NCBI GenBank assembly: GCA_020796225.1 | Contig: CM036775.1 | Span: 6,996,893-7,060,892 of the forward strand | Direction of reading: 5' to 3' | Origin: Arion vulgaris | Taxonomy: Eukaryota; Mollusca; Gastropoda; Stylommatophora; Arionidae | DNA: 64,000 bases | In this document: piece after piece, positions 1-64,000 of the stretch | Numbering within the stretch: the first letter of the stretch is position 1 | How the letters are laid out: each line of letters opens with the position of its first letter | Made by a program: the position numbers and the translations under genes | Notes under the pieces: model-generated | Database searches by the model: none | What the model was told of the DNA's origin: nothing | Seen by the model: only the letters and a program-made list of their open reading frames with translations

Positions 1-62
1 TTCTAATTTATGTCTGAAAATAGGGTAGTTCTAATGATAGTAAAATTATTATTATTATTTTC

Positions 63-197
63 ATTAGTAGTAGTAGTATCAACAGTAGTAGTAGTAGTAG
101 TATCAGTAGTAGTAGCTGTAGTAGTAGCTGTAGTAGTAGCTGTAGTAGTAGTAGTAGTAGTAGTACTGGCAGTAGTAGTAGTGGTAGTTGTAGTAGC

Positions 198-232
<35 letters not shown>

Positions 233-287
233 CAGCTGTAGTAGGAGTAGGAGTAGAGGTAGTAACAGCAGTAGAAGTAGTAACAGC

Positions 288-333
<46 letters not shown>

Positions 334-342
334 GTAGTAGTA
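63..342. repeat. (GTA)n-type trinucleotide microsatellite
   Basis: Almost uninterrupted GTA/AGT triplets with point variants. Both strands stay open for over 120 codons (poly-Val or poly-Thr). This reflects the triplet composition and is not a gene. Confidence 0.95.
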
Positions 343-350
343 GGAGTGGT

Positions 351-857
351 CAGTGGCGTCACTGGGGTTGGTGTCACCCAGTGCGGTAAACTCTTGGTGT
401 CACCCCTCTAAACTTTCACCATGGTCTTCTTCCGAGTGTTCCTTTACCATATATAATCGCATATAGTAATGTTTACAATATATGTATATGTTAGTGATAT
501 TGATAAAATTATAAAATTTCGCAAAAATAATTATTGACATAAAAAACGAACCTGTAAACAACGTCTGTAATTTTCTGCAACCACGTGACTCCACACGTCA
601 TTAATTGGCGCGTTTGCAAATGACCCACGATTCTACTCCCGACTCCGAGGCTCCGAGCAGCTCTGAATCTTATTCATTTAAGAACCAGACGCTCTGCATG
701 TTGGCACCCGTGCCTGCATGTATTACAATGAACGGTTATGAAACCCGACTAGAAAAGAGCTATGTCTGCTTTGTCAAATTTGCAATTTTTATTTTGGTGT
801 CACCCCTTGATGGTGTCACCGGTGCACCGCACCCCCACAACCCCTAGTGACGCCCTG
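351..857. mobile_element. hAT-type MITE, 507 bp, with 8-bp TSD
   Basis: The left end reads CAGTGGCGTCACTGGGG and the reverse complement of the right end reads CAGGGCGTCACTAGGGG, so the ends form terminal inverted repeats. Both flanks carry the exact 8-bp duplication GGAGTGGT (343-350 and 858-865). An 8-bp duplication and CAGNGGCG ends are typical of hAT transposons. No transposase is present. The open stretch at 605-847 has no recognisable domain. The element landed in the trinucleotide microsatellite. Confidence 0.85.
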
Positions 858-865
858 GGAGTGGT

Positions 866-1446
866 GGTAGTAGCAACAGCGGTAGTATTAGTAGTAATAG
901 TAGTGTAGCAGTATTAGTAGTAGGAGTAGAAGTAGTAGGCAGTTGTAGTATTATTAGTAGTAGTAGTAGTAGCTAGGTATAGTAGTAGTAGTAGTAGTAG
1001 TAGTTAGTGCAGTAGTAGTAGTAGTAGTGTGAGTAGAGTAGTGTAGTAGAGTAGTGTAGTAGTGGTATAGTGAGTAGTAGTAGTAGTAATGGTAGAGTAG
1101 TAGTAGTAGTGTATATGAGTAGTAGGTAGTAGTAGTAATAATGGTAGTAGTAGTAGTAGTGAGTAATAGTAGTAGTGGTAATGGTAGTAGTAGTAGTAGT
1201 AGTGGGTATAGTAGTATAGTAGTAGTAGTAGTTGTAATAGCATCAGTAGTAGTAGTAGTAGCCGTAGTAGTAGCAGTAGCAGTTGAATACAATTAATAAT
1301 TGTTGTAGTAAAAGCAGTAAAGGTTGCGGTAATGATAGTAGTAATATGTGTAGCAGTAGTTGTAATAGTAGTAGGAGACGTAAAATTAATAATGTGTGTG
1401 CTATTAGTAGAAGTGTTAGTAGTGGTTGTAGTATTAGTGGTAGAAA

Positions 1447-1502
<56 letters not shown>

Positions 1503-1578
1503 CCAGTAGTAGTAGTAGTAGTAGTAGTAAGTAGTAGTAGTAGTAGTAGTAGTAGTACCAGTAGTAGTTATAATAATT
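866..1578. repeat. (AGT)n compound microsatellite
   Basis: This continues the trinucleotide tract beyond the MITE. It is pure (AGT)n around 1445-1560 and more degenerate before that. Poly-Ser, poly-Val and Leu/Tyr/Thr-rich open frames here are artefacts of the triplet repeat. Confidence 0.95.
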
Positions 1579-1579
1579 A

Positions 1580-2060
1580 GCATCTCTCAGTTCCAAGAGG
1601 TCATAGAACTATGCCGATGTGTACACATACCTCAGTTCCTTGTTTGATTGAAGTTTTGTATGTGATCCCTGTGTAATTAGCCAAATGCTGTACATGATCT
1701 GAGAACCGCTGAAACGGAACAAATCATTTTCAGATACTTTTATAAATATTTTAACACATTTAAACAGAATGAAATCTGTTCAGAAAGATTAAACAGTATA
1801 CTGAAGTCCACTGTTCATTCCCTGGTAAGGCCAATATATGTTTTTTTCTGTCAGGGGCATAAAGAACATATTGAACCTCACCAAATTAGCTGCGACTGAA
1901 CTAGTCATGCATTTATTAAATTCAATAGACACATGTTAACTCTCTCCTACTGAATTTCCTTCTGAATTCAGTAAGGGGGAGAGGTCGTATCGTGATGTAG
2001 CGAGACAAGATGATGGTAGCCGAAGAGGAATAGTAAACCAACAATCCGCGGTTGTTAGTT
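1580..2060. other. no gene seen
   Basis: Unique-looking AT-rich sequence of about 480 bp with no open frame, splice pair or recognisable repeat family. Confidence 0.5.
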
Positions 2061-2061
2061 G

Positions 2062-4153
2062 AGACAGACTGAGAGACAGACTGAGGAAGAGATCGGAACA
2101 CTTATAGACTAATTGGTTGGACGTGCAGTGTTGATGATCTGACGACTAAACTGAGAGACAGACTGAGAACGAGATCGGATCACTTATAGACTAATTGGTT
2201 CGATGTGCAGTGATGATGATCTGACGACTAAACTGAGAGACAGACTGAGGAAGAGATCGGATCACTTATAGACTAATTGGTTCGATGTGCAGTGATGATG
2301 ATCTGACGACTAAACTGAGAGACATACTGAGAACGAGATCGGAACACTTATAGACTAATTGGTTCGACGTGCAGTGATGATGATCTGACGACTAAACTGA
2401 GAGACATACTGAGAACGAGATCGGAACACTTATAGACTAATTGGTTCAATGTGCAGTGATGATGATCTGACGACTAAACTGAGAGACATACTGAGAACGA
2501 GATCGGAACACTTATGGACTAATTGGTTCAATGTGCAGTGATGATGATCTGACGACTAAACTGAGAGACATACTGAGAACGAGATCGGAACACTTATAGA
2601 CTAATTGGTTCGACGTGCAGTGATGATGATCTGACGACTAAACTGAGAGACATACTGAGAACGAGATCGGATCACTTATAGACTAATTGGTTCGATGTAC
2701 AGTGATGATGATCTGACGACTAAACTGAGAGACATACTGAGAACGAGATCGGAACACTTATAGACTAATTGGTTCGACGTGCAGTGATGATGATCTGACG
2801 ACTAAACTGAGAGACATACTGAGAACGAGATCGGAACACTTATAGACTAATTGGTTCGACGTGCAGTGATGATGATCTGACGACTAAACTGAGAGACATA
2901 CTGAGAACGAGATCGGAACACTTATAGACTAATTGGTTCGACGTGCAGTGATGATGATCTGACGACTAAACTAAACTGAGAGACATACTGAGAACGAGAT
3001 CGGAACACTTATAGACTAATTGGTTCGATGTGCAGTGATGATGATCTGACGACTAAACTGAGAGACATACTGAGGAAGAGATCGGAACACTTATGGACTA
3101 ATTGGTTCGACGTGCAGTGATGATGATCTGACGACTAAACTGAGAGACATACTGAGGAAGAGATCGGATCACTTATGGACTAATTGGTTGGACGTGCAGT
3201 GATGATGATCTGACGACTAAACTGAGAGACATACTGAGGAAGAGATCGGAACACTTATGGACTAATTGGTTGGACGTGCAGTGATGATGATCTGACGACT
3301 AAACTAAACTGAGTGACATACTGAGAACGAGATCGGAACACTTATAGACTAATTGGTTCGATGTGCAGTGATGATGATCTGACGACTAAACTGAGAGACA
3401 TACTGAGGAAGAGATCGGATCACTTATGGACTAATTGGTTCAATGTGCAGTGATGATGATCTGACGACTAAACTAAACTGAGAGACATACTGAGAACGAG
3501 ATCGGAACACTTATAGACTAATTGGTTCGATGTGCAGTGATGATGATCTGACGACTAAACTGAGAGACATACTGAGGAAGAGATCGGAACACTTATGGAC
3601 TAATTGGTTGGACGTGCAGTGATGATGATCTGACGACTAAACTAAACTGAGTGACATACTGAGAACGAGATCGGAACACTTATAGACTAATTGGTTCGAT
3701 GTGCAGTGATGATGATCTGACGACTAAACTGAGAGACATACTGAGGAAGAGATCGGAACACTTATGGACTAATTGGTTCGACGTGCAGTGATGATGATCT
3801 GACGACTAAACTGAGAGACATACTGAGGAAGAGATCGGATCACTTATGGACTAATTGGTTCAATGTGCAGTGATGATGATCTGACGACTAAACTAAACTG
3901 AGTGACATACTGAGGAAGAGGTCGGATCACTTATGGACTAATTGGTTGGACGTGCAGTGATGATGATCTGACGACTAAACTAAACTGAGAGACATACTGA
4001 GAACGAGATCGGAACACTTATAGACTAATTGGTTGGACGTGCAGTGATGATGATCTGACGACTAAACTAAACTGAGAGACATACTGAGGAGGAGATCGGA
4101 GCACATATGGACTAATTGGTTCAATGTGCAGTGATGATGATCTGAGGACTGAA
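2062..4153. repeat. 82-bp minisatellite, about 25 copies
   Basis: The period is 82 bp, with some 87-bp units carrying an extra CTAAA. A unit reads ACTGAGAGACATACTGAG, then AGATCGGAACACTTATRGAC, ending in TGATGATGATCTGACGACTAA. In one frame it gives LRDILRKRSEHLWTNWL followed by stops. This resembles the RRRSEHLWTCPECNED end of the I-like LINEs in this window (for example 5380-5438), so the array probably grew from a LINE 3' end with its GAT tail. Confidence 0.9.
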
Positions 4154-4374
4154 CTAAATTTCAATTTTAAAAGCAGTTTGTTTTACACAAAGGCCTGAGG
4201 GAGGGGGAGCCGTATGCCTTGAGTTCTAAGGGTCGCGGGTTTTAATCGGAACCGAGTCGTTTTATTCACTAGCATTTTTTTTCAGATATTCCAAACAGTG
4301 TTATTGAAGCTACGCAGTTCGTGCTTTAAGCAATACTTGCGACAGATGATGTACCATTTGTGAGAAGAGATTGC

Positions 4375-4375
<1 letters not shown>

Positions 4376-4423
<48 letters not shown>

Positions 4424-4853
4424 AAGACCATCATCATTGCACTTGAATGAGTAAACATGTGTACTCCTCATATCCCTTTCTTATACAGGAGGATCTCAGC
4501 GGCAGTGCACGAACACCATAGCACCGCCGAGAGTCTGTGTTGTAATTTTTAAGATGGTGAAGATATGTTGTAGGATTTTTATTTTTAATCTTGTTCTAAT
4601 GAATTTTACCTAGGCAGCGGTTTTCCAGCCTGATCTTCTCGATTTTGAATTGCCAATTGATCTTTTACGGGCTCAAATTGAATACGGGACCTACGTTTTA
4701 TCGTCTGTCTCCGATAGGACGTTAAACCACATCGCAACTACACTAAGATCAGGGATCTCTGCACAAATATACCGATGTCTTCCCGAGGAAGCGAACTGGT
4801 TTCCTTCGGCACGAGACACGACCGCACGACCTCTACGCTACAGAGACATCTTG
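4376..4853 (-). mobile_element. SINE family 2 (tRNA-like head, CAAT tail)
   Basis: A (GATT)n run at 4376-4422 is the (AATC)n 3' tail on the minus strand. The right end has a tRNA-like head on the minus strand: a variable AGTAGAGGT-like A box and a CTCTGTGG start. A second copy at 17844-18296 aligns along its whole length, including the (GATT)n tail. The short open frame at 4650-4856 is not conserved between copies. Confidence 0.65.
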
Positions 4854-4929
4854 TGAAGAGAGAGATTGAGACCAATATGTAAACCGAGTGGAGACTATGG
4901 AAGCCATGGTGGTGACAACATCTCTGGAG

Positions 4930-5440
4930 TGGCTACAGACGCACACATTCACTACACAAGACTACACTCATGCGTGCATTCTGAGTGACTCATTGAGTAT
5001 GATCTGAAAGGTGGAGGCCGGTTCGGTGCGCAGGCAATGGACTGAATCACTGCAGGCGTCAACAATTTGCAGAATTACACTTGTCTTCGTTCCGGGCACA
5101 TGGATGTCGTTGGCAATGAGAGAGCAGACAGGCTGGCTGGCTCTGCCGCTATATGAGAGGGCCAGCCAATGGACAGAGCTGACATTGTGAACGCCCTCTA
5201 AGAGCGTGGCCGCAGAGAAGACCTTCATCTAAACCAATCCACGTCAACTACTAGATTGCGAGAACTGGGTTTGAAGATTGGTGTGGCAAGAAAAGAACGG
5301 TACAACAGGTATACGAGTCGGCTCATCAATCAAAATAGAACTGGTACGGTCAGTCGCTGGGCGCTGTTGGAGATATTGCGAAGGCGATCGGAGCACCTAT
5401 GGACATGTCCGGAGTGCAATGAAGATATTCCAAACTGAAA
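4930..5440 (+). mobile_element. I-like LINE 3' end, RNase H remnant
   Basis: Reading with frame breaks gives an RNase H C-terminal stretch (HMDVVGNERADRLAGSAA), then ARKERYNRYTSRLINQNRTG and RRRSEHLWTCPECNEDIPN. This is the terminal part of I/Nimbus-type non-LTR elements. Internal stops (for example TGA/TAG near 5150 and 5200) show it is dead. The RNase H, linker and CxxC order matches the copies near 10.0 kb and 20.6-20.9 kb. Confidence 0.75.
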
Positions 5441-5561
5441 CTAAACTGAAACATTCACTAATGTATGCATGTTCTGCGACTCTATGAGAATGATACAGAA
5501 GATCAACACCGGTTATGTACAAAAGCAGTTAGTTAATTAGTTTGTTCCTTTCGTGCTACAA

Positions 5562-6840
5562 TCTTCCTTATCATCAATTATCTAATCATGTCATACAAGG
5601 AGGAACCCGTTCTCCACATTCTCCGCTCTATTTAATATATATTCTATCTTATTAGTTAGTTTGTTCCTTTCGTGTCAAAGGCGGCACATAGGGCAGAGCT
5701 TTTAGATCTCCATGTGATACGGTTCTTTGCTAGCAGTTGGAGATCTTGTATGGTTTTACATCCCAACAGTTTACTTTCTTGTTGGATGGTTCTTCGAAGA
5801 GTGGTCTTTGGTCTTCCACGTTTTCTTTTCCCAACTGGTGACCACATAAGGACTTGTCGATTTAGTCTCTTTTCGTCTGATCTAAGAACATGACCTAAAT
5901 ATTTCCACCTTCGTTTCCTTATAATATTTGATATGGGTTGTTGGTGTGTTCTATCTCTCACTGTGTTGTTAGAAACGAAATCACTCCATTTTACTTTTAA
6001 TAATTTTCGGAGACATTTATTCTCAAAGCTGTCCAGTTTCTTATCAATTTTCTTTGTTGATTTCCACAACTTTCACAACCATAGGTCAGTACAGGAATCA
6101 CACATGACCTAAATAATTTAACTTTTGTGCATATACTAAGGTCTTGAGATTGCCAGATATTCGTTAATTTAGTGAAGGCACTAGCTGCTATAGCAATACG
6201 AGAGTTTATTTCTTTCATCGTGTCTCCGTTGTTTGACACTTTACTACCCAAATATGTAAAATGTTTAACTTTCTCCAGTGTTTGGCCATGTATTACGATG
6301 TTGTCTGTCGAGTTTGTGAGGTCCATAATTTTGGTCTTGGCAGAATTAATCTGGAGACCAACCTGTTCTGCAAGTGTGCAAAGATTGCTCGTTAGTTTGT
6401 GGGTTGCTTGTGTGGTTGAATTCAGTATGGCCACATTATCAGCAAAGTCAAGATCAAATAGTCTGCTGTTATTAAGCCATTTGATGCCTAGTTGATCATC
6501 TTGCATGCAGTTGCACATGAACCAGTCTATAGCTATCCCAAAAAGCATAGGTCACATAACGCAGCCCTGCTTCACACCCGAATTGACTGTGAACCAGTCT
6601 GAGTTTCATGCATCTGTTCTTACACAGCAGGATGCTTCAGAATAGAAGGCTTTTATAATGTTGATGTATTTTTCCTTGAAGCCGTAGGTCTTAAGAATCT
6701 CCCAGAGAGTAGAACGATGAAGACTATCAAACGCTTTCTGAAAATCTATAACATTTATCACTAGTGGTGACTGGAATTCAATTGATTCTTCTATAATGGA
6801 TATCAGCTTGAAGATATGATACAAAAACATTGGATGCAAT
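5562..6840 (-). mobile_element. LINE fragment with reverse transcriptase motifs
   Basis: On the minus strand, broken frames encode RT motif A (VIDFQKAFDSLHRSTLW, about 6700-6760), then the catalytic-box region DLDFADNVAIL (about 6430-6470), then the C-terminal tail with RKRRWKYLGHVLR and GKRKRGRPKTTLRR. The second catalytic Asp is Asn (FADN for FADD), and the frame breaks near 6000 and 6600, so the copy is inactive. The 3' tail is a TTAG/CTAA run near 5650. The 3' end is repeated at 36125-36770. It is an APE-type LINE; I cannot fix the clade. Confidence 0.85.
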
Positions 6841-6859
6841 TAATACAAATTCCAAACAC

Positions 6860-7235
6860 TTACCTTCATCTTTGTCACAGGTCATTCTGGAGTGAAGGGC
6901 AATGATAGATCGGATACACTGGCGGGCAATGTTGCGATCGAAAATGGGTCTTCTATGGACAAAAGTGACATCATCAATGCTCTAAGAGAAAACATACGCT
7001 CTGAAGATTTCAACGAAGAAGATAAAGGGTATTCTCTATCTCGGTTGCGCAAGGGAAAACCATGAGCAGAACCCCAAGTAGCTACATTAATCAGTACAGA
7101 AAGGCAGTTGTTAGCCTAAACACACTGAGATACATGTTTGGGAGGAGATCGAAGAAATTATGGACATGTCCGATATGCAATGAAGATAATCCTCAAATGA
7201 AAAATGTAAACCCAGTCTGTTGAAATCAAGCATTT
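6860..7235 (+). mobile_element. degenerate I-like LINE 3' end
   Basis: Pieces of translation resemble VTGHSGVKGNDRSDTLAGN, DIINALREN and RRSKKLWTCPICNEDNP. These are the RNase H C-terminus and zinc-knuckle end of the I-like family, with stops and frame changes. Confidence 0.65.
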
Positions 7236-7345
7236 GCTTTGAAATATTTTTGATTAGTTTTCTTCTGATGTGAAAGTGCTAAAAAAACACCGAAATATTA
7301 TCATTGTACGTGTTTGTATCTTTTGTTTCCTTTCTCTCTCTCTCT

Positions 7346-7640
7346 CGTGATCGTGGTTCTTCTTCTTCTTCTTCGAACGCTCCATATCGACAAATTGTTA
7401 ACCACTCTGTGTGATTTGTATGTGATCTGAGTCGAAGAGCGATTGTACGTTGTGCCATTTATGCGCCTACACGTAGGCCAGCATATCCGATTTCTGCGAT
7501 GCTTTTTATTTACTAGGGTAGCATCCCTTGGGCCTACATTAGTCGCCTCTTATAACATGCAGCGTAGGTCGAAGTGGTACTATTCTTTGCTTTCCTTGCG
7601 GGCCTCGGCACCACACTGGTGTGGTTCTTTTCAATATTGT
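7346..7640 (-). mobile_element. SINE family 3 (CCATATCGACCAC family)
   Basis: Begins with a TTC-rich tail, then GCTCCATATCGACAAATTG, TATGCGCCTAC, GCTTTTTATTTACTAGG, and ends around GGCACCACACTGGTGTGG. The same 250-bp sequence recurs at 10975, 16025, 26940 and 31888, and twice in every unit of the 40-64 kb array. Orientation is taken from the GAA tail. Confidence 0.8.
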
Positions 7641-7739
7641 TACCAAAAACTATTTTTGTTTTTTTTCTTCTTCACCTTTAGCTAGTAACGGAGCACATAT
7701 CTTCAACAAACTTCTTCCAGCTCTTCCTCTTTCATGTCA

Positions 7740-8135
7740 ACACTTCCAATTCTGTCCATGTTTTACCTATCATTTCAATCAAATGTGAAATCAGTGCTGT
7801 TCTATGGCTCGGAAACATGGAGGACAATAAAAGAAACCCCAAGAAAACTACAGACTTTCATAAATGGATGTTTACATAGAATAGATGGACTGAGATGGTA
7901 TGATAAAATTACGAACGAGGAACTCAGAGAAAGAACTAAGCAGGATACCAGTGGAGAAAGAGTTATGGAATAGAAGCTGGCGATGGTTAGGACACACATT
8001 AAGAAGACCAAACAGAAGCATTGCAAGACAGACACTGTTTTGAAACATACAGGGAAAGAGGAGTAGAGGAATGATGCCTAGACATACTGGAGAGAGAGCT
8101 GGAGGCTGATATTAAAAGGAAGAAACTATAATGCG
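7740..8135 (+). mobile_element. RTE-like LINE 3' end
   Basis: Translation reads SNVKSVLFYGSETW, LQTFINGCLHRIDGLRWYDKITNEELRERT, then a WLGHTLRRP-like segment after a frame change. This is the tail after the RT domain of RTE-like elements. It is 5'-truncated and frame-broken. Confidence 0.8.
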
Positions 8136-8139
8136 AGGT

Positions 8140-8350
8140 CATGCGACGATTATGGTCTGATTTCCTTGAATGTTAACTTGAACTCGCCGGCCTTATGTTT
8201 ACAGAGGCCATGGCTAAGATGAGTATCCACCAAGTTATCATGGTTAATATAAGTGTCTATCAGTGTGAGCACTTTTGTGGCACGCACTGTTATAATAGAC
8301 TTCTCATGGCATTTACATACTGCATCATATCACAACGTTTAAAACAAGCT
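8140..8350. other. no gene seen
   Basis: Unremarkable AT-rich sequence between two LINE fragments. Confidence 0.4.
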
Positions 8351-8354
8351 ATTG

Positions 8355-8575
8355 TATGGTTATTGGTTACTAAACTGATTTCATTGCACTCCGGACAGAC
8401 CCATAGATGCTCAATCTCCCCAACAGATATCAAAGTGTATGCACACTGATGGTTCCCGTGGCTCGCTAACTAAACACACCTCTCACTCTGCCTCTCAGGC
8501 ATCCAGTTCGACTTGCACAACGGGTAACTCCAAACTGCCAAAATCGCTTTATCAATTCAACATCGATCTATTGTT
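8355..8575 (-). mobile_element. I-like LINE extreme 3' end
   Basis: It matches the terminal 200 bp of the I-like insertions at 36.8, 41.66 and 48.6 kb: ATTGGTTACTAAACTGA at the left, and a CPEC-type end on the minus strand. No open frame survives. Confidence 0.7.
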
Positions 8576-8694
8576 GGGATCATATAGTAGTGATCTTCAT
8601 TTGGATAACATTTCCAGCATTCTTTTCTCCAAGACTCACAAGTTCAAATCATAATAATAATCATTCCTCTCGTACTGTTATACGTTACATAAGG

Positions 8695-8960
8695 CATTCA
8701 ATTAATTTATCCATACCGCTCTATCCTTGGCAACTAGCTCAATCTCCTCCATGGAACTGAGACCGATATTTCTTGCCTCTCTCAGCAAAGTTCGTTTCAG
8801 GGTCTCCTTAGGTCGTCCTCTTTTCTTGAATCCTTTGCCCCCGCCCCCTTTCAATGCCTGCTTTGATATGCGTTGATGATTTTTCCTCAAGGTGTGTCCA
8901 ACATATCTCCATCTTCTCTTTCTTATAACAGTTGTCACAAGTGGTTGACCAGACATTTCA
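8695..8960 (-). mobile_element. RTE-like LINE 3' end (RTE-m family)
   Basis: Minus-strand translation reads MSGQPLVTTVIRKRRWRYVG, HTLRKNHQRISKQALK, RGRPKETLKRTLLREARNIG and LVAKDRAVW. It is the same family as the insertions after the 45-nt micro-exons at 44.6, 46.8, 51.4 and 54.3 kb. Confidence 0.85.
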
Positions 8961-9059
8961 AATCAATATGAAATAGGAAAAAATAATTTCAATAGTTGTC
9001 AAAATCTCAATATTTAATAATAGACAACCATTTCAACTTTGTTTGAACAACCTCCAACT

Positions 9060-9219
9060 CAGTGGCGGCTTGTCATTAAGGGCCAGTTGGGCCGGGCCCC
9101 ACAAAAATAAGGTGTAACGTGTATTTATTATTTTATACATTAAAATATATACTAACCGAACACGATTTTCCGAAAATTTGTCTGGCCCCACCAACAGAAA
9201 TGATCACGAGCCGCCACTG
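9060..9219. mobile_element. hAT-type MITE, 160 bp, with 8-bp TSD
   Basis: The ends are CAGTGGCGGCT and AGCCGCCACTG, perfect inverted repeats. The flanks carry the exact duplication CTCCAACT (9052-9059 and 9220-9227). The interior is AT-rich with no coding capacity. A sister copy lies at 20241-20404. Confidence 0.93.
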
Positions 9220-9535
9220 CTCCAACTAGATGTAGGAAAGTACAACAAAATATGATTAAAACTCCATTAGTAAAAAAAATTAAAATATTCTCTAATTGTA
9301 TCCTCCATCGTTGTTAAGGGAAATTGTAATACATCGCAGACATATTCTACACATATTCAATAACATGACATTTTGATTTATTCAAAGTTTTGACAAAACC
9401 ATACGATACCACCATATTCTTGTCCAAGTTACTATCTTGCTGGTCTCTGTCTCAGTACCCATCTATGCTAAATGATTATCCCCGTCTAACTGCCTATCTC
9501 CGTCTTGGATACGCTGTACGTCACAAATCTCTTTC
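9220..9535. other. no gene seen
   Basis: AT-rich intergenic or intronic sequence with no frame or repeat that I recognise. Confidence 0.4.
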
Positions 9536-9540
9536 AAAAA

Positions 9541-9598
9541 CCGTTATGTTATTTTATGTTATGTTATGTTGTTATGTTATGTTATGTTATGTTATGCG
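9541..9598. repeat. (GTTAT)n pentanucleotide microsatellite
   Basis: Repeats of TTATG/GTTAT. A reverse-complement version (ATAAC)n lies at 15805-15822, at the matching place of the opposite-strand LINE end. It is therefore likely the tail of that LINE family. Confidence 0.85.
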
Positions 9599-9599
9599 A

Positions 9600-9860
9600 T
9601 TGACGTCACGCACATTGGGCATTCCCATGCATGCTCTGTCCTCCGCTGTAGCAGCCATCCCAAAGTCCATTTGCTCACCGTACCCATGAGAAGTTGATTA
9701 CTATATCTTCTCTCTCTACCACGAAGACGACACTGTCTGGCATGTCCACACTTAACGCCTAATTCTCGAACTCGTTCCAGTGTCTGAGACGTGCCATGTC
9801 ACATAATTGAGAGCGTACCGCATTGATTATATCGGCTCTGTCCATACTTATGCCCCTTTG
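9600..9860 (-). mobile_element. I-like LINE 3' end
   Basis: Its reverse complement matches 15290-15800 (ATCAACTTCTCATGGGTAC, GACATGCCAGACAGTGTCG, CACTGGAACGAGTTCGAGAA), including the pentanucleotide tail. It is a non-coding remnant. Confidence 0.65.
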
Positions 9861-9929
9861 AGCGTACAAAAACCGTGCGCTTCAGTGCGCTTTAGTTGTA
9901 TCAATTATCACTAGTTATATGAGGACTAT

Positions 9930-10320
9930 CATCATATCACTCCGTACATGTCCATAGGTGCTCCGATCTCCGTCTCAACAAATCCAGCAGCGTCCAGCGA
10001 CTCAACACGCCAGTTCGATGTTGATTAATCAATCTCTTTGCATATTTAGTATGTCGTTCTTTTCGGGCTGCACCACTATTGACACCCATCTCTCTCAATC
10101 CGGTCAGCGAGTGGGAATCACAGCCCTGAAACTCCTCTGTTCGGAAAGACTCTCTCAATGCGTGAAGAATGTCATTTCGAACCATGGCAGCTCCCTCTGA
10201 TATTGTAGCCAAGCCAGCCAATCTATCAGCTCGTTCATCACCCCTAACTCTTGCCTGCCCGTGGACAAAAATGAAATTTATTTCGCTGATCATTGTCTGT
10301 ACCAGTACCTCCACCTAATT
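9930..10320 (-). mobile_element. I-like LINE 3' end with RNase H C-terminus
   Basis: An open minus frame of 125 residues reads FVHGQARVRGDERADRLAG, then LREMGVNSGAARKERHTKYA, then RRRSEHLWTCTE. The GNERADRLA-type motif is the RNase H C-terminal His/Asp region. The N-terminal catalytic part is missing, so this is a 5'-truncated insertion. Confidence 0.8.
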
Positions 10321-10972
10321 GCGTCTCACCATTCCTGATTCGACTTTACGAATCATGCTCATGGAGTCACTGAGTATGAAACAGAGAATAGTTGTAGTTA
10401 TATTGAACGCCTGTCATTATTCTGTCACAAGTGAAGTGCTCACTGGATCAGGGCCAAATGGTGGGAGCCTTCATTAAACACCAAATTACAAAATAAAACC
10501 CATAAACAAACTCCGAGCAGCTCTCATTTGAAAGCTTGATCACGCTCGGAGTTTCAAACGTTATAACGTTCACTAGTACCGTGTCACCCGTTGTTCAGCT
10601 TCCGGGTCTGGTCCTTAAAAAAAAAAAAAAACAGCCAAAAAGCATGTATTTATTGAATCACAAGAATAATGAAAAATAACATTCCAGGCGATGTAGAAAA
10701 TGGATCAATACGTAATATACATACAGTAAACAAATCGTGATAAAAAAAATGGGTCTTAACGCGCAAGCTTTGTGCGAGATTTTGAATAACAAATAGGAAT
10801 GTTATCAACACAAGAGAATAAGTTAAGAGATGTGTGTCAGAGAGATAAAAGAATAACAAAAAGATAAATATAAGATAATAGATTAAGGGAGGATAATTCT
10901 CAACATTGTTTATTTCTGAAGCAACTAAACCGACTTATTGTCTCCCTTTGTTCATGTCCAAACTTGAATATC
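10320..10972. other. no gene seen; one A-tract
   Basis: It holds a pure A-run at 10618-10631 and otherwise AT-rich sequence. The 69-codon minus frame at 10650-10859 has no conserved features. Confidence 0.4.
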
Positions 10973-10974
10973 TT

Positions 10975-11240
10975 CCACTTCTACTTCGAGCGCTCCATAT
11001 CGACCACTTGTTAACCCCTCTTTGTGATTTGTGTGTGATCTGAGCCTAAGAGCGATTGTACGGTGTGCCAGTTATGCGCCTAAAAGTAGACCAGCATATC
11101 CGATTTCGGCAAAGCTTTTATTTACTAGTGTATTTTCCCCTAGTCTCCTACTTCAGTCGCCTCTTACGACATAACTTATAGGTCACAGTGTCATTATTCT
11201 TTGCTCTCCAGTGGGTCCCGGCCCCCCACACGAGCGACCT
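10975..11240 (-). mobile_element. SINE family 3 copy
   Basis: Same order of blocks as the copy at 7346: CTCCATATCGACCACTTG, TTATGCGCCTA, CTTTTATTTACTAG, then a GTGGGTCCCGGC end. Confidence 0.8.
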
Positions 11241-11299
11241 GAATCTCTAACATTAGAATGTCACTCTGTTCGTATTGTGTATTCTCCGAAAGGAATGAA

Positions 11300-11600
11300 T
11301 TAACTCTTTGTTTTCCATATTTGTTGCCCTATCTGTTTTTTACAGGAGTTTGCAAAGGAGACAAATATGTGTAACACTCGAACTACAAGGCTTGTCGTAG
11401 AAGCGACTGAGGTAGGGCCTGTCTCGTGATGCTGTCCGGGAGGAGCTCTCCTCAGTGTGTGTCCAATCCATAGCCACCTTCTGCTCTTTATCTCTTGTTC
11501 CATGTGTCGTTTTAAAAGATTTTAAGATTTTAAAGCCGAAGGATTGAGAGAAAACATTAGGCACGACGATGGACAGGACGTGTTTTTGTTGTACCTCCAT
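11300..11600 (-). mobile_element. RTE-like LINE 3' remnant
   Basis: Minus translation contains MEQEIKSRRWLWIGHTLRR, the RRWxWIGHTLRR motif that follows the RT domain in RTE-like elements. The rest is frame-broken. Confidence 0.6.
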
Positions 11601-11741
11601 GTATCAACATCAATAAAGAAGATATGGAACTTACAGAATGCCTCTATTTATTACTTGTGCTGTACTATCAAAGTAATAACTACAATAACAGAATACCATC
11701 AATGCTATAACAACATTACCAAACTACACCCATCAACACAA

Positions 11742-12033
11742 TCGAGCCATCCTGACTAACCACCGCCATCCTGGCTAACCACCGCCATCCTGACTAACCA
11801 CCGCCATCCTGGCTAACCACCGCCATCCTGACTAACCACTGCCATCCTGACTAACCACTGCCATCCTGACTAACCACTGCCATCCTGACTAACCACTGCC
11901 ATCCTGACTAACCACTGCCATCCTGACTAACCACTGCCATCCTGACTAACCACTGCCATCCTGACTAACCACTGCCATCCTGACTAACCACTGCCATCCT
12001 GACTAACCACTGCCATCCTGACTAACCACTGAA
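11742..12033. repeat. 19-bp minisatellite, about 15 copies
   Basis: The unit is ACTGCCATCCTGACTAACC, with variants ACCGCC and TGGCTAACC in the first copies. Variants cluster at the left end and the right side is nearly uniform, as expected for recent expansion. Confidence 0.93.
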
Positions 12034-12056
12034 AGTTCCTGAAAAGCACCCCCCCG

Positions 12057-12262
12057 TCAACATTTGTACCATGTTTTACCCAATATGGATTGGTCCCTCT
12101 CCGCAGAAATGGCACGCTCCCTGCCTAGACTATTGAACGAACTCCGCAACTCCAGTAACAATTCTAGGTGTCTCTGGAAAAATACTGCACTCGTGAACAG
12201 GTCGGCACGATCCGGATTCGAACCCACGACTTTCGACTCACAAGGTAAAGGACTTAACCACT
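12057..12262 (-). mobile_element. tRNA-derived SINE (family 4)
   Basis: On the minus strand it begins GGTCTCTGTGACTAAGTGGT (A-box region) followed by GTGGGTTCGAATCC (B box at about 12213-12226 on the plus strand, reversed). This is a tRNA-like Pol III promoter pair. A SINE body follows to 12057. There is no anticodon-stem folding that I would accept as a real tRNA. Confidence 0.7.
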
Positions 12263-12888
12263 TAGTCACAGAGACCTCCCAACCACTTAGTCACAGAGAC
12301 CTCCCAACCACTTAGTCACAGAGACCTCCCAACCACTTAGCCACAGAGACCTCCCAACCACTTAGTCACAGAGACCTCCCAACCACTTAGTCACAGAGAC
12401 CTCCCTACCACTTAGTCACAGAGACCTCCCAACCACTTAGTCACAGAGACCTCCCAACCACTTAGTCACAGAGACCTCCCAACCACTTAGTCACAGAGAC
12501 CTCCCAACCACTTAGTCACAGAGACCTCCCAACCACTTAGTCATAGAGACCTCCCAACCACTTAGTCACAGAGGCCTCCCAACCACTTAGCCACAGAGAC
12601 TTCCCAACCACTTAGTCACAGAGACTTCCCAACCACTTAGTCACAGAGACTTCCCAACCACTTAGTCACAGAGACCTCCCAACCACTTAGTCACAGAGAC
12701 TTCCCAACCACTTAGTCACAGAGACCTCCCAACCACTTAGCCACAGAGACTTCCCAACCACTTAGTCACAGAGACCTCCCAACCACTTAGTCACAGAGAC
12801 TTCCCAACCACTTAGCCACAGATACCTCCCATCTACTTAGCTACAGAGAACTCCCATCCACTTAGCTACATAGACCTCCCAGCCATGG
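12255..12888. repeat. 25-bp minisatellite seeded by a SINE head
   Basis: The unit is ACCACTTAGTCACAGAGACCTCCCA, about 25 copies with T/C and A/G variants. Its reverse complement equals the first 25 bp of the adjacent SINE, so the array is an expansion of the SINE 5' end. Copies resume at 14190-14300 beyond an insertion. Confidence 0.9.
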
Positions 12889-14190
12889 GGTAAAGGCTCA
12901 TGAGGTTATGGTGGTAACATGAGCCAGGGTTAGCGAGGGGCGCGCTACAAGACCCTGCCCCCAACCTCCACGCGGTGACCCTGGAAACAGACTCTGGTTC
13001 CGGTCTGGCTAAGAGGGGCAGGGATCGGGAGAGAGAACTACTGGTAGTGGTAGCAGTGCAAGTACTGAAATGCAATACAGATACACATAAACAAAATGCA
13101 CAAATCTCCTGACCGATGTCCAACAAGATATTGCTCAAGTCCCTGAACAGCAGCGAAACGTCTCTGACATGGATGAGAGGTGCATCCAGTGGCCAAACGT
13201 ATGCCCACGTAAGGCGAAGCTCGATGCCCTGAGGAGGGGGCAAACATTGCCAACCCGTCGGCAAGAATAAATAAAACAGGACCGTAACGTATAAAAATCT
13301 ACCCTCGTGTCGGTACGAGAAGAAGTTGCGGCTGACCCACATCGGTGGCCTAGCGAAGATACATGTACTGGGCAAGGTTTGCCGAGCGCAAAAGAACAAG
13401 TTGCGTTTTAGTGCATAACGAAACTACCCACCCTGGGAAAACGTTGCAAAGTACTGTGCGATTAAAATTAACATCCCCGGAAGAACTGAGGTTGGAGATA
13501 CCTAAGGGAACTGCCAGCATTGGGGCAACCAGGCAAGGTTCGATTGCAGTCGTAACTAACATCCCCCGAATAACTGGAGCGGGTGATGGTGGCGGGCGCA
13601 AAATCCTCAGTTGCGTTGATAGCGCCGACTGAAACGACCCTCTACATTGTTTGTACTAGGTCCCATGCCGGTGCCTTTCGAGGTTAATTGCAAATTGCCA
13701 CGTACCAACGCGCGTCTAGAAAAGGCTGAGAATGTTCCTTCTCCGGATCAAATTCAAAAACGTACTGTAAAGCAAGGCCGACAATGTACGGATCAGACAG
13801 AAAGTCCAGGTCCTGAACATTGGCGAAGGCCGATACTTTACACGGTGTTTTATACGAGTAAGACGCCGTCCGATGACAAGCTGACAAGCCCGAGAAATAT
13901 TTCTCAGTCAGAACGGGTAAAGCAGCGTAACTCACTGTTTTGGCGTAGATCACAAAGCCCAAATATACGGCAAGTTGATCGAAAAGGCGTAGATCCGAAA
14001 GGATCGTACCTAGGGAAAGTTCCCCCTAGTAAATCAAAAGCTGGCTGAAAACGGACGGGCGGGCCTAGTCACCATGGGCGTACAATCGTCCCGACGTAGA
14101 TCACTCCGTTCTTGCCAGTGTACCAATTCTACATCACAATAAGAATGATCAAATTGGCCGTGAAGAACGATCGCAGAAGAAGAAGAAGAC
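12888..14190 (+). mobile_element. unclassified ~1.3 kb insertion
   Basis: This block interrupts the 25-bp array and ends in a short (GAA)n tract. AGACCTCCCA lies on both sides and may be a target duplication, although the array itself is repetitive. Its base composition is more GC-rich than its surroundings. Frames of 80-130 codons (13363-13632, 13647-14048, and minus 12866-13399) show no domain I recognise. The GGCGGGCCTAGTCACCATGG block near its 3' end recurs inverted at 18790-18835. It is probably a non-autonomous retroelement or a LINE 5' region. Confidence 0.5.
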
Positions 14191-14305
14191 CTCCCATCCA
14201 CTTAGCTACATAGACCTTCCACACTCCAGACTCCATCCACTTAGCCACAGGCCTCCCATCTACTTAGCCAGACAGAGACCTCCCACCCACTTGCTAAGAG
14301 ATCCC
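14190..14305. repeat. right-hand remainder of the 25-bp minisatellite
   Basis: Degenerate copies of CCACTTAGCTACATAGACCT continue after the insertion. Confidence 0.75.
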
Positions 14306-14309
14306 ATCT

Positions 14310-14555
14310 GTGTTGTCCCGCTCTATCCCACAGTTCCCTGTTTGTGGTCATATCATACCATCGCAGATGGAGTATCCTGCACATGCATCTATTGATCAAT
14401 GTCTGCAACTTGTTGTTTTTCCCTTAGTTGTTCTCCATGTCTCCGCTCCATACAGAAGGACAGCCTTGACATTTGAATTAAATATCGTTATCTTACTTTT
14501 ATTCCTGATCATTCTTGAATTCCATATCTTCTCCAGAATGGCAAATGTTGATCTT
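14310..14555 (-). mobile_element. RTE-like LINE fragment
   Basis: The minus translation resembles the FNSNVKAVLLYGAETWRTTK stretch of RTE-like elements, with stops. Confidence 0.65.
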
Positions 14556-15085
14556 TTTTTTTATTTTTTTATTTTAACTAGCTCCCAATGTTTACCATCC
14601 TTAAAATTGCATTGAGATCCTCGCCGGTGCTATCAAGTTCGAGTCCCGAAGATAAGATCGTTCTGTGCCAGATAACAATTGGAGGTGTGAACACAGATCG
14701 AACATTTACGGATGTCTTAATCCTGCTCACACCTGGAGACACTCTATCGATTTAAGACGTGGCTTATTCAATGTGGGCGGGTCTGAATACAAAATAAAAT
14801 GATAGAAATTCTTATCAATTGTTCTTGATATCAAAATGCGTATATGTCTTGTTTGTTATCATAATACGTTTCATGTTTACTTCCTCTTCTTCAATTCTAT
14901 ACTATATCCGTGTTTTGACTTTCGGCGTCATGCCGATAAAAGAGGCACATGTGGAGAGCCCTCATGCGCTTTGTACAAGATGGAATTTAGTGCTCCGGAT
15001 ATTCAGTCGATTCCCATATTGAAGTGGTCGTCCTCAGGGTCTAAACCCGGTTCTATGAAGTCAATCCTTCGGCTTGAAAACATAA
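14556..15085. other. no gene seen
   Basis: AT-rich sequence of about 530 bp. Short frames have no recognisable motif and no supporting splice signals. Confidence 0.4.
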
Positions 15086-15087
15086 TG

Positions 15088-15800
15088 GGTGATGTCATTG
15101 TCTCAAAAGCCCTGCAGTCCTCATGAAGTGTGCGACCGTTTCGTTGTGCTGAGTAAGCCCACGATGATCTGGTGCCACGCTAAATCACATCTCAAGAAAA
15201 TGACTTGGCTGTACACGCCTGGACATGCTGGAGTGCGGGTAACGAGCGTGCTGACTCTCTTGCAAACAGTGCCCGACTCAAGTGGGCAGAAGCATGGACA
15301 GAGCCGATATCATCAATGCGGTACGCGCTCAATTGTGTGACATGGGCGGGTCTCAGACACTGGAACGAGTTCGAGAATTAGGCGTTAAGTTTGGACATGC
15401 CAGACAGTGTCGTCTTCGTGGTAGAGAGAAGATATAGTAATCAACTTCTCATGGGTACTGTGAGCAGAAGTTAAGTGTGGACATGCCAGACAGTGTCATC
15501 GTCGTGGTAGAGAGAGAAGATATAGTAATCAACTTCTCATGGGTACTGTGAGCAGAAGTTAAGTTTGGACATGCCAGACAGTGTCGTCTTCGTGGTAGAG
15601 AGAGAAGATATAGTAATCAACTTCTCATGGGTACTGTGAGCAGAAGTTAGTTTGGACATGCCAGACAGTGTCGTCTTCGTGGTAGAGAGAAGATATAGTA
15701 ATCAACTTCTCATGGGTACTGTGAGCAAATGGACTTTGGGATGGCTGCTGCAACGGAGGACAGAGCACGAATGGGAATGGTCAATGTGCCATGACGTCGA
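15088..15800 (+). mobile_element. I-like LINE 3' end with internal tandem copies
   Basis: Translation gives AKSHLKKMTWLYTPGHAGVR (RNase H C-terminal part) and then breaks. From 15388 to 15725 an 85-90 bp block (starting near TTTGGACATGCCAGACAGTG and ending CATGGGTACTGTGAGCAG) is repeated about four times. The (ATAAC)n tail is at 15805. Confidence 0.7.
15388..15727. repeat. about four tandem copies of an 85-90 bp block
   Basis: The block contains GACATGCCAGACAGTGTCG and ATAGTAATCAACTTCTCATG. It is an internal expansion of the LINE 3' end. Confidence 0.9.
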
Positions 15801-16019
15801 TTGCATAACATAACATAACATTTAAAACAAAATGGGTGATGTGGTCAACATGATGCCGCCATCTTTACTTTACAGTGCTTTTTCTGGTACTGAATTGAGG
15901 CTGCGTCGTTACTTCGAAAAATGTCCACGCCCAATGTGGAACTGAACTCGGGCCACAAGCATAAGAAGTGAGTTCACTAACAACTACGCTACTACAGCTC
16001 TCTCGATAACATTATCGTC

Positions 16020-16275
16020 ATACTTCCTCTTCTTCTTCTTCGTAAGCTTCATATCGACCACTTGTTAAACCACTCTGTGTGATTTATATGTGATCTGACC
16101 TTAAGAGCAATTGTACGTTTTGTTAGTTATGAGCCTAAAATTTGACCAGCACATACGATTTCTACGAAGCTTTTATTTATTAAGGTAGCTTCTGATGCTC
16201 TCAGTCGCTTATTACGACAAGCTGTGTAGGTCAGAGTCATACTATTCTTTGTTCCCGTTGAGGACATGGAAACAC
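16020..16275 (-). mobile_element. SINE family 3 copy
   Basis: TTCTTCTTCTTCG tail, CATATCGACCACTTG, CTTTTATTTATTAAGG and so on. It is diverged from the copies at 40-64 kb. Confidence 0.75.
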
Positions 16276-16282
16276 ACTGATG

Positions 16283-16684
16283 ATCGGTATACAAGTATTA
16301 TGTTTGAGATAAGATTATCCACATACAAGTATTATGTTTGAGATAAGATTATCCACATACAAGTATTATGTTTGAGATAAGATTATCCACATACAAGTAT
16401 TATGTTTGAGATAAGATTATCCACATACAAGTATTATGTTTGAGATAAGATTATCCACATACAAGTATTATGTTTGAGATAAGATTATCCACATACAAAT
16501 ATTATGTTTGAGATAAGATTATCCACATTCAAGTATTATGTTTGAGATAAGTTTATCCACATACAAGTATTATGTTTGAGATAAGATTATCCACATACAA
16601 ATATTATGTTTGAGATAAGTTTATCCACATACAAGTATTATGTTTGAGATCAGATTATCCATATACAAGTATTATGTTTGAGAA
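16283..16684. repeat. 34-bp minisatellite, about 12 copies
   Basis: The unit begins ATACAAGTATTATGTTTGAG and ends ATAAGATTATCCAC. It ends about 110 bp upstream of the proposed TATA box. Confidence 0.95.
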
Positions 16685-16796
16685 ACGTCGAAGGGTCAAC
16701 GAGTTGAGAGACAGAACAAAAACAGAAATGATGTAGATTTCTGAAGTCAGATTTATGTTGACAGATAAACAATAGAGAATGTGGGACAGTAACTGG

Positions 16797-16804
16797 TATA
16801 TAAA
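16797..16804 (+). promoter_or_regulatory. TATA box of the micro-exon gene
   Basis: TATATAAA lies about 75 bp upstream of the proposed ATG. A start site 25-30 bp downstream would give a leader of roughly 45-50 nt. This is inferred from position and consensus only. Confidence 0.5.
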
Positions 16805-16877
16805 CGTTACTTTCTCTATAGTTAGTTTATCTTGCAGTTTTGTTTACACTCTGTTGGGCACGTACAGATCAAGCATC

Positions 16878-16928
16878 ATGCAGTCAATTTTAGCTATCTG
16901 CAGCATCATGATGATGATGTTCCTGCTG
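16878..16928 (+). CDS. micro-exon gene, exon 1 (signal peptide start)
   Basis: The exon encodes MQSILAICSIMMMMFLL, a short N-terminus followed by an unbroken hydrophobic core. This is what the first part of a secretory signal peptide looks like. The codon CTG is followed directly by GTAAGT, a near-perfect donor, so the exon ends in phase 0. A TATATAAA element sits 74 bp before the ATG. All downstream micro-exons also begin and end in phase 0 on the same strand, which makes this a natural first exon for them. The cleavage site must lie in the next exon. The frame also happens to run on past the donor (VSSTVCLFSLTC) into a LINE fragment, so an unspliced reading is possible but less attractive. 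I do not recognise a family. Confidence 0.55.
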
Positions 16929-16984
16929 GTAAGTAGTACTGTTTGTCTGTTCTCTCTTACATGTAGTCCGTTCTGGAAGGGAAC

Positions 16985-17775
16985 TGAGATAAAAACAAAA
17001 AGCAAGTGTTTAAGAGGCTGCGTTTTTCCTTTGGCAACATATGATTGTGAAACATTGAACATTGACAAGGCGCTAGAGAAGGTCATTAATGACGTTGAAT
17101 GCAAGTACTACAGAAGAGTACTTAGAATATCATGGACAGAGAAAAGAAAAAATATTACAGAAGAGTACTTAGAATATCATGGACAGAGAAAAGAAAAAAT
17201 ATTACAGAAGAGTACTTAGAATATCATGGACAGAGAAAGAAAAATATTACAGAAGAGTACTTAGAATATCATGGACAGAGAAAAGAAAAAATATTACAGA
17301 AGAGTACTTAGAATATCATGGACAGAGAAAAGAAAAAATATTACAGAAGAGTACTTAGAATATCATGGACAGAGAAAAGAAAAAATATTACAGAAGAGTA
17401 CTTAGAATATCATGGACAGAGAAAGAAAAATATTACAGAAGAGTACTTAGCATATCATGGACAGAGAAAAGAAAAATGCTTCTGTTCTGCAACAGCTTGA
17501 TATTAAAGAGAGTTGGCTTTAAAGAGCACAAAATCAAGGGAAATTAAATATTTTGGACACATCAAATGACATGAGTGCCTAGAGAAAATAATTTTGAAAG
17601 GAATAGCGTCTGGAAGAAGAATAAGAGGAAGACCTAGAAGACGATGGGTGCAGGATGTCATTGACGATGTGAGAATGACTGCTGCTGACGCCGGACAACT
17701 TTCACAGAACAGAGTTTTTCAGGACTGCTGTCATGTGAGTCACGTTCCGGAAGGGACAAGCTACTTGATGATGAT
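16985..17775 (+). mobile_element. RTE-like LINE 3' end with internal 47-bp array
   Basis: It starts with KTKSKCLRGCVFPLATYDCE, runs into the tandem array (RRVLRISWTEKRKN), then GRRIRGRPRRRWVQDVIDDV. The array breaks the frame. It lies in the proposed intron 1. Confidence 0.8.
17105..17482. repeat. 47-bp tandem array inside a LINE remnant, 8 copies
   Basis: The unit contains TTAGAATATCATGGACAGAG and ATATTACAGAAGAGTAC. Since 47 is not a multiple of three, the frame rotates at each copy (RRVLRISW, then EEYLEYHGQ). This array cannot encode a coherent protein. Confidence 0.92.
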
Positions 17776-17838
17776 GATTATGTTCTATCTTAATTGTAGT
17801 TAGTTGATTCATTACACGGATGTGTAAATGTGTTTATA

Positions 17839-17843
<5 letters not shown>

Positions 17844-17877
<34 letters not shown>

Positions 17878-18298
17878 AGGACCATCACCATTGCACTTAG
17901 GTGAGAAGTCATGCGTGCTCTGATCTCTATCTTACACAGGAAACTAAGCTGCAGTGCACGAATTCCGTGTCACCGGCGAGGGCACCGATGTAATTCTGAA
18001 GATAGTGAAGATAATTTTGTAGCATTTTTAGTTCATTAATATTTTTCATGATATATTTGTCGGTGCAGCGGTTTTCCAGCCTGCTCTTCTCGGTTTTGAA
18101 CTGCCAATGGTTCATGAACGTGCCCAAATTGAACATGGGACTTACATTTTATCCTCCGTCTCCGATATGACTAGTAGCTCGATCTCAAATACACTGAGAT
18201 CCGGATCTTTGTAAACGATCCAGATGGCTCCAGGAAGGAGCTAACCTAGTACCTTTGGCACCAGAGACGAGCACATAACCTCTACTCCACAGAGGCCA
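17844..18298 (-). mobile_element. SINE family 2 copy
   Basis: The (GATT)n tail at 17844-17877 is followed by the same body as 4376-4853. The minus-strand head reads GGCCTCTGTGGAGTAGAGG. Confidence 0.7.
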
Positions 18299-18429
18299 AT
18301 ACATATGTATATTCTCGTGAAGTGTAAGCCCTTAACAGTTGTTCATTACTTTTCTTCGTTTGACCGCTTTTATGCCTCACAAGATAGTAGTGTGTCCACC
18401 AGTTCAACAAGTATACTGCGGACCTGTTT

Positions 18430-18636
18430 TTTTCTTTTTTTCGATCCAGAAGCACTTGAGCTGAAAGCTCTTCGGCTCGGTGTCATGGACATCGTAACCC
18501 TTCGGTTCGGTGCCACGAACACAGTAAATCTGGGGAATCTGTGGCTTTTCTGCCAGTCCGCGGAATTGAACCTGCACTCACAGAGGACTTGTCACATGTA
18601 GTCCAACGCGCTACGAACATGCTGGACAGACGGGCG
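18430..18636 (-). mobile_element. SINE family 1 with 13-bp TSD
   Basis: Flanked by TGCGGACCTGTTT at 18417-18429 and 18637-18649. The minus strand begins GCCCGTCTGTCCAGCATGTT and carries a GGTTCAATTCC-like B box. The tail is a T-run at the left. Other copies are at 35265 and 36498. Confidence 0.9.
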
Positions 18637-18659
18637 TGCGGACCTGTTTAAAATGTACA

Positions 18660-18845
18660 CTTTTTCATTTCTATTACGATCTTTAATGAAGTGCTTGTTT
18701 TCTTCTTCTTCATCTTCTCTCAATCATTCTTCACGGCCAATTTTATCATTTTATTGTGATGTATAATTGGTCCTTTAACAGAACGGGTGATCTACGTCGG
18801 GACGATTGTGCGCCCATGGTGACTAGGCTCGCCCGTAAGTGCTTG
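18660..18845 (-). mobile_element. 3' end related to the 12.9-14.2 kb insertion
   Basis: It carries the inverted match CCATGGTGACTAGGCTCGCC plus ATCTACGTCGGGACGATTG, with a TTCTTCTTCTTC tail at 18702. It shows that the 12.9 kb insertion belongs to a repeated family. Confidence 0.6.
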
Positions 18846-18999
18846 TCTAGTAACAATCAAGTGTGTCTTTCATCAAGTATGCCTGACCGTCGCAGATTTG
18901 CTGCCTTTCTTTCTTTTCTCCAATTCTGTTTTGTCTCACAGCGTCAGGTCATGAAGAGATTTCTGAAACGGCCGTTGCTGTGTACTTTAGAGCTTTGGT

Positions 19000-19255
19000 C
19001 TATATATGTGATGGGCACTCATGTATTTGTAAGTGTTCGATATATTTAATGATCCTTGTTTTTATGCTCTTAAATAGCCAACTCTCTTTAATATCAAACT
19101 GTTGCAGAACAGAAACATTTGTTCTTTTCTCTGTACATAATATTTTAAGTACTCTTCCGCAGCATTTGCATTCAAAGTCATTTATGATTTTCTTTGCCAC
19201 TTTGTCAATTGTCCATGTTTCACAATCATATGTTGCCAAGAGAAACACCGTTTAT
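19000..19255 (-). mobile_element. RTE-like LINE fragment
   Basis: Minus translation reads MFLLATYDCETWTIDKVAKK, IINDFECKCCGRVLKILCTE and VLQQFDIKESWLFKSIK. This is the same LINE family as 16985-17775. Confidence 0.8.
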
Positions 19256-19259
19256 TATC

Positions 19260-19495
19260 ATAGTCTTCTATATTAGTTTATTCTCATAATTATTCATACG
19301 AGGAAGTAGAAAGATGCTACAATGATAAACAAGATAATGGCATATCCTTTACAGGACTTTGCGAATCAAACCCCAGCTTTTTAACGCTGTTTGTGATTTT
19401 TTTAGACATTATTACGTTCAGTAGTTTGCCATTGCTTTCTGAACGGGTGGTGCCACCGTCCATTTGTAAAAGTCCACGCGAAACAATTTGCAACC
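19260..19495. other. no gene seen
   Basis: AT-rich intronic sequence without recognisable features. Confidence 0.4.
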
Positions 19496-19496
19496 A

Positions 19497-19580
19497 AATT
19501 ATCCGCAGCGTGATTCGAACTCAGAACATCGGGGTTAATAGACCGGATCACTATCCCCTAATCCTTAGACGAGGTAGTTG
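19497..19580 (-). mobile_element. tRNA-like SINE head remnant
   Basis: On the minus strand GAGTTCGAATCACGC is a B box, and GGATTAGGGGATAGTGATCC precedes it in the A-box position. The remnant is short and has no acceptor-stem pairing, so it is not a working tRNA gene. Confidence 0.45.
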
Positions 19581-19644
19581 TTAAGGGAAAAACAATATTT
19601 GCTTCTGTACGCAACTGATCGAAACAAACACAAAGCTGAGAATC

Positions 19645-20090
19645 GTTCAATCAAATGTGAAGTCAGTGCTGTTTTATGTCTCGAAACATGAAGACAACAA
19701 AAGGAAACCACCAGAAAAACTACCTACTGGATGTCGAATAGAGTGACTGAGATGGTATGTTAGAATTACGAACGAGGAACTCAGAGAAAGAACTAAGCAG
19801 ATATCAGTGGAGAACGAGCCAAGGAAGAGACGGTGGTGATGGATATGACATACATTGAGAAGACCGACTGAAGCATTGAAAACAGGTACTGTTTTGGAAC
19901 CCAAGGAAAGAGAGTAGGGAAGACCTAGACAGACTTGGAGAAGAGAGCTGGAGGATGATATTAAAAGATTAGGTACAACATGGAACAAATTGGAAGGGAT
20001 GGCACTAGAAAGTACGGAAGAGCTAGAAGAAGTTTGTTGAAGACCTGTGCTCCGTTGGGAGTTGAAAGATGAGGAAGAAGAAGACATACC
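19645..20090 (+). mobile_element. RTE-like LINE 3' end
   Basis: It parallels 7740-8135 (SNVKSVLFY, TNEELRERTKQ) with several frame breaks. It ends about 45 bp before the proposed exon acceptor. Confidence 0.75.
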
Positions 20091-20150
20091 AGGTAATGAT
20101 AATGAGTTTTGTTTTATCTTCTGTATACTTTCAGGTTGACAAGTTTCAAG

Positions 20151-20225
20151 CAATTCCAATTCCAAAGCAGTACCGACTATTTTGATGATTATTACAACAA
20201 TTACTATGATTCTTACAACCCTGTG
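20151..20225 (+). CDS. micro-exon gene, exon 2 (Tyr/Asp/Asn-rich)
   Basis: The open reading QFQFQSSTDYFDDYYNNYYD then SYNPV ends at GTG followed by the donor GTAAAT. The composition and the NPV end match the exons at 26844 and 31794 (NPDPV before GTGAGT). The acceptor is uncertain. CAAG/CAATTCC at 20150/20151 gives a 75-nt phase-0 exon, but the better pyrimidine tract leads to TTTCAG at 20134, which gives a 91-nt exon needing an unseen intermediate exon to set the frame. The coding tail and donor are firm; the left edge is not. A hAT MITE sits 15 bp into the following intron. Confidence 0.5.
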
Positions 20226-20240
20226 GTAAATATATACAAG

Positions 20241-20404
20241 CAGTGGCTGCACATCATTAAGGGCCACTGGGGCCGGGCCCCACCAAAAATAATGTGTAAC
20301 GTGTATTTATTATTATTTCATAAATTAAAACATAACAAACCCAAAGCCATGATTTTTCCGATAATTTTTGACCCCACCAACAAAATGATCATGAACCGCC
20401 ACTG
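20241..20404. mobile_element. hAT-type MITE, 164 bp, with 8-bp TSD
   Basis: Ends CAGTGGCTGC and GCCGCCACTG, with the duplication TATACAAG at 20233-20240 and 20405-20412. It is a sister of the 9060 copy. Inserted only 15 bp after the exon 2 donor. Confidence 0.93.
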
Positions 20405-20444
20405 TATACAAGCAACTGTGATCATAAATTAGAAATACAATTGG

Positions 20445-20940
20445 TTATTGGGAACTAAACTAAAGTCATTGCACTCCTGGCAGACTCATAGGTGCTCAGT
20501 CTCCCCCAACAGATACCTAAGAGTGTGCATACTGATGGTTACCCTCGCTCGCTGGTTAAACACACTCCTCACTCTGCCCCCAAGTATCCAGTTCTACTTG
20601 TACAACGGGTAACTCCAAACTCCTTCAATCGCTGGATCGATTCAATATCTATTTTAGTTTCAGTTTCAGTTTGGATTATCTTCAATGCAGTCCGGATATG
20701 TCCATAGGTGCTCCGATCTCTTCGCAATATCTCCAACAGCGTCCAGCGTCTGACCGTACCAGTTTGATTTTGATCGATGAGCCTACTCATATACCTGTTA
20801 TGCTGTTCTTTTCTTGCTACTCCAATCTTTAAACCCAGCTCCTGCAATCTAGTAGTTGACATGGATTGGTTTAAATGAAAATCTTCTTTGCGGCCACGCT
20901 CTATGAGGGCGTTCAAAATATCAGCTCTATCCATTGGCTG
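20445..20940 (-). mobile_element. I-like LINE 3' end
   Basis: Minus translation reads MDRADILNALIERGRKEDFH, LQELGLKIGVARKEQHNRYM, SRLIDQNQTGTVRRWTLLEI, and then LRR-DRSTYGHIRTALKI after a one-base shift in the RRRSEHLWTCPEC region. It is a dead 5'-truncated copy. The left limit of the segmental duplication (20776) falls inside it. Confidence 0.8.
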
Positions 20941-21394
20941 ATAAGGTGGCAGAGCCAGCCAGTAAATTATATGTTAGTGTCTTAATCCAGCAGACGGTCG
21001 TGAAGAAAACTGAAGAACACCCCTGTTATCCGTCTTCAGCTAACCAACAGTCGATGCTCTTCCTCAAAGCATGTCTGCTCTCTCATTACCGCAAACACCC
21101 GCATGCCCAAGACAGTAGATCTACGTGAGCCTCTGGAGGTTAGAAACTTCTATAGACGACATCCACTCATATCGAAACAAATCAATTGATAACATTGAAG
21201 AGAGAAATGGTCATTGACTTGTTAGACTGGTCAATGATTGTTGTCAATATGAAATCATTGACAAGAGAAACTGATTATGAGTAAAGCTAATATTATTTTT
21301 GTCTTGTCATCGACGCAATCAAGTACCATGCATGCTGGCGTAGGCGATCATACCCCGCATAAAATTCTTCCTGGTGCTAACTGCACATAAGTTG

Positions 21395-21735
21395 AGGCGA
21401 AGATCGAAGCACATATAGACATGTCCGGAGTGCTATAATTATAGTCCTCATATAATTTGAGGTCGAAGCACATATGGACATGTCCGGAGTGCTATAATTA
21501 TAGTCCTCATAATTGTGAGGTCGAAGCACATATGGACATGTCCGGAGTGCTATAATGATAGCCCTATAAGTTGAGGCGAAGATCGGAGCACATATGGACA
21601 TGTCCGGAGTGCTATAATGATAGTCCTATATATTTAGGCGGAGATCAGAGCACCTGTCCGGAGTGCTATGATGATAGTCCTCATATAAGTTGAGGTGACG
21701 ATCGGAACACATATGGACATGTCCAGCATAAGGAA
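21395..21735. repeat. 55-60 bp tandem repeats derived from a LINE 3' end
   Basis: Units carry AGATCGGAGCACATATGGAC then ATGTCCGGAGTGCTATAATG. One frame reads RRSEHIWTCPECYNDSP, the zinc-knuckle end of the I-like LINE. There are about six copies here and three at 29290-29460. Confidence 0.88.
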
Positions 21736-21744
21736 CATAGTCCT

Positions 21745-22078
21745 CATAAAACTGTTAAGTGAAAGAGAAGCATGCGTCAGTAGTTGTGTTTTAAACGAGG
21801 TAATTTTTTTAAATAAAAAGAGATCAGGTACTAGAGCCAAAGGAAGACCAAGAAAAAGAAGGATAGACAATATCATGACCACAATAAATAAACTCGGCTA
21901 TAGCACAACCAGGGAGAGTCATCTGGTACTGATAAGCAAATTAAAACTCCTACCCCTACGCTTAACAGCAAGAGTGGACAACCACTTCCATCATCTATCT
22001 GGGGAAAGGCAATTGATATTAGACAATTTAAAAGCAAATAGGACAGCATTTAAGAAAGAAATGATCCTATATCTGTTA
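21745..22078 (+). mobile_element. LINE 3' fragment at the edge of the 36-bp array
   Basis: Translation contains RAKGRPRKRRIDNIMTTINK, the KGRPRKRWxDxI motif of RTE-like tails. The second copy is at 29500-29790. Confidence 0.65.
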
Positions 22079-22079
22079 G

Positions 22080-25000
22080 ACTGGGCAATGATAGTCAATG
22101 TTAGTGTTATGTTGGACTTTTCAATGACAGTCAATGTTAGTGTTCTGTTGGACTTTTCAATGACAGTTAATGTTAGTATTAAGTTAGATTGGTCAATGAT
22201 AGTCAATGTTAGTGTTATGTTAGACAGGTCAATGATAGTCTATGTTAGTGTTGTGTTAGACTGGTTAATGATAGTCAATGTTAGTGTCATGTTAGACTGG
22301 TCAATGTTAGTCAATGTTAGTTTGATGTTAGACTGGTCAATGATAGTCAGTATTAGTGTTATGTTAGACTGGTCAATGATATTCAATGTTAGTGTTATGT
22401 TAGACTGGTCAATGATAGTCAATGTTAGTGTTATGTTAGACTGGTCAATGATAGTCAATGTTAGTGTTATGTTAGGCTGGTCAATGATAGTCAATATTAG
22501 TGTTATGTTAGACTGGTCAATGATAGTCAATATTAGTGTTATATTAGACTGGTAAATGATAGTCAATGTTAGTGTTATGTTGGACTTTTCAATGACAGTC
22601 AATGTTAGTGTTCTGTTGGACTTTTCAATGACAGTTAATGTTAGTATTAAGTTAGATTGGTCAATGATAGTCAATGTTAGTGTTATGTTAGACAGGTCAA
22701 TGATAGTCTATGTTAGTGTTGTGTTAGACTGGTTAATGATAGTCAATGTTAGTGTCATGTTAGACTGGTCAATGTTAGTCAATGTTAGTTTGATGTTAGA
22801 CTGGTCAATGATAGTCAGTATTAGTGTTATGTTAGACTGGTCAATGATATTCAATGTTAGTGTTATGTTAGACTGGTCAATGATAGTCAATGTTAGTGTT
22901 ATGTTAGACTGGTCAATGATAGTCAATGTTAGTGTTATGTTAGACTGGTCAATGATAGTCAATGTTAGTGTTATGCTAGACTGGTCAACGATGGTCAATG
23001 TTAGTGTTATGCTAGACTGGTCAATGATAGTCAATGTTAGTGTTATGTTAGACTGGTCAATGATAGTCAATGTTAGTATTATGCTAGACTGGTCAATGAT
23101 AGTCAATGTTAGTGTTATGTTAGACTGGTCAATGATAGTCAATGTTAGTGTTATGTTAGACTTGTCAATGATAATCAATGTTAGTGTTATGTTAGACTGG
23201 TCAATGATAGTCAATATTAGTGTTATGTTAGACTGGTAAATGATAGTCAATGTTAGTGTTATGTTAGATTGGTCAATGATAGTCAATGTTAATGTTATGT
23301 TAGACTGGTCAATGATAGTCAATGTTAGTGTTATGTTAGACTGGTCAATGATAGTCAATGTTAGTGTTATGCTAGACTGGTCAATGATAGTCAATGTTAG
23401 TAGTTATGTTAGACTGGTCAATGATAGTCAATGTTAGGTTATTTAGATGGTCAATTGATAATCAATGTTAGTGTTATGTTAGACTGGTCAATGATAGTCA
23501 ATGTTAGTTTTATGTTAGACTGGTCAATGATAGTCAATATTAGTGTTATGTTAGACTGGTCAATGATAGTCAATATTAGTGTTATATTAGACTGGTAAAT
23601 GATAGTCAATGTTAGTGTTATGTTAGATTGGTCAATGATAGTCAATGTTAGTGTTATGTTAGACTGGTCAATGATAGTCAATGTTAGTGTTATGTTAGAC
23701 TGGTCAATGATAGTCAATGTTAGTGTTATGCTAGACTGGTCAATGATAGTCAATGTTAGTGTTATGTTAGACTGGTCAATGATAGTCAATATTAGTGTTA
23801 TGTTAGACTTGTAAATGATAGTCAATGTTAGTGTTATGTTAGATTGGTCAATGATAGTCAATATTAGCGTTATGTTAGACTGGTCAATGATAGTCAATGT
23901 TAGTTTTATGTTAGACTGGTCAATGATAGTCAATATTAGTGTTATGTTAGACTGGTCAATGATAGTCAATATTAGTGTTATGTTAGACTGGTAAATGATA
24001 GTCAATGTTAGTGTTATGTTAGATTGGTCAATGGTAGTCAATGTTAGTTTTATGATAGACTGGTCAATGATTGTCAATATTAGTGTTATGTTAGACTGGT
24101 CAATGATAGTCAATATTAGTGTTATGTTAGACTGGTAAATGATAGTCAATGTTAGTGTTATGTTAGATTGGTCAATGATAGTTAATGTTAGTGTTATGTT
24201 AGACTGGTCAATGATAGTCAATATTAGTGTTATGTTAGACTTGTAAATGATAGTCAATGTTAGTGTTATGTTAGATTGGTCAATGATAGTCAATGTTAGT
24301 GTTATGTTAGACTGGTCAATGATAGTCAATGTTAGTTTTATGTTAGACTGGTCAATGATAGTCAATATTAGTGTTATGTTAGACTGGTCAATGATAGTCA
24401 ATATTAGTGTTATGTTAGACTGGTAAATGATAGTCAATGTTAGTGTTATGTTAGATTGGTCAATGGTAGTCAATGTTAGTTTTATGATAGACTGGTCAAT
24501 GATTGTCAATATTAGTGTTATGTTAGACTGGTCAATGATAGTCAATGTTAGTGTTATGTTAGACTGGTAAATGATAGTCAATGTTAGTGTTATGTTAGAT
24601 TGGTCAATGATAGTTAATGTTAGTGTTATGTTAGACTGGTCAATGATAGTCAATGTTAGTGTTATGTTAGACTGGTCAATGATAGTCAATGTTAGTGTTA
24701 TGCTAGACTGGTCAATGATAGTCAATGTTAGTGTTATGTTAGACTGGTCAATGATAGTCAATGTTAGTGTTATGTTAGACTGGTCAATGATAGTCAATAT
24801 TAGTGTTATGTTAGACTGGTCAATGATAGTCAATATTAGTGTTATATTAGACTGGTAAATGATAGTCAATGTTAGTGTTATGTTAGATTGGTCAATGATA
24901 GTCAATGTTAGTGTTATGTTAGACTGGTCAATGATAGTCAATGTTAGTGTTATGTTAGACTGGTCAATGATAGTCAATGTTAGTGTTATGTTAGACAGGT

Positions 25001-26674
25001 CAATGATAATCAATGTTAGTGGTATGTTAGACTGGTCAATGATAGTCAATGTTAGTGTTATGTTAGACTGGTCAATGATAGTCAATATTAGTGTTATGTT
25101 AGACTGGTCAATGATAGTCAATATTAGTGTTATGTTAGACTGGTAGATGATAGTCAATGTTAGTGTTATGTTAGACTGGTAGATGATAGTCAATGTTAGT
25201 GTTATGTTAGATTGGTCAATGATAGTCAATATTAGTGTTATGTTAGACTGGTCAATGATAGTCAATGTTAGTGTTATGTTAGACTGGTCAATGATAGTCA
25301 ATGTTAGTGTTATGCTAGACTGGTCAATGATGGTCAATGTTAGTGTTATGCTAGACTGGTCAATGATAGTCAATGTTAGTGTTATGTTAGACTGGTCAAT
25401 GATAGTCAATGTTAGGTATGCTAGACTGGTCAATGATAGTCAATGTTAGTGTTATGTTAGACTGGTCAATGATAGTCATGTTAGTAGTTATGTTAGACTT
25501 GTCAATGATAATCAATGTTAGTGTTATGTTAGACTGGTCAATGATAGTCAGTATCAGTGTTATGTTAGACTGGTCAATGATAGTCAATATTAGTGTTATG
25601 TTAGACTGGTAAATGATAGTCAATGTTAGTGTTATGTTAGATTGGTCAATGATAGTCAATGTTAATGTTATGTTAGACTGGTCAATAATAGTCAATGTTA
25701 GTGTTATGCTAGACTGGTCAATGATGGTCAATGTTAGTGTTATGCTAGACTGGTCAATGATAGTCAATGTTAGTGTTATGTTAGACTGGTCAATGATAGT
25801 CAATGTTAGTGTTATGCTAGACTGGTCAATGATAGTCAATGTTAGTGTTATGTTAGACTGGCCAATGATAGTCAATGTTAGTGTTATGTTAGACTTGTCA
25901 ATGATAATCAATGTTAGTGTTATGTTAGACTGGTCAATGATAGTCAATGTTAGTGTTATGTTAGACTGGTCAATGGTAGTCAATATTAGTGTTATGTTAG
26001 ACTGGTAAATGATAGTCAATGTTAGTGTTATGTTAGATTGGTCAATGATAGTCAATGTTAATGTTATGTTAGACTGGTCAATAATAGTCAATGTTAGTGT
26101 TATGTTAGACTGGTCAATGATAGTCAATGTTAGTGTTATGCTAGACTGGTCAATGATAGTCAATGTTAGTGTTATGTTAGACTGCTCAATGATAGTCAAT
26201 GTTAGTGTTATGTTAGACTGGTCAATGATAATCAATGTTAGTGTTATGTTAGACTGGTCAATGATAGTCAATGTTAGTATTATGTTAGACTGGTCAATGA
26301 TAGTCAATATTAGTGTTATGTTAGACTGGTAAATGATAGTCAATGAGTGTTATGTTGATTGGTCAATGATAGTCAATGTTAGTGTTATGTTAAACTGGTC
26401 AATGATAGTCAATGTTAGTGTTATGTTAGACTGGTCAATGATAGTCAATGTTAGTGTTATGCTAGACTGGTCAATGATAGTCAATGTTAGTGTTATGCTA
26501 GACTGGTCAATGATAGTCAATGTTCGTGTTATGTTAGACTGGTCAATGATAGTCAATGCTAGTGTTATGTTAGACTGGTCAATGATAATCAATGTTAGTG
26601 TTATTTTAGACTGGTCAATGATAGTCAATGTTAGTGTTATGTTAGACTGGTCAATGATAGTCAATGTTAGTGTG
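22080..26674. repeat. 36-bp minisatellite, copy 1, about 127 units
   Basis: The unit is TTAGACTGGTCAATGATAGT followed by CAATGTTAGTGTTATG. Because 36 is divisible by three and the unit lacks stops in several frames, both strands stay open: MIVNVSVMLDWS on plus, TIIDQSNITLTL on minus (up to 660 codons at 23451-25433). Single-base variants and TAA in some copies interrupt both. No splice sites or start context support coding. An early block (22080-22555) is itself repeated at 22556-23030. Confidence 0.95.
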
Positions 26675-26843
26675 GCAACGTTCTGCTCATGTCAAACTCT
26701 TTGATGATGACGTCAGATACATAATTTGTTAATTAGAATAATGGAAAAAAGTTTAAATAGATTAATTATTTAATTTATATTTCTATTTTCTAGCACATGA
26801 TGGTGATGATACGTTATATTTTTCTCTTTGTTTATCACTACAG

Positions 26844-26885
26844 GAGTACGATGATTATAGGGATTATTCAAACCCTGACCCCGTA
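26844..26885 (+). CDS. micro-exon gene, 42-nt exon b
   Basis: TTTATCACTACAG/GAG starts the exon and GTA/GTGAGTATA ends it. It encodes EYDDYRDYSNPDPV (14 codons, phase 0 at both ends). The upstream intron (TAGCACATGATGGTGATGAT, then TTTCTCTTTGTTTATC) and the downstream intron (GTGAGTATATAATTGGCTGT) are clearly homologous to those of the nine exons at 40-64 kb. That conservation of exon plus flanks is the main support. The peptide is acidic and Tyr-rich, with no cysteine. It is repeated almost unchanged at 31794. Confidence 0.72.
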
Positions 26886-26939
26886 GTGAGTATATAATTG
26901 GCTGTGTTTTAAAAAGATCATATTATCTATGCTACCAAA

Positions 26940-27022
26940 TCTTCTTCGAACACTCCATATCAACCACTTGTTAACCACTTCTTGTGATTTGTATGTGATC
27001 CGAGCCTAAGAGCGATTGTGTA
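26940..27022 (-). mobile_element. SINE family 3, truncated
   Basis: Only the tail-proximal 80 bp remain (CTCCATATCAACCACTTG to CCTAAGAGCGATTGTG), followed by unrelated sequence. Confidence 0.7.
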
Positions 27023-27149
27023 ACAAGACATGGAATCCTGTTACACGACTCCTGGAAAGTGGGGAAGAAGATAAGAAAAGAGGATAGAAAGGCCGAATAG
27101 AACTTGATAAGAAAGAAGAAAATAAATGGAAGTAAGAAAATACTCTGTC

Positions 27150-27535
27150 GTACAATGTGGGCTAGTAATTAAGCATACCTTTGACATCGTCATCAACATC
27201 AGGAGCCGTCTTCACATCGAAGGTTGGCTGCAATGAATCTCCAACATCCTGTCTTTCGCATAGGTGTTGCACACTGCCAGACTGTAACCTGTCCATTTCT
27301 TAAAGTTTCCTTCCACTTATCTCTCGGTCTTCCTCTTGCTCTTCGCCCCTCAACTTTCCCTCTAGTAAAGATTTTATCATGGTGTCATGTCTTTTTATGT
27401 GCCCAAAAAATACTTCACTTATCTGAATTTTATTTCTCTTAATAATTGTTTCTTCATGCCTAGTTTTAATAAAACTTGTTTATTTGTCTGTTTTTCTGTC
27501 CATGAAACTCTACCTATTCTTCTATATATCCACAT
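27150..27535 (-). mobile_element. RTE-like LINE 3' end
   Basis: Its reverse complement matches 34440-34725 and the second copy is at 32100-32500. Minus translation shows an ERxVEGNFKKWTGYSLAVC-like tail and GAC/GAT-rich 3' sequence. It is frame-broken. Confidence 0.6.
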
Positions 27536-27627
27536 CTCATACCTCTGACATACGAAACCTTAAAGATCACAAAGCCGTACCAAAATTTACTCATCCGTAG
27601 TTGAATTATGACGATTAAGACTGCGAT

Positions 27628-28168
27628 ATGATTAAATTATATGTCAGATGTATGATTAAATTAATGTCAGATGTATGATTAAATTATATGTCAGATGTAT
27701 GTTTAAAATTATATGTCAGATGTATGATTAAATTATATGTCAGATGTATGATTAAATTATATGTCAGATGTATGATTAAATTATATGTCAGATATATGAT
27801 TAAATTATATGTCAGATGCATGATTAAATTATATGTCAGATGTATGATTAAATTATATGTCAGATGTATGATTAAATTATATGTCAGATGTATGATTAAA
27901 TTATATGTCAGATGTATGATTAAAGTATATGTCAGATGTATGATTAAAGTATATGTCAGATGTATGTTTAAATTATATATCAGATGTTTGATTAAATTAT
28001 ATGTCAGATGTATGATTAAATTATATATCAGATGTATGATTAAAGTATATGTCAGAGGTATGATTAAATTATATATCAGATGTATGATTAAATTATATGT
28101 CAGATGTATGATTAAATTATATGTCAGATGTATGATTAAATTATATGTCAGATGTTTGATTAAATTAA
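27628..28168. repeat. 24-bp minisatellite, about 22 copies
   Basis: The unit is ATGATTAAATTATATGTCAG plus ATGT. One frame reads MIKLYVRC per unit. The array sits between two LINE fragments in an intron; it is AT-rich and non-coding by context. Confidence 0.93.
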
Positions 28169-28199
28169 CACCTCCAAAACAGAAGTCATGACAATAACT

Positions 28200-28678
28200 T
28201 CATGTCAACATTTTAACTAAATATACACGAGAATAATGTAAAAATACAACAGAATCCAGAATTCAAATATCTCGGAAGTATATTCAAAGCAGATGGAAAG
28301 ATGGACAGAGAAATCGAGACTAGATGCCAGAAGGCAAATGCAGTGACATACCAACTGTCACCACTATTAAAACATCCAGCATTAACATGGCAGTCAAACG
28401 GCAACTGATAAACTGCATATTTATTCCAACTCTCTGCTATCAGTGCCAAACATGGCCCCTGACTAAGACACAAGAAAGAAAGATTACAACATGTGAAATG
28501 AGATGTCTACGAAAAGCTGTCAACGTTACAAGGAGAGATAGAGTGAGAAACGAGAATACCAGAAGCATCGTTGATACTATACCATGCATACAGTACATCG
28601 AGAAGCAAAGAATCAAGTGGTTGGGCCATCTAATGAGAATGGAACACATTTACTACCATCACGTGCCTACAATAATCG
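28200..28678 (+). mobile_element. RTE-like LINE 3' end, cut by duplication junction
   Basis: Translation shows EFKYLGSIFKADGKMDREIE, then LINCIFIPTLCYQCQTWPLT and IEKQRIKWLGHLMRME. The copy stops at 28678 exactly where the second segmental copy begins; the equivalent LINE at 33240 continues. Confidence 0.85.
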
Positions 28679-28681
28679 ATT

Positions 28682-29055
28682 GATGAGCCTACTCATATAC
28701 CTGTTATGCTGTTCTTTTCTTGTACTCAATCTTTAAACTCATCTCCTGCAATCTAGTAGTTGACGTGGATTGGTTTAAATGAAAATCTTTTTTGCAGCCA
28801 CACTCTATGAGGGCGTTCAAAATATCAGCTCTATTCATTAGCTGATATGGTGACAGAGCCAGCCAGTAAATTCTATTTTAGTGTCTTCATCCATCAGACA
28901 GTCGTGAAGAAAACCGAAGAACATCCCTGTTATCTGTCTTCAGCTAACCAGCAGTAGATGCTCTTCTCAAAGCATGCTGCTCTCTCATTACCGCAAACAC
29001 CCGCATGCCCAAGACAGTAGGCCTCTGGAGGTTATAATCTTCTGTAGACGACATC
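28682..29055 (-). mobile_element. I-like LINE 3' end (duplicate of 20776-21130)
   Basis: It aligns with the 20776-21180 region with small deletions. Confidence 0.8.
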
Positions 29056-29284
29056 CACTCATATCGAAACAAATCAATTGATAACATTGAAGAGAGAAAT
29101 GGTCATTGACTTGTTAGACTGGTCAATGATTGTTGTCAATATGAAATCATTGACAAGAGAAACTGATTATGAGTAAAGCTAATATTATTTTTGTCTTGTC
29201 ATCGACGCAATCAAGTACCATGCATGCCGGCGTAGGCGATCATACCCCGCATAAAATTCTTCCTGGTGCTAACTGCACATAAGT

Positions 29285-29465
29285 TGAGGCGAAGATCGAA
29301 GCACATATAGACATGTCCGGAGTGCTATAATGATAGTCCTCATATAATTTGAGGCGGAGATCGAAGCACATATAGACATGTCCTGAGTGCTATAATTATA
29401 GTCTTCATATAAGTTGAGGTGACGATCGAAGCACATATGCACATGTCCAGCATATGAACATAGTC
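29285..29465. repeat. LINE-derived tandem repeats, copy 2
   Basis: About three units of the GAAGCACATATAGACATGTC type; fewer than in copy 1. Confidence 0.85.
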
Positions 29466-29499
29466 CTCATAAAACTGTTAAGTGAAAGAGAAGCATGCG

Positions 29500-29790
29500 T
29501 CAGTAGTTGTGTTTTAAACGAGGTAATTTTTTTAATGAAAAGAGATCAGGTACTAGATCCAAAGGAAGACCAAGAAAAAGAAGGATAGACAATATCATGA
29601 CCACAATAAATAAACTCGGCTATAACACAACCAGGGAGAGTCATCTGGTACTGATAAGCAAATTCAAACTCTACCCCTACGCTAAAGAAGGGTGGACAAC
29701 CACTTCCATCATCTATCTGGGGAAAGGCAATTGATATTGGACAATTTAAAAGCAAATAGGACAGCATTTAAGAAAGAAATGATCCTATAT
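29500..29790 (+). mobile_element. LINE 3' fragment, copy 2
   Basis: SKGRPRKRRIDNIMTTINKL, as at 21745-22078. Confidence 0.65.
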
Positions 29791-29794
29791 CTGT

Positions 29795-31627
29795 TAGACT
29801 GGGCAATGACAGTCAATGTTAGTGTTCTGTTGGACTTTTCAATGACAGTCAATGTTAGTGTTCTGTTGGACTTTTCAATGATAGTCAATGTTAGTATTAA
29901 GTTAGATTGGTCAATGATAGTCAATGTTAGTGTTATGTTAGACAAGTCAATGATAGTCAATGATAGTGTTGTGTTAGACTGGTCAATGATAGTCAATGTT
30001 AGTGTCATGTTAGACTGGTCAATGTTAGTCAATGTTAGTTTGATGTTAGACTGGTCAATGATAGTCAATATTAGTGTTATGTTAGACTGGTCAATGATAT
30101 TCAATGTTAGTGTTATGTTAGACTGGTCAATGATAGTCAATGTTAGTGCTATGTTAGACTGGTCAATGATAGTCAATGTTAGTGTTATGTTAGACTGGTC
30201 AACGATAGTCAATGTTAGTGTTATGCTAGACTGGTAAATGATAGTCAATGTTAGTGTTATGCTAGACTGGCCAATGATAGTCAATATTAGTGTTATGTTA
30301 GACTGGTAAATGATAGTCAATGTTAGTGTTATGTTAGATTGGTCAATGATAGTCAATGTTAGTGTTATGTTAGACTGGTCAATGATAGTCAATGTTAGTG
30401 TTATGTTAGACTGGTCAATGATAGTCAATGTTAGTGTTATGTTAGACTGGTCAATGGTAATCAATGTTAGTGTTATGTTAGACTGGTCAATGATAGTCAA
30501 TGTTAGTGTTATGTTAGACTGGTCAATGTTAGTCAATATTAGTGTTATGTTAGACTGGTCAATGATAGTCAGTGTTAGTGTTATGTTAGACTGGTCAATG
30601 ATAGTCAATATTAGTGTTATGTTAGACTGGTAAATGATAGTCAATGTTAGTGTTATGTTAGATTGGTCAATGATAGTCAATGTTAGTGTTATGTTAGACT
30701 GCTCAATGTTAGTCAATATTAGTGTTATGTTAGACTGGTCAATGATAGTCAGTGTTAGTGTTATGTTAGACTGGTCAATGATAGTCAATGTTAGTGTTAT
30801 GTTAGACTGGTCAATGATAGTCAATGCTAGTGTTATGCTAGACTGGTCAATGATAGTCAATGTTAGTGTTATGTTAGACTGGTCAATGATAGTCAATGTT
30901 AGTGTTATGTTAGACTTGTCAATGATAATCAATGTTAGTGTTATGTTAGACTGGTCAATGATAGTCTATGTTAGTGTTATGTTAGACTGGTCAATGATAG
31001 TCAATATTAGTGTTATGTTAGACTGGTAAATGATAGTCAATGTTAGTGTTATGTTAGATTGGTCAATGATAGTCAATGTTAGTGTTATGTTAGACTGGTC
31101 AATGATAGTCAATGTTAGTGTTATGTTAGACTGAATAATGATAGTCAATGTTAGTGTTATGCTAGACTGGTCAATGATAATCAATGTTAGTGTTATGTTA
31201 GACTGGTCAATGATAGTCAATATTAGTGTTATGTTAGACTGGTAAATTATAGTCAATGTTAGTGTTATGTTAGATTGGTCAATGATAGTCAATGTTAGTG
31301 TTATGTTAGACTGGTCAATGATAGTCAATGTTAGTGTTATGTTAGACTGGTCAATGATAGTCAATGTTAGTGTTATGCTAGACTGGTCAATGATAATCAA
31401 TGTTAGTGTTATGTTAGACTGGTCAATGATAGTCAATGTTAGTGTTATGTTAGACTGGTAAATGATAGCCAATGTTAGTGTTATGTTAGACTGGTCAATG
31501 ATAGTCAATGTTAGTGTTATGTTAGACTGGTCAATGATAGCCAATGTTAGTGTTATGTTAGACTGGTCAATGATAATCAATGTTAGTGTTATGTTAGACT
31601 GGTCAATGATAGTCAATGTTAGTGTGG
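29795..31627. repeat. 36-bp minisatellite, copy 2, about 50 units
   Basis: Same unit and same entry and exit sequences (CTGTTAGACTGGGCAATGA at the left, GTGTGGCAACGTTCTGCT at the right) as copy 1, but 2.5 times shorter. Confidence 0.95.
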
Positions 31628-31793
31628 CAACGTTCTGCTATGTCAAGTATTTGATGATGACGTCAGATACATAATTTGTTAATTAGAATAATGGAAAAAA
31701 GGTTAAATAGATTAATTATTTAATTTTTATTTCTATTTTCTAGCACATGATGGTGATGATACGTTATATCTTTCTCTTTGTTTATCACTACAG

Positions 31794-31835
31794 GAGTACG
31801 ATGATTATAGGGATTATTCAAACCCTGACCCTGTA
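31794..31835 (+). CDS. micro-exon gene, 42-nt exon c
   Basis: Identical peptide to exon b (EYDDYRDYSNPDPV), one silent difference (CCC to CCT). The acceptor is TTTATCACTACAG. The donor is GTGAGA instead of GTGAGT because of one extra A, so it may be slightly weaker. It belongs to the second segmental copy. Peptide identity after duplication may mean either recency or constraint. Confidence 0.7.
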
Positions 31836-31887
31836 GTGAGATATATAATTGGCTGTGTTTTAAAAAGATCATATTATCTATGCTACC

Positions 31888-31975
31888 AAATCTTCTTCGA
31901 ACGCTCCATATCAACCACTTGTTAACCATTCTTGTGATTTGTATGTGATCCGAGCCTAAGAGCGATTGTGTAACA
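31888..31975 (-). mobile_element. SINE family 3, truncated (copy 2)
   Basis: Duplicate of 26940-27022. Confidence 0.7.
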
Positions 31976-32094
31976 AGAAATTGGAATCCCTGTTACACGA
32001 CTCCTGGAAAGTGGGGAAGAAGACAAGAAAAGAGGATAGAAAGGCCGAATAGAACTTGATAAGAAAGAAGAAAATAAATGGAAATAAGAAAATA

Positions 32095-32500
32095 CTTGTC
32101 GTACAATGTGGGCTAGTAATTAAGCATACCTTTGACATCGTCATCAACATCAGGAGCCGTCTTCACATCGAAGGTTGGCTGCAATGAATCTCCAACATCC
32201 TGTCTTTGCATAGGTGTTGTACACTGCCAGACTGTAACCTGTCCATTTCTTAAAGTTTCCTTCCACTTATCTATCGGTCTTCCTCTGCTCTTCGCTCCTC
32301 AACTTTCCCTCTAGTAAAGATTTTTCATGGTGTCATGTCTTTTTATGTGCAAAAATATCACTTGTCTGAATTTTATTTCTCTTAATAATTGTTTCTTCAT
32401 GCCTAGTTTTCCAAAAACTTGTTTATTTGTCTGTTTTTATGTCCATGAAACTCTGCCTATTCTTCTATATATCCACATCTACACCTCTGACATACAAACC
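32095..32500 (-). mobile_element. RTE-like LINE 3' end (copy 2)
   Basis: Duplicate of 27150-27535 with small indels. Confidence 0.6.
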
Positions 32501-32567
32501 TTAAAGATGACAAAGTTGACCAAAATTTACTCATTCGAAGTTGAATTATGACGATTACGACTGCGAT

Positions 32568-33226
32568 ATGATTAAATTATATGTCAGATGTATGATTAAA
32601 TTATATGTCAGATGTATGATTAAATTATATGTCAGATGTATGATTAAATTATATGTCAGATGTATGATTAAATTATATGCCAGATGTATGATTAAATTAT
32701 ATGTCAGATGTATGATTAAATTATATGTCAGATGTATGATTAAATTATATGTCAGATGTATGATTAAATTATATGTCAGATGTATGATTAAATTATATGT
32801 CAGATGTATGATTAAATTATATGTCAGATGTATGATTAAATTATATGTCAGATGTATGATTAAATTATATGTCAGATGTATGATTAAATTATATGTCAGA
32901 TGTATGATTAAATTATATGCCAGATGTATGATTAAATTATATGTCAGATGTATGATTAAATTATATGTCAGATGTATGATTAAATTATATGTCAGATGTA
33001 TGATTAAATTATACGTCAGATGTATGATTAAATTATATGTCAGATGTATGATTAAATTATATGTCAGATGTATGATTAAATTATATGTCAGATGTATGAT
33101 TAAATTATATGTCAGATGTAAGATTAAATTATATGTCAGATGTATGATTAAATTTTACGTCAGATGTATGATTAAATTATATGTCAGATGTAAGATTACA
33201 TTATATGTCAGATGTTTGATTAAATT
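32568..33226. repeat. 24-bp minisatellite, copy 2, about 27 copies
   Basis: Same unit as 27628-28168 but more homogeneous and longer. Confidence 0.94.
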
Positions 33227-33239
33227 AACACCTCCAAAA

Positions 33240-33910
33240 CAGAATTCATGACAATAACTTCATGTCAACATTTCAACTAAATATACACGAGAATAATGTA
33301 AAAATACAACATAATCCATAATTCAAATATCTCGGGAGTATATTCAAAGCAGATGGAAAGATGGACAGAGAAATCGAGACTAGATTCCAGAAGGCAAACG
33401 CAGTGACATACCAACTGTCACCACTATTAAAACATCCAAGCATTAACATGGCAATCAAACGACAACTGATAAACTGCATATTTATTCCAACTCTCTGCTA
33501 TCAGTGCAAACATGGCCCCTGACTAAGACACAAGAAAGAAAGATTACAACATGTGAAATGATATGTCTACAAAAAGATGTCAACGTTACAAGGAGAGATA
33601 GAGTGAGAAATGAGAATATCAGAAGCATCGTTGGTACTATACCATGCATACAGTACATCGAGAAGCAAAGAATCAAATGGTTCGGCCATCTAATGAGAAT
33701 AGAACCACATTTACTACCATCACGTGCCTATAATAATCGATACTCAGGGCGCACGCAGAACACGAGGCAGGCCAAGAACACGATGGATAGATAACATCTC
33801 AGAGTCCTGCGAAAGCATGGACTGACAGCGTCAAGTGCAACACGCCTGGCACAAGATAGAAACTAAATCTCCCTACTGCGCTTCACGGCAAATATGGTTA
33901 AGATTAGATA
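33240..33910 (+). mobile_element. RTE-like LINE 3' end
   Basis: Same LINE as 28200-28678 but continuing through a GRPRTRWIDNIS-like tail and the 3' end near 33905. Internal stops. Confidence 0.8.
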
Positions 33911-34435
33911 AGAATAAGACTGCACATGCAGACTCTCAATAGAATGCGTCCATGAAGTACCAATATAACGTTCCTCACAAAAATATATACAAAAAGTGGA
34001 ACTTAATAAACTAATTATTAGCAAAAGCCAATAGAGAGGTAGATTACAATCTGCTCAATCCCTTTCGCTGTTACATACTTTCCAAAGGCGGAGCTAAAAA
34101 TAGCTACTTCTTTGTTTCTAGGTCACAAACATGAATTCACGCTATAGCAGGACAGTACAACCTGTTAACACGTCTTTAGTCCACATAGGAGAGATAATAG
34201 CAGGACGCGTTAACGTGTCTTTAGAAGTGAATGGGAAAAACGTATATATACGTCCTTAGCTGCTAAAGGGCTATTAAAGTTCAATATAACGTCAACCATC
34301 ACAAGTATAATTATTAATGTAAACTCCTCGTGACTAATCTGTACTGACCTGTCCAGACTTAAAAAATATATATATATATATATTTATATAATTACGTGAG
34401 AATCATGGACAGAAATACAGACAAATAAACAAGTT
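33910..34435. other. no gene seen; TA-rich tract
   Basis: AT-rich sequence with an (AT)n run at 34368-34384. No splice-flanked Tyr-rich frame like the micro-exons was found here. Confidence 0.4.
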
Positions 34436-34439
34436 TTAG

Positions 34440-34728
34440 GGAAACTAAGCATGAAGAAACAATTATTAAGAGAAATAAAATTCAGACAAGTAAATATTGT
34501 TGGGACATAACAAGACATGACACCATGATAAAACATTTACTAGAGGGAAAGTTGAGAGGGAAGAGCAAGAGGAAGACGAGAGATAAGTGGAGGAAACTTT
34601 AAGAAATGGACAGGTTACAGTCTGGCAGTGTGCAATACCAAGGCGAAAGACAAAGGATGCTGTAGATTCATTGCAGCTAACCTTCGATGTGGAGACGCCA
34701 CCTGATGATGATGATGATATAATTACGT
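34440..34728 (+). mobile_element. RTE-like LINE 3' end with GAT tail
   Basis: KLRGKSKRKTRDKWRKL followed by stops, ending in GATGATGATGATGAT. It is related to the minus copies at 27150 and 32095. Confidence 0.65.
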
Positions 34729-34729
34729 A

Positions 34730-35260
34730 AGTTAGCACACAATGATCATAACATGCTCATTACCTAAGCGTTCTCTAAACAGCTGCGCTTCACTCTTGGT
34801 AGAAGACAAAGTACATAGAGGCAATCCTCAGTTGTAATTTCTAAACATTCTGCTGCTGATGTGGCAGTTAGGCTACCATGCTACTGGAGTGTACCACAGC
34901 ACAAGTTCTTCTGGTCTACTGTCAGGATCTCGGTTGGGTTGTTCCCTGGTCGTACTGGTTATGATTAAGGTCTTTGATAAGAGGGGATACCGGCTTCTCT
35001 CTGGCTCCTGGTCTGGTCTGGAACACCGTTGTCGTAGACAAGGAGATAATGCATCTGGTGGCCGAGGCTATAGAAAGAAACCTCAGAAATTAGAGAGAGA
35101 ATCTTTTCGTATATCAGAATTATTACAGGTGTTCACGCTCTGGTCCAGATGTGTGGGACCGTAGCGAAGGCTAGTATGCTTTAGTTACTGTAATCTATTC
35201 TGTCCCAGTTTCATTTCACTCTCACCGAACAAGAAAAGGTAATAGCACTATTCTAGGTTG
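34730..35260. other. no gene seen
   Basis: The 101-codon frame at 34859-35164 has no recognisable domain, splice context or repeat partner. Confidence 0.4.
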
Positions 35261-35264
35261 TTTA

Positions 35265-35493
35265 TTTTTTCCTATCCAGAAGCACTTGAGCTGAAAGCCT
35301 TCGGCTCGGTGCCCTGACATCGTAACCCTTCGACTCGTTCCATGGACATCGTAACCCTTCGGTTCGGTGCCACGAGCACCGTAAATCTAGGACACCTGTG
35401 GCTTTTCTGTCAGTCCGCGGGATTGAACCAGCACTCACAGGGGACTTGTCACCTGTAGCCCAACGCGCTACGAACACGCTGTGCAGGCGGGTG
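35265..35493 (-). mobile_element. SINE family 1, with internal duplication
   Basis: A copy of the 36498 SINE on the minus strand. The GACATCGTAACCCTTCG block occurs twice in tandem, making it about 22 bp longer. CTAGGTT at 35253 and 35494 is a probable short target duplication. Confidence 0.8.
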
Positions 35494-35599
35494 CTAGGTT
35501 TCTTTATAGACTTGTTAATAAAGTTCTGGATTCTCCGCTTCTAGGCTCAATGGTACTTCTAACTAAATTCAGCCATACATCGGCGAGTTCGTACACATA

Positions 35600-35878
35600 A
35601 GTCTTCTTATCTTAACCACATTTACCGTTAGGCGATGTGGGAAGAATTAGTTTCTATCTTGTGCCATGTGTGTTGCGCTTGACGTTGTCAGTCCATGCTT
35701 TTAAAGGGACTCTGAGATGTTATCTATCCATCGTGTTCTTGGCATGGCTCGTGCTCTGCGCCATGTGTGTCGATTATTGTAGGCATATAATGGTAGTAAA
35801 TGTGGTTCCATTCTCATTAGATGGTCGAAGCACTTGATTCTTTGCTTATCGATGTACTGTTTGCATGACACAGTTAGT
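35600..35878 (-). mobile_element. RTE-like LINE 3' end
   Basis: Its reverse complement matches 33630-33905 (AACAGTACATCGATAAGCAA, ACACGATGGATAGATAACATC). Confidence 0.75.
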
Positions 35879-36124
35879 TAGTTAGTTTATTCCTTTCGAG
35901 CCAAAGGCGGGACATAGGCAGAGGCGGCACCTATGACACAGCACACATAATATACACAATGTTCAAGTGCCCTTCGTGGTGGGTTTACCATACGATCACC
36001 ACGTTCTGCTAATACTGATACAAGTTCATTCTTTACTTCGCAATACGCACATCAATTTCTGTTGTAGCAAGGCTTACCAAGTTTTGAATGAAAATTACAC
36101 AACTCCTTACAGAAGAAAGTATAC
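35878..36124 (-). mobile_element. partial LINE 3' end with TTAG tail
   Basis: It opens with (TTAG)n and CCTTTCGAGCCAAAGGCGGG, as do the LINE ends at 5645 and 36220, then diverges. Confidence 0.5.
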
Positions 36125-36770
36125 AATCTTCCTTATCATCAATTATCTAATCATGTCATACAAGGAGGAACCCGTTCTCCACATTCTCCGCTCTATTTAA
36201 TATATATTCTATCTTATTAGTTAGTTTGTTCTTTCGTGTCAAAGGCGGCACATAGGGCAGAGGTTTTAGATCTCCATGTGATACGGTTCTTTGCTAGCAG
36301 TTGGAGATCTTGTATGGTTTTACATCCCAATAGTTTACTTTCTTGTTGAATGGTTCTTCGAAGAGTGTTCTTAGGTCTTCCACGTTGTCTTTTCCCAACT
36401 TGTGACCACATAAGGACTTTTCGATTTAGTCTCTTTTCGTGTGATCTAAGAACATGACCTAAATATTTCCACCTTCGTTTCCTTATTATATTTGATAGCC
36501 CGCGTGCCCAGCGTGTTCGTAGTGCGTTGGACTACGGTGACTAGTCCTTGAGTGCGAGTTCAATTCCGCGGGCTGGCAGAAAAGCTACAGGTTCCCAGAT
36601 TTACGATGTTCGTGGCACCGAGCCGAAGGGTTACGATGTCCATGACACTGAGCCAAAGAGCTTTCAGCTCAAGTGCTTCTGGATCGGAAAATAAAAAACT
36701 AAATTATATTTGATACGGTTTGTTGGTGTGTTCTATCTTAACGTCTACACATAATTCTCACAAGTTCGTG
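36125..36770 (-). mobile_element. LINE 3' end split by a SINE
   Basis: It matches 5562-5970. Minus translation reads GKRQRGRPKNTLRRTIQQES and LLAKNRITWRSKTSALCAAF. The SINE at 36498-36702 interrupts it. Confidence 0.85.
36498..36702 (+). mobile_element. SINE family 1, full length, 13-bp TSD
   Basis: Exact duplication ATTATATTTGATA at 36485-36497 and 36703-36715. The head starts GCCCGCGTGCCCAGCGTG; the B box GAGTTCAATTCC is at 36556-36567; an A-rich end (AAAATAAAAAACTAA) closes it. It is a clean nested insertion in the LINE. Confidence 0.93.
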
Positions 36771-36804
36771 GAGCTCTTTCTGTAAACTACGACTTCTAGA
36801 GACT

Positions 36805-37648
36805 TTTTATTGGTTATTGGTTACTAAACTGACGTCATTGCACTCGGGCAGACCCATAGGTGCTAGGTCTCCTCCAACAGATATCAAAGAGTATGCTTAC
36901 TGATGGTTCATGTGGCTCGCTGATTACAATGGATACAATCCAGTTCGACTTGAACAATGGGTAACTCCAAACTGCTTAAATCGCTTAATCGATTCAACAT
37001 CGATTTTAGTGTCCTCATGCAACAGAAAGTCGCGAAGAGACCGAAGAATATCCCCTTATCCATCTTCAACTCCCCAACAATCGATGCTGTTGATGCAAGC
37101 CTGTCCGCTCTCTCATTACCGTAAACACCCGCATGCCAGGACAGTATATCCACGTAAGCCTCTGGAGGTTAGATACTTCTATAGACGACATCCACTCATA
37201 CCGAAACCTGCCCTTCTGGATCTTGTGAAGCATCGACTGAGAGTCAGATACAACAACTGCCCCAGTAAAGGAAGTCCCAGAAATCCAATGGAGGGCAGCA
37301 GTAACGGTCTCAACCTCCATCCTCATACTAGAAGTAGTTGTCCTGTATGCCCCACTTCGCTCTGCAACAACCCTACTATGCACATTAGCCAAAAATACCA
37401 GCTGGATTTCTCACCACGTTGAACTGACTCATCGGTATATACAACAACATCCTCATCCCTTGCATTATCTTCTATTAGCTGCTTAACTGCGAGATCAGCC
37501 TCGCCACAATCTCTACATTATCTTCCAAGAGTAATGATAACATTGAGATAGTTCATCATGCTACCATCTGATGGGATCTATTCTTCCCCTTTTGGTAGGG
37601 TTGCAACCGTAGTGACCTGGCCAATTGTTCTCTCAGCCTGGGCCATCC
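36805..37648 (-). mobile_element. I-like LINE insertion in the unit of exon d
   Basis: Minus frames give an RNase H C-terminus and TTTSSMRMEVETVTAALHWI with SDSQSMLHKIQK (catalytic Glu and Asp regions). The flanks carry ACTTCTAGAGACT (36792) and ACTTAGAGACTA (37649), the same target duplication as in the units of exons e, g and i. It is frame-broken. Confidence 0.82.
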
Positions 37649-37694
37649 ACTTAGAGACTAAAAAAATTGAAATAACACAATTTTCTTCTCCCAT

Positions 37695-39258
37695 TCCTTT
37701 CGCTCTTGGTTCTCAGTTCTCACCGCTTCTCCAGTTCTCACCGTTCTCCTTCAGTTCTTACCGTTCTCCTCCAGTTCTCACTCTCCTCCAGTTCTCACGT
37801 TCTCTCCAGTTCTTACTGCTCCTCCAGTTCTCACCGTTCTCCTCCAGTTCTCACCGTTCTCCTCCAGTTCTCACCGTTCCTCTCCAGTTCTCACGTTCTC
37901 CTCCAGTTCTTACGTCTCCTCCAGTTCCTACGTTCTCTCCAGTTCTAACTGTTCTCCTCCAGTTCTCACCTGTTCCTCTCAGTCCTTACAGTTCTCTTCC
38001 AGTTCTCACCGTTCTCCTCCAGTTCTCACAGATCTCCTCCAGTTCTCACCGTTCTCCTCCAGTTCTCATCGTTCTCCTCCAGTTCTCACCTTTCTCCTAC
38101 AGTTCTCACCGTTCTCCTCCAGTTCTCACCTTTCTCCTCCAGTTCTCATCGTTCTCCTCCAGTTCTCATCGTTCTCCTCCAGTTCTCATCGTTCTCCTCC
38201 AGTTCCTCACCGTTCTCTCCAGTTCTCACCTTCTCCTCCAGTTCTCATCGTTTCTCCTCCAGTTCTCACTGTTCTCCTCCAAATTCACCATTCTCTCCAG
38301 TTCTCATCGTTCTCCTCCAGTTCTCATCTTCTCCTCCAGTTCTCACCGTTCTCCTCCAGTTCTCACCTTTCTCCTCCAGTTCTCATCGTTCTCCTCCAGT
38401 TCTCACCTTTCTCCTCCAATTCTCACCATTCTCCTCCAGTTCTCATGTTCTCTCCAGTTCTCATCGTTCTCCTCCAGTTCTCACCGTTCTCCTCCAGTTC
38501 TCACTCGTTCACCTCCAGTTCTCATCGTCTCCTCCAGTTCTCATCGTTCTCTCCAGTTCTCATCATTCTCCTCGAGTTCTCACCGTCTCCTCCAGTTCTC
38601 ACTTTCTCTCCAGTTCTCACTGTTCTCCACAGTTTTCACCGTTCTCCTCCAGTTCTCACCTTCTCCTCCAGTTCTACCGTTCTCTCCAGTTCTCATGTTC
38701 CTCCTCCAGTTCTCACTGTTCTCCTCCAGTTCTAACGTTTTCCTCCAGTTCTCACTATCTCTCCAGTTCTCACTTCTCCTCCAGTTCTCACCTTCTCCTC
38801 CAGTTCTCACTGTTCTCTCCAGTTCTCACCGTTCTCCTCCAGTTCTCACCGTTCTCCTCCAGTTCTCAACTTTCTCCTCCAGTTCTCACTCGTTCTTCTC
38901 CAGTTCTCACCGTTCTCTCCAGTTCTCACTGTCTCTCCAGTTCTACTGTTCTCCTCCAGTTCTCACCGTTATCCTCCAGTTCTCATCGTTCTATTCCAGT
39001 TCTCACGTTCTACTCCCGTTCTCACGTTCTCCAGTTCTCACCGTTCTCCTCCAGTTCTTACCGTTCTCTTCCAGTTCTCACTGTTCTCTCCAGTTCTCAT
39101 CGTTCTATTCCAGTTCACACTGCTTCTCACTCCAGTCTCACCGTTCTCCTCCAGTTCTCACCGTTCTCTCCAGTTCTCACGTCTCCTCCAGTTCTCACCG
39201 TTCTACTCCAGTTCTCACCGTTCTCCTTCAGTTCTCACCGTTCTCCTCCAGTTCTCAA
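37695..39258. repeat. 20-bp pyrimidine-rich minisatellite, about 78 copies
   Basis: The unit is CCGTTCTCCTCCAGTTCTCA, with many indels. The plus frame stays open for 568 codons because three 20-bp units make 60 bp. The array contains no ATG context or domains. The homologous places in the other units (42575, 49530, 56965) have only 2-4 copies. Confidence 0.95.
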
Positions 39259-39439
39259 AGCTAACTGTATTAAAACTATAGCATATGTGCAATTTCAGAC
39301 CAGCTGCCCCTTACTCCAGTCACGAGATACCCGCCTTGAACGGGAATCGTCCAATACCCTGTGATAAGTGGGTTGCTCGGGTTTAGTAATCTACCGGTCA
39401 GTAGTGGTATGACAGGTAAACAATCAATTTATTAAATAA

Positions 39440-39705
39440 TTGAATTGTCCAAGGAACCTTGTTTGAGTTATATTGAGAAACAAAGAATGGAGTGGTTTGG
39501 CCACTTTATAAGAATGCATCCAAACTCCACAGTATGAAGGGTCTTCTACAACAGAATGTCAGGAAAGAAGGTTAGAGGAAGACCACGAAATAGATGGTTA
39601 GATGGCATGGAAGAATCCTGACAAAGAGCAAAATAACAATTATAAAGGCTACCAGAACAGCGCAAGACAAAAGCAGAAAACTACGACAATGAGCAACAAT
39701 CCGGT
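39440..39705 (+). mobile_element. RTE-like LINE 3' fragment
   Basis: YIEKQRMEWFGHFIRMHPNS then GRPRNRWLDGMEES with stops. It recurs at 42828, 49785 and 57195 in the same unit position. Confidence 0.75.
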
Positions 39706-39714
39706 AGTAGTTTG

Positions 39715-40060
39715 ATGACAAAAGAAGAGGAAGAAGAAAACCTTGTTATCTCACGTTTTGTCGTCGTTATGTGCAATGTATGTGATTTACGAGCGGCAGA
39801 CAGAGAAATGGCTCACAAAGAAAAACGCCATCACATATGGAGACCGCAATGAGCAGACAGAACATCTTGTATATCAGCTCCAGTCTCCAGTTTCACCTGC
39901 AGCAACTGTGGGAAAGATTGACACTCTAGAATACACCGTTACAGCCACAAGAGACGGTGTGATTCAGCACAAAACAAACTATGTGACACAAAACCTATCG
40001 TCTCCTTAGATCAAGAAGCTCATGATGATGATGAGATTTGTGTCCAGAGCATGATGTCAG
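39715..40060 (+). mobile_element. zinc-finger LINE 3' end (unit d)
   Basis: Ends in a C-terminal finger (CSNCGKD-HSRIHRYSHKR) and an (ATG)n tail at about 40019-40033. The frame is broken here. The same module precedes each micro-exon of the array. Confidence 0.7.
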
Positions 40061-40211
40061 TTTTCCTACAAGACACCTTCAGACACATATTCCAGCACAT
40101 TCTCTTTCTGCGTGCTTTTTATTCACGTTTGCGTTCTTAAACATGAAAAACAATTATCTAGCACATGATGATGATGATATGTTAGATATTTCTCTTTCTC
40201 TATCCTGACAG

Positions 40212-40238
40212 TATTATTTCTATGAGTACCCACCCGAG
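40212..40238 (+). CDS. micro-exon gene, 27-nt exon d
   Basis: CTATCCTGACAG precedes and GTGAGTATAC follows. It encodes YYFYEYPPE, nine codons, phase 0. The upstream 120 bp (CTGCGTGCTTTTTATTCACG to TTTCTCTTTCTCTATCC) are conserved before every exon of the array, as is the first 45 bp of the following intron. The following intron lacks the RTE-m insertion, as with the other 27-nt exons. Confidence 0.72.
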
Positions 40239-40576
40239 GTGAGTATACATTTGTCTATGTTTTCTGGTATCATATTGTCAATGCAAATAAATAAAACAGA
40301 AACAAGTATATGAACATTTCAAAATGGAAACATTGAAGTTAGAAAAATCAACTTCTTAGACTGGTCAATAATAGCAACCTGCTGCCATGCAGGTCGGCTG
40401 GGACTGTCAAAGGTTGACGTAGTGCGAACCCAGTAAACGCTGGTTGAAATCGGACACGTCGCCGAAGAACAAGCACAAGAGCTCCAAATGGTACTAAAGA
40501 TTGTGACGTTAAACAAACGTTCTTGGCAAAGGCTGTTTATATATCACAAGAAGAATGATCAAAATGGCCAAAAAGA

Positions 40577-40641
40577 ACGATCGCGAGAGAAAGAGAGAGA
40601 GAGATAGAGAGGTAGAAAGAGGTAGATAGAGAAAGAGACTG
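40577..40641. repeat. (GA)n-rich tract, unit d/e intron
   Basis: GAGAGAAAGAGAGAGAGAGA type. Equivalents: 45350, 47550, 52126, 55032, 58290, 60002, 61707, 63413. The length varies between units. Confidence 0.9.
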
Positions 40642-40730
40642 GTCAATGAAGTTGTCAATATGAAATCATAGACATGAGAAATTGTGTTCATTTCTCGTGA
40701 ACATCCAAACAAACTTTGTCTCGTAATTCA

Positions 40731-41345
40731 CCGGTACTGGGGCCCACAAGGAAAGCAAAGAATAGGACCACTGCAACATAAAAGGCATATCGTTAGAGGC
40801 AACTGATGTAGTACACAGGGAAGCTAACCCTAGTAAATAAAAAGCTTCGTGGAAATCAGATGTGCTGCCAACTTGTAGTCGTATAACTGGCAGAACGTAC
40901 ACTCCTTCTTAGACTCAGATCACATACAAATCAAAAAGAGTGGTTAAACAAATGATCGATATGGAGCGTGTTCTAAGAAGAAATCTTGTAATTATTATCC
41001 TTATTTTCATTGTCATGTCATCATCTTTATTATTATTGTTCTCATTATCTATATTGTCATCATTTTGTTTTTATCATTATCTAAATTATACTTCTTCTTC
41101 TTTTTTTTTGAACGCTCCATATCGACCACTTGAGATCCACGTTTTGTGACTTGTATGTGATCCAAGCCTAAGAACGATTGTACGTTGTGCCAATTATGCG
41201 CCTACATGTAGGCCTGCACATCTGATTTATGCGACGCTTTTATATACTAGGAATACTCCCGATGCCTCTACCTCAATCGCCTCGTACGACGTGTTTTGTA
41301 GGTCTCAGTGTTACTAATCTGTATTCCCATTGATATTCCCTACAA
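40731..41345. repeat. inverted SINE family 3 pair, intron d/e
   Basis: A plus copy (40731-40985) and a minus copy (41090-41345) face each other tail to tail across a ~105-bp AT-rich spacer. Their pairing would give a long imperfect hairpin in the transcript. Confidence 0.85.
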
Positions 41346-41469
41346 GACATAGGCAAGCTTTGTGTCTATTGAAAATGTACTTTTGAGCAAAGTTAGAATG
41401 AAGAATACATTTTATGATGTCGTCAGAGAAAACCACTACATTGTGCAACTTCCCAGTAGCAGTGGGAGG

Positions 41470-41642
41470 ACAAAAGAAGAGGAAGAAGAACCACTTGTTA
41501 TCTCACGTTTTGTGGTCGTTATGTGCAATGTATGTGATTTACGAGCGGCAGACAGAGAAATGGCTCACAAAGAAAAACACCATCACATATGGAGACCACC
41601 AGGAGCAGAGAGAACATACTATATATCAGCTCCAGTCTCTCT
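41470..41642 (+). mobile_element. zinc-finger LINE end, cut by I-like insertion
   Basis: KEEEEEPLVISRFVVVMCNV and HHIWRPPGAERT, then the I-like element intervenes before the finger. Confidence 0.75.
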
Positions 41643-41656
41643 ACTTCTAGAGACTA

Positions 41657-42503
41657 TTGGTTATTGGTTACTAAACTGACGTCATTGCACTCCGGGCAGA
41701 CCCATAGGTGCTCAGTCTGCCCCAACAGATATCGAAGAGTATGCTTACTGATGGTTCCTGTGGCTCACTGATTACAATGGATACAATGCAGTTCTACTTG
41801 AACAACGGGTAACTCCAAACTTCTTAAATCGCTTGATCGATTCAACATCGATTTTAGTGTCCTTATCCAACAGACAGTCGCGAAGAGACCGAAGAATATC
41901 CCCTTATCCATCTTCAACTCCCCAACAATCGATGCTGTTGATGCAAGCCTGTCCGCTCTCTCATTACCGTAAACACCAGCATGCCAAGGACAGTATATCC
42001 ACGTAAGCCTCTGGAGGTTAGATACTTCTATAGACGACATCCACTCATACCGAAACCTGCCTTCTGAATCTTGTGAAGCATCGACTGAGAGTCAGATACA
42101 ACAATTGCCCCAGTAAATGAAGTCCCAGAAATCCAATGGAGGGCAGCAGTAACGGCCTCAACCTCCATCCTCATACTAGAAGTAGTTGTCCTGTATGCCC
42201 CACTTCGCTCTGCAACAACACTACCATGCGCATTAGCCAAAAAACCCCAGCCGGATTTCTCACCACGTTGAACCGACCCATCGGTATATACAACAACATC
42301 ATCATCCCTTGCATTATCTTATATCAGCTGCTTAACTGCGAGATCAGCCTTCATGTTGCACCAATCTCTACATTCTCTTCCAAGAGTAATGATAACATTG
42401 AGATAGTTCATCATGCTACCATCTGTTGGGAGCCATTCTTCCCCTTTTGGTACGGTCGCAACCGTAGTGACCTTGCCAATTGTTCTCTCAGCCTGGGCCA
42501 TCC
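41657..42503 (-). mobile_element. I-like LINE insertion (unit e), 14-bp TSD
   Basis: Exact ACTTCTAGAGACTA at 41643-41656 and 42504-42517. The minus strand reads MAQAERTIGKVTTVATVPKG and, after breaks, the RNase H C-terminus (YCPWHAGVYGNERADRLAST) ending near a CPEC motif. 5'-truncated. Confidence 0.9.
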
Positions 42504-42574
42504 ACTTCTAGAGACTAAAAAAATGGAAATAACACAATTGTCTTCTCCCTTTCCTTTCGCTCTTGGTTCTCAGT

Positions 42575-42636
42575 TCTCACCGTTCTTCTCCAGTTCTCAC
42601 CGTTCTCCTCCAGTTCTCACCGTTCTCCTCCAGGGT
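42575..42636. repeat. 20-bp minisatellite, 3 copies
   Basis: CCGTTCTCCTCCAGTTCTCA type; counterpart of the 1.56-kb array at 37695. Confidence 0.9.
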
Positions 42637-42827
42637 TCAAAGCTAACTGTATTCTAACTAGCATATGTGCAATTTCAGACCAGCTGCCCCTTACTCCAGT
42701 CACGAGATACCCGCCTTGAACGGGAATCGTCCAATACCCTGTGATAAGTGGGTTGCTCGGGTTTAGTAATCTACCGGTCAGTAGTAGTATGACTACAATT
42801 ATAAAACAATCAATTTATTAACTGATT

Positions 42828-43090
42828 GAATTGTCCAAGGAACCCTGTTTGAGTTATATTGAGAAACAAAGAATGGAGTGGTTTTGCCACTTAATAAGAA
42901 TGCATCCAAACTCCACAGTATGTAGGGTCTTCTACAACAGAATGTCAGGAAAGAAGGGTAGAGGAAGACCATGAAATAGATGGTTAGATGGCATGGAAGA
43001 ATCCTGACAAAGAGTAAAATAACAATTATCCAGGCTACCAGAACAGCGCAAGACAAAAGCAGAAAACTACGACAATGAGCAACAATCCGG
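42828..43090 (+). mobile_element. RTE-like LINE 3' fragment (unit e)
   Basis: Same as 39440-39705. Confidence 0.7.
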
Positions 43091-43099
43091 TAGCAGTGT

Positions 43100-43595
43100 G
43101 AGGACAAAAGAAGATGAAGAAGAACACCTTGTTATCTCACGTTTTGTGGACGTTATGTGCAATGTATGTGATTTATGAGCGGCAGACAAAGAAATGACTC
43201 ACAAAGAAAAACACCATCACATATGGAGACCACCAGGAGCAGAGAGAACATCCTTCTTATTCTTCTTTGCGTTCGTTCTTTACAACCAATGTTAATCACT
43301 CTTTGTGATATGTTTGATCTTTGCCAAGAACGTGTATACGTTGCACATTGGTTAGGTAGGCCCTAAACGCATAAGACTTTTACACGTTTAGGACACATGC
43401 ATCCGATTTCAGCCAAAGGGAACATCCTATATATCAGTTCCAGTCTCTAGTTTTACCTGCAGCAACTGTGGGAAAGATTGTCACTCTAGAATACACTTTT
43501 ACAGCCACAAGAGAAGGTGTGATTCAGCACAGAACAAACTATGTGACACAAAACCTATCGTCTCCTGAGATCAAGAAGCTCATGATGATGATGAG
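43100..43595 (+). mobile_element. zinc-finger LINE end, split by a SINE-like insert (unit e)
   Basis: The frame around AGAGAACATCC is interrupted at about 43255-43425 by a SINE-like piece (TTCTTTGCGTTCG to CCAAAGGGAA), and then the finger end and (ATG)n tail continue. Confidence 0.65.
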
Positions 43596-43643
43596 ATTTG
43601 TATCCAGAGCATGATGTCAGTTTGCCTGCAAGACACCTTTAGA

Positions 43644-44366
43644 TTCATCATCATTGCTCTCGTGGAGCATAGGGCCTCAACAGTTGTTCCCCACTCTTCT
43701 CGGTCCCTGGCTGTTCTTTTTATGGTCTCCCAGGTCAATTGAGCACTCTTCAGCTCCTCAATAAGACCTCGTCTCCAAGTCTGCTTAGGCGTCCTCTTTT
43801 TCGTTTTCCCTGCGAGTTCCACTCGAGTGCCTGTCTAGAGATACTCGACTGTGTCTTCCGTAAGGTATGGCCTATCCATCGCCATCTTCTCCTCTTGACC
43901 TGTGTCATCATAGGTTCCTGCCCTGTTCTTATACACAGATCTGTGTTTGTAACTATATCATACCATCTCAGTCTGAGAATCCGCCGCAAACATCCGTTGA
44001 CAAAGGTCTGGATTGTATTTGTATTTGCCCTAGTGAGTCGCCAAGTTTCCGAGAAAAACAGCAACACCGACTTCACATTTGAGCTGAAAATCCTGAGCTT
44101 TGTTTTCGTGGAGATGGCAGCGGACTTCCACAACATGTGCAGGATCGCAAAGGCCTGTCGGGCCTTCCTAATCCTAGCATTAATGTCCTCGTCTGTACCT
44201 CCTGATCTGCTGATCTTACTTCCAAGGTAGACAAATTCATCCACATCTTCTATGTCCCTTCACTCAATCAGTATTGGATCTTGCTGTATGGTGTTGCTAC
44301 GCATTACTTTAGTGTTCTCTTGACTGATTTTAAGACCGACTCGTTGTGCCGTTTGTGTCAGAGCAT
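43644..44366 (-). mobile_element. RTE-like LINE insertion upstream of exon e
   Basis: Target duplication CCTTTAGA/CCTTCAGA at 43636 and 44367. An open minus frame of 164 residues reads MDEFVYLGSKISRSGGTDED, VKRRRWRWIGHTLRKTQSSI and GKRKRG. The TCATCATCATT at the left is its tail. The same insertion is in units g and h. Confidence 0.9.
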
Positions 44367-44502
44367 CCTTCAGACACATATTCCAGCACATTCTATTTCT
44401 GCATGCTTTTTATTCACGCTTGCATTCTTAAACATGAAAAACAATTATCTAGCACATGATGATGATGATATGTTATATCTTTCTCTTTGTCTATCCTGAC
44501 AG

Positions 44503-44547
44503 TATTATAACTATGATTACGCAGGATATCCAGAACACACACCCGAC
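44503..44547 (+). CDS. micro-exon gene, 45-nt exon e
   Basis: CTATCCTGACAG/TAT to GAC/GTGAGTATAC. It encodes YYNYDYAGYPEHTPD, 15 codons, phase 0. It is one of the 45-nt lineage, with the RTE-m insertion 44 bp into the following intron. Confidence 0.72.
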
Positions 44548-44591
44548 GTGAGTATACATTTGTCTATGCTTTCTTGTATCATATTGTCAAT

Positions 44592-45037
44592 AAGAAAAAT
44601 AATTATTCATTTCTCTCCGTTATACGTTACATAGGGCCTGCAAGTAATTTCTCCATACCGCTCTATCCTGGGCAACTCGCTCAATCTCATCCATGGAACT
44701 GAGACCGATATTTCTTGCCTCTCTTAGCAAAGTTCGTTTCAGGGTCTCCTTAGGTCGACCTCTCTTTCTTGAACACTTTGCATCCCACTTCAATGTCTGC
44801 TTTGATATTCGTTGATCATTTCTCCTCAAGGTGTGCCCAACATATCTCCATCTTCTCTTTCTTATAACAGTTGTTACTAGTGGTTGACCAGACATGTCTC
44901 TGATTTCATCACTTCTCCTGAATTCGTTACATTTTATATTCATGATTTTTCGCAGACATCTATTTTCAAATGCATTCAACTTGCTTTCTATATCTTTAGA
45001 CATTTTCCAACTCTCGCTGGCATATATGTTAGGATTG
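44592..45037 (-). mobile_element. RTE-m LINE insertion after exon e
   Basis: Target duplication ATATTGTCAAT at 44581-44591 and ATATTGTTAAT at 45038-45048. An open minus frame of 127 residues reads MSKDIESKLNAFENRCLRKI, RKRRWRYVGHTLRRND and RGRPKETLKRTLLREARNIG. Confidence 0.92.
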
Positions 45038-45496
45038 ATATTGTTAATGCTAATAAGTAAAACAGAAACAAGTATATGAACATTTTAAAATGGAAACATT
45101 GAAGTTAGAAACATCAACTTCTTAGACTGGTCAATAATAGCAACCTGCTGCAATGCAGGTCGGCTGGGACAGTCAAAGTCTGACGGAGAGAGAACCCAGT
45201 AAACGCTGGTTGAAATCGGGCACTTCACCGAAGGACAAGCACGAGGGCTCCAAATGGTACTGAAGATTGTGACGTTAAACAAACGTTCTTGACAAAGGCT
45301 GTTTATATATCACAAGAAGAATGATCAAAATGGCCAAAAAGAACGATCGCGAGAGAGAGAGAGAGAGAGAGAGCGAGGTAGAAAGAGGTAGAGAGAGAAA
45401 GAGACTGGTCAATGAAGTTGTCAATATGAAATCATAGACATGAGAAATTGTGTTCATTTCTCGTGAACATCCAAACAAACTTTGTCTCGTAATTCA

Positions 45497-46095
45497 CCCA
45501 TGTGGTGCCGGCGCCCACAAGGGAAGTAAAGAATAGGACCACTGCAACATAAAAGGCATATCGTAAGAGGCAACTGATGTAGTACACAGGAAGCTACCTA
45601 GTAAATAAAAAGCTTCGTGGAAATCAAATGTGCTGCCAACTTGTAGTCGCATAACTGACAGAACGTACACTCTATCTTAGACTCAGATCACATATAAATC
45701 ACAAAGAGTGGTTAAACAAATGATCGATATGGAGCGTGTTCTAAGATTAAATCGTGTAATTATTATCCTTATTTCAATTGTCATTTCATCATCATTATTA
45801 TTGTTCTCATTATCTATATTGTCATCATTTTGTTTTTATCATTATCTAAATTATACTTCTTCTTCTTCTTTGTACGCTCCATATCGACCACTTTTTGTGA
45901 CTTGTATGTGATCTGAGTCTAAGAACGATTGTACGTTGTGCCAATTATGCGCCTACATGTAGGCCTGCACATCTGATTTATGCGACGCTTTTATATACTA
46001 GGAATACTCCGATGCCTCTACCTCAATCGCCTTGTACGATGTGTTTTGTAGGTCTCAGTGTTACTAACCTTTAGTCCCATTGAGATTCCCTACAA
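45497..46095. repeat. inverted SINE family 3 pair, intron e/f
   Basis: Plus copy 45497-45748, minus copy 45858-46095, ~110-bp spacer. Confidence 0.85.
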
Positions 46096-46214
46096 GACAT
46101 AGAACAGCTTTGTGTCTATTGAAAATATACTTTTGAGCAAGGTTAGAATGAAGAATACATTTTATGATGTCGTCAGAGAAAACCACGATACTGTGCAACT
46201 ACCCGGTAGCAGTG

Positions 46215-46545
46215 GGATGACAATAGAAGAGGAAGAAGAACCACTTGTTATCTCACGTTTTGTGGTCGTTATGTGCAATGTATGTGATTTACTGAGCGGC
46301 AGACAGAAATGGGTCACAAAGAAAAACACCATCACATATTGAGACCACCAGGAGCAGAGAGAACATCTTATATATCAGCTCCAGTCTCCAGTTTCACCTG
46401 CAGCAACTGTGGGAAAGATTGTCACTCTAGAATACAGATTACAGCCACAAGAGAAGGTTTGATTCAGCACAGAACAAACTATGTGACACAAAACCTATCG
46501 TCTCCTTAGATCAAGAAGCTCATGATGATGATGAGAGTTGTGTCC
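46215..46545 (+). mobile_element. zinc-finger LINE end (unit f)
   Basis: EEEEEPLVISRFVVVMCNVC, then SFTCSNCGKDCHSRI after a frame change; (ATG)n tail. Confidence 0.75.
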
Positions 46546-46711
46546 AGAGCATGATGTCAGTTTTCCTGCAAGACACCTTCAGACACATATTCCAGCACAT
46601 TCTCTTTCTGCATGCTTTTTATTTACGCTTGCATTCTTAAACATGAAAAACAATTATCTAGCACATGATGATGATGATATGTTAGATATTTCTCTTTGTC
46701 TATCCTGGCAG

Positions 46712-46756
46712 TATTATTACGATGATTACGAAGACTATATAGACGACTCATCCGAG
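46712..46756 (+). CDS. micro-exon gene, 45-nt exon f
   Basis: CTATCCTGGCAG/TAT to GAG/GTGAGTATAC. It encodes YYYDDYEDYIDDSSE, phase 0. Tyr surrounded by Asp/Glu is the classic setting for tyrosine sulfation, if secreted. It lacks the upstream RTE insertion found in units e, g and h. Confidence 0.74.
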
Positions 46757-46800
46757 GTGAGTATACATTTGTCTATGTTTTCTTGTATCATATTGTCAAT

Positions 46801-47242
46801 AAGAAAAATAATTATTCATTTCGTTCCGTTATACGCTACATAGAGCCTGCAAGTAATTTATCCATACCGCTCTATCCTGGGCAACTCGCTCAATTTCATC
46901 TATGGAACTGAAACAGATATTTCTTGCCTCTCTTAACAAAGTTCGTTTCAGGGTCTCCTTAGGTCGACCTCTACTTCTTGAACCCTTTGCATCCCACTTC
47001 AATGCCTGCTTTGATATTCGTTGATCATTTCTCCTCAAGGTGTGTCCAACCTATCTCCATCTTCTCTTTCTTATAACAGTTGTTACTAGTGGTTGACCAG
47101 GCATGTCTCTGATTTCATCACTTCTCCTGAATTCGTTCCATTTATGTTCATTATTTTCAGACATCTATTTTCAAATGCATTCAACTTGCTTTCTATATCT
47201 TTAGACATTTTCCAACTCTCGCTGGCATATATGTTAGGATTG
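46801..47242 (-). mobile_element. RTE-m LINE insertion after exon f
   Basis: ATATTGTCAAT at 46790-46800 and ATATTGTTAAT at 47243-47253. Same insertion as after e, g and h; frame-broken at about 47040 and 47150. Confidence 0.9.
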
Positions 47243-47557
47243 ATATTGTTAATGCTAATAAGTAAAACAAAACCAAGTATATGAACATTTCAAAATGGAA
47301 ACATTGAAGTTAGAAACATCATCTTTAGACTGGTTATATAGCAACCTGCTGCCATGCAGGTCGGCTGTGACAGTCGAAGGCTGACGGAGAGAGAACCCAG
47401 TAAACGCTGGTTGAAACCGGGCACTTCACCGAAGGACAATCACTGGAGCTCCAAATGGTACTGAAGATTGTGACGTTAAACAAACGTTCTTGGCAAAGGC
47501 TGTTTATATATCACAAGAAGAATGATCAAAATGGCCAAAAAGAACGATCGCGAGAGA

Positions 47558-47588
<31 letters not shown>

Positions 47589-47697
47589 GTAGAAAGAGAA
47601 AGAGACTGGTCAATGAAGTTGTCAATATGAAATCATAGACATGAGAAATTGTGTTCATTTCTCGTGAACATCCAAACAAACTTTGTCTCGTAATTCA

Positions 47698-48305
47698 CCG
47701 GTACCGGGGTCCACAAGGAAAGCAAAGAATAGGACCACTGTGACCTAAAAGGCATATCATATAAGGCGACTGATATAGGACCATTGAAGCTACCATAGTA
47801 AATAAAAAGCTGAGAAATGGGATGTGCAGGACTACTTGTAGGTGCATAACTGGCAGAACGTACACTCCTTCTTAGACTCAGATCACATACAAATCACAAA
47901 GTGGTTAAGCAAATGATGGATATGGAGCATGTTCTGAGAAGAAATCTTGTAATTATTATCCTTATTTTCATGGTTTTTTCATCATCATCATTATTATTGT
48001 TCTCATTATCTATATAGTCATCATTTTGTTTTTATCATTATCTAAATTATACTTCTTCTTCTTCTTTGTACGCTCCATATCGACCACTTGTTAACCACTT
48101 TTTGTGACTTGTATGTGATCCAAGCCTAAGAACGATTGTATGTTGTGCCAATTATGCGCCTACATGTAGACCTGTACATCTGATTTATGCGACGTTTTTT
48201 ATATACTAGAGAATACTCCCGATGCCTCTACCTCAATCGCCTCGTACGACGTGTTTTGTAGGTCTCAGTGTTACTAATCTTTAGTCCCATTGAGATTCCC
48301 TACAA
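47698..48305. repeat. inverted SINE family 3 pair, intron f/g
   Basis: Plus 47698-47945, minus 48054-48305, AT-rich spacer. Confidence 0.85.
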
Positions 48306-48429
48306 GACATAGGCAAGCTTTGTGTCTATTGAAAATATACTTTTGAGCAAAGTTAGAATGAAGAATACATTTTATGATGTCGTCAGAGAAAAACACGACA
48401 CTGTGCAACTACCCAGTAGCAGTGGGAGG

Positions 48430-48600
48430 ACAAAAGAAGAGGAAGAAGAACCACTTGTTATCTCACGTTTTGTGGTCGTTATGTGCAATGTATGTGATTT
48501 AAGAGAGCAGACAGAGAATGGCTCACAAAGAAAAACACCATCACATATGGAGACCACCAGGAGCAGAGAGAACATACTATATATCAGCTCCAGTCTCTCT
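48430..48600 (+). mobile_element. zinc-finger LINE end, cut by I-like insertion
   Basis: EEEEEPLVISRFVVVMCNVC, truncated at the I-like element as in units e and i. Confidence 0.75.
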
Positions 48601-48614
48601 ACTTCTAGAGACTA

Positions 48615-49457
48615 TTGGTTATTGGTCACTAAACTGACGTCATTGCACTCCGGGCAGACCTCATGGTGCTCAGTCTCCCCAACAGATATCGAAGAGTATG
48701 CTTACTGATGGTTCCTGTGGCTCACTGATTACAATGGATACAATGCAGTTCTACTTGAACAACGGGTAACTCCAAACTTCTTAAATCGCTTGATCGATTC
48801 AACATCGATTTTAGTGTCCTTATCCAACAGACAGTCGCGAAGAGACCGAAGAACATCCGCTTATCCATCTTCAACTCCCCAACAATCGATGCTGTTGATG
48901 CAAGCCTGTCCGCTCTCTCATTACGTAACACCAACATGCCCAGGACAGTATATCCACGTAAGCCGCTGGAGGTTGAAACTTCTATAGACGACATCCACTC
49001 ATACCGAAACCTGCCTTCTGAATCTTGTGAAGCATCGACTGAGAGTCAGATACAACAATTGCCCCAGTAAAGGAAGTCCCAGAAATCCAATGGAGGGCAG
49101 CAGTAACGGTCTCAACCTCCATCCTCATACTAGAAGTAGTTATCCTGTATACCCCACTTCGCTCTGCAACAACACTACCATGCGCATTAGCCAAAAAACA
49201 CCAGCCGGATTTCTCACCACGTTGAACCGACCCATCGGTATATACAACAACATCATCATCCCTTGCATTATCTTCTATCAGCTGCTTAACTGCGAGATCA
49301 GCCTTCATGTTGCCCCAATCTCTACATTCTCTTCCAAGAGTAATGCTAACATTGAGATAGTTCATCATGCTACCATCTGTTGGGATCCATTCTTCCCCTT
49401 TTGGTACGGTCGCAACCGTAGTGACCTTGCCAATTGTTCTCTCAGCCTGGGCCATCC
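48615..49457 (-). mobile_element. I-like LINE insertion (unit g), 14-bp TSD
   Basis: ACTTCTAGAGACTA at 48601-48614 and 49458-49471. The best-preserved copy: an open minus frame of 157 residues includes VVVYTDGSVQRGEKSGWCF (first RNase H Asp), SMRMEVETVTAAL (Glu) and VVSDSQSMLHK (Asp). A broken frame then gives NERADRLAST. Confidence 0.92.
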
Positions 49458-49529
49458 ACTTCTAGAGACTAAAAAAATAAAATAACACAATTGTCTTCTC
49501 CCTTTCCTTTCGCTCTTGGTTCTCAGTTC

Positions 49530-49592
49530 TCACCGTTCTTCTCCAGTTCTCACCGTTCTCCTCCAGTTCTCACCGTTCTTCTCCAGTTCTCA
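49530..49592. repeat. 20-bp minisatellite, 3 copies
   Basis: Same motif and position as 42575-42636. Confidence 0.9.
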
Positions 49593-49784
49593 AAGCTAAC
49601 TGTATTCAAACTATAGCATATGTGCAATTTCAGCCTAGCTGCCCCTTACTCCAGTCACGAGATACCCGCCTTGAACGGGAATCGTCCAATACCCTGTGAT
49701 AAGTGGGTTGCTCGGGTTTAGTAATCTACCGGTCAGTAGTGGTATGACAGGTAAACAATCAATTTATTAACTAATTGAATTGGC

Positions 49785-50035
49785 CAAGGAACCCTGTTTG
49801 AGTTATATTGAGAAACAAAGAATGGATGGTTTGGCACTTAATAAGAATGCATCCAAACTCCACAGTATGTAGGGTCTTCTACAACAGAATGTCAGGAAAG
49901 AAGGGTAGAGGAAGACCACGAAAAAGATGGTTAGATGGCATGGAAGAATCCTGACATAGAGTAAAATAACAATTATCCAGGCTACCAGAACAGCGCAAGA
50001 CAAAAGCAGAAAACTACAACAATGGGCAACAATCC
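49785..50035 (+). mobile_element. RTE-like LINE 3' fragment (unit g)
   Basis: Same as 39440-39705. Confidence 0.7.
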
Positions 50036-50039
50036 GGTA

Positions 50040-50392
50040 GCAGTGTGAGGACAAAAGAAGAGGAAGAAGAACACCTTGTTATCTCACGTTTTGTGGACGT
50101 TATGTGCAATGTATGTGATTTACGAGCGACAGACAGAGAAATGGCTCACAAAGAAACACCATCACATATGGAGACCACCAGGAGCAGGGAGAACATCCTA
50201 TATATCAGCTCAAGTCTCCAGTTTCACCTGCAGCAACTGTGGGAAAGATTGTCACTCTAGAATACACCGTTACAGCCACAAGAGAAGGTGTGATTCAGCA
50301 CATAACAAACTATGTGACACAAAACCTATCGTCTCCTGAGATCAAGAAGCTCATGATGATGATGAGATTTGTATCCAGAGTATGATGTCAGT
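50040..50392 (+). mobile_element. zinc-finger LINE end (unit g)
   Basis: KEEEEEHLVISRFVDVMCNV to SFTCSNCGKDCHSRIHRYSH with one frame change; (ATG)n tail near 50352-50366. Confidence 0.75.
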
Positions 50393-50414
50393 TTGCCTGC
50401 AAGACACCTTTAGA

Positions 50415-51151
50415 TCCATCATCATTAATCCTCTCCGCTCCTCGTGGAGCATAGGGCCTCAACAGTTGTTCGCCACTCTTCTCGGTCCCTGGCTGTTCTT
50501 TTTATGGTCTCCCAGGTCAATTGAACACTCTTCAGCTCCTCAATAAGACCTCGTCTCCAAGTCTGCTTAGGGCGTCCTCTTTTTCGTTTTCCCTGCGGGT
50601 TCCACTCGAGCACCTGTCTAGAGATACTCGACTGTGTCTTCCGCAAGGTATGGCCTATCCATCGCCATCTCTCCTCTTGACCTGTGTCATCATAGGTTCC
50701 TGCCCTGTTCTTATCCACAGATCTGTGTTTGCAACTCTATCATACCATCTCAGTCTGAGAATCCGCCGCAAACATCCGTTGACAAGGTCTGGATCTTATT
50801 TGTATTTGCCCTAGTGACTCGCCAAGTTTCCAAGCCATACAGCAACACCGACTTTACATTTGAGCTGAAAATCTTGAGCTTTGTTTTCGTGGAGATGGCA
50901 GCGGACTTCCACACCATGTGCAGGATCGCAAAGGCCTGTCGGGTATTCCTAATCCTAGCATTAATGTCCTCATCTGTACCTCCTGATCTGCTGATCTTAC
51001 TTCCAAGGTAGACACATTCATCCACATCTTCTATGTTCCTTCACTCAATCAGTATTGGATCTTGCTGTATGTTGTTGCTACGCATTACTTTAGTGTTCTC
51101 TTGACTGATTTTAAGACAGACTCGTTGTGCCGTTTGTGTCAGAGCATCCAT
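50415..51151 (-). mobile_element. RTE-like LINE insertion upstream of exon g
   Basis: CCTTTAGA at 50407 and CCTTCAGA at 51152. Minus frames read MDECVYLGSKISRSGGTDED and WIGHTLRKTQSSISRQVLEW. Confidence 0.9.
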
Positions 51152-51287
51152 CCTTCAGACACATATTCGAGCACATTCTCTTTCTGCATGCTTTTTATTC
51201 ACGCTTGCATTCTTAAACATGAAAAACAATTATCTAGCACATGATGATGATGATATGTTATATCTTTCTCTTTGTCTATCCTGACAG

Positions 51288-51332
51288 TATTATTACTATG
51301 AGGACCCAACATATACAGGCCTCCATTACGAC
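51288..51332 (+). CDS. micro-exon gene, 45-nt exon g
   Basis: CTATCCTGACAG/TAT to GAC/GTGAGTATAT. It encodes YYYYEDPTYTGLHYD, phase 0. Flanks are as for exons e and f. The sequence differs from e and f at most positions while length and phase are kept. Confidence 0.72.
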
Positions 51333-51376
51333 GTGAGTATATATTTGTCTATGTTTTCTTGTATCATATTGTCAAT

Positions 51377-51814
51377 AAGAAAAAATAATTCCTCTCGTTC
51401 CGTTATACGTTGCATAGGGCCTGCAAGTATTTCTCCATACCACTCTATCCTGGGCAACTCGCTCAATCTCATCCATGGAACTGAGACCGATATTTTTTGC
51501 CTCTCTTAACTTAGTTCGTTTCAGGGTCTCCTTATGTCGACCTCTAATTCTTGAACCCTTTACCTCCACTTCAATGCCTGCTTTCATATTCGTTGATCAT
51601 TTTCCTCAAGGTGTGTCCAACATATCTCCATCTTGTCTTTCTTATAACAGTTGTCACTAGTGGTTGACCAGACATTTCACTGATTTCATCACTTCTCCTG
51701 AATTCGTTCCATTTTATATTCATTTTTTTCGCAGACATCTTTTTTCAAATGCATTCAACTTGCTTTACATATCTTTAGTCATTTTCCAACTCTCGCTAGC
51801 ATATGTTAGGATTG
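51377..51814 (-). mobile_element. RTE-m LINE insertion after exon g
   Basis: Perfect 11-bp duplication ATATTGTCAAT at 51366-51376 and 51815-51825. Confidence 0.93.
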
Positions 51815-52128
51815 ATATTGTCAATGCTAATAAGTAAAACAGAAACAAGTATATGAACATTTCAAAATGGAAACATTGAAGTTAGAAACATCAACTTCTT
51901 AGACTGATCAAAAATAGCAACCTGCTGCCTTGCAGGTCGACTGGGAGCAGTCAAAGTCTGACGGAGAGCGAACCCAGTAAAAGCTGGATGAAATCGGGCA
52001 CGTCGCCGAAGGACAAGCACTAGAGCTCCAAATGTTACTGAAGATTGTGACGTTAAACAAACGTTCTTGGCAAATGCTGTTTATATATCACAATAAGAAT
52101 GATCAAAATGGTCAAAAAGAACGATCGC

Positions 52129-52159
<31 letters not shown>

Positions 52160-52276
52160 GTAAAAAGAGGTAGAGAGAGAAATAAACTGGTCAATGAAGT
52201 TGTCAATATGAAATCATAGACATGAGAAATTGTGTTCATTTCTCGTCAACATTAAAACAAACTTTGTCTCGTAATT

Positions 52277-52870
52277 CACCGGTACCGGGGCCCACAAGGG
52301 AAGCAAAGAATAGAACCACTGCAACATACAAGGCATATCGTAAGAGGCGACTGATGTAGTACACAGGAAGCTACCTAGTAAATAAAAGCTCTGGAAATCA
52401 GATGTGCTGCCAACTTGTAGGAGCATAACTGGCAGAACGTACAATCCTTCTTAGACTCAGATCACATACAAATCACAAAGAGTGGTTAAACAAATGATGG
52501 ATATGGAGCGTGTTCTAAGAAGAAATCTTGTAATTATTATCCTTGTTTCCATTGTTATTTCATCATCATTATTATTGTTCTCATTATCTATATTGTCATC
52601 ATTTTGTTTTTATCATTATCTAAATTATACTTCTCCTTTGCACGCTCCATATTGACCACTTGATAACCACTTTTTGTGACTTGTATGTGATCCAAGCCTA
52701 AGAACGATTGTACGTTGTGCCAATTATGCGCCTACATGTAGGCCTGCACATCTGATTTATGCAACGCTTTTTATTTACTAGGGAATACTCCCTAGGCCCC
52801 TACCTCAATCGCCTCGTACGACGTGTTTTGTAGGTCTCAGTGTTACTAATCTTTATTCCCATTGAGAGCC
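52277..52870. repeat. inverted SINE family 3 pair, intron g/h
   Basis: Plus 52277-52525, minus 52630-52870, with an AT-rich spacer. Confidence 0.85.
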
Positions 52871-52884
52871 CCTGCAAGATTAGA

Positions 52885-53290
52885 ATGAAGAATACATTTT
52901 ATGATGTCAGAGAAAACCACGACACTGTGCAACTACCCAGTAGCAGTGTGATGACAAAAGAAGAGGAAGAAGAACACCTTGTTATCTCACGTTTTGTGGA
53001 CGTTATGTGCAATGTATGTGACTTACGAGCGGCAGACAGAGAAATGGCTCACAAAGAAAAACACCATCACATATGGAGACCACCAGGAGCAGGGAGAACA
53101 TCCTATATATCAGCTCAAGTCTCTAGTTTCACCTGCAGCAACTGTGGGAAAGATTGTCACTCTAGAATACACCGTTACAGCCACAAGAGAAGGTGTGATT
53201 CAGCACAGAACAAATTATGTGACACAAAACCTATCGTCTCCTGAGATCAAGAAGCTCATGATGATGATGAGATTTGTATCCAGAGTATGA
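52885..53290 (+). mobile_element. zinc-finger LINE end, intact frame (unit h)
   Basis: One open frame reads RMKNTFYDVRENHDTVQ, EEEEEHLVISRFVDVMCNVC, then TCSNCGKDCHSRIHRYSHKR and RCDSAQNKLCDTKPIVS and stops. The CxxC-x(11)-H-x4-C pattern resembles the terminal knuckle found in LINE ORFs, and the (ATG)n tail follows. I treat it as LINE, not a host exon. Confidence 0.7.
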
Positions 53291-53319
53291 TATCAGTTTT
53301 CCTGCAAGACACCTTTAGA

Positions 53320-54051
53320 TCCATCATCATTAATCCTCTCCGCTCCTCGTGGAGCATAGGGCCTCAACAGTTGTTCGCCACCCTTCTCGGTCCCTGGCTG
53401 TTCTTTTTATGGTCTCCCAGGTCAATTGAGCACTCTTCAGCTCCTCAATAAGACCTCGTCTCCAAGTCTGCTTAGGGCGTCCTCTTTTCGTTTTCCCTGC
53501 GGTTCCACTCGAGCGCCTGTCTAGAGATACTCGACTTGTCTTCCGCAAGGTATGGCCTATCCATCGCCATCTTCTCCTCTTGACCTGTGTCATCATAGGT
53601 TCCTGCTCTGTTCTTATCCACAGATCTGTATTTGTAACTCTATCATACCATCTCAGTCTGAGAATCCGCCGCAAACATCCGTTGACAAAGGTCTGGATCT
53701 TATTTGTATTTGCCCTAGTGACTCGCCAAGTTTCGGAGCCAAACAGCAACACCGACTTCACATTTGAGCTGAAAATCGTGAGCTTTGTTTTCGTGGAGAT
53801 GGCAGCGGACTTCCACACCATGTGCAGCATCGCAAAGGCCTGTCGTGCCTTCCTAATCCTAGCACTAATGTCCTCATCTGTACCTCCTAATCTGCTGATC
53901 TTACTTCCAAGGTAGACAAATTCATCCACATCTTCTATGTCCCTTCACTCAATCAGTATTGGATCTTGCTGTATGGTGTTGCTACGCATTACTTTAGTGT
54001 TCTCTTGACTGATTTTAAGACCGACTCGTTGTGCCGTTTGTGTCAGAGCAT
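53320..54051 (-). mobile_element. RTE-like LINE insertion upstream of exon h
   Basis: CCTTTAGA at 53312 and CCTTCAGA at 54052. An open minus frame of 199 residues reads MDEFVYLGSKISRLGGTDED, LQRRILRLRWYDRVTN-like text, VKRRRWRWIGHTLRKTS and GRPKQTWRRGLIEELKSAQL. Confidence 0.92.
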
Positions 54052-54187
54052 CCTTCAGAAACATATTCCATCACATTCTATTTCTGCATGCTTTTTATTC
54101 ACGCTTGCATTCTTAAACATGAAAAACAATTATCTAGCACATGATGATGATGATATGTTAGATATTTCTCTTTGTCTATCCTGACAG

Positions 54188-54231
54188 GATTTTACGATGA
54201 TTACGAAGACTATATAGACACTCCCTCCGAG
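54188..54231 (+). CDS. micro-exon gene, exon h (44 nt, frame-broken)
   Basis: CTATCCTGACAG/GAT to GAG/GTGAGTATAC; both splice sites look intact. It aligns with exon f over TTACGATGATTACGAAGACT but is 44 nt, one base short in the T-run near its start. As written, inclusion shifts the frame. This is either a consensus error at a homopolymer or a decaying exon. Confidence 0.5.
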
Positions 54232-54275
54232 GTGAGTATACATTTGTCTATGTTTTCTTGTATCATATTGTCAAT

Positions 54276-54720
54276 AAGAAAAATAATTATTCATTTCGTT
54301 CCGTTATACGCTACATAGAGCCTGCAAGTAATTTATCCATACCACTCTGTCCTGGGCAACTCGCTCAATTCATCCATGGAACTGAAACCGATATTTCTTG
54401 CCTCTCTTAACAAAGTTCGTTTCAGGGTCTTCTTAGGTCGACCTCTACTTCTTGAACCCTTTGCATCCCACTTCAATGCCTGCTTTGATATTCTTTGATC
54501 ATTTCTCCTCAAGGTGTGCCCAACATATCTCCATCTTCTCTTTCTTATAACAGTTGTCACTAGTGGTTGACCAGACATTTCACTGATTTCATCACTTCTC
54601 CTTAATTCGTTACATTTTATATTCATGATTTTTCGCAGACATCTAAATTCAAATGAATTCAACTTGCTTTCTATATCTTTAGTCATTTTCCAACTCTCGC
54701 TAGCATATATGTTAGGATTG
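54276..54720 (-). mobile_element. RTE-m LINE insertion after exon h
   Basis: ATATTGTCAAT at 54265-54275 and ATGTTGTCAAT at 54721-54731. Minus frame MTKDIESKLNSFEFRCLRKI continues to RGRPKKTLKRTL and then breaks. Confidence 0.9.
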
Positions 54721-55177
54721 ATGTTGTCAATGCTAATAAGTAAAACAGAAACAAGTATATGAACATTTCAAAATGGAAACATTGAAGTTAGAAACATCAA
54801 CTTCTTAGACTGGTCAATAATAGCAACCTGCTGCCATGCAGGTCGGCTGGGACAGTCAAAGTCTGACGGAGAGAGAACCCAGTAAACGCTGGTTGAAATC
54901 GGGCACTTCACCGAAGGACAAGCACTAGAGCTCCAAATGGTACTGAAGATTGTGACGTTAAACAAACGTTCTTGGCAAAGGCTGTTTATATATCACAAGA
55001 AGAATGATCAAAATGGCCAAAAAGAACGATCGCGAGAGAAAGAGAGAGAGAGAGAGAGAGGTAGAAAGAGGTAGAGAGAGAAAGAGACTGGTCAATGAAG
55101 TTGTCAATATGAAATCATAGACATAAGAAATTGTGTTCATTTCTCGTGAACATCCAAACAAACGTTGTCTCGTAATT

Positions 55178-55790
55178 CACCCATGTGGTGCCGGCGCCCA
55201 CAATGGAAGTAAAGAATAGGACCACTGCAACATAAAAGGCATATCGTAAGAGGCAACTGATGTAGTACACAGGAAGCTACCTAGTAAATAAAAAGCTTCG
55301 TGGAAATCATATGTGCTGCCAACTTGTAGTCGCATAACTGGCAGAACGTACACTCTATCTTAGACTCAGATCACATAGAAATCACAAAGAGTGGTTAAAC
55401 AAATGATCGATATGGAGCGTGTTCTAAGATTAAATCTTGTAATTATTATCCTTATTTTCATAGTTATTTGATCATCATCATTATTATTCTCATTATCTAT
55501 ATAGTCATCATTTTGTTTTTATCATTATCTAAATTATACTTCTTCTTTTTTTTACGCTCCATATCGACCACTTGAGATCCACTTTTTGTGACTTGTATGT
55601 GATCTGAGTCTAAGAACGATTGTACGTTGTGCCAATTATGCGCCTACATGTAGGCCTGCACATCTGATTTATGCGACGCTTTTTATATACTAGAGAATAC
55701 TCCCGATACCTGTAACTCAATCGCCTCGTACGACGTGTTTTGTAGGTCTCAGTGTTACTATTTTTTAGTCCCATTGAGATTCCCCACAAG
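55178..55790. repeat. inverted SINE family 3 pair, intron h/i
   Basis: Plus 55178-55430, minus 55541-55790, AT-rich spacer. Confidence 0.85.
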
Positions 55791-55914
55791 ACATAGGCAA
55801 GCTTTGTGTCTATTGAAAATGTACTTTTGAGCAAAGTTAGAATGAAGAATACATTTTATGATGTCGTCAGAGAAAACCACGACACTGTGCAACTACCAGG
55901 TAGCAGTGGGATGA

Positions 55915-56086
55915 CAAAAGAAGAGGAAGAAGAACCACTTGTTATCTCACGTTTTGTGGTCGTTATGTGCAATGTATGTGATTTACGAGCGGCAGACAGA
56001 GAAATGGCTCACAAAGAAAAACACCCTCACATATGGAGACCACCAGGAGCAGAGAGAACATACTATATATCAGCTCCAGTCTCTCT
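55915..56086 (+). mobile_element. zinc-finger LINE end, cut by I-like insertion
   Basis: Same structure as 41470 and 48430. Confidence 0.75.
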
Positions 56087-56100
56087 ACTTCTAGAGACTA

Positions 56101-56900
56101 TTGGTTATTGGTTACTAAACTGACGTCATTGCACTCCGGGAAGACCCATAGGTGCTCAGTCTCCCCAACAGATATTGAAGAGTATGCTTACTGATGGTTC
56201 CTGTGGCTCACTGATTACAATGGATACAATCCAGTTCGACTTGAACAACGGGCAACTCCAAACTTCTTAAATCGCTTGATCGATTCAACATCGATTTTAG
56301 TGTCTTCATCCAACAGACAGTCGCGAAGAGACCGAAGAATATCCCCTTATCCATCTTCAACTCCCCAACAATCGATGCTGTTGATGCAAGCCTGTCCGCT
56401 CTCTCATTACCGTAAACACCAGCATGCCAAGGACAGTATATCCACGTAAGCCTCTGGAGGTTAGAAACTTCTATAGACGACATCCACTCATACCGAAACC
56501 TGCCTTCTGAATCTTGTGAAGCATCGACTGAGAGTCAGATACAACAGCCCCAGTAAATAAAGTCCAGAAATCAATGGAAGGCAGCAGTAACGTCTCAACC
56601 TCCATCCTCATGACTATAACTAGTTGTCCTGTATGCCCACTTCGCTCTGCAACAACCCTACAGGCTGCAAAAACACGATTCTCACCACGTTGAACGACCC
56701 ATCGTTATACAAGAACATCCTCGTCCCTTGCATTATCTTCTTCATCTGCTTAACTGCGAGATCACCTTCATGTTGCACCAATCTCTACATTCTCTTCAAG
56801 AGTAATATCATTAGAAGTTCATCATCTACCATCTGTTGGATCTATCTTCCGTGCAGTCCAACCGTATTGACCTGGATTGTTCTCTCAGCCTGGGCCATCC
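56101..56900 (-). mobile_element. I-like LINE insertion (unit i), indel-rich
   Basis: ACTTCTAGAGACTA at 56087-56100. The right duplication is decayed (ATCTAGAACTA). From about 56550 on there are many single-base deletions relative to units e and g. Confidence 0.85.
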
Positions 56901-57194
56901 ATCTAGAACTAAAAAATTTGAAATACACATTTTCTTCTCCCATTCCTTTCGCTCTTGGTTCTCAGTTCTCACCGTTCTTCTCCAGTTCTCACGTTCTCCT
57001 CCAGTTCTCGACGTTCTCCTCAGGTTCAAGTAACTGTATTCTAACTAGCATATGTGCAATTTCAGCTCACTGCCCCTACTCCAGTCTCGAGATACCGGCA
57101 ACGGAATCGTTCAATACCCTGTGATAAGTGGGTTGCTCGGGTTTAGTAATCTACCGTCAGTAGTAGATGACTCAATTATCTAACAATCAATTTA

Positions 57195-57775
57195 TAACTG
57201 ATTGAATTGTCAAGGTCTATTGAGTTATAATGCAAATGGAGTGGTTCCACTTTATAAGAATGCATACAAACTCCACAGTAGGCAGTTTGCTCCGACTATT
57301 CGGAAGAAGGTGGGAAGACACGAAAGATGGTTGAGCATGAGAATCCTGCCAAAGCAAAAATACCATTATCAGCACCAGAACAGCGCAAGACGAAAGCAGA
57401 AAACACGACATGGCAACATTCCCAGTAACAGTGGATGACAAAGAAGAGGAAGAAGAACACCTTGTTATCTCACTTTTGTGGTCGTTATGTGCAATGTATG
57501 TGATTTAGAGCGGACAGACAGAGAAATGACTCACAAAGAAAAACACCATCACATATGGAGACCACAATGAGCAGACAGAACATCTTGTATATCAGCTCCA
57601 GTTTCACCTACAGAAACTGTGGGAAAGATTGTCACTCTAGAATACACCATTACAGCCACAAGAGAAGGTGTTATTCAGCACAGAACAAACTATGTGACAC
57701 AAAACCTATCGTCTCCTGAGATCAAGAAGCTCATGATGATGATGAGATTTGTGTCCAGTGCATGATGTCAGTTTT
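57195..57775 (+). mobile_element. RTE-like fragment plus zinc-finger LINE end (unit i)
   Basis: Same modules as units d and e with many small deletions; (ATG)n tail near 57731-57745. Confidence 0.65.
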
Positions 57776-57922
57776 CCTGCAAGACACCTTCAGACACATA
57801 TTCCAGCACATTCTCTTTCTGCATGCTTTTTATTCACGCTTGCATTCTTAAACATGAAAATCAATTATCTAGCACATGATGATGATGATATGTTAGATCT
57901 TTCTCTTTGTCTATCCTGACAG

Positions 57923-57949
57923 GAGTATTTCTATGAGTACCCACCCGAG
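57923..57949 (+). CDS. micro-exon gene, 27-nt exon i
   Basis: CTATCCTGACAG/GAG to GAG/GTGAGTATAC. It encodes EYFYEYPPE, phase 0, one residue different from exon d. No RTE-m in the following intron. Confidence 0.72.
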
Positions 57950-58431
57950 GTGAGTATACATTTGTCTTTGTTTTCTGGTATCATATTGTCAATGCAAATA
58001 AATAAAACAGAAACAAGTATATGAACATTTCAAAATGGAAACATTGAAGTTAGAAACATCAACTTCTTAGACTGGTCAATAATAGCAACCTGCTGCCATG
58101 CAGGTCGCTGGGACAGTCAAGAGTCTGACGGAGAGGAACCCAGTAAACGCTGGTTGAAATCGGCACTTCACCGAAGAACAAGCACAGGCTACCAATGGTA
58201 CTGAAGATTGTGACGTTAAACAAACGTTCTTGACAAGGCTGTTTATATATCACAATAAGAATGATCAAAATGGCCAAAAGAACGATCGCGAGAGAAGAGA
58301 GAGAGAGAGAGGGAGGTGAAAGAGGTAGAGAGAGAAAGAGACTGGTCAATGAAGTTGTCAATATGAATTCATAGACATGAGAAATTTGTTCATTTCTCGT
58401 GAACATCAAACAAACTTTGTCTCGTAATTCA

Positions 58432-59030
58432 CCAATGTGGTGCCAGGCCCACAAGGGAAGTAAAGAATAGGACCACTGCAACATAAAGGCATATCGTAAG
58501 AGGCAACTGATGTATACAAGGAAGCTACCTAGTAAATAAAAGCTTCGTGGAAATCATATGTGCTGCCAACTTGTAGGAGCATAACTGGCAGAACGTACAC
58601 TCTATCTTAGACTCAGATAACATACAAATCACAAAGAGTGGTTAAACAAATGATCGATATGTAGCGTGTTCTAAGAAGAAATCTTGTAATTATTATCCTT
58701 ATTTCCATGGTTATTTCATCATCATTATTATTGTTCTCATTATCTATATTGTCATCATTTGTTTTATCATTATCTAAATTATACTTCTTCTTCTTCTTCT
58801 TTGTACGTTCCATATGATCACTTGAACCACTTTTGTGACTTGTATGTGATCTGAGTCTAAGAACGATTGTACGTTGTGCCAATTATGCGCCTACATGTAG
58901 GCCTGGCATCGATTTATGCGACGCTTTTTATATACTAGAGAATACTCCCGATGCCTGTAACTCAATCGCCTCGTACGACGTGTTTTGTAGGTCTCAGTGT
59001 TACTAATCTTTAGTCCCATTGAGATTCCCT
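58432..59030. repeat. inverted SINE family 3 pair, intron i/j
   Basis: Plus 58432-58680, minus 58785-59030. Confidence 0.8.
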
Positions 59031-59149
59031 ACAGGACATAGGAAACTTGTGTCTATTGAAAATGTACTTTTGAGCAAGAGTTAGAAGAATACATTTTATA
59101 AATGTCGTCAGAAAAAACCACGACACTGTGCAACTACCCAGTAGCAGTG

Positions 59150-59485
59150 GGAGGACAAAAGAAGAGGAAGAAGAACCACTTGTTCTACTTTTTGTGGACG
59201 TTATGTCAATGTATGTGATTTACGAGCGGCAGTAACAGAGAAATGGCTCACAAAGAAAAACACCCATCACATATGGAGACCACCAGAGCAGAGAACATCT
59301 TATATAGCAGCTCCAGTCTCCAGTTTCACCTGCAGCAACTGTGGAAAATTTCACTCTAGAATACACCGTTACAGCCACAAGAGAAGGTGTGATTCAGCAC
59401 AGAACAAACTATGTGACACAAAACCTATCGTCTCTGAGATCAGAAGCTCATGATGATGATGAGATTTGTGTCCAGTGCATGATGT
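59150..59485 (+). mobile_element. zinc-finger LINE end (unit j)
   Basis: Frame-broken by single-base gaps; (ATG)n tail. Confidence 0.7.
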
Positions 59486-59639
59486 CAGTTTTCCTGCAAG
59501 ACACCTTCAGACACATATTCCAGCACATTCTCTTTCTGCATGCTTTTTATTCACACTTGCATTCTTAAACATGAAAAACAATTATCTAGCACATGATGAT
59601 GATGATATGTTATATATTTCTCTTTGTCTATCCTAACAG

Positions 59640-59666
59640 TATGAATTCTATGAGTACCCACCCGAC
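59640..59666 (+). CDS. micro-exon gene, 27-nt exon j
   Basis: CTATCCTAACAG/TAT to GAC/GTGAGTATAC. It encodes YEFYEYPPD, phase 0. It is the first of three short (1.70-kb) units. Confidence 0.7.
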
Positions 59667-60144
59667 GTGAGTATACATTTGTCTATGTTTTCTGGTATCA
59701 TATTGTCAATGCTAATAAATAAAACAGAAACAAGTATATGAACATTCAAAATGGAAACATGAAGTTAGAACATCAACTCTTAGACTGGTCAATAATGCAA
59801 CCTGCCAACGCAGTCGGCTGGGACAGTCGAAGGCTGACGGAGAGCGAACCCAGTAAACGCTGGTTGAAATCGGCCGTCGCCGAAGAACAAGCACTAGAGC
59901 TCCAAATGGTACTGACGATTGTGACGTTAAACAAACGTTCTTGGCAATGGCTATTAATATATCACAAGAAGAATGATCAAAATGGCCAAAAAGAACGATC
60001 GCGAGAGAGAGAGAGAGAGAGAGAGGTAAAAAGAGGTAGAGAGAGAAATAAACTGGTCAATGAAGTTATCAATGTAAATCATAAACATGAGAAATTGTGT
60101 TCATTTCTCGTCAACATTAAAACAAACTTTGTCTCGTAATTCAC

Positions 60145-60730
60145 TGGTACAGGGTCAAAAGGGGAAGCAAAGAATAGAACCACTGCAACTTTTACAAGGC
60201 ATATCTAAGAGGCGATGATGTGAACAGGGAAGCTTCCATGTAAATAAAAGCTTGTGGAAATCAGATGCTGCCAACTTGTAGTCTATAACTGGCAGAACTG
60301 TACACTCTATCTTAGACTCGATCACATACAAATCACAAGAGTGGTTAAACAAATGATGGATATGTTCTAGAAGAAATCTTGTAATTATTATCCTTATTTC
60401 CATATATTTCATCATCATCATTATTATTCTTTTATCTATTTTGTCATCATTTTGTTTTTATCATTATCTAAATTATACTTCTTCTTCTTTTTTGTACGCT
60501 CCATATCGACCACTTGAGATCCACTTTTTGTGACTTGTATGTGATCCAAGCCTAAGAACGATTGCGTTGTCCCAAATTTATGCGCCTACTGTAGGCCTGG
60601 ACATCTGATTTATGCGACGCTTTTATATACTAGAGAATACTCCGATGCTCTACCTCACCCGCCTCTAACGACGTGTTTTGTAGGTCTCAGTGTTACTATT
60701 TGTTAGTCCCATTGAGATTCCCTACATGAC
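60145..60730. repeat. inverted SINE family 3 pair, intron j/k
   Basis: Plus 60145-60375, minus 60478-60730. Confidence 0.8.
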
Positions 60731-60743
60731 ATAGGCAAGCTTT

Positions 60744-61185
60744 GTGTCTATTGAAAATGTACTTTTAAGCAAGGTTAGAATGAAGAATACATTTTATAAT
60801 GTCGTCAGAGAAAACCACGACACTGTGCAACAACCCAGTAGCAGTGGGATGACAAAAGAAGAGGAAGAAGAACCACTTGTTATCTCACGTTTTGTGGACG
60901 TTATGTGCAATGTATGTGATTTACGAGCGGCATACAGAGAAATGGCTCACAAAAAAAACACCATCACATATGGAGACCACCAGGGCAGAGAACACCCTTA
61001 TATATCAGCTCCAGTCTCCAGTTTCACTTGCAGCAACTGTGGGAAAGATTGTCACTCTAGAATACACCGTTACAGCCACAAGAGAAGGTGTGATTCAGCA
61101 CAGAACAAACTATGTGACACAAAGCCTATCTTCTCCTGAGATCAAGAAGCTCATGATGATGATGAGATTTGTGTCCAGAGTATGA
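60744..61185 (+). mobile_element. zinc-finger LINE end, mostly open (unit k)
   Basis: A 131-codon frame includes EEEEEPLVISRFVDVMCNVC and SFTCSNCGKDCHSRIHRYSH. Same logic as 52885. Confidence 0.7.
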
Positions 61186-61340
61186 TATCAGTTTTCCTGC
61201 AAGACACCTTCAGACACATATTCCAGCACATTCTCTTTCTGCATGCTTTTTATTCACGCTTGCACTCTTAAACATGAAAAACAATTATCTAGCACATGAT
61301 GATGATGATATGTTAGATATTTCTTTGTCTATCCTGACAG

Positions 61341-61366
61341 TATGAATTCTATGAGTCCCCACCGAC
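61341..61366 (+). CDS. micro-exon gene, exon k (26 nt, frame-broken)
   Basis: CTATCCTGACAG/TAT to GAC/GTGAGTATAC. It reads YEFYESPP plus two bases. CCACCGAC replaces CCACCCGAC of exon j, one C fewer. Splice sites are intact. Inclusion alone shifts the frame. Confidence 0.45.
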
Positions 61367-61851
61367 GTGAGTATACATTTGTCTATGTTTTCTTGTATCA
61401 TATTGTCAATGCTAATAAATAAAACAGAAACAAGTATATGAACATTACAAAATGGAAACAGTGAAGTTAGAAACATCAACTTCTTAGACTGGTCAATAAT
61501 AGCAACTGCTGCCATGCAGGTCGGCTGGAAGTCGAAAGGATGACGGAGAGCGAACCCAGTAAACGCTGGTTGAAATCGGGCACGTCGCCGAAGAACAAGC
61601 ACTAGAGCTCCAAATGGTACTGAAGATTGTGACGTTAAACAAACGTTCTGGCAATGGCTTTTATATATCACAATAAGAATGATCAAAATGGCCAAAAGAA
61701 CGATCGCGAGAGAGAGAGAGAGAGAGAGAGAGAGGTAAAAAGAGGTAGAGAGAGAAATAAACTGGTCAATGAAGTTGTCAATATGAAATCATAACATGAG
61801 AAATTGTGTTCATTTCTCGTCAACATTAAACAAACTTTGTTTTGTAATTCA

Positions 61852-62435
61852 CTGGTACCAGATGCCACAAGGGAAGCAAAGAATAGGACCACTGCAACAT
61901 ACAAGGCATATCGTAGAGAGCTGATGTAGTACACAGGGAAGCTTCCATAGTAAATAAAAAGCTTCGTGGAAATCAGATGTGCTGCCAACTTGTAACGCAT
62001 AATTTGGCAGAACGTCAATCTCTTAGACTCAGATCACATACAAATCAAAAAGATGGTTAAACAAATGATGGATAGGGGCTTCTAAGAAGAAATCTTGTAA
62101 TTATTATCCTTATTTCCATTGTTATTTGATCATCATTATTATTCTCATTATCTATATTGTCATATTTTGTTTTATCATTATCTAAATTATACTTCTTCTT
62201 TTGTACGCTCCATATCGACCACTTAGAGATCCATTTTGTGACTTGTATGTGATCTGAGTCTAAGAACGATTGTACGTTGTGCCAATTATGCGCCTACATG
62301 TAGGCCTGTACATCTGATTTATGCGACGCTTTTATATACTAGAGAATACTCCCGATGCCTGTAACCTCAATCGCCTCTACGACGTGTTTTGTAGGTCTCA
62401 GTGTTACTATTTTAGTCCCATTGAGATTCCCTAAG
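61852..62435. repeat. inverted SINE family 3 pair, intron k/l
   Basis: Plus 61852-62090, minus 62190-62435. Confidence 0.8.
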
Positions 62436-62449
62436 CATAAGCAAGCTTT

Positions 62450-62885
62450 GTGTCTATTGAAAATGTACTTTTAGCCAAGGTTAGAATGAAGAATACATTT
62501 TATGATGTCGTCAGAGAAAACCACGACACTGTGCAACTACCCAGTAGCAGTGGGATGACAAAAGAAGAGGAAGAAGAACCACTTGTTATCTCACGTTTGT
62601 GGACGTTATGTGCAATGTATGTGGATTTGAGCGGACAGAGAAATGGCTCACAAAGAAAAACACCATCACATATGGAGACCACCAGGAGCAGAGAACATCT
62701 TATATAGCAGCTCCAGTCTCCAGTTTCACCTGCAGCAACTGTGGGAAATATTTCACTCTAGAATACACCGTTACAGCCACAAGAGAAGGTGTGATTCAGC
62801 ACAGAACAACTATGTGACACAAACCTATCTCTCCTGAGATCAAGAAGCTCATGATGATGATGAGATTTGTGTCCAGAGTATGATA
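62450..62885 (+). mobile_element. zinc-finger LINE end (unit l)
   Basis: EEEEEPLVISRLWTL and SFTCSNCGKYFTLEY; frame-broken by single-base gaps. Confidence 0.7.
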
Positions 62886-63041
62886 TCAGTTTTCCTGAAA
62901 AGACACCTTCAGACACATATTCCAGCACATTCTCTTTCTGCATGCTTTTTATTCACGCTTGCACTCTTAAACATGAAAAACAATTATCTAGCACATGATG
63001 ATGATGATATGTTAGATATTTCTCTTTGTCTATCCTGACAG

Positions 63042-63067
63042 TATGAATTCTATGAGTACCCACCGAC
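63042..63067 (+). pseudogene. micro-exon l (26 nt, donor GT lost)
   Basis: CTATCCTGACAG/TAT to GAC/ATGAGTATAC. It lacks the same C as exon k, and the donor reads AT instead of GT. It reads YEFYEYPP plus two bases. As written it should not splice normally. Confidence 0.55.
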
Positions 63068-63550
63068 ATGAGTATACATTTGTCTATGTTTTCTGGTATC
63101 ATATTGTCAATGCTAATAAATAAAACAGAAACAAGTATATGAACATTTCAAAATGGAAACATTGAAGTTAGAAACATCAACTTCTTAGACTGGTCAATAA
63201 TAGCAACCTGCTGCCATGCAGGTCGGCTGGGACAGTCGAAGGCTGACGGAGAGCGAACCCAGTAAACGCTGGTTGAAATCTGGCACGTCGCCGAAGAACA
63301 AGCACTAGAGCTCCAAATGGTACTGAAGATTGTGACGTTAAACAAACGTTCTTGGCAATGGCTATTAATATATCACAAGAAGAATGATCAAAATGGCCAA
63401 AAAGAACGATCGGAGAAAGAGAGAGAGAGAGAGAGAGTAAAGGGAGAGAGAGAAATAAACTGGTCAATGAAGTTGTCAATATGAAATCATAAACATGAGA
63501 AATTGTGTTCATTTCTCGTCAACATTAAAACAAACTTTGTCTCGTAATTC

Positions 63551-64000
63551 ACTGTACCGGGGCCCACAAGGGAAGCAAAGAATAGAACCACTGCAACATA
63601 CAAGGCATATCGTAAGAGGCGACTGATGAGTACACAGGAAGCTTCCATAGTAAAAAAAGCTTCGGAAATCAGAGGGCTGCCAACTTGTAGTCGCATAACT
63701 GGCAGAACGTACACTCTATCTTAGACTCAGATCACATACAAATCACAAAGAGTGGTTAAACAAATGATGGATATGTTCTAAGAAGAAATCTTGTAATTAT
63801 TATCCTTATTTCCATAGTTATTTCATCATCATCATTATTATTCTCATTATCTATATTGTCATCATTTTGTTTTTATCATTATCTAAATTATACTTCTTCT
63901 TCTTTTTGTCGCTCCATATCGACCACTTGAGATCCACTTTGCACTTGTATGTGATCCAAGCCTAAGAACGATTGTACGTTGTGCCAATTATGCGCCTACA
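63551..64000. repeat. inverted SINE family 3 pair, cut by window end
   Basis: Plus 63551-63790; the minus copy begins at 63893 and runs off the window. The array, and so the proposed gene, probably continues. Confidence 0.8.

What the first reader, a model, noticed from the sequence alone, without database searches (positions are those of the whole stretch)
16878..63067. Secreted micro-exon gene built from a tandem array of Tyr/Asp/Glu/Pro-rich phase-0 exons
Twelve short exons lie on the plus strand between good AG and GT sites: one at 20.15 kb, then 42, 42, 27, 45, 45, 45, 44, 27, 27, 26 and 26 nt at 26844, 31794, 40212, 44503, 46712, 51288, 54188, 57923, 59640, 61341 and 63042. Intact lengths are multiples of three and phase 0, so any subset can be joined without losing frame. 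An upstream exon starts a signal peptide and also ends in phase 0. This resembles schistosome micro-exon genes in design, but here the exons are tandem paralogues in transposon-filled introns. The combinatorial product would be a family of secreted acidic Tyr-rich peptides. I know of no described gene like it.
Basis: partly seen in the sequence, partly recalled or inferred. Interest (0 to 1): 0.92.

Follow-up and report, generated by a model that had tools for sequence, protein, structure and literature searches.

The report
Tandem tiny exons, protein-diversifying
This stretch of an unnamed animal's genome holds a row of copied tiny exons that probably spell a secreted, tyrosine-rich acidic protein, and in the longer copies the protein-coding letters have changed far faster than the DNA around them, a sign that evolution is favouring variety.

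Summary
The 11 micro-exons listed from 26.8 to 63 kb lie where stated. Eight keep frame and both splice sites; 54188, 61341 and 63042 have lost frame, 63042 also its donor. They are copies of one another in units (1.7-4.6 kb) with retroelement fragments, so not independent evidence. The strong evidence is evolutionary. In the long class the exon is the most variable 45-nt window of its unit (0 of 2322 outside windows reach it, one broken copy included; 0 of 2336 for two intact copies). In the three intact 45-nt exons replacement sites differ at 0.41, silent sites at 0.08; unit bulk differs at 0.03-0.08 over six pairs, splice flanks at 0.02-0.03. That suggests diversifying selection with conserved splicing signals. 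The 27-nt class shows no such excess, nor does pair 46712-54188. The signal-peptide exon does not join the 20.1-kb exon in frame at its best acceptor. The design resembles schistosome micro-exon genes, where tandemly repeated exons and raised dN/dS are in print. No sequence relative was found; named transposon relatives are mostly molluscan. No RNA was available.

The parts
16797..16804 (+). TATA-like box about 80 nt before the first ATG
   Evidence: sequence; weak, a consensus match only
16878..16928 (+). candidate first coding exon, MQSILAICSIMMMMFLL, donor CTG|GTAAGTA in phase 0
   Evidence: only phase-0 one of 6 plus-strand candidates, but chance expectation 0.55
20135..20225 (+). candidate exon, 91 nt, one base + 30 codons ending ...SSTDYFDDYYNNYYDSYNPV, leaves in phase 0
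   Evidence: alternative acceptor 20151 would be phase 0 but scores poorly
26844..26885 (+). micro-exon EYDDYRDYSNPDPV, 42 nt, phase 0
31794..31835 (+). micro-exon EYDDYRDYSNPDPV, 42 nt, recent copy of 26844 in a segmental duplication
36792..64000 (.). tandem array with nine exons spaced 1.7-4.6 kb and retroelement fragments; runs off the window end (exon-bearing unit sequence from about 39189)
40212..40238 (+). micro-exon YYFYEYPPE, 27 nt
44367..44502 (+). 136-nt conserved core before the exon, shared by all nine array units (95-98%); a 52-nt part also precedes 26844 and 31794
44503..44547 (+). micro-exon YYNYDYAGYPEHTPD, 45 nt
44548..44591 (+). 44-nt conserved core after the exon, with donor GTGAGTATACA
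46712..46756 (+). micro-exon YYYDDYEDYIDDSSE, 45 nt, in a hybrid unit (short-type upstream, long-type downstream)
51288..51332 (+). micro-exon YYYYEDPTYTGLHYD, 45 nt
54188..54231 (+). frame-broken copy, 44 nt, stop codon in phase 0
57923..57949 (+). micro-exon EYFYEYPPE, 27 nt
59640..59666 (+). micro-exon YEFYEYPPD, 27 nt
61341..61366 (+). frame-broken copy, 26 nt
63042..63067 (+). frame-broken copy, 26 nt, AT where the others have the donor GT

Best explanation
This is the 5' and middle part of one gene whose body is a row of duplicated micro-exons. Shown from sequence: one ancestral exon with about 136 nt before it and 44 nt after it was copied many times; retroelement fragments sit in the copies; exchange between units made a hybrid (46712); splice-site neighbourhoods stayed alike while the amino acids of the intact 45-nt exons changed about five times faster than silent sites. 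Inferred: because intact exons begin and end between codons, the cell can include any subset and keep frame; broken copies must be skipped or end the protein. The product is a disordered, acidic, Tyr-rich protein, probably secreted and probably sulfated on tyrosine. It meets a changing partner (host, parasite, prey or mate), and exon copying plus replacement change supplies new variants. Exons ending in GAG have a stronger donor than those ending in GAC, so inclusion may differ between exons.
For: Long exons: pN 0.408, pS 0.081 over the three intact copies; 44 of 135 pairwise exon sites differ against 12 of 465 in the splice flanks. Against unit bulk 200-1000 nt downstream, 5 of 6 pairs of the four long copies have an exon excess at P between 6e-06 and 1.7e-11. 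The exon is the most variable 45-nt window: 23 variable columns of 44 against at most 9 in 2322 windows outside (44503, 51288, 54188); with the intact pair 44503/51288 alone 15 of 45 against at most 10 in 2336; with the three intact ones, mostly downstream, 21 of 45 against at most 15 in 1735. Silent divergence (0.081) is only slightly above unit bulk (0.034-0.075), so the exons do not look simply older than the introns. In the long exons a marked replacement excess appears in frame 0 and not in frames 1 (pS 0.619, pN 0.252) or 2 (0.346, 0.367). A 52-nt element before the acceptor is shared by both 42-nt exons and all nine array exons.
Against: No RNA; no terminal exon; the window ends inside the array. 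Pair 46712-54188 shows no replacement excess (pN 0.121, pS 0.222; P 0.055), and with 54188 included pooled pS rises to 0.163 (pN 0.387). The three intact 27-nt exons have 10 replacement and 0 silent pairwise differences, but silent differences are 0 in every frame and the exons are not unusually variable (327 of 1605 windows outside are as variable; 350 of 1582 with 61341 added). 3 of 11 exons are frame-broken. The signal-peptide exon does not join the 20.1-kb exon in frame at its best acceptor. Pairwise counts share exons and are not independent: few lineages stand behind the test. No relative of the product was found.
Confidence: 0.62

Rival explanations
1. A dying or dead gene: the array is a repeat-driven expansion of one old exon, now decaying, and most copies are never spliced.
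For: 3 of 11 exons frame-broken, one without a donor, two of them with the same loss; short exons change no faster than the units around them; no connected 5' end.
Against: Decay would hit silent and replacement sites alike and would not stop at the splice sites; the intact 45-nt exons show pN 0.408 against pS 0.081 while splice flanks stay at 0.02-0.03. A formerly active gene with recent death remains possible.
Confidence: 0.2
2. A structural secreted protein (shell matrix, egg coat or adhesive, Tyr as DOPA precursor) in which all exons are always included and the array simply lengthens a low-complexity acidic chain; exon change is drift within a loose composition.
For: Peptides differ while keeping composition: 34% Tyr, 30% acidic; low-complexity chains tolerate change.
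Against: Loose constraint gives replacement divergence up to the neutral rate, not above it; for the pair 44503-51288 14 of 33 replacement sites differ where flanks give 0.056 (P 9.6e-10). Frame-broken copies would truncate a constitutive product.
Confidence: 0.2
3. Exons older than the units: introns were made alike by gene conversion or recent exchange while the exons kept old differences.
For: The units do recombine: 46712 has short-type upstream and long-type downstream sequence. With 54188 included pooled pS is 0.163.
Against: Old exons would differ at silent sites too; in the three intact copies pS is 0.081, near the bulk. Conversion would have to stop at the splice sites in each copy.
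Confidence: 0.12
4. A true schistosome-type micro-exon gene in a fluke, homologous to a known MEG family.
For: Same design: small symmetric exons, long introns, transposons at the locus, raised dN/dS (passages of PMC10526429 and PMC4350168).
Against: No relative found. Of the 120 transposon relatives listed (of 731), 16 bear an organism name: 10 molluscan, none from a flatworm.
Confidence: 0.1

Closest known systems
Schistosome micro-exon genes (MEG), above all MEG-4 / Sm10.3 and MEG-3
   Same: Small symmetric exons, long introns with transposable elements, tandemly repeated exons, raised dN/dS (passages of PMC10526429, PMC4350168, PMC3961193).
   Different: No sequence relative found; exons are 27-45 nt with Tyr/Asp/Glu/Pro and no Cys; taxonomic hints favour a mollusc; here the replacement excess is seen between neighbouring exons of one array.
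Aphid bicycle genes
   Same: Many micro-exons in a rapidly evolving gene for putative effectors (passages of PMC9168663).
   Different: Bicycle internal exons are almost all phase 2; the array exons here are phase 0. The CYC motif that names bicycle genes (recalled) needs Cys; the micro-exon peptides have none.
Dscam hypervariable exon clusters
   Same: Clusters of variable exons that diversify one product (start of abstract of PMC3364881 seen in a listing).
   Different: Dscam uses mutually exclusive exons; nothing here shows mutual exclusion (not tested), and phase-0 multiples of three allow any subset.
Venom genes with conserved introns and fast-changing exons (recalled)
   Same: Exons change faster than their introns.
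   Different: There whole paralogous genes diverge; here exons inside one array. No cysteine framework, no similarity found.

Membership tests
Schistosome micro-exon gene | Coding region mostly in very small exons whose lengths are multiples of three (3-81 bp in PMC10526429; 6-36 bp in PMC3961193) | tested here: met
   8 of 11 exons are 27, 42 or 45 nt and phase 0; 3 of 11 are 44 or 26 nt. The 42- and 45-nt ones exceed the 6-36 range. The rest of the coding region is outside the window.
Schistosome micro-exon gene | N-terminal signal peptide | tested here: inconclusive
   Candidate exon 16878-16928, but not joinable in frame to the best-scored 20135 exon
Schistosome micro-exon gene | Long introns, transposable elements at the locus | tested here: met
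   Introns of about 1.7-8.4 kb by exon spacing, with DUF6451, RNase H and sub-threshold reverse transcriptase fragments in the window
Schistosome micro-exon gene | Exon skipping in transcripts | not testable with these tools
   No RNA data
Schistosome micro-exon gene | Sequence relationship to a MEG, or schistosome origin | tested here: not met
   9 candidates, none at E<=1; no flatworm among the 16 organism-named of 120 listed transposon relatives. The word-based search is weak for such peptides, so absence is not proof.
Aphid bicycle gene | Internal exons almost all phase 2 | tested here: not met
   The 8 intact micro-exons read in phase 0; the 20135 exon, if real, enters off phase 0. Phase 2 for bicycle genes from passages of PMC9168663
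Aphid bicycle gene | Paired CYC motifs (recalled) | tested here: not met
   No Cys in the 86 micro-exon residues

The most novel reading that the evidence does not exclude
An animal outside the schistosomes, probably a mollusc, has independently evolved a micro-exon gene that works as a diversity generator: transposon-rich tandem units multiply one phase-0 exon, splicing signals are held constant, and selection drives the exon peptides apart inside a single gene to yield a repertoire of secreted acidic, possibly tyrosine-sulfated proteins.
Probability: 0.35. Interest if true: 0.82.

Novelty: new variant of a known kind. Interest (0 to 1): 0.62.

Why it matters
If right, the micro-exon gene design is not a schistosome peculiarity but a route by which animals make variable secreted proteins, and it can be watched at work: units, a hybrid, diverging exons and broken exons lie side by side in one locus. 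It also suggests a way to find such genes without homology or RNA: look for short windows inside tandem repeats that are more divergent than the repeat and bounded exactly by splice sites. Exons this small are easily missed in annotation (abstracts of PMC8831610 and PMC7821500, seen in a listing).

Tried and rejected
Chance open frames: rejected for the 45-nt exons. Exons as part of a transposon: at the cut-off used, the 120 nt before the exon matches elsewhere in the window only over 16-21 nt and the 136-nt core only at the exons. Other reading frames: frame 1 is open in two of three intact long exons but gives more silent than replacement divergence (pS 0.619, pN 0.252), and one copy has a stop. 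A relic of further exons between 32 and 40 kb: none found. Homologues by protein, Pfam, PDB and peptide letters in papers: none (one search listed three papers on other subjects, seen as a listing only). A viral-contig scan for the conserved element gave 0. Species naming: not achieved.

Errors of mine: searches used 20113 for the 20-kb exon; the exon starts at 20135. In one search the printed downstream values for the four pairs with 63042 repeat the value before; they were not added to the totals. For 46712 the upstream comparison with the long copies beyond about 110-136 nt sets unlike sequence side by side and was not used. Flank counts and bulk counts were typed in. One search printed only frames starting before 44000.
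Full report
WHAT IS THERE. The window is 39.7% G+C. I saw no ordinary gene in the frame lists (frames of 130 aa or more, shorter frames, printed only for starts before 44000). Ten frames were scanned with Pfam: DUF6451 in three, RNase H in one, and reverse transcriptase below its cut-off in one. All 11 micro-exons listed from 26844 to 63042 are at the stated positions and lengths. Eight of 11 have a multiple of three and both splice sites. 54188 is 44 nt and runs into a stop in phase 0; 61341 and 63042 are one base short at the same place, and 63042 has AT for GT. That shared loss is probably inherited rather than a sequencing slip, since the two copies differ elsewhere (1 of 26 exon sites, 2 of 50 after it).

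THE 5' END. The 20.15-kb exon is best placed at 20135-20225: acceptor score 5.4, against -5.1 for 20151, with weights that I recalled and did not train. It then needs two bases from an earlier exon. The signal-peptide exon 16878-16928 ends in phase 0 with a strong donor (6.7), so the two do not join in frame; no linking exon passed the thresholds among 6 acceptors and 3 donors in between. The signal-peptide exon is the only phase-0 one of 6 plus-strand candidates (three phase-2 ones score marginally higher in hydropathy), the minus strand has 11, and the simulated expectation for its class is 0.55 per strand. It stands as plausible only.

HOW THE ARRAY AROSE. From about 36.8-39.2 kb to the window end the sequence is a tandem array (exon spacing 1.7-4.6 kb) whose copies longer than 600 nt match one another at about 87-95%. 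Short (27-nt) and long (45-nt) exon units share 136 nt before the exon and 44 nt after it, beyond which they differ; part of the differing sequence is retroelement (DUF6451 in 43750-44259 and 53330-53944). Unit 46712 joins short-type upstream to long-type downstream sequence, a mark of exchange between units. The 42-nt exons at 26844 and 31794 lie in a separate segmental duplication and share a 52-nt stretch before the acceptor with the nine array exons at about 85-90%. So all 11 exons probably go back to one ancestor and count as one event for splice-site evidence.

SELECTION. In the three intact 45-nt exons, 44 of 135 pairwise sites differ, against 8 of 315 in the 105 nt before and 4 of 150 in the 50 nt after. 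Replacement divergence is 0.408 and silent 0.081. Unit bulk (200-1000 nt downstream) gives 0.034-0.075 over the six pairs of the four long copies; the exon excess is significant in 5 of 6 pairs and at P 0.055 in 46712-54188. In the aligned units of 44503, 51288 and 54188 the exon has 23 variable columns of 44; of 2322 windows of 45 outside it none reaches that, the highest being 9. For the intact pair 44503/51288 it is 15 of 45 against at most 10 in 2336 windows; for the three intact copies, mostly downstream, 21 of 45 against at most 15 in 1735. Silent sites near the bulk rate, replacement sites several times above it and splice flanks below it are what diversifying selection on the peptide with purifying selection on splicing would leave. 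Limits: few independent lineages; adding 54188 raises pS to 0.163 with pN 0.387; the three intact 27-nt exons have 10 replacement and 0 silent differences, but silent differences are 0 in all three frames and 327 of 1605 outside windows are as variable as they are (350 of 1582 with 61341), so they do not support the claim; the 42-nt pair differs at one silent site and says nothing.

PRODUCT. The seven distinct intact micro-exon peptides hold 34% Tyr, 30% Asp+Glu, 13% Pro, one basic residue and no Cys in 86. Tyrosines amid acidic residues suit sulfation (established knowledge of tyrosylprotein sulfotransferase, not tested). No Pfam family at E<=1, no PDB sequence at E<=1, and no protein at E<=1 from 9 candidates. 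Donors after GAG score 7.0 and after GAC 2.3, which would predict unequal inclusion.

ORGANISM. Not named. Of 731 relatives of a retroelement frame 120 were listed, and 16 of these bear an organism name: 10 from molluscs (Elysia 3, Littorina 2, Batillaria, Octopus, Saccostrea, Crassostrea, Mytilus), 2 from a fish, 2 from insects, 1 coral, 1 bacterial bin; none from a flatworm. An RNase H frame is 91% like an unnamed protein over 88% of its length. A mollusc is the best guess; transposon similarity is weak evidence.

COMPARISON. Schistosome MEGs share the design. [quoted passage not shown] So tandem paralogous exons are not new. What I did not find in print, in the searches (open-licence PMC papers only, judged from listings), is such a gene outside schistosomes with this peptide type, or replacement excess measured between exons of one array. 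Aphid bicycle genes differ in phase (passages of PMC9168663).

VERDICT. A probably real micro-exon array with signs of positive selection in its 45-nt exons; secretion and combinatorial splicing remain inference.

Noticed in passing
window 12943-13021 (+): A match to the HDV-like self-cleaving ribozyme family drz-agam-1, full length of the model, 30.3 bits, below the gathering score of 37 (E 0.047 for the whole window, 0.00044 for 601 bases). Such ribozymes are known at retrotransposon 5' ends (recalled).
   Followed up: partly
window 22074-26673 and 29792-31625: Two large arrays of the same 36-nt satellite (about 128 and 51 copies), each about 170 nt upstream of a 42-nt micro-exon, inside a segmental duplication whose copies differ in satellite length.
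   Followed up: partly
window 37714-39257, 42571-42633, 49520-49592, 56963-57021: A 20-nt satellite (CAGTTCTCACCGTTCTCCTC or near it) of about 79 copies at the head of the array and about 3-4 copies at three later places; the short ones may be remnants of the same insertion.
   Followed up: no
window 2068-4155 and 16289-16683: Further satellites: 82-nt unit, 25 copies, and 34-nt unit, about 12 copies, the latter about 200 nt upstream of the candidate first exon.
   Followed up: no
window 52287-52872: A near-palindrome of about 590 nt (70% alike to its own reverse complement) within an array unit; part of a sequence next to the 42-nt exon recurs in both orientations in the units.
   Followed up: no
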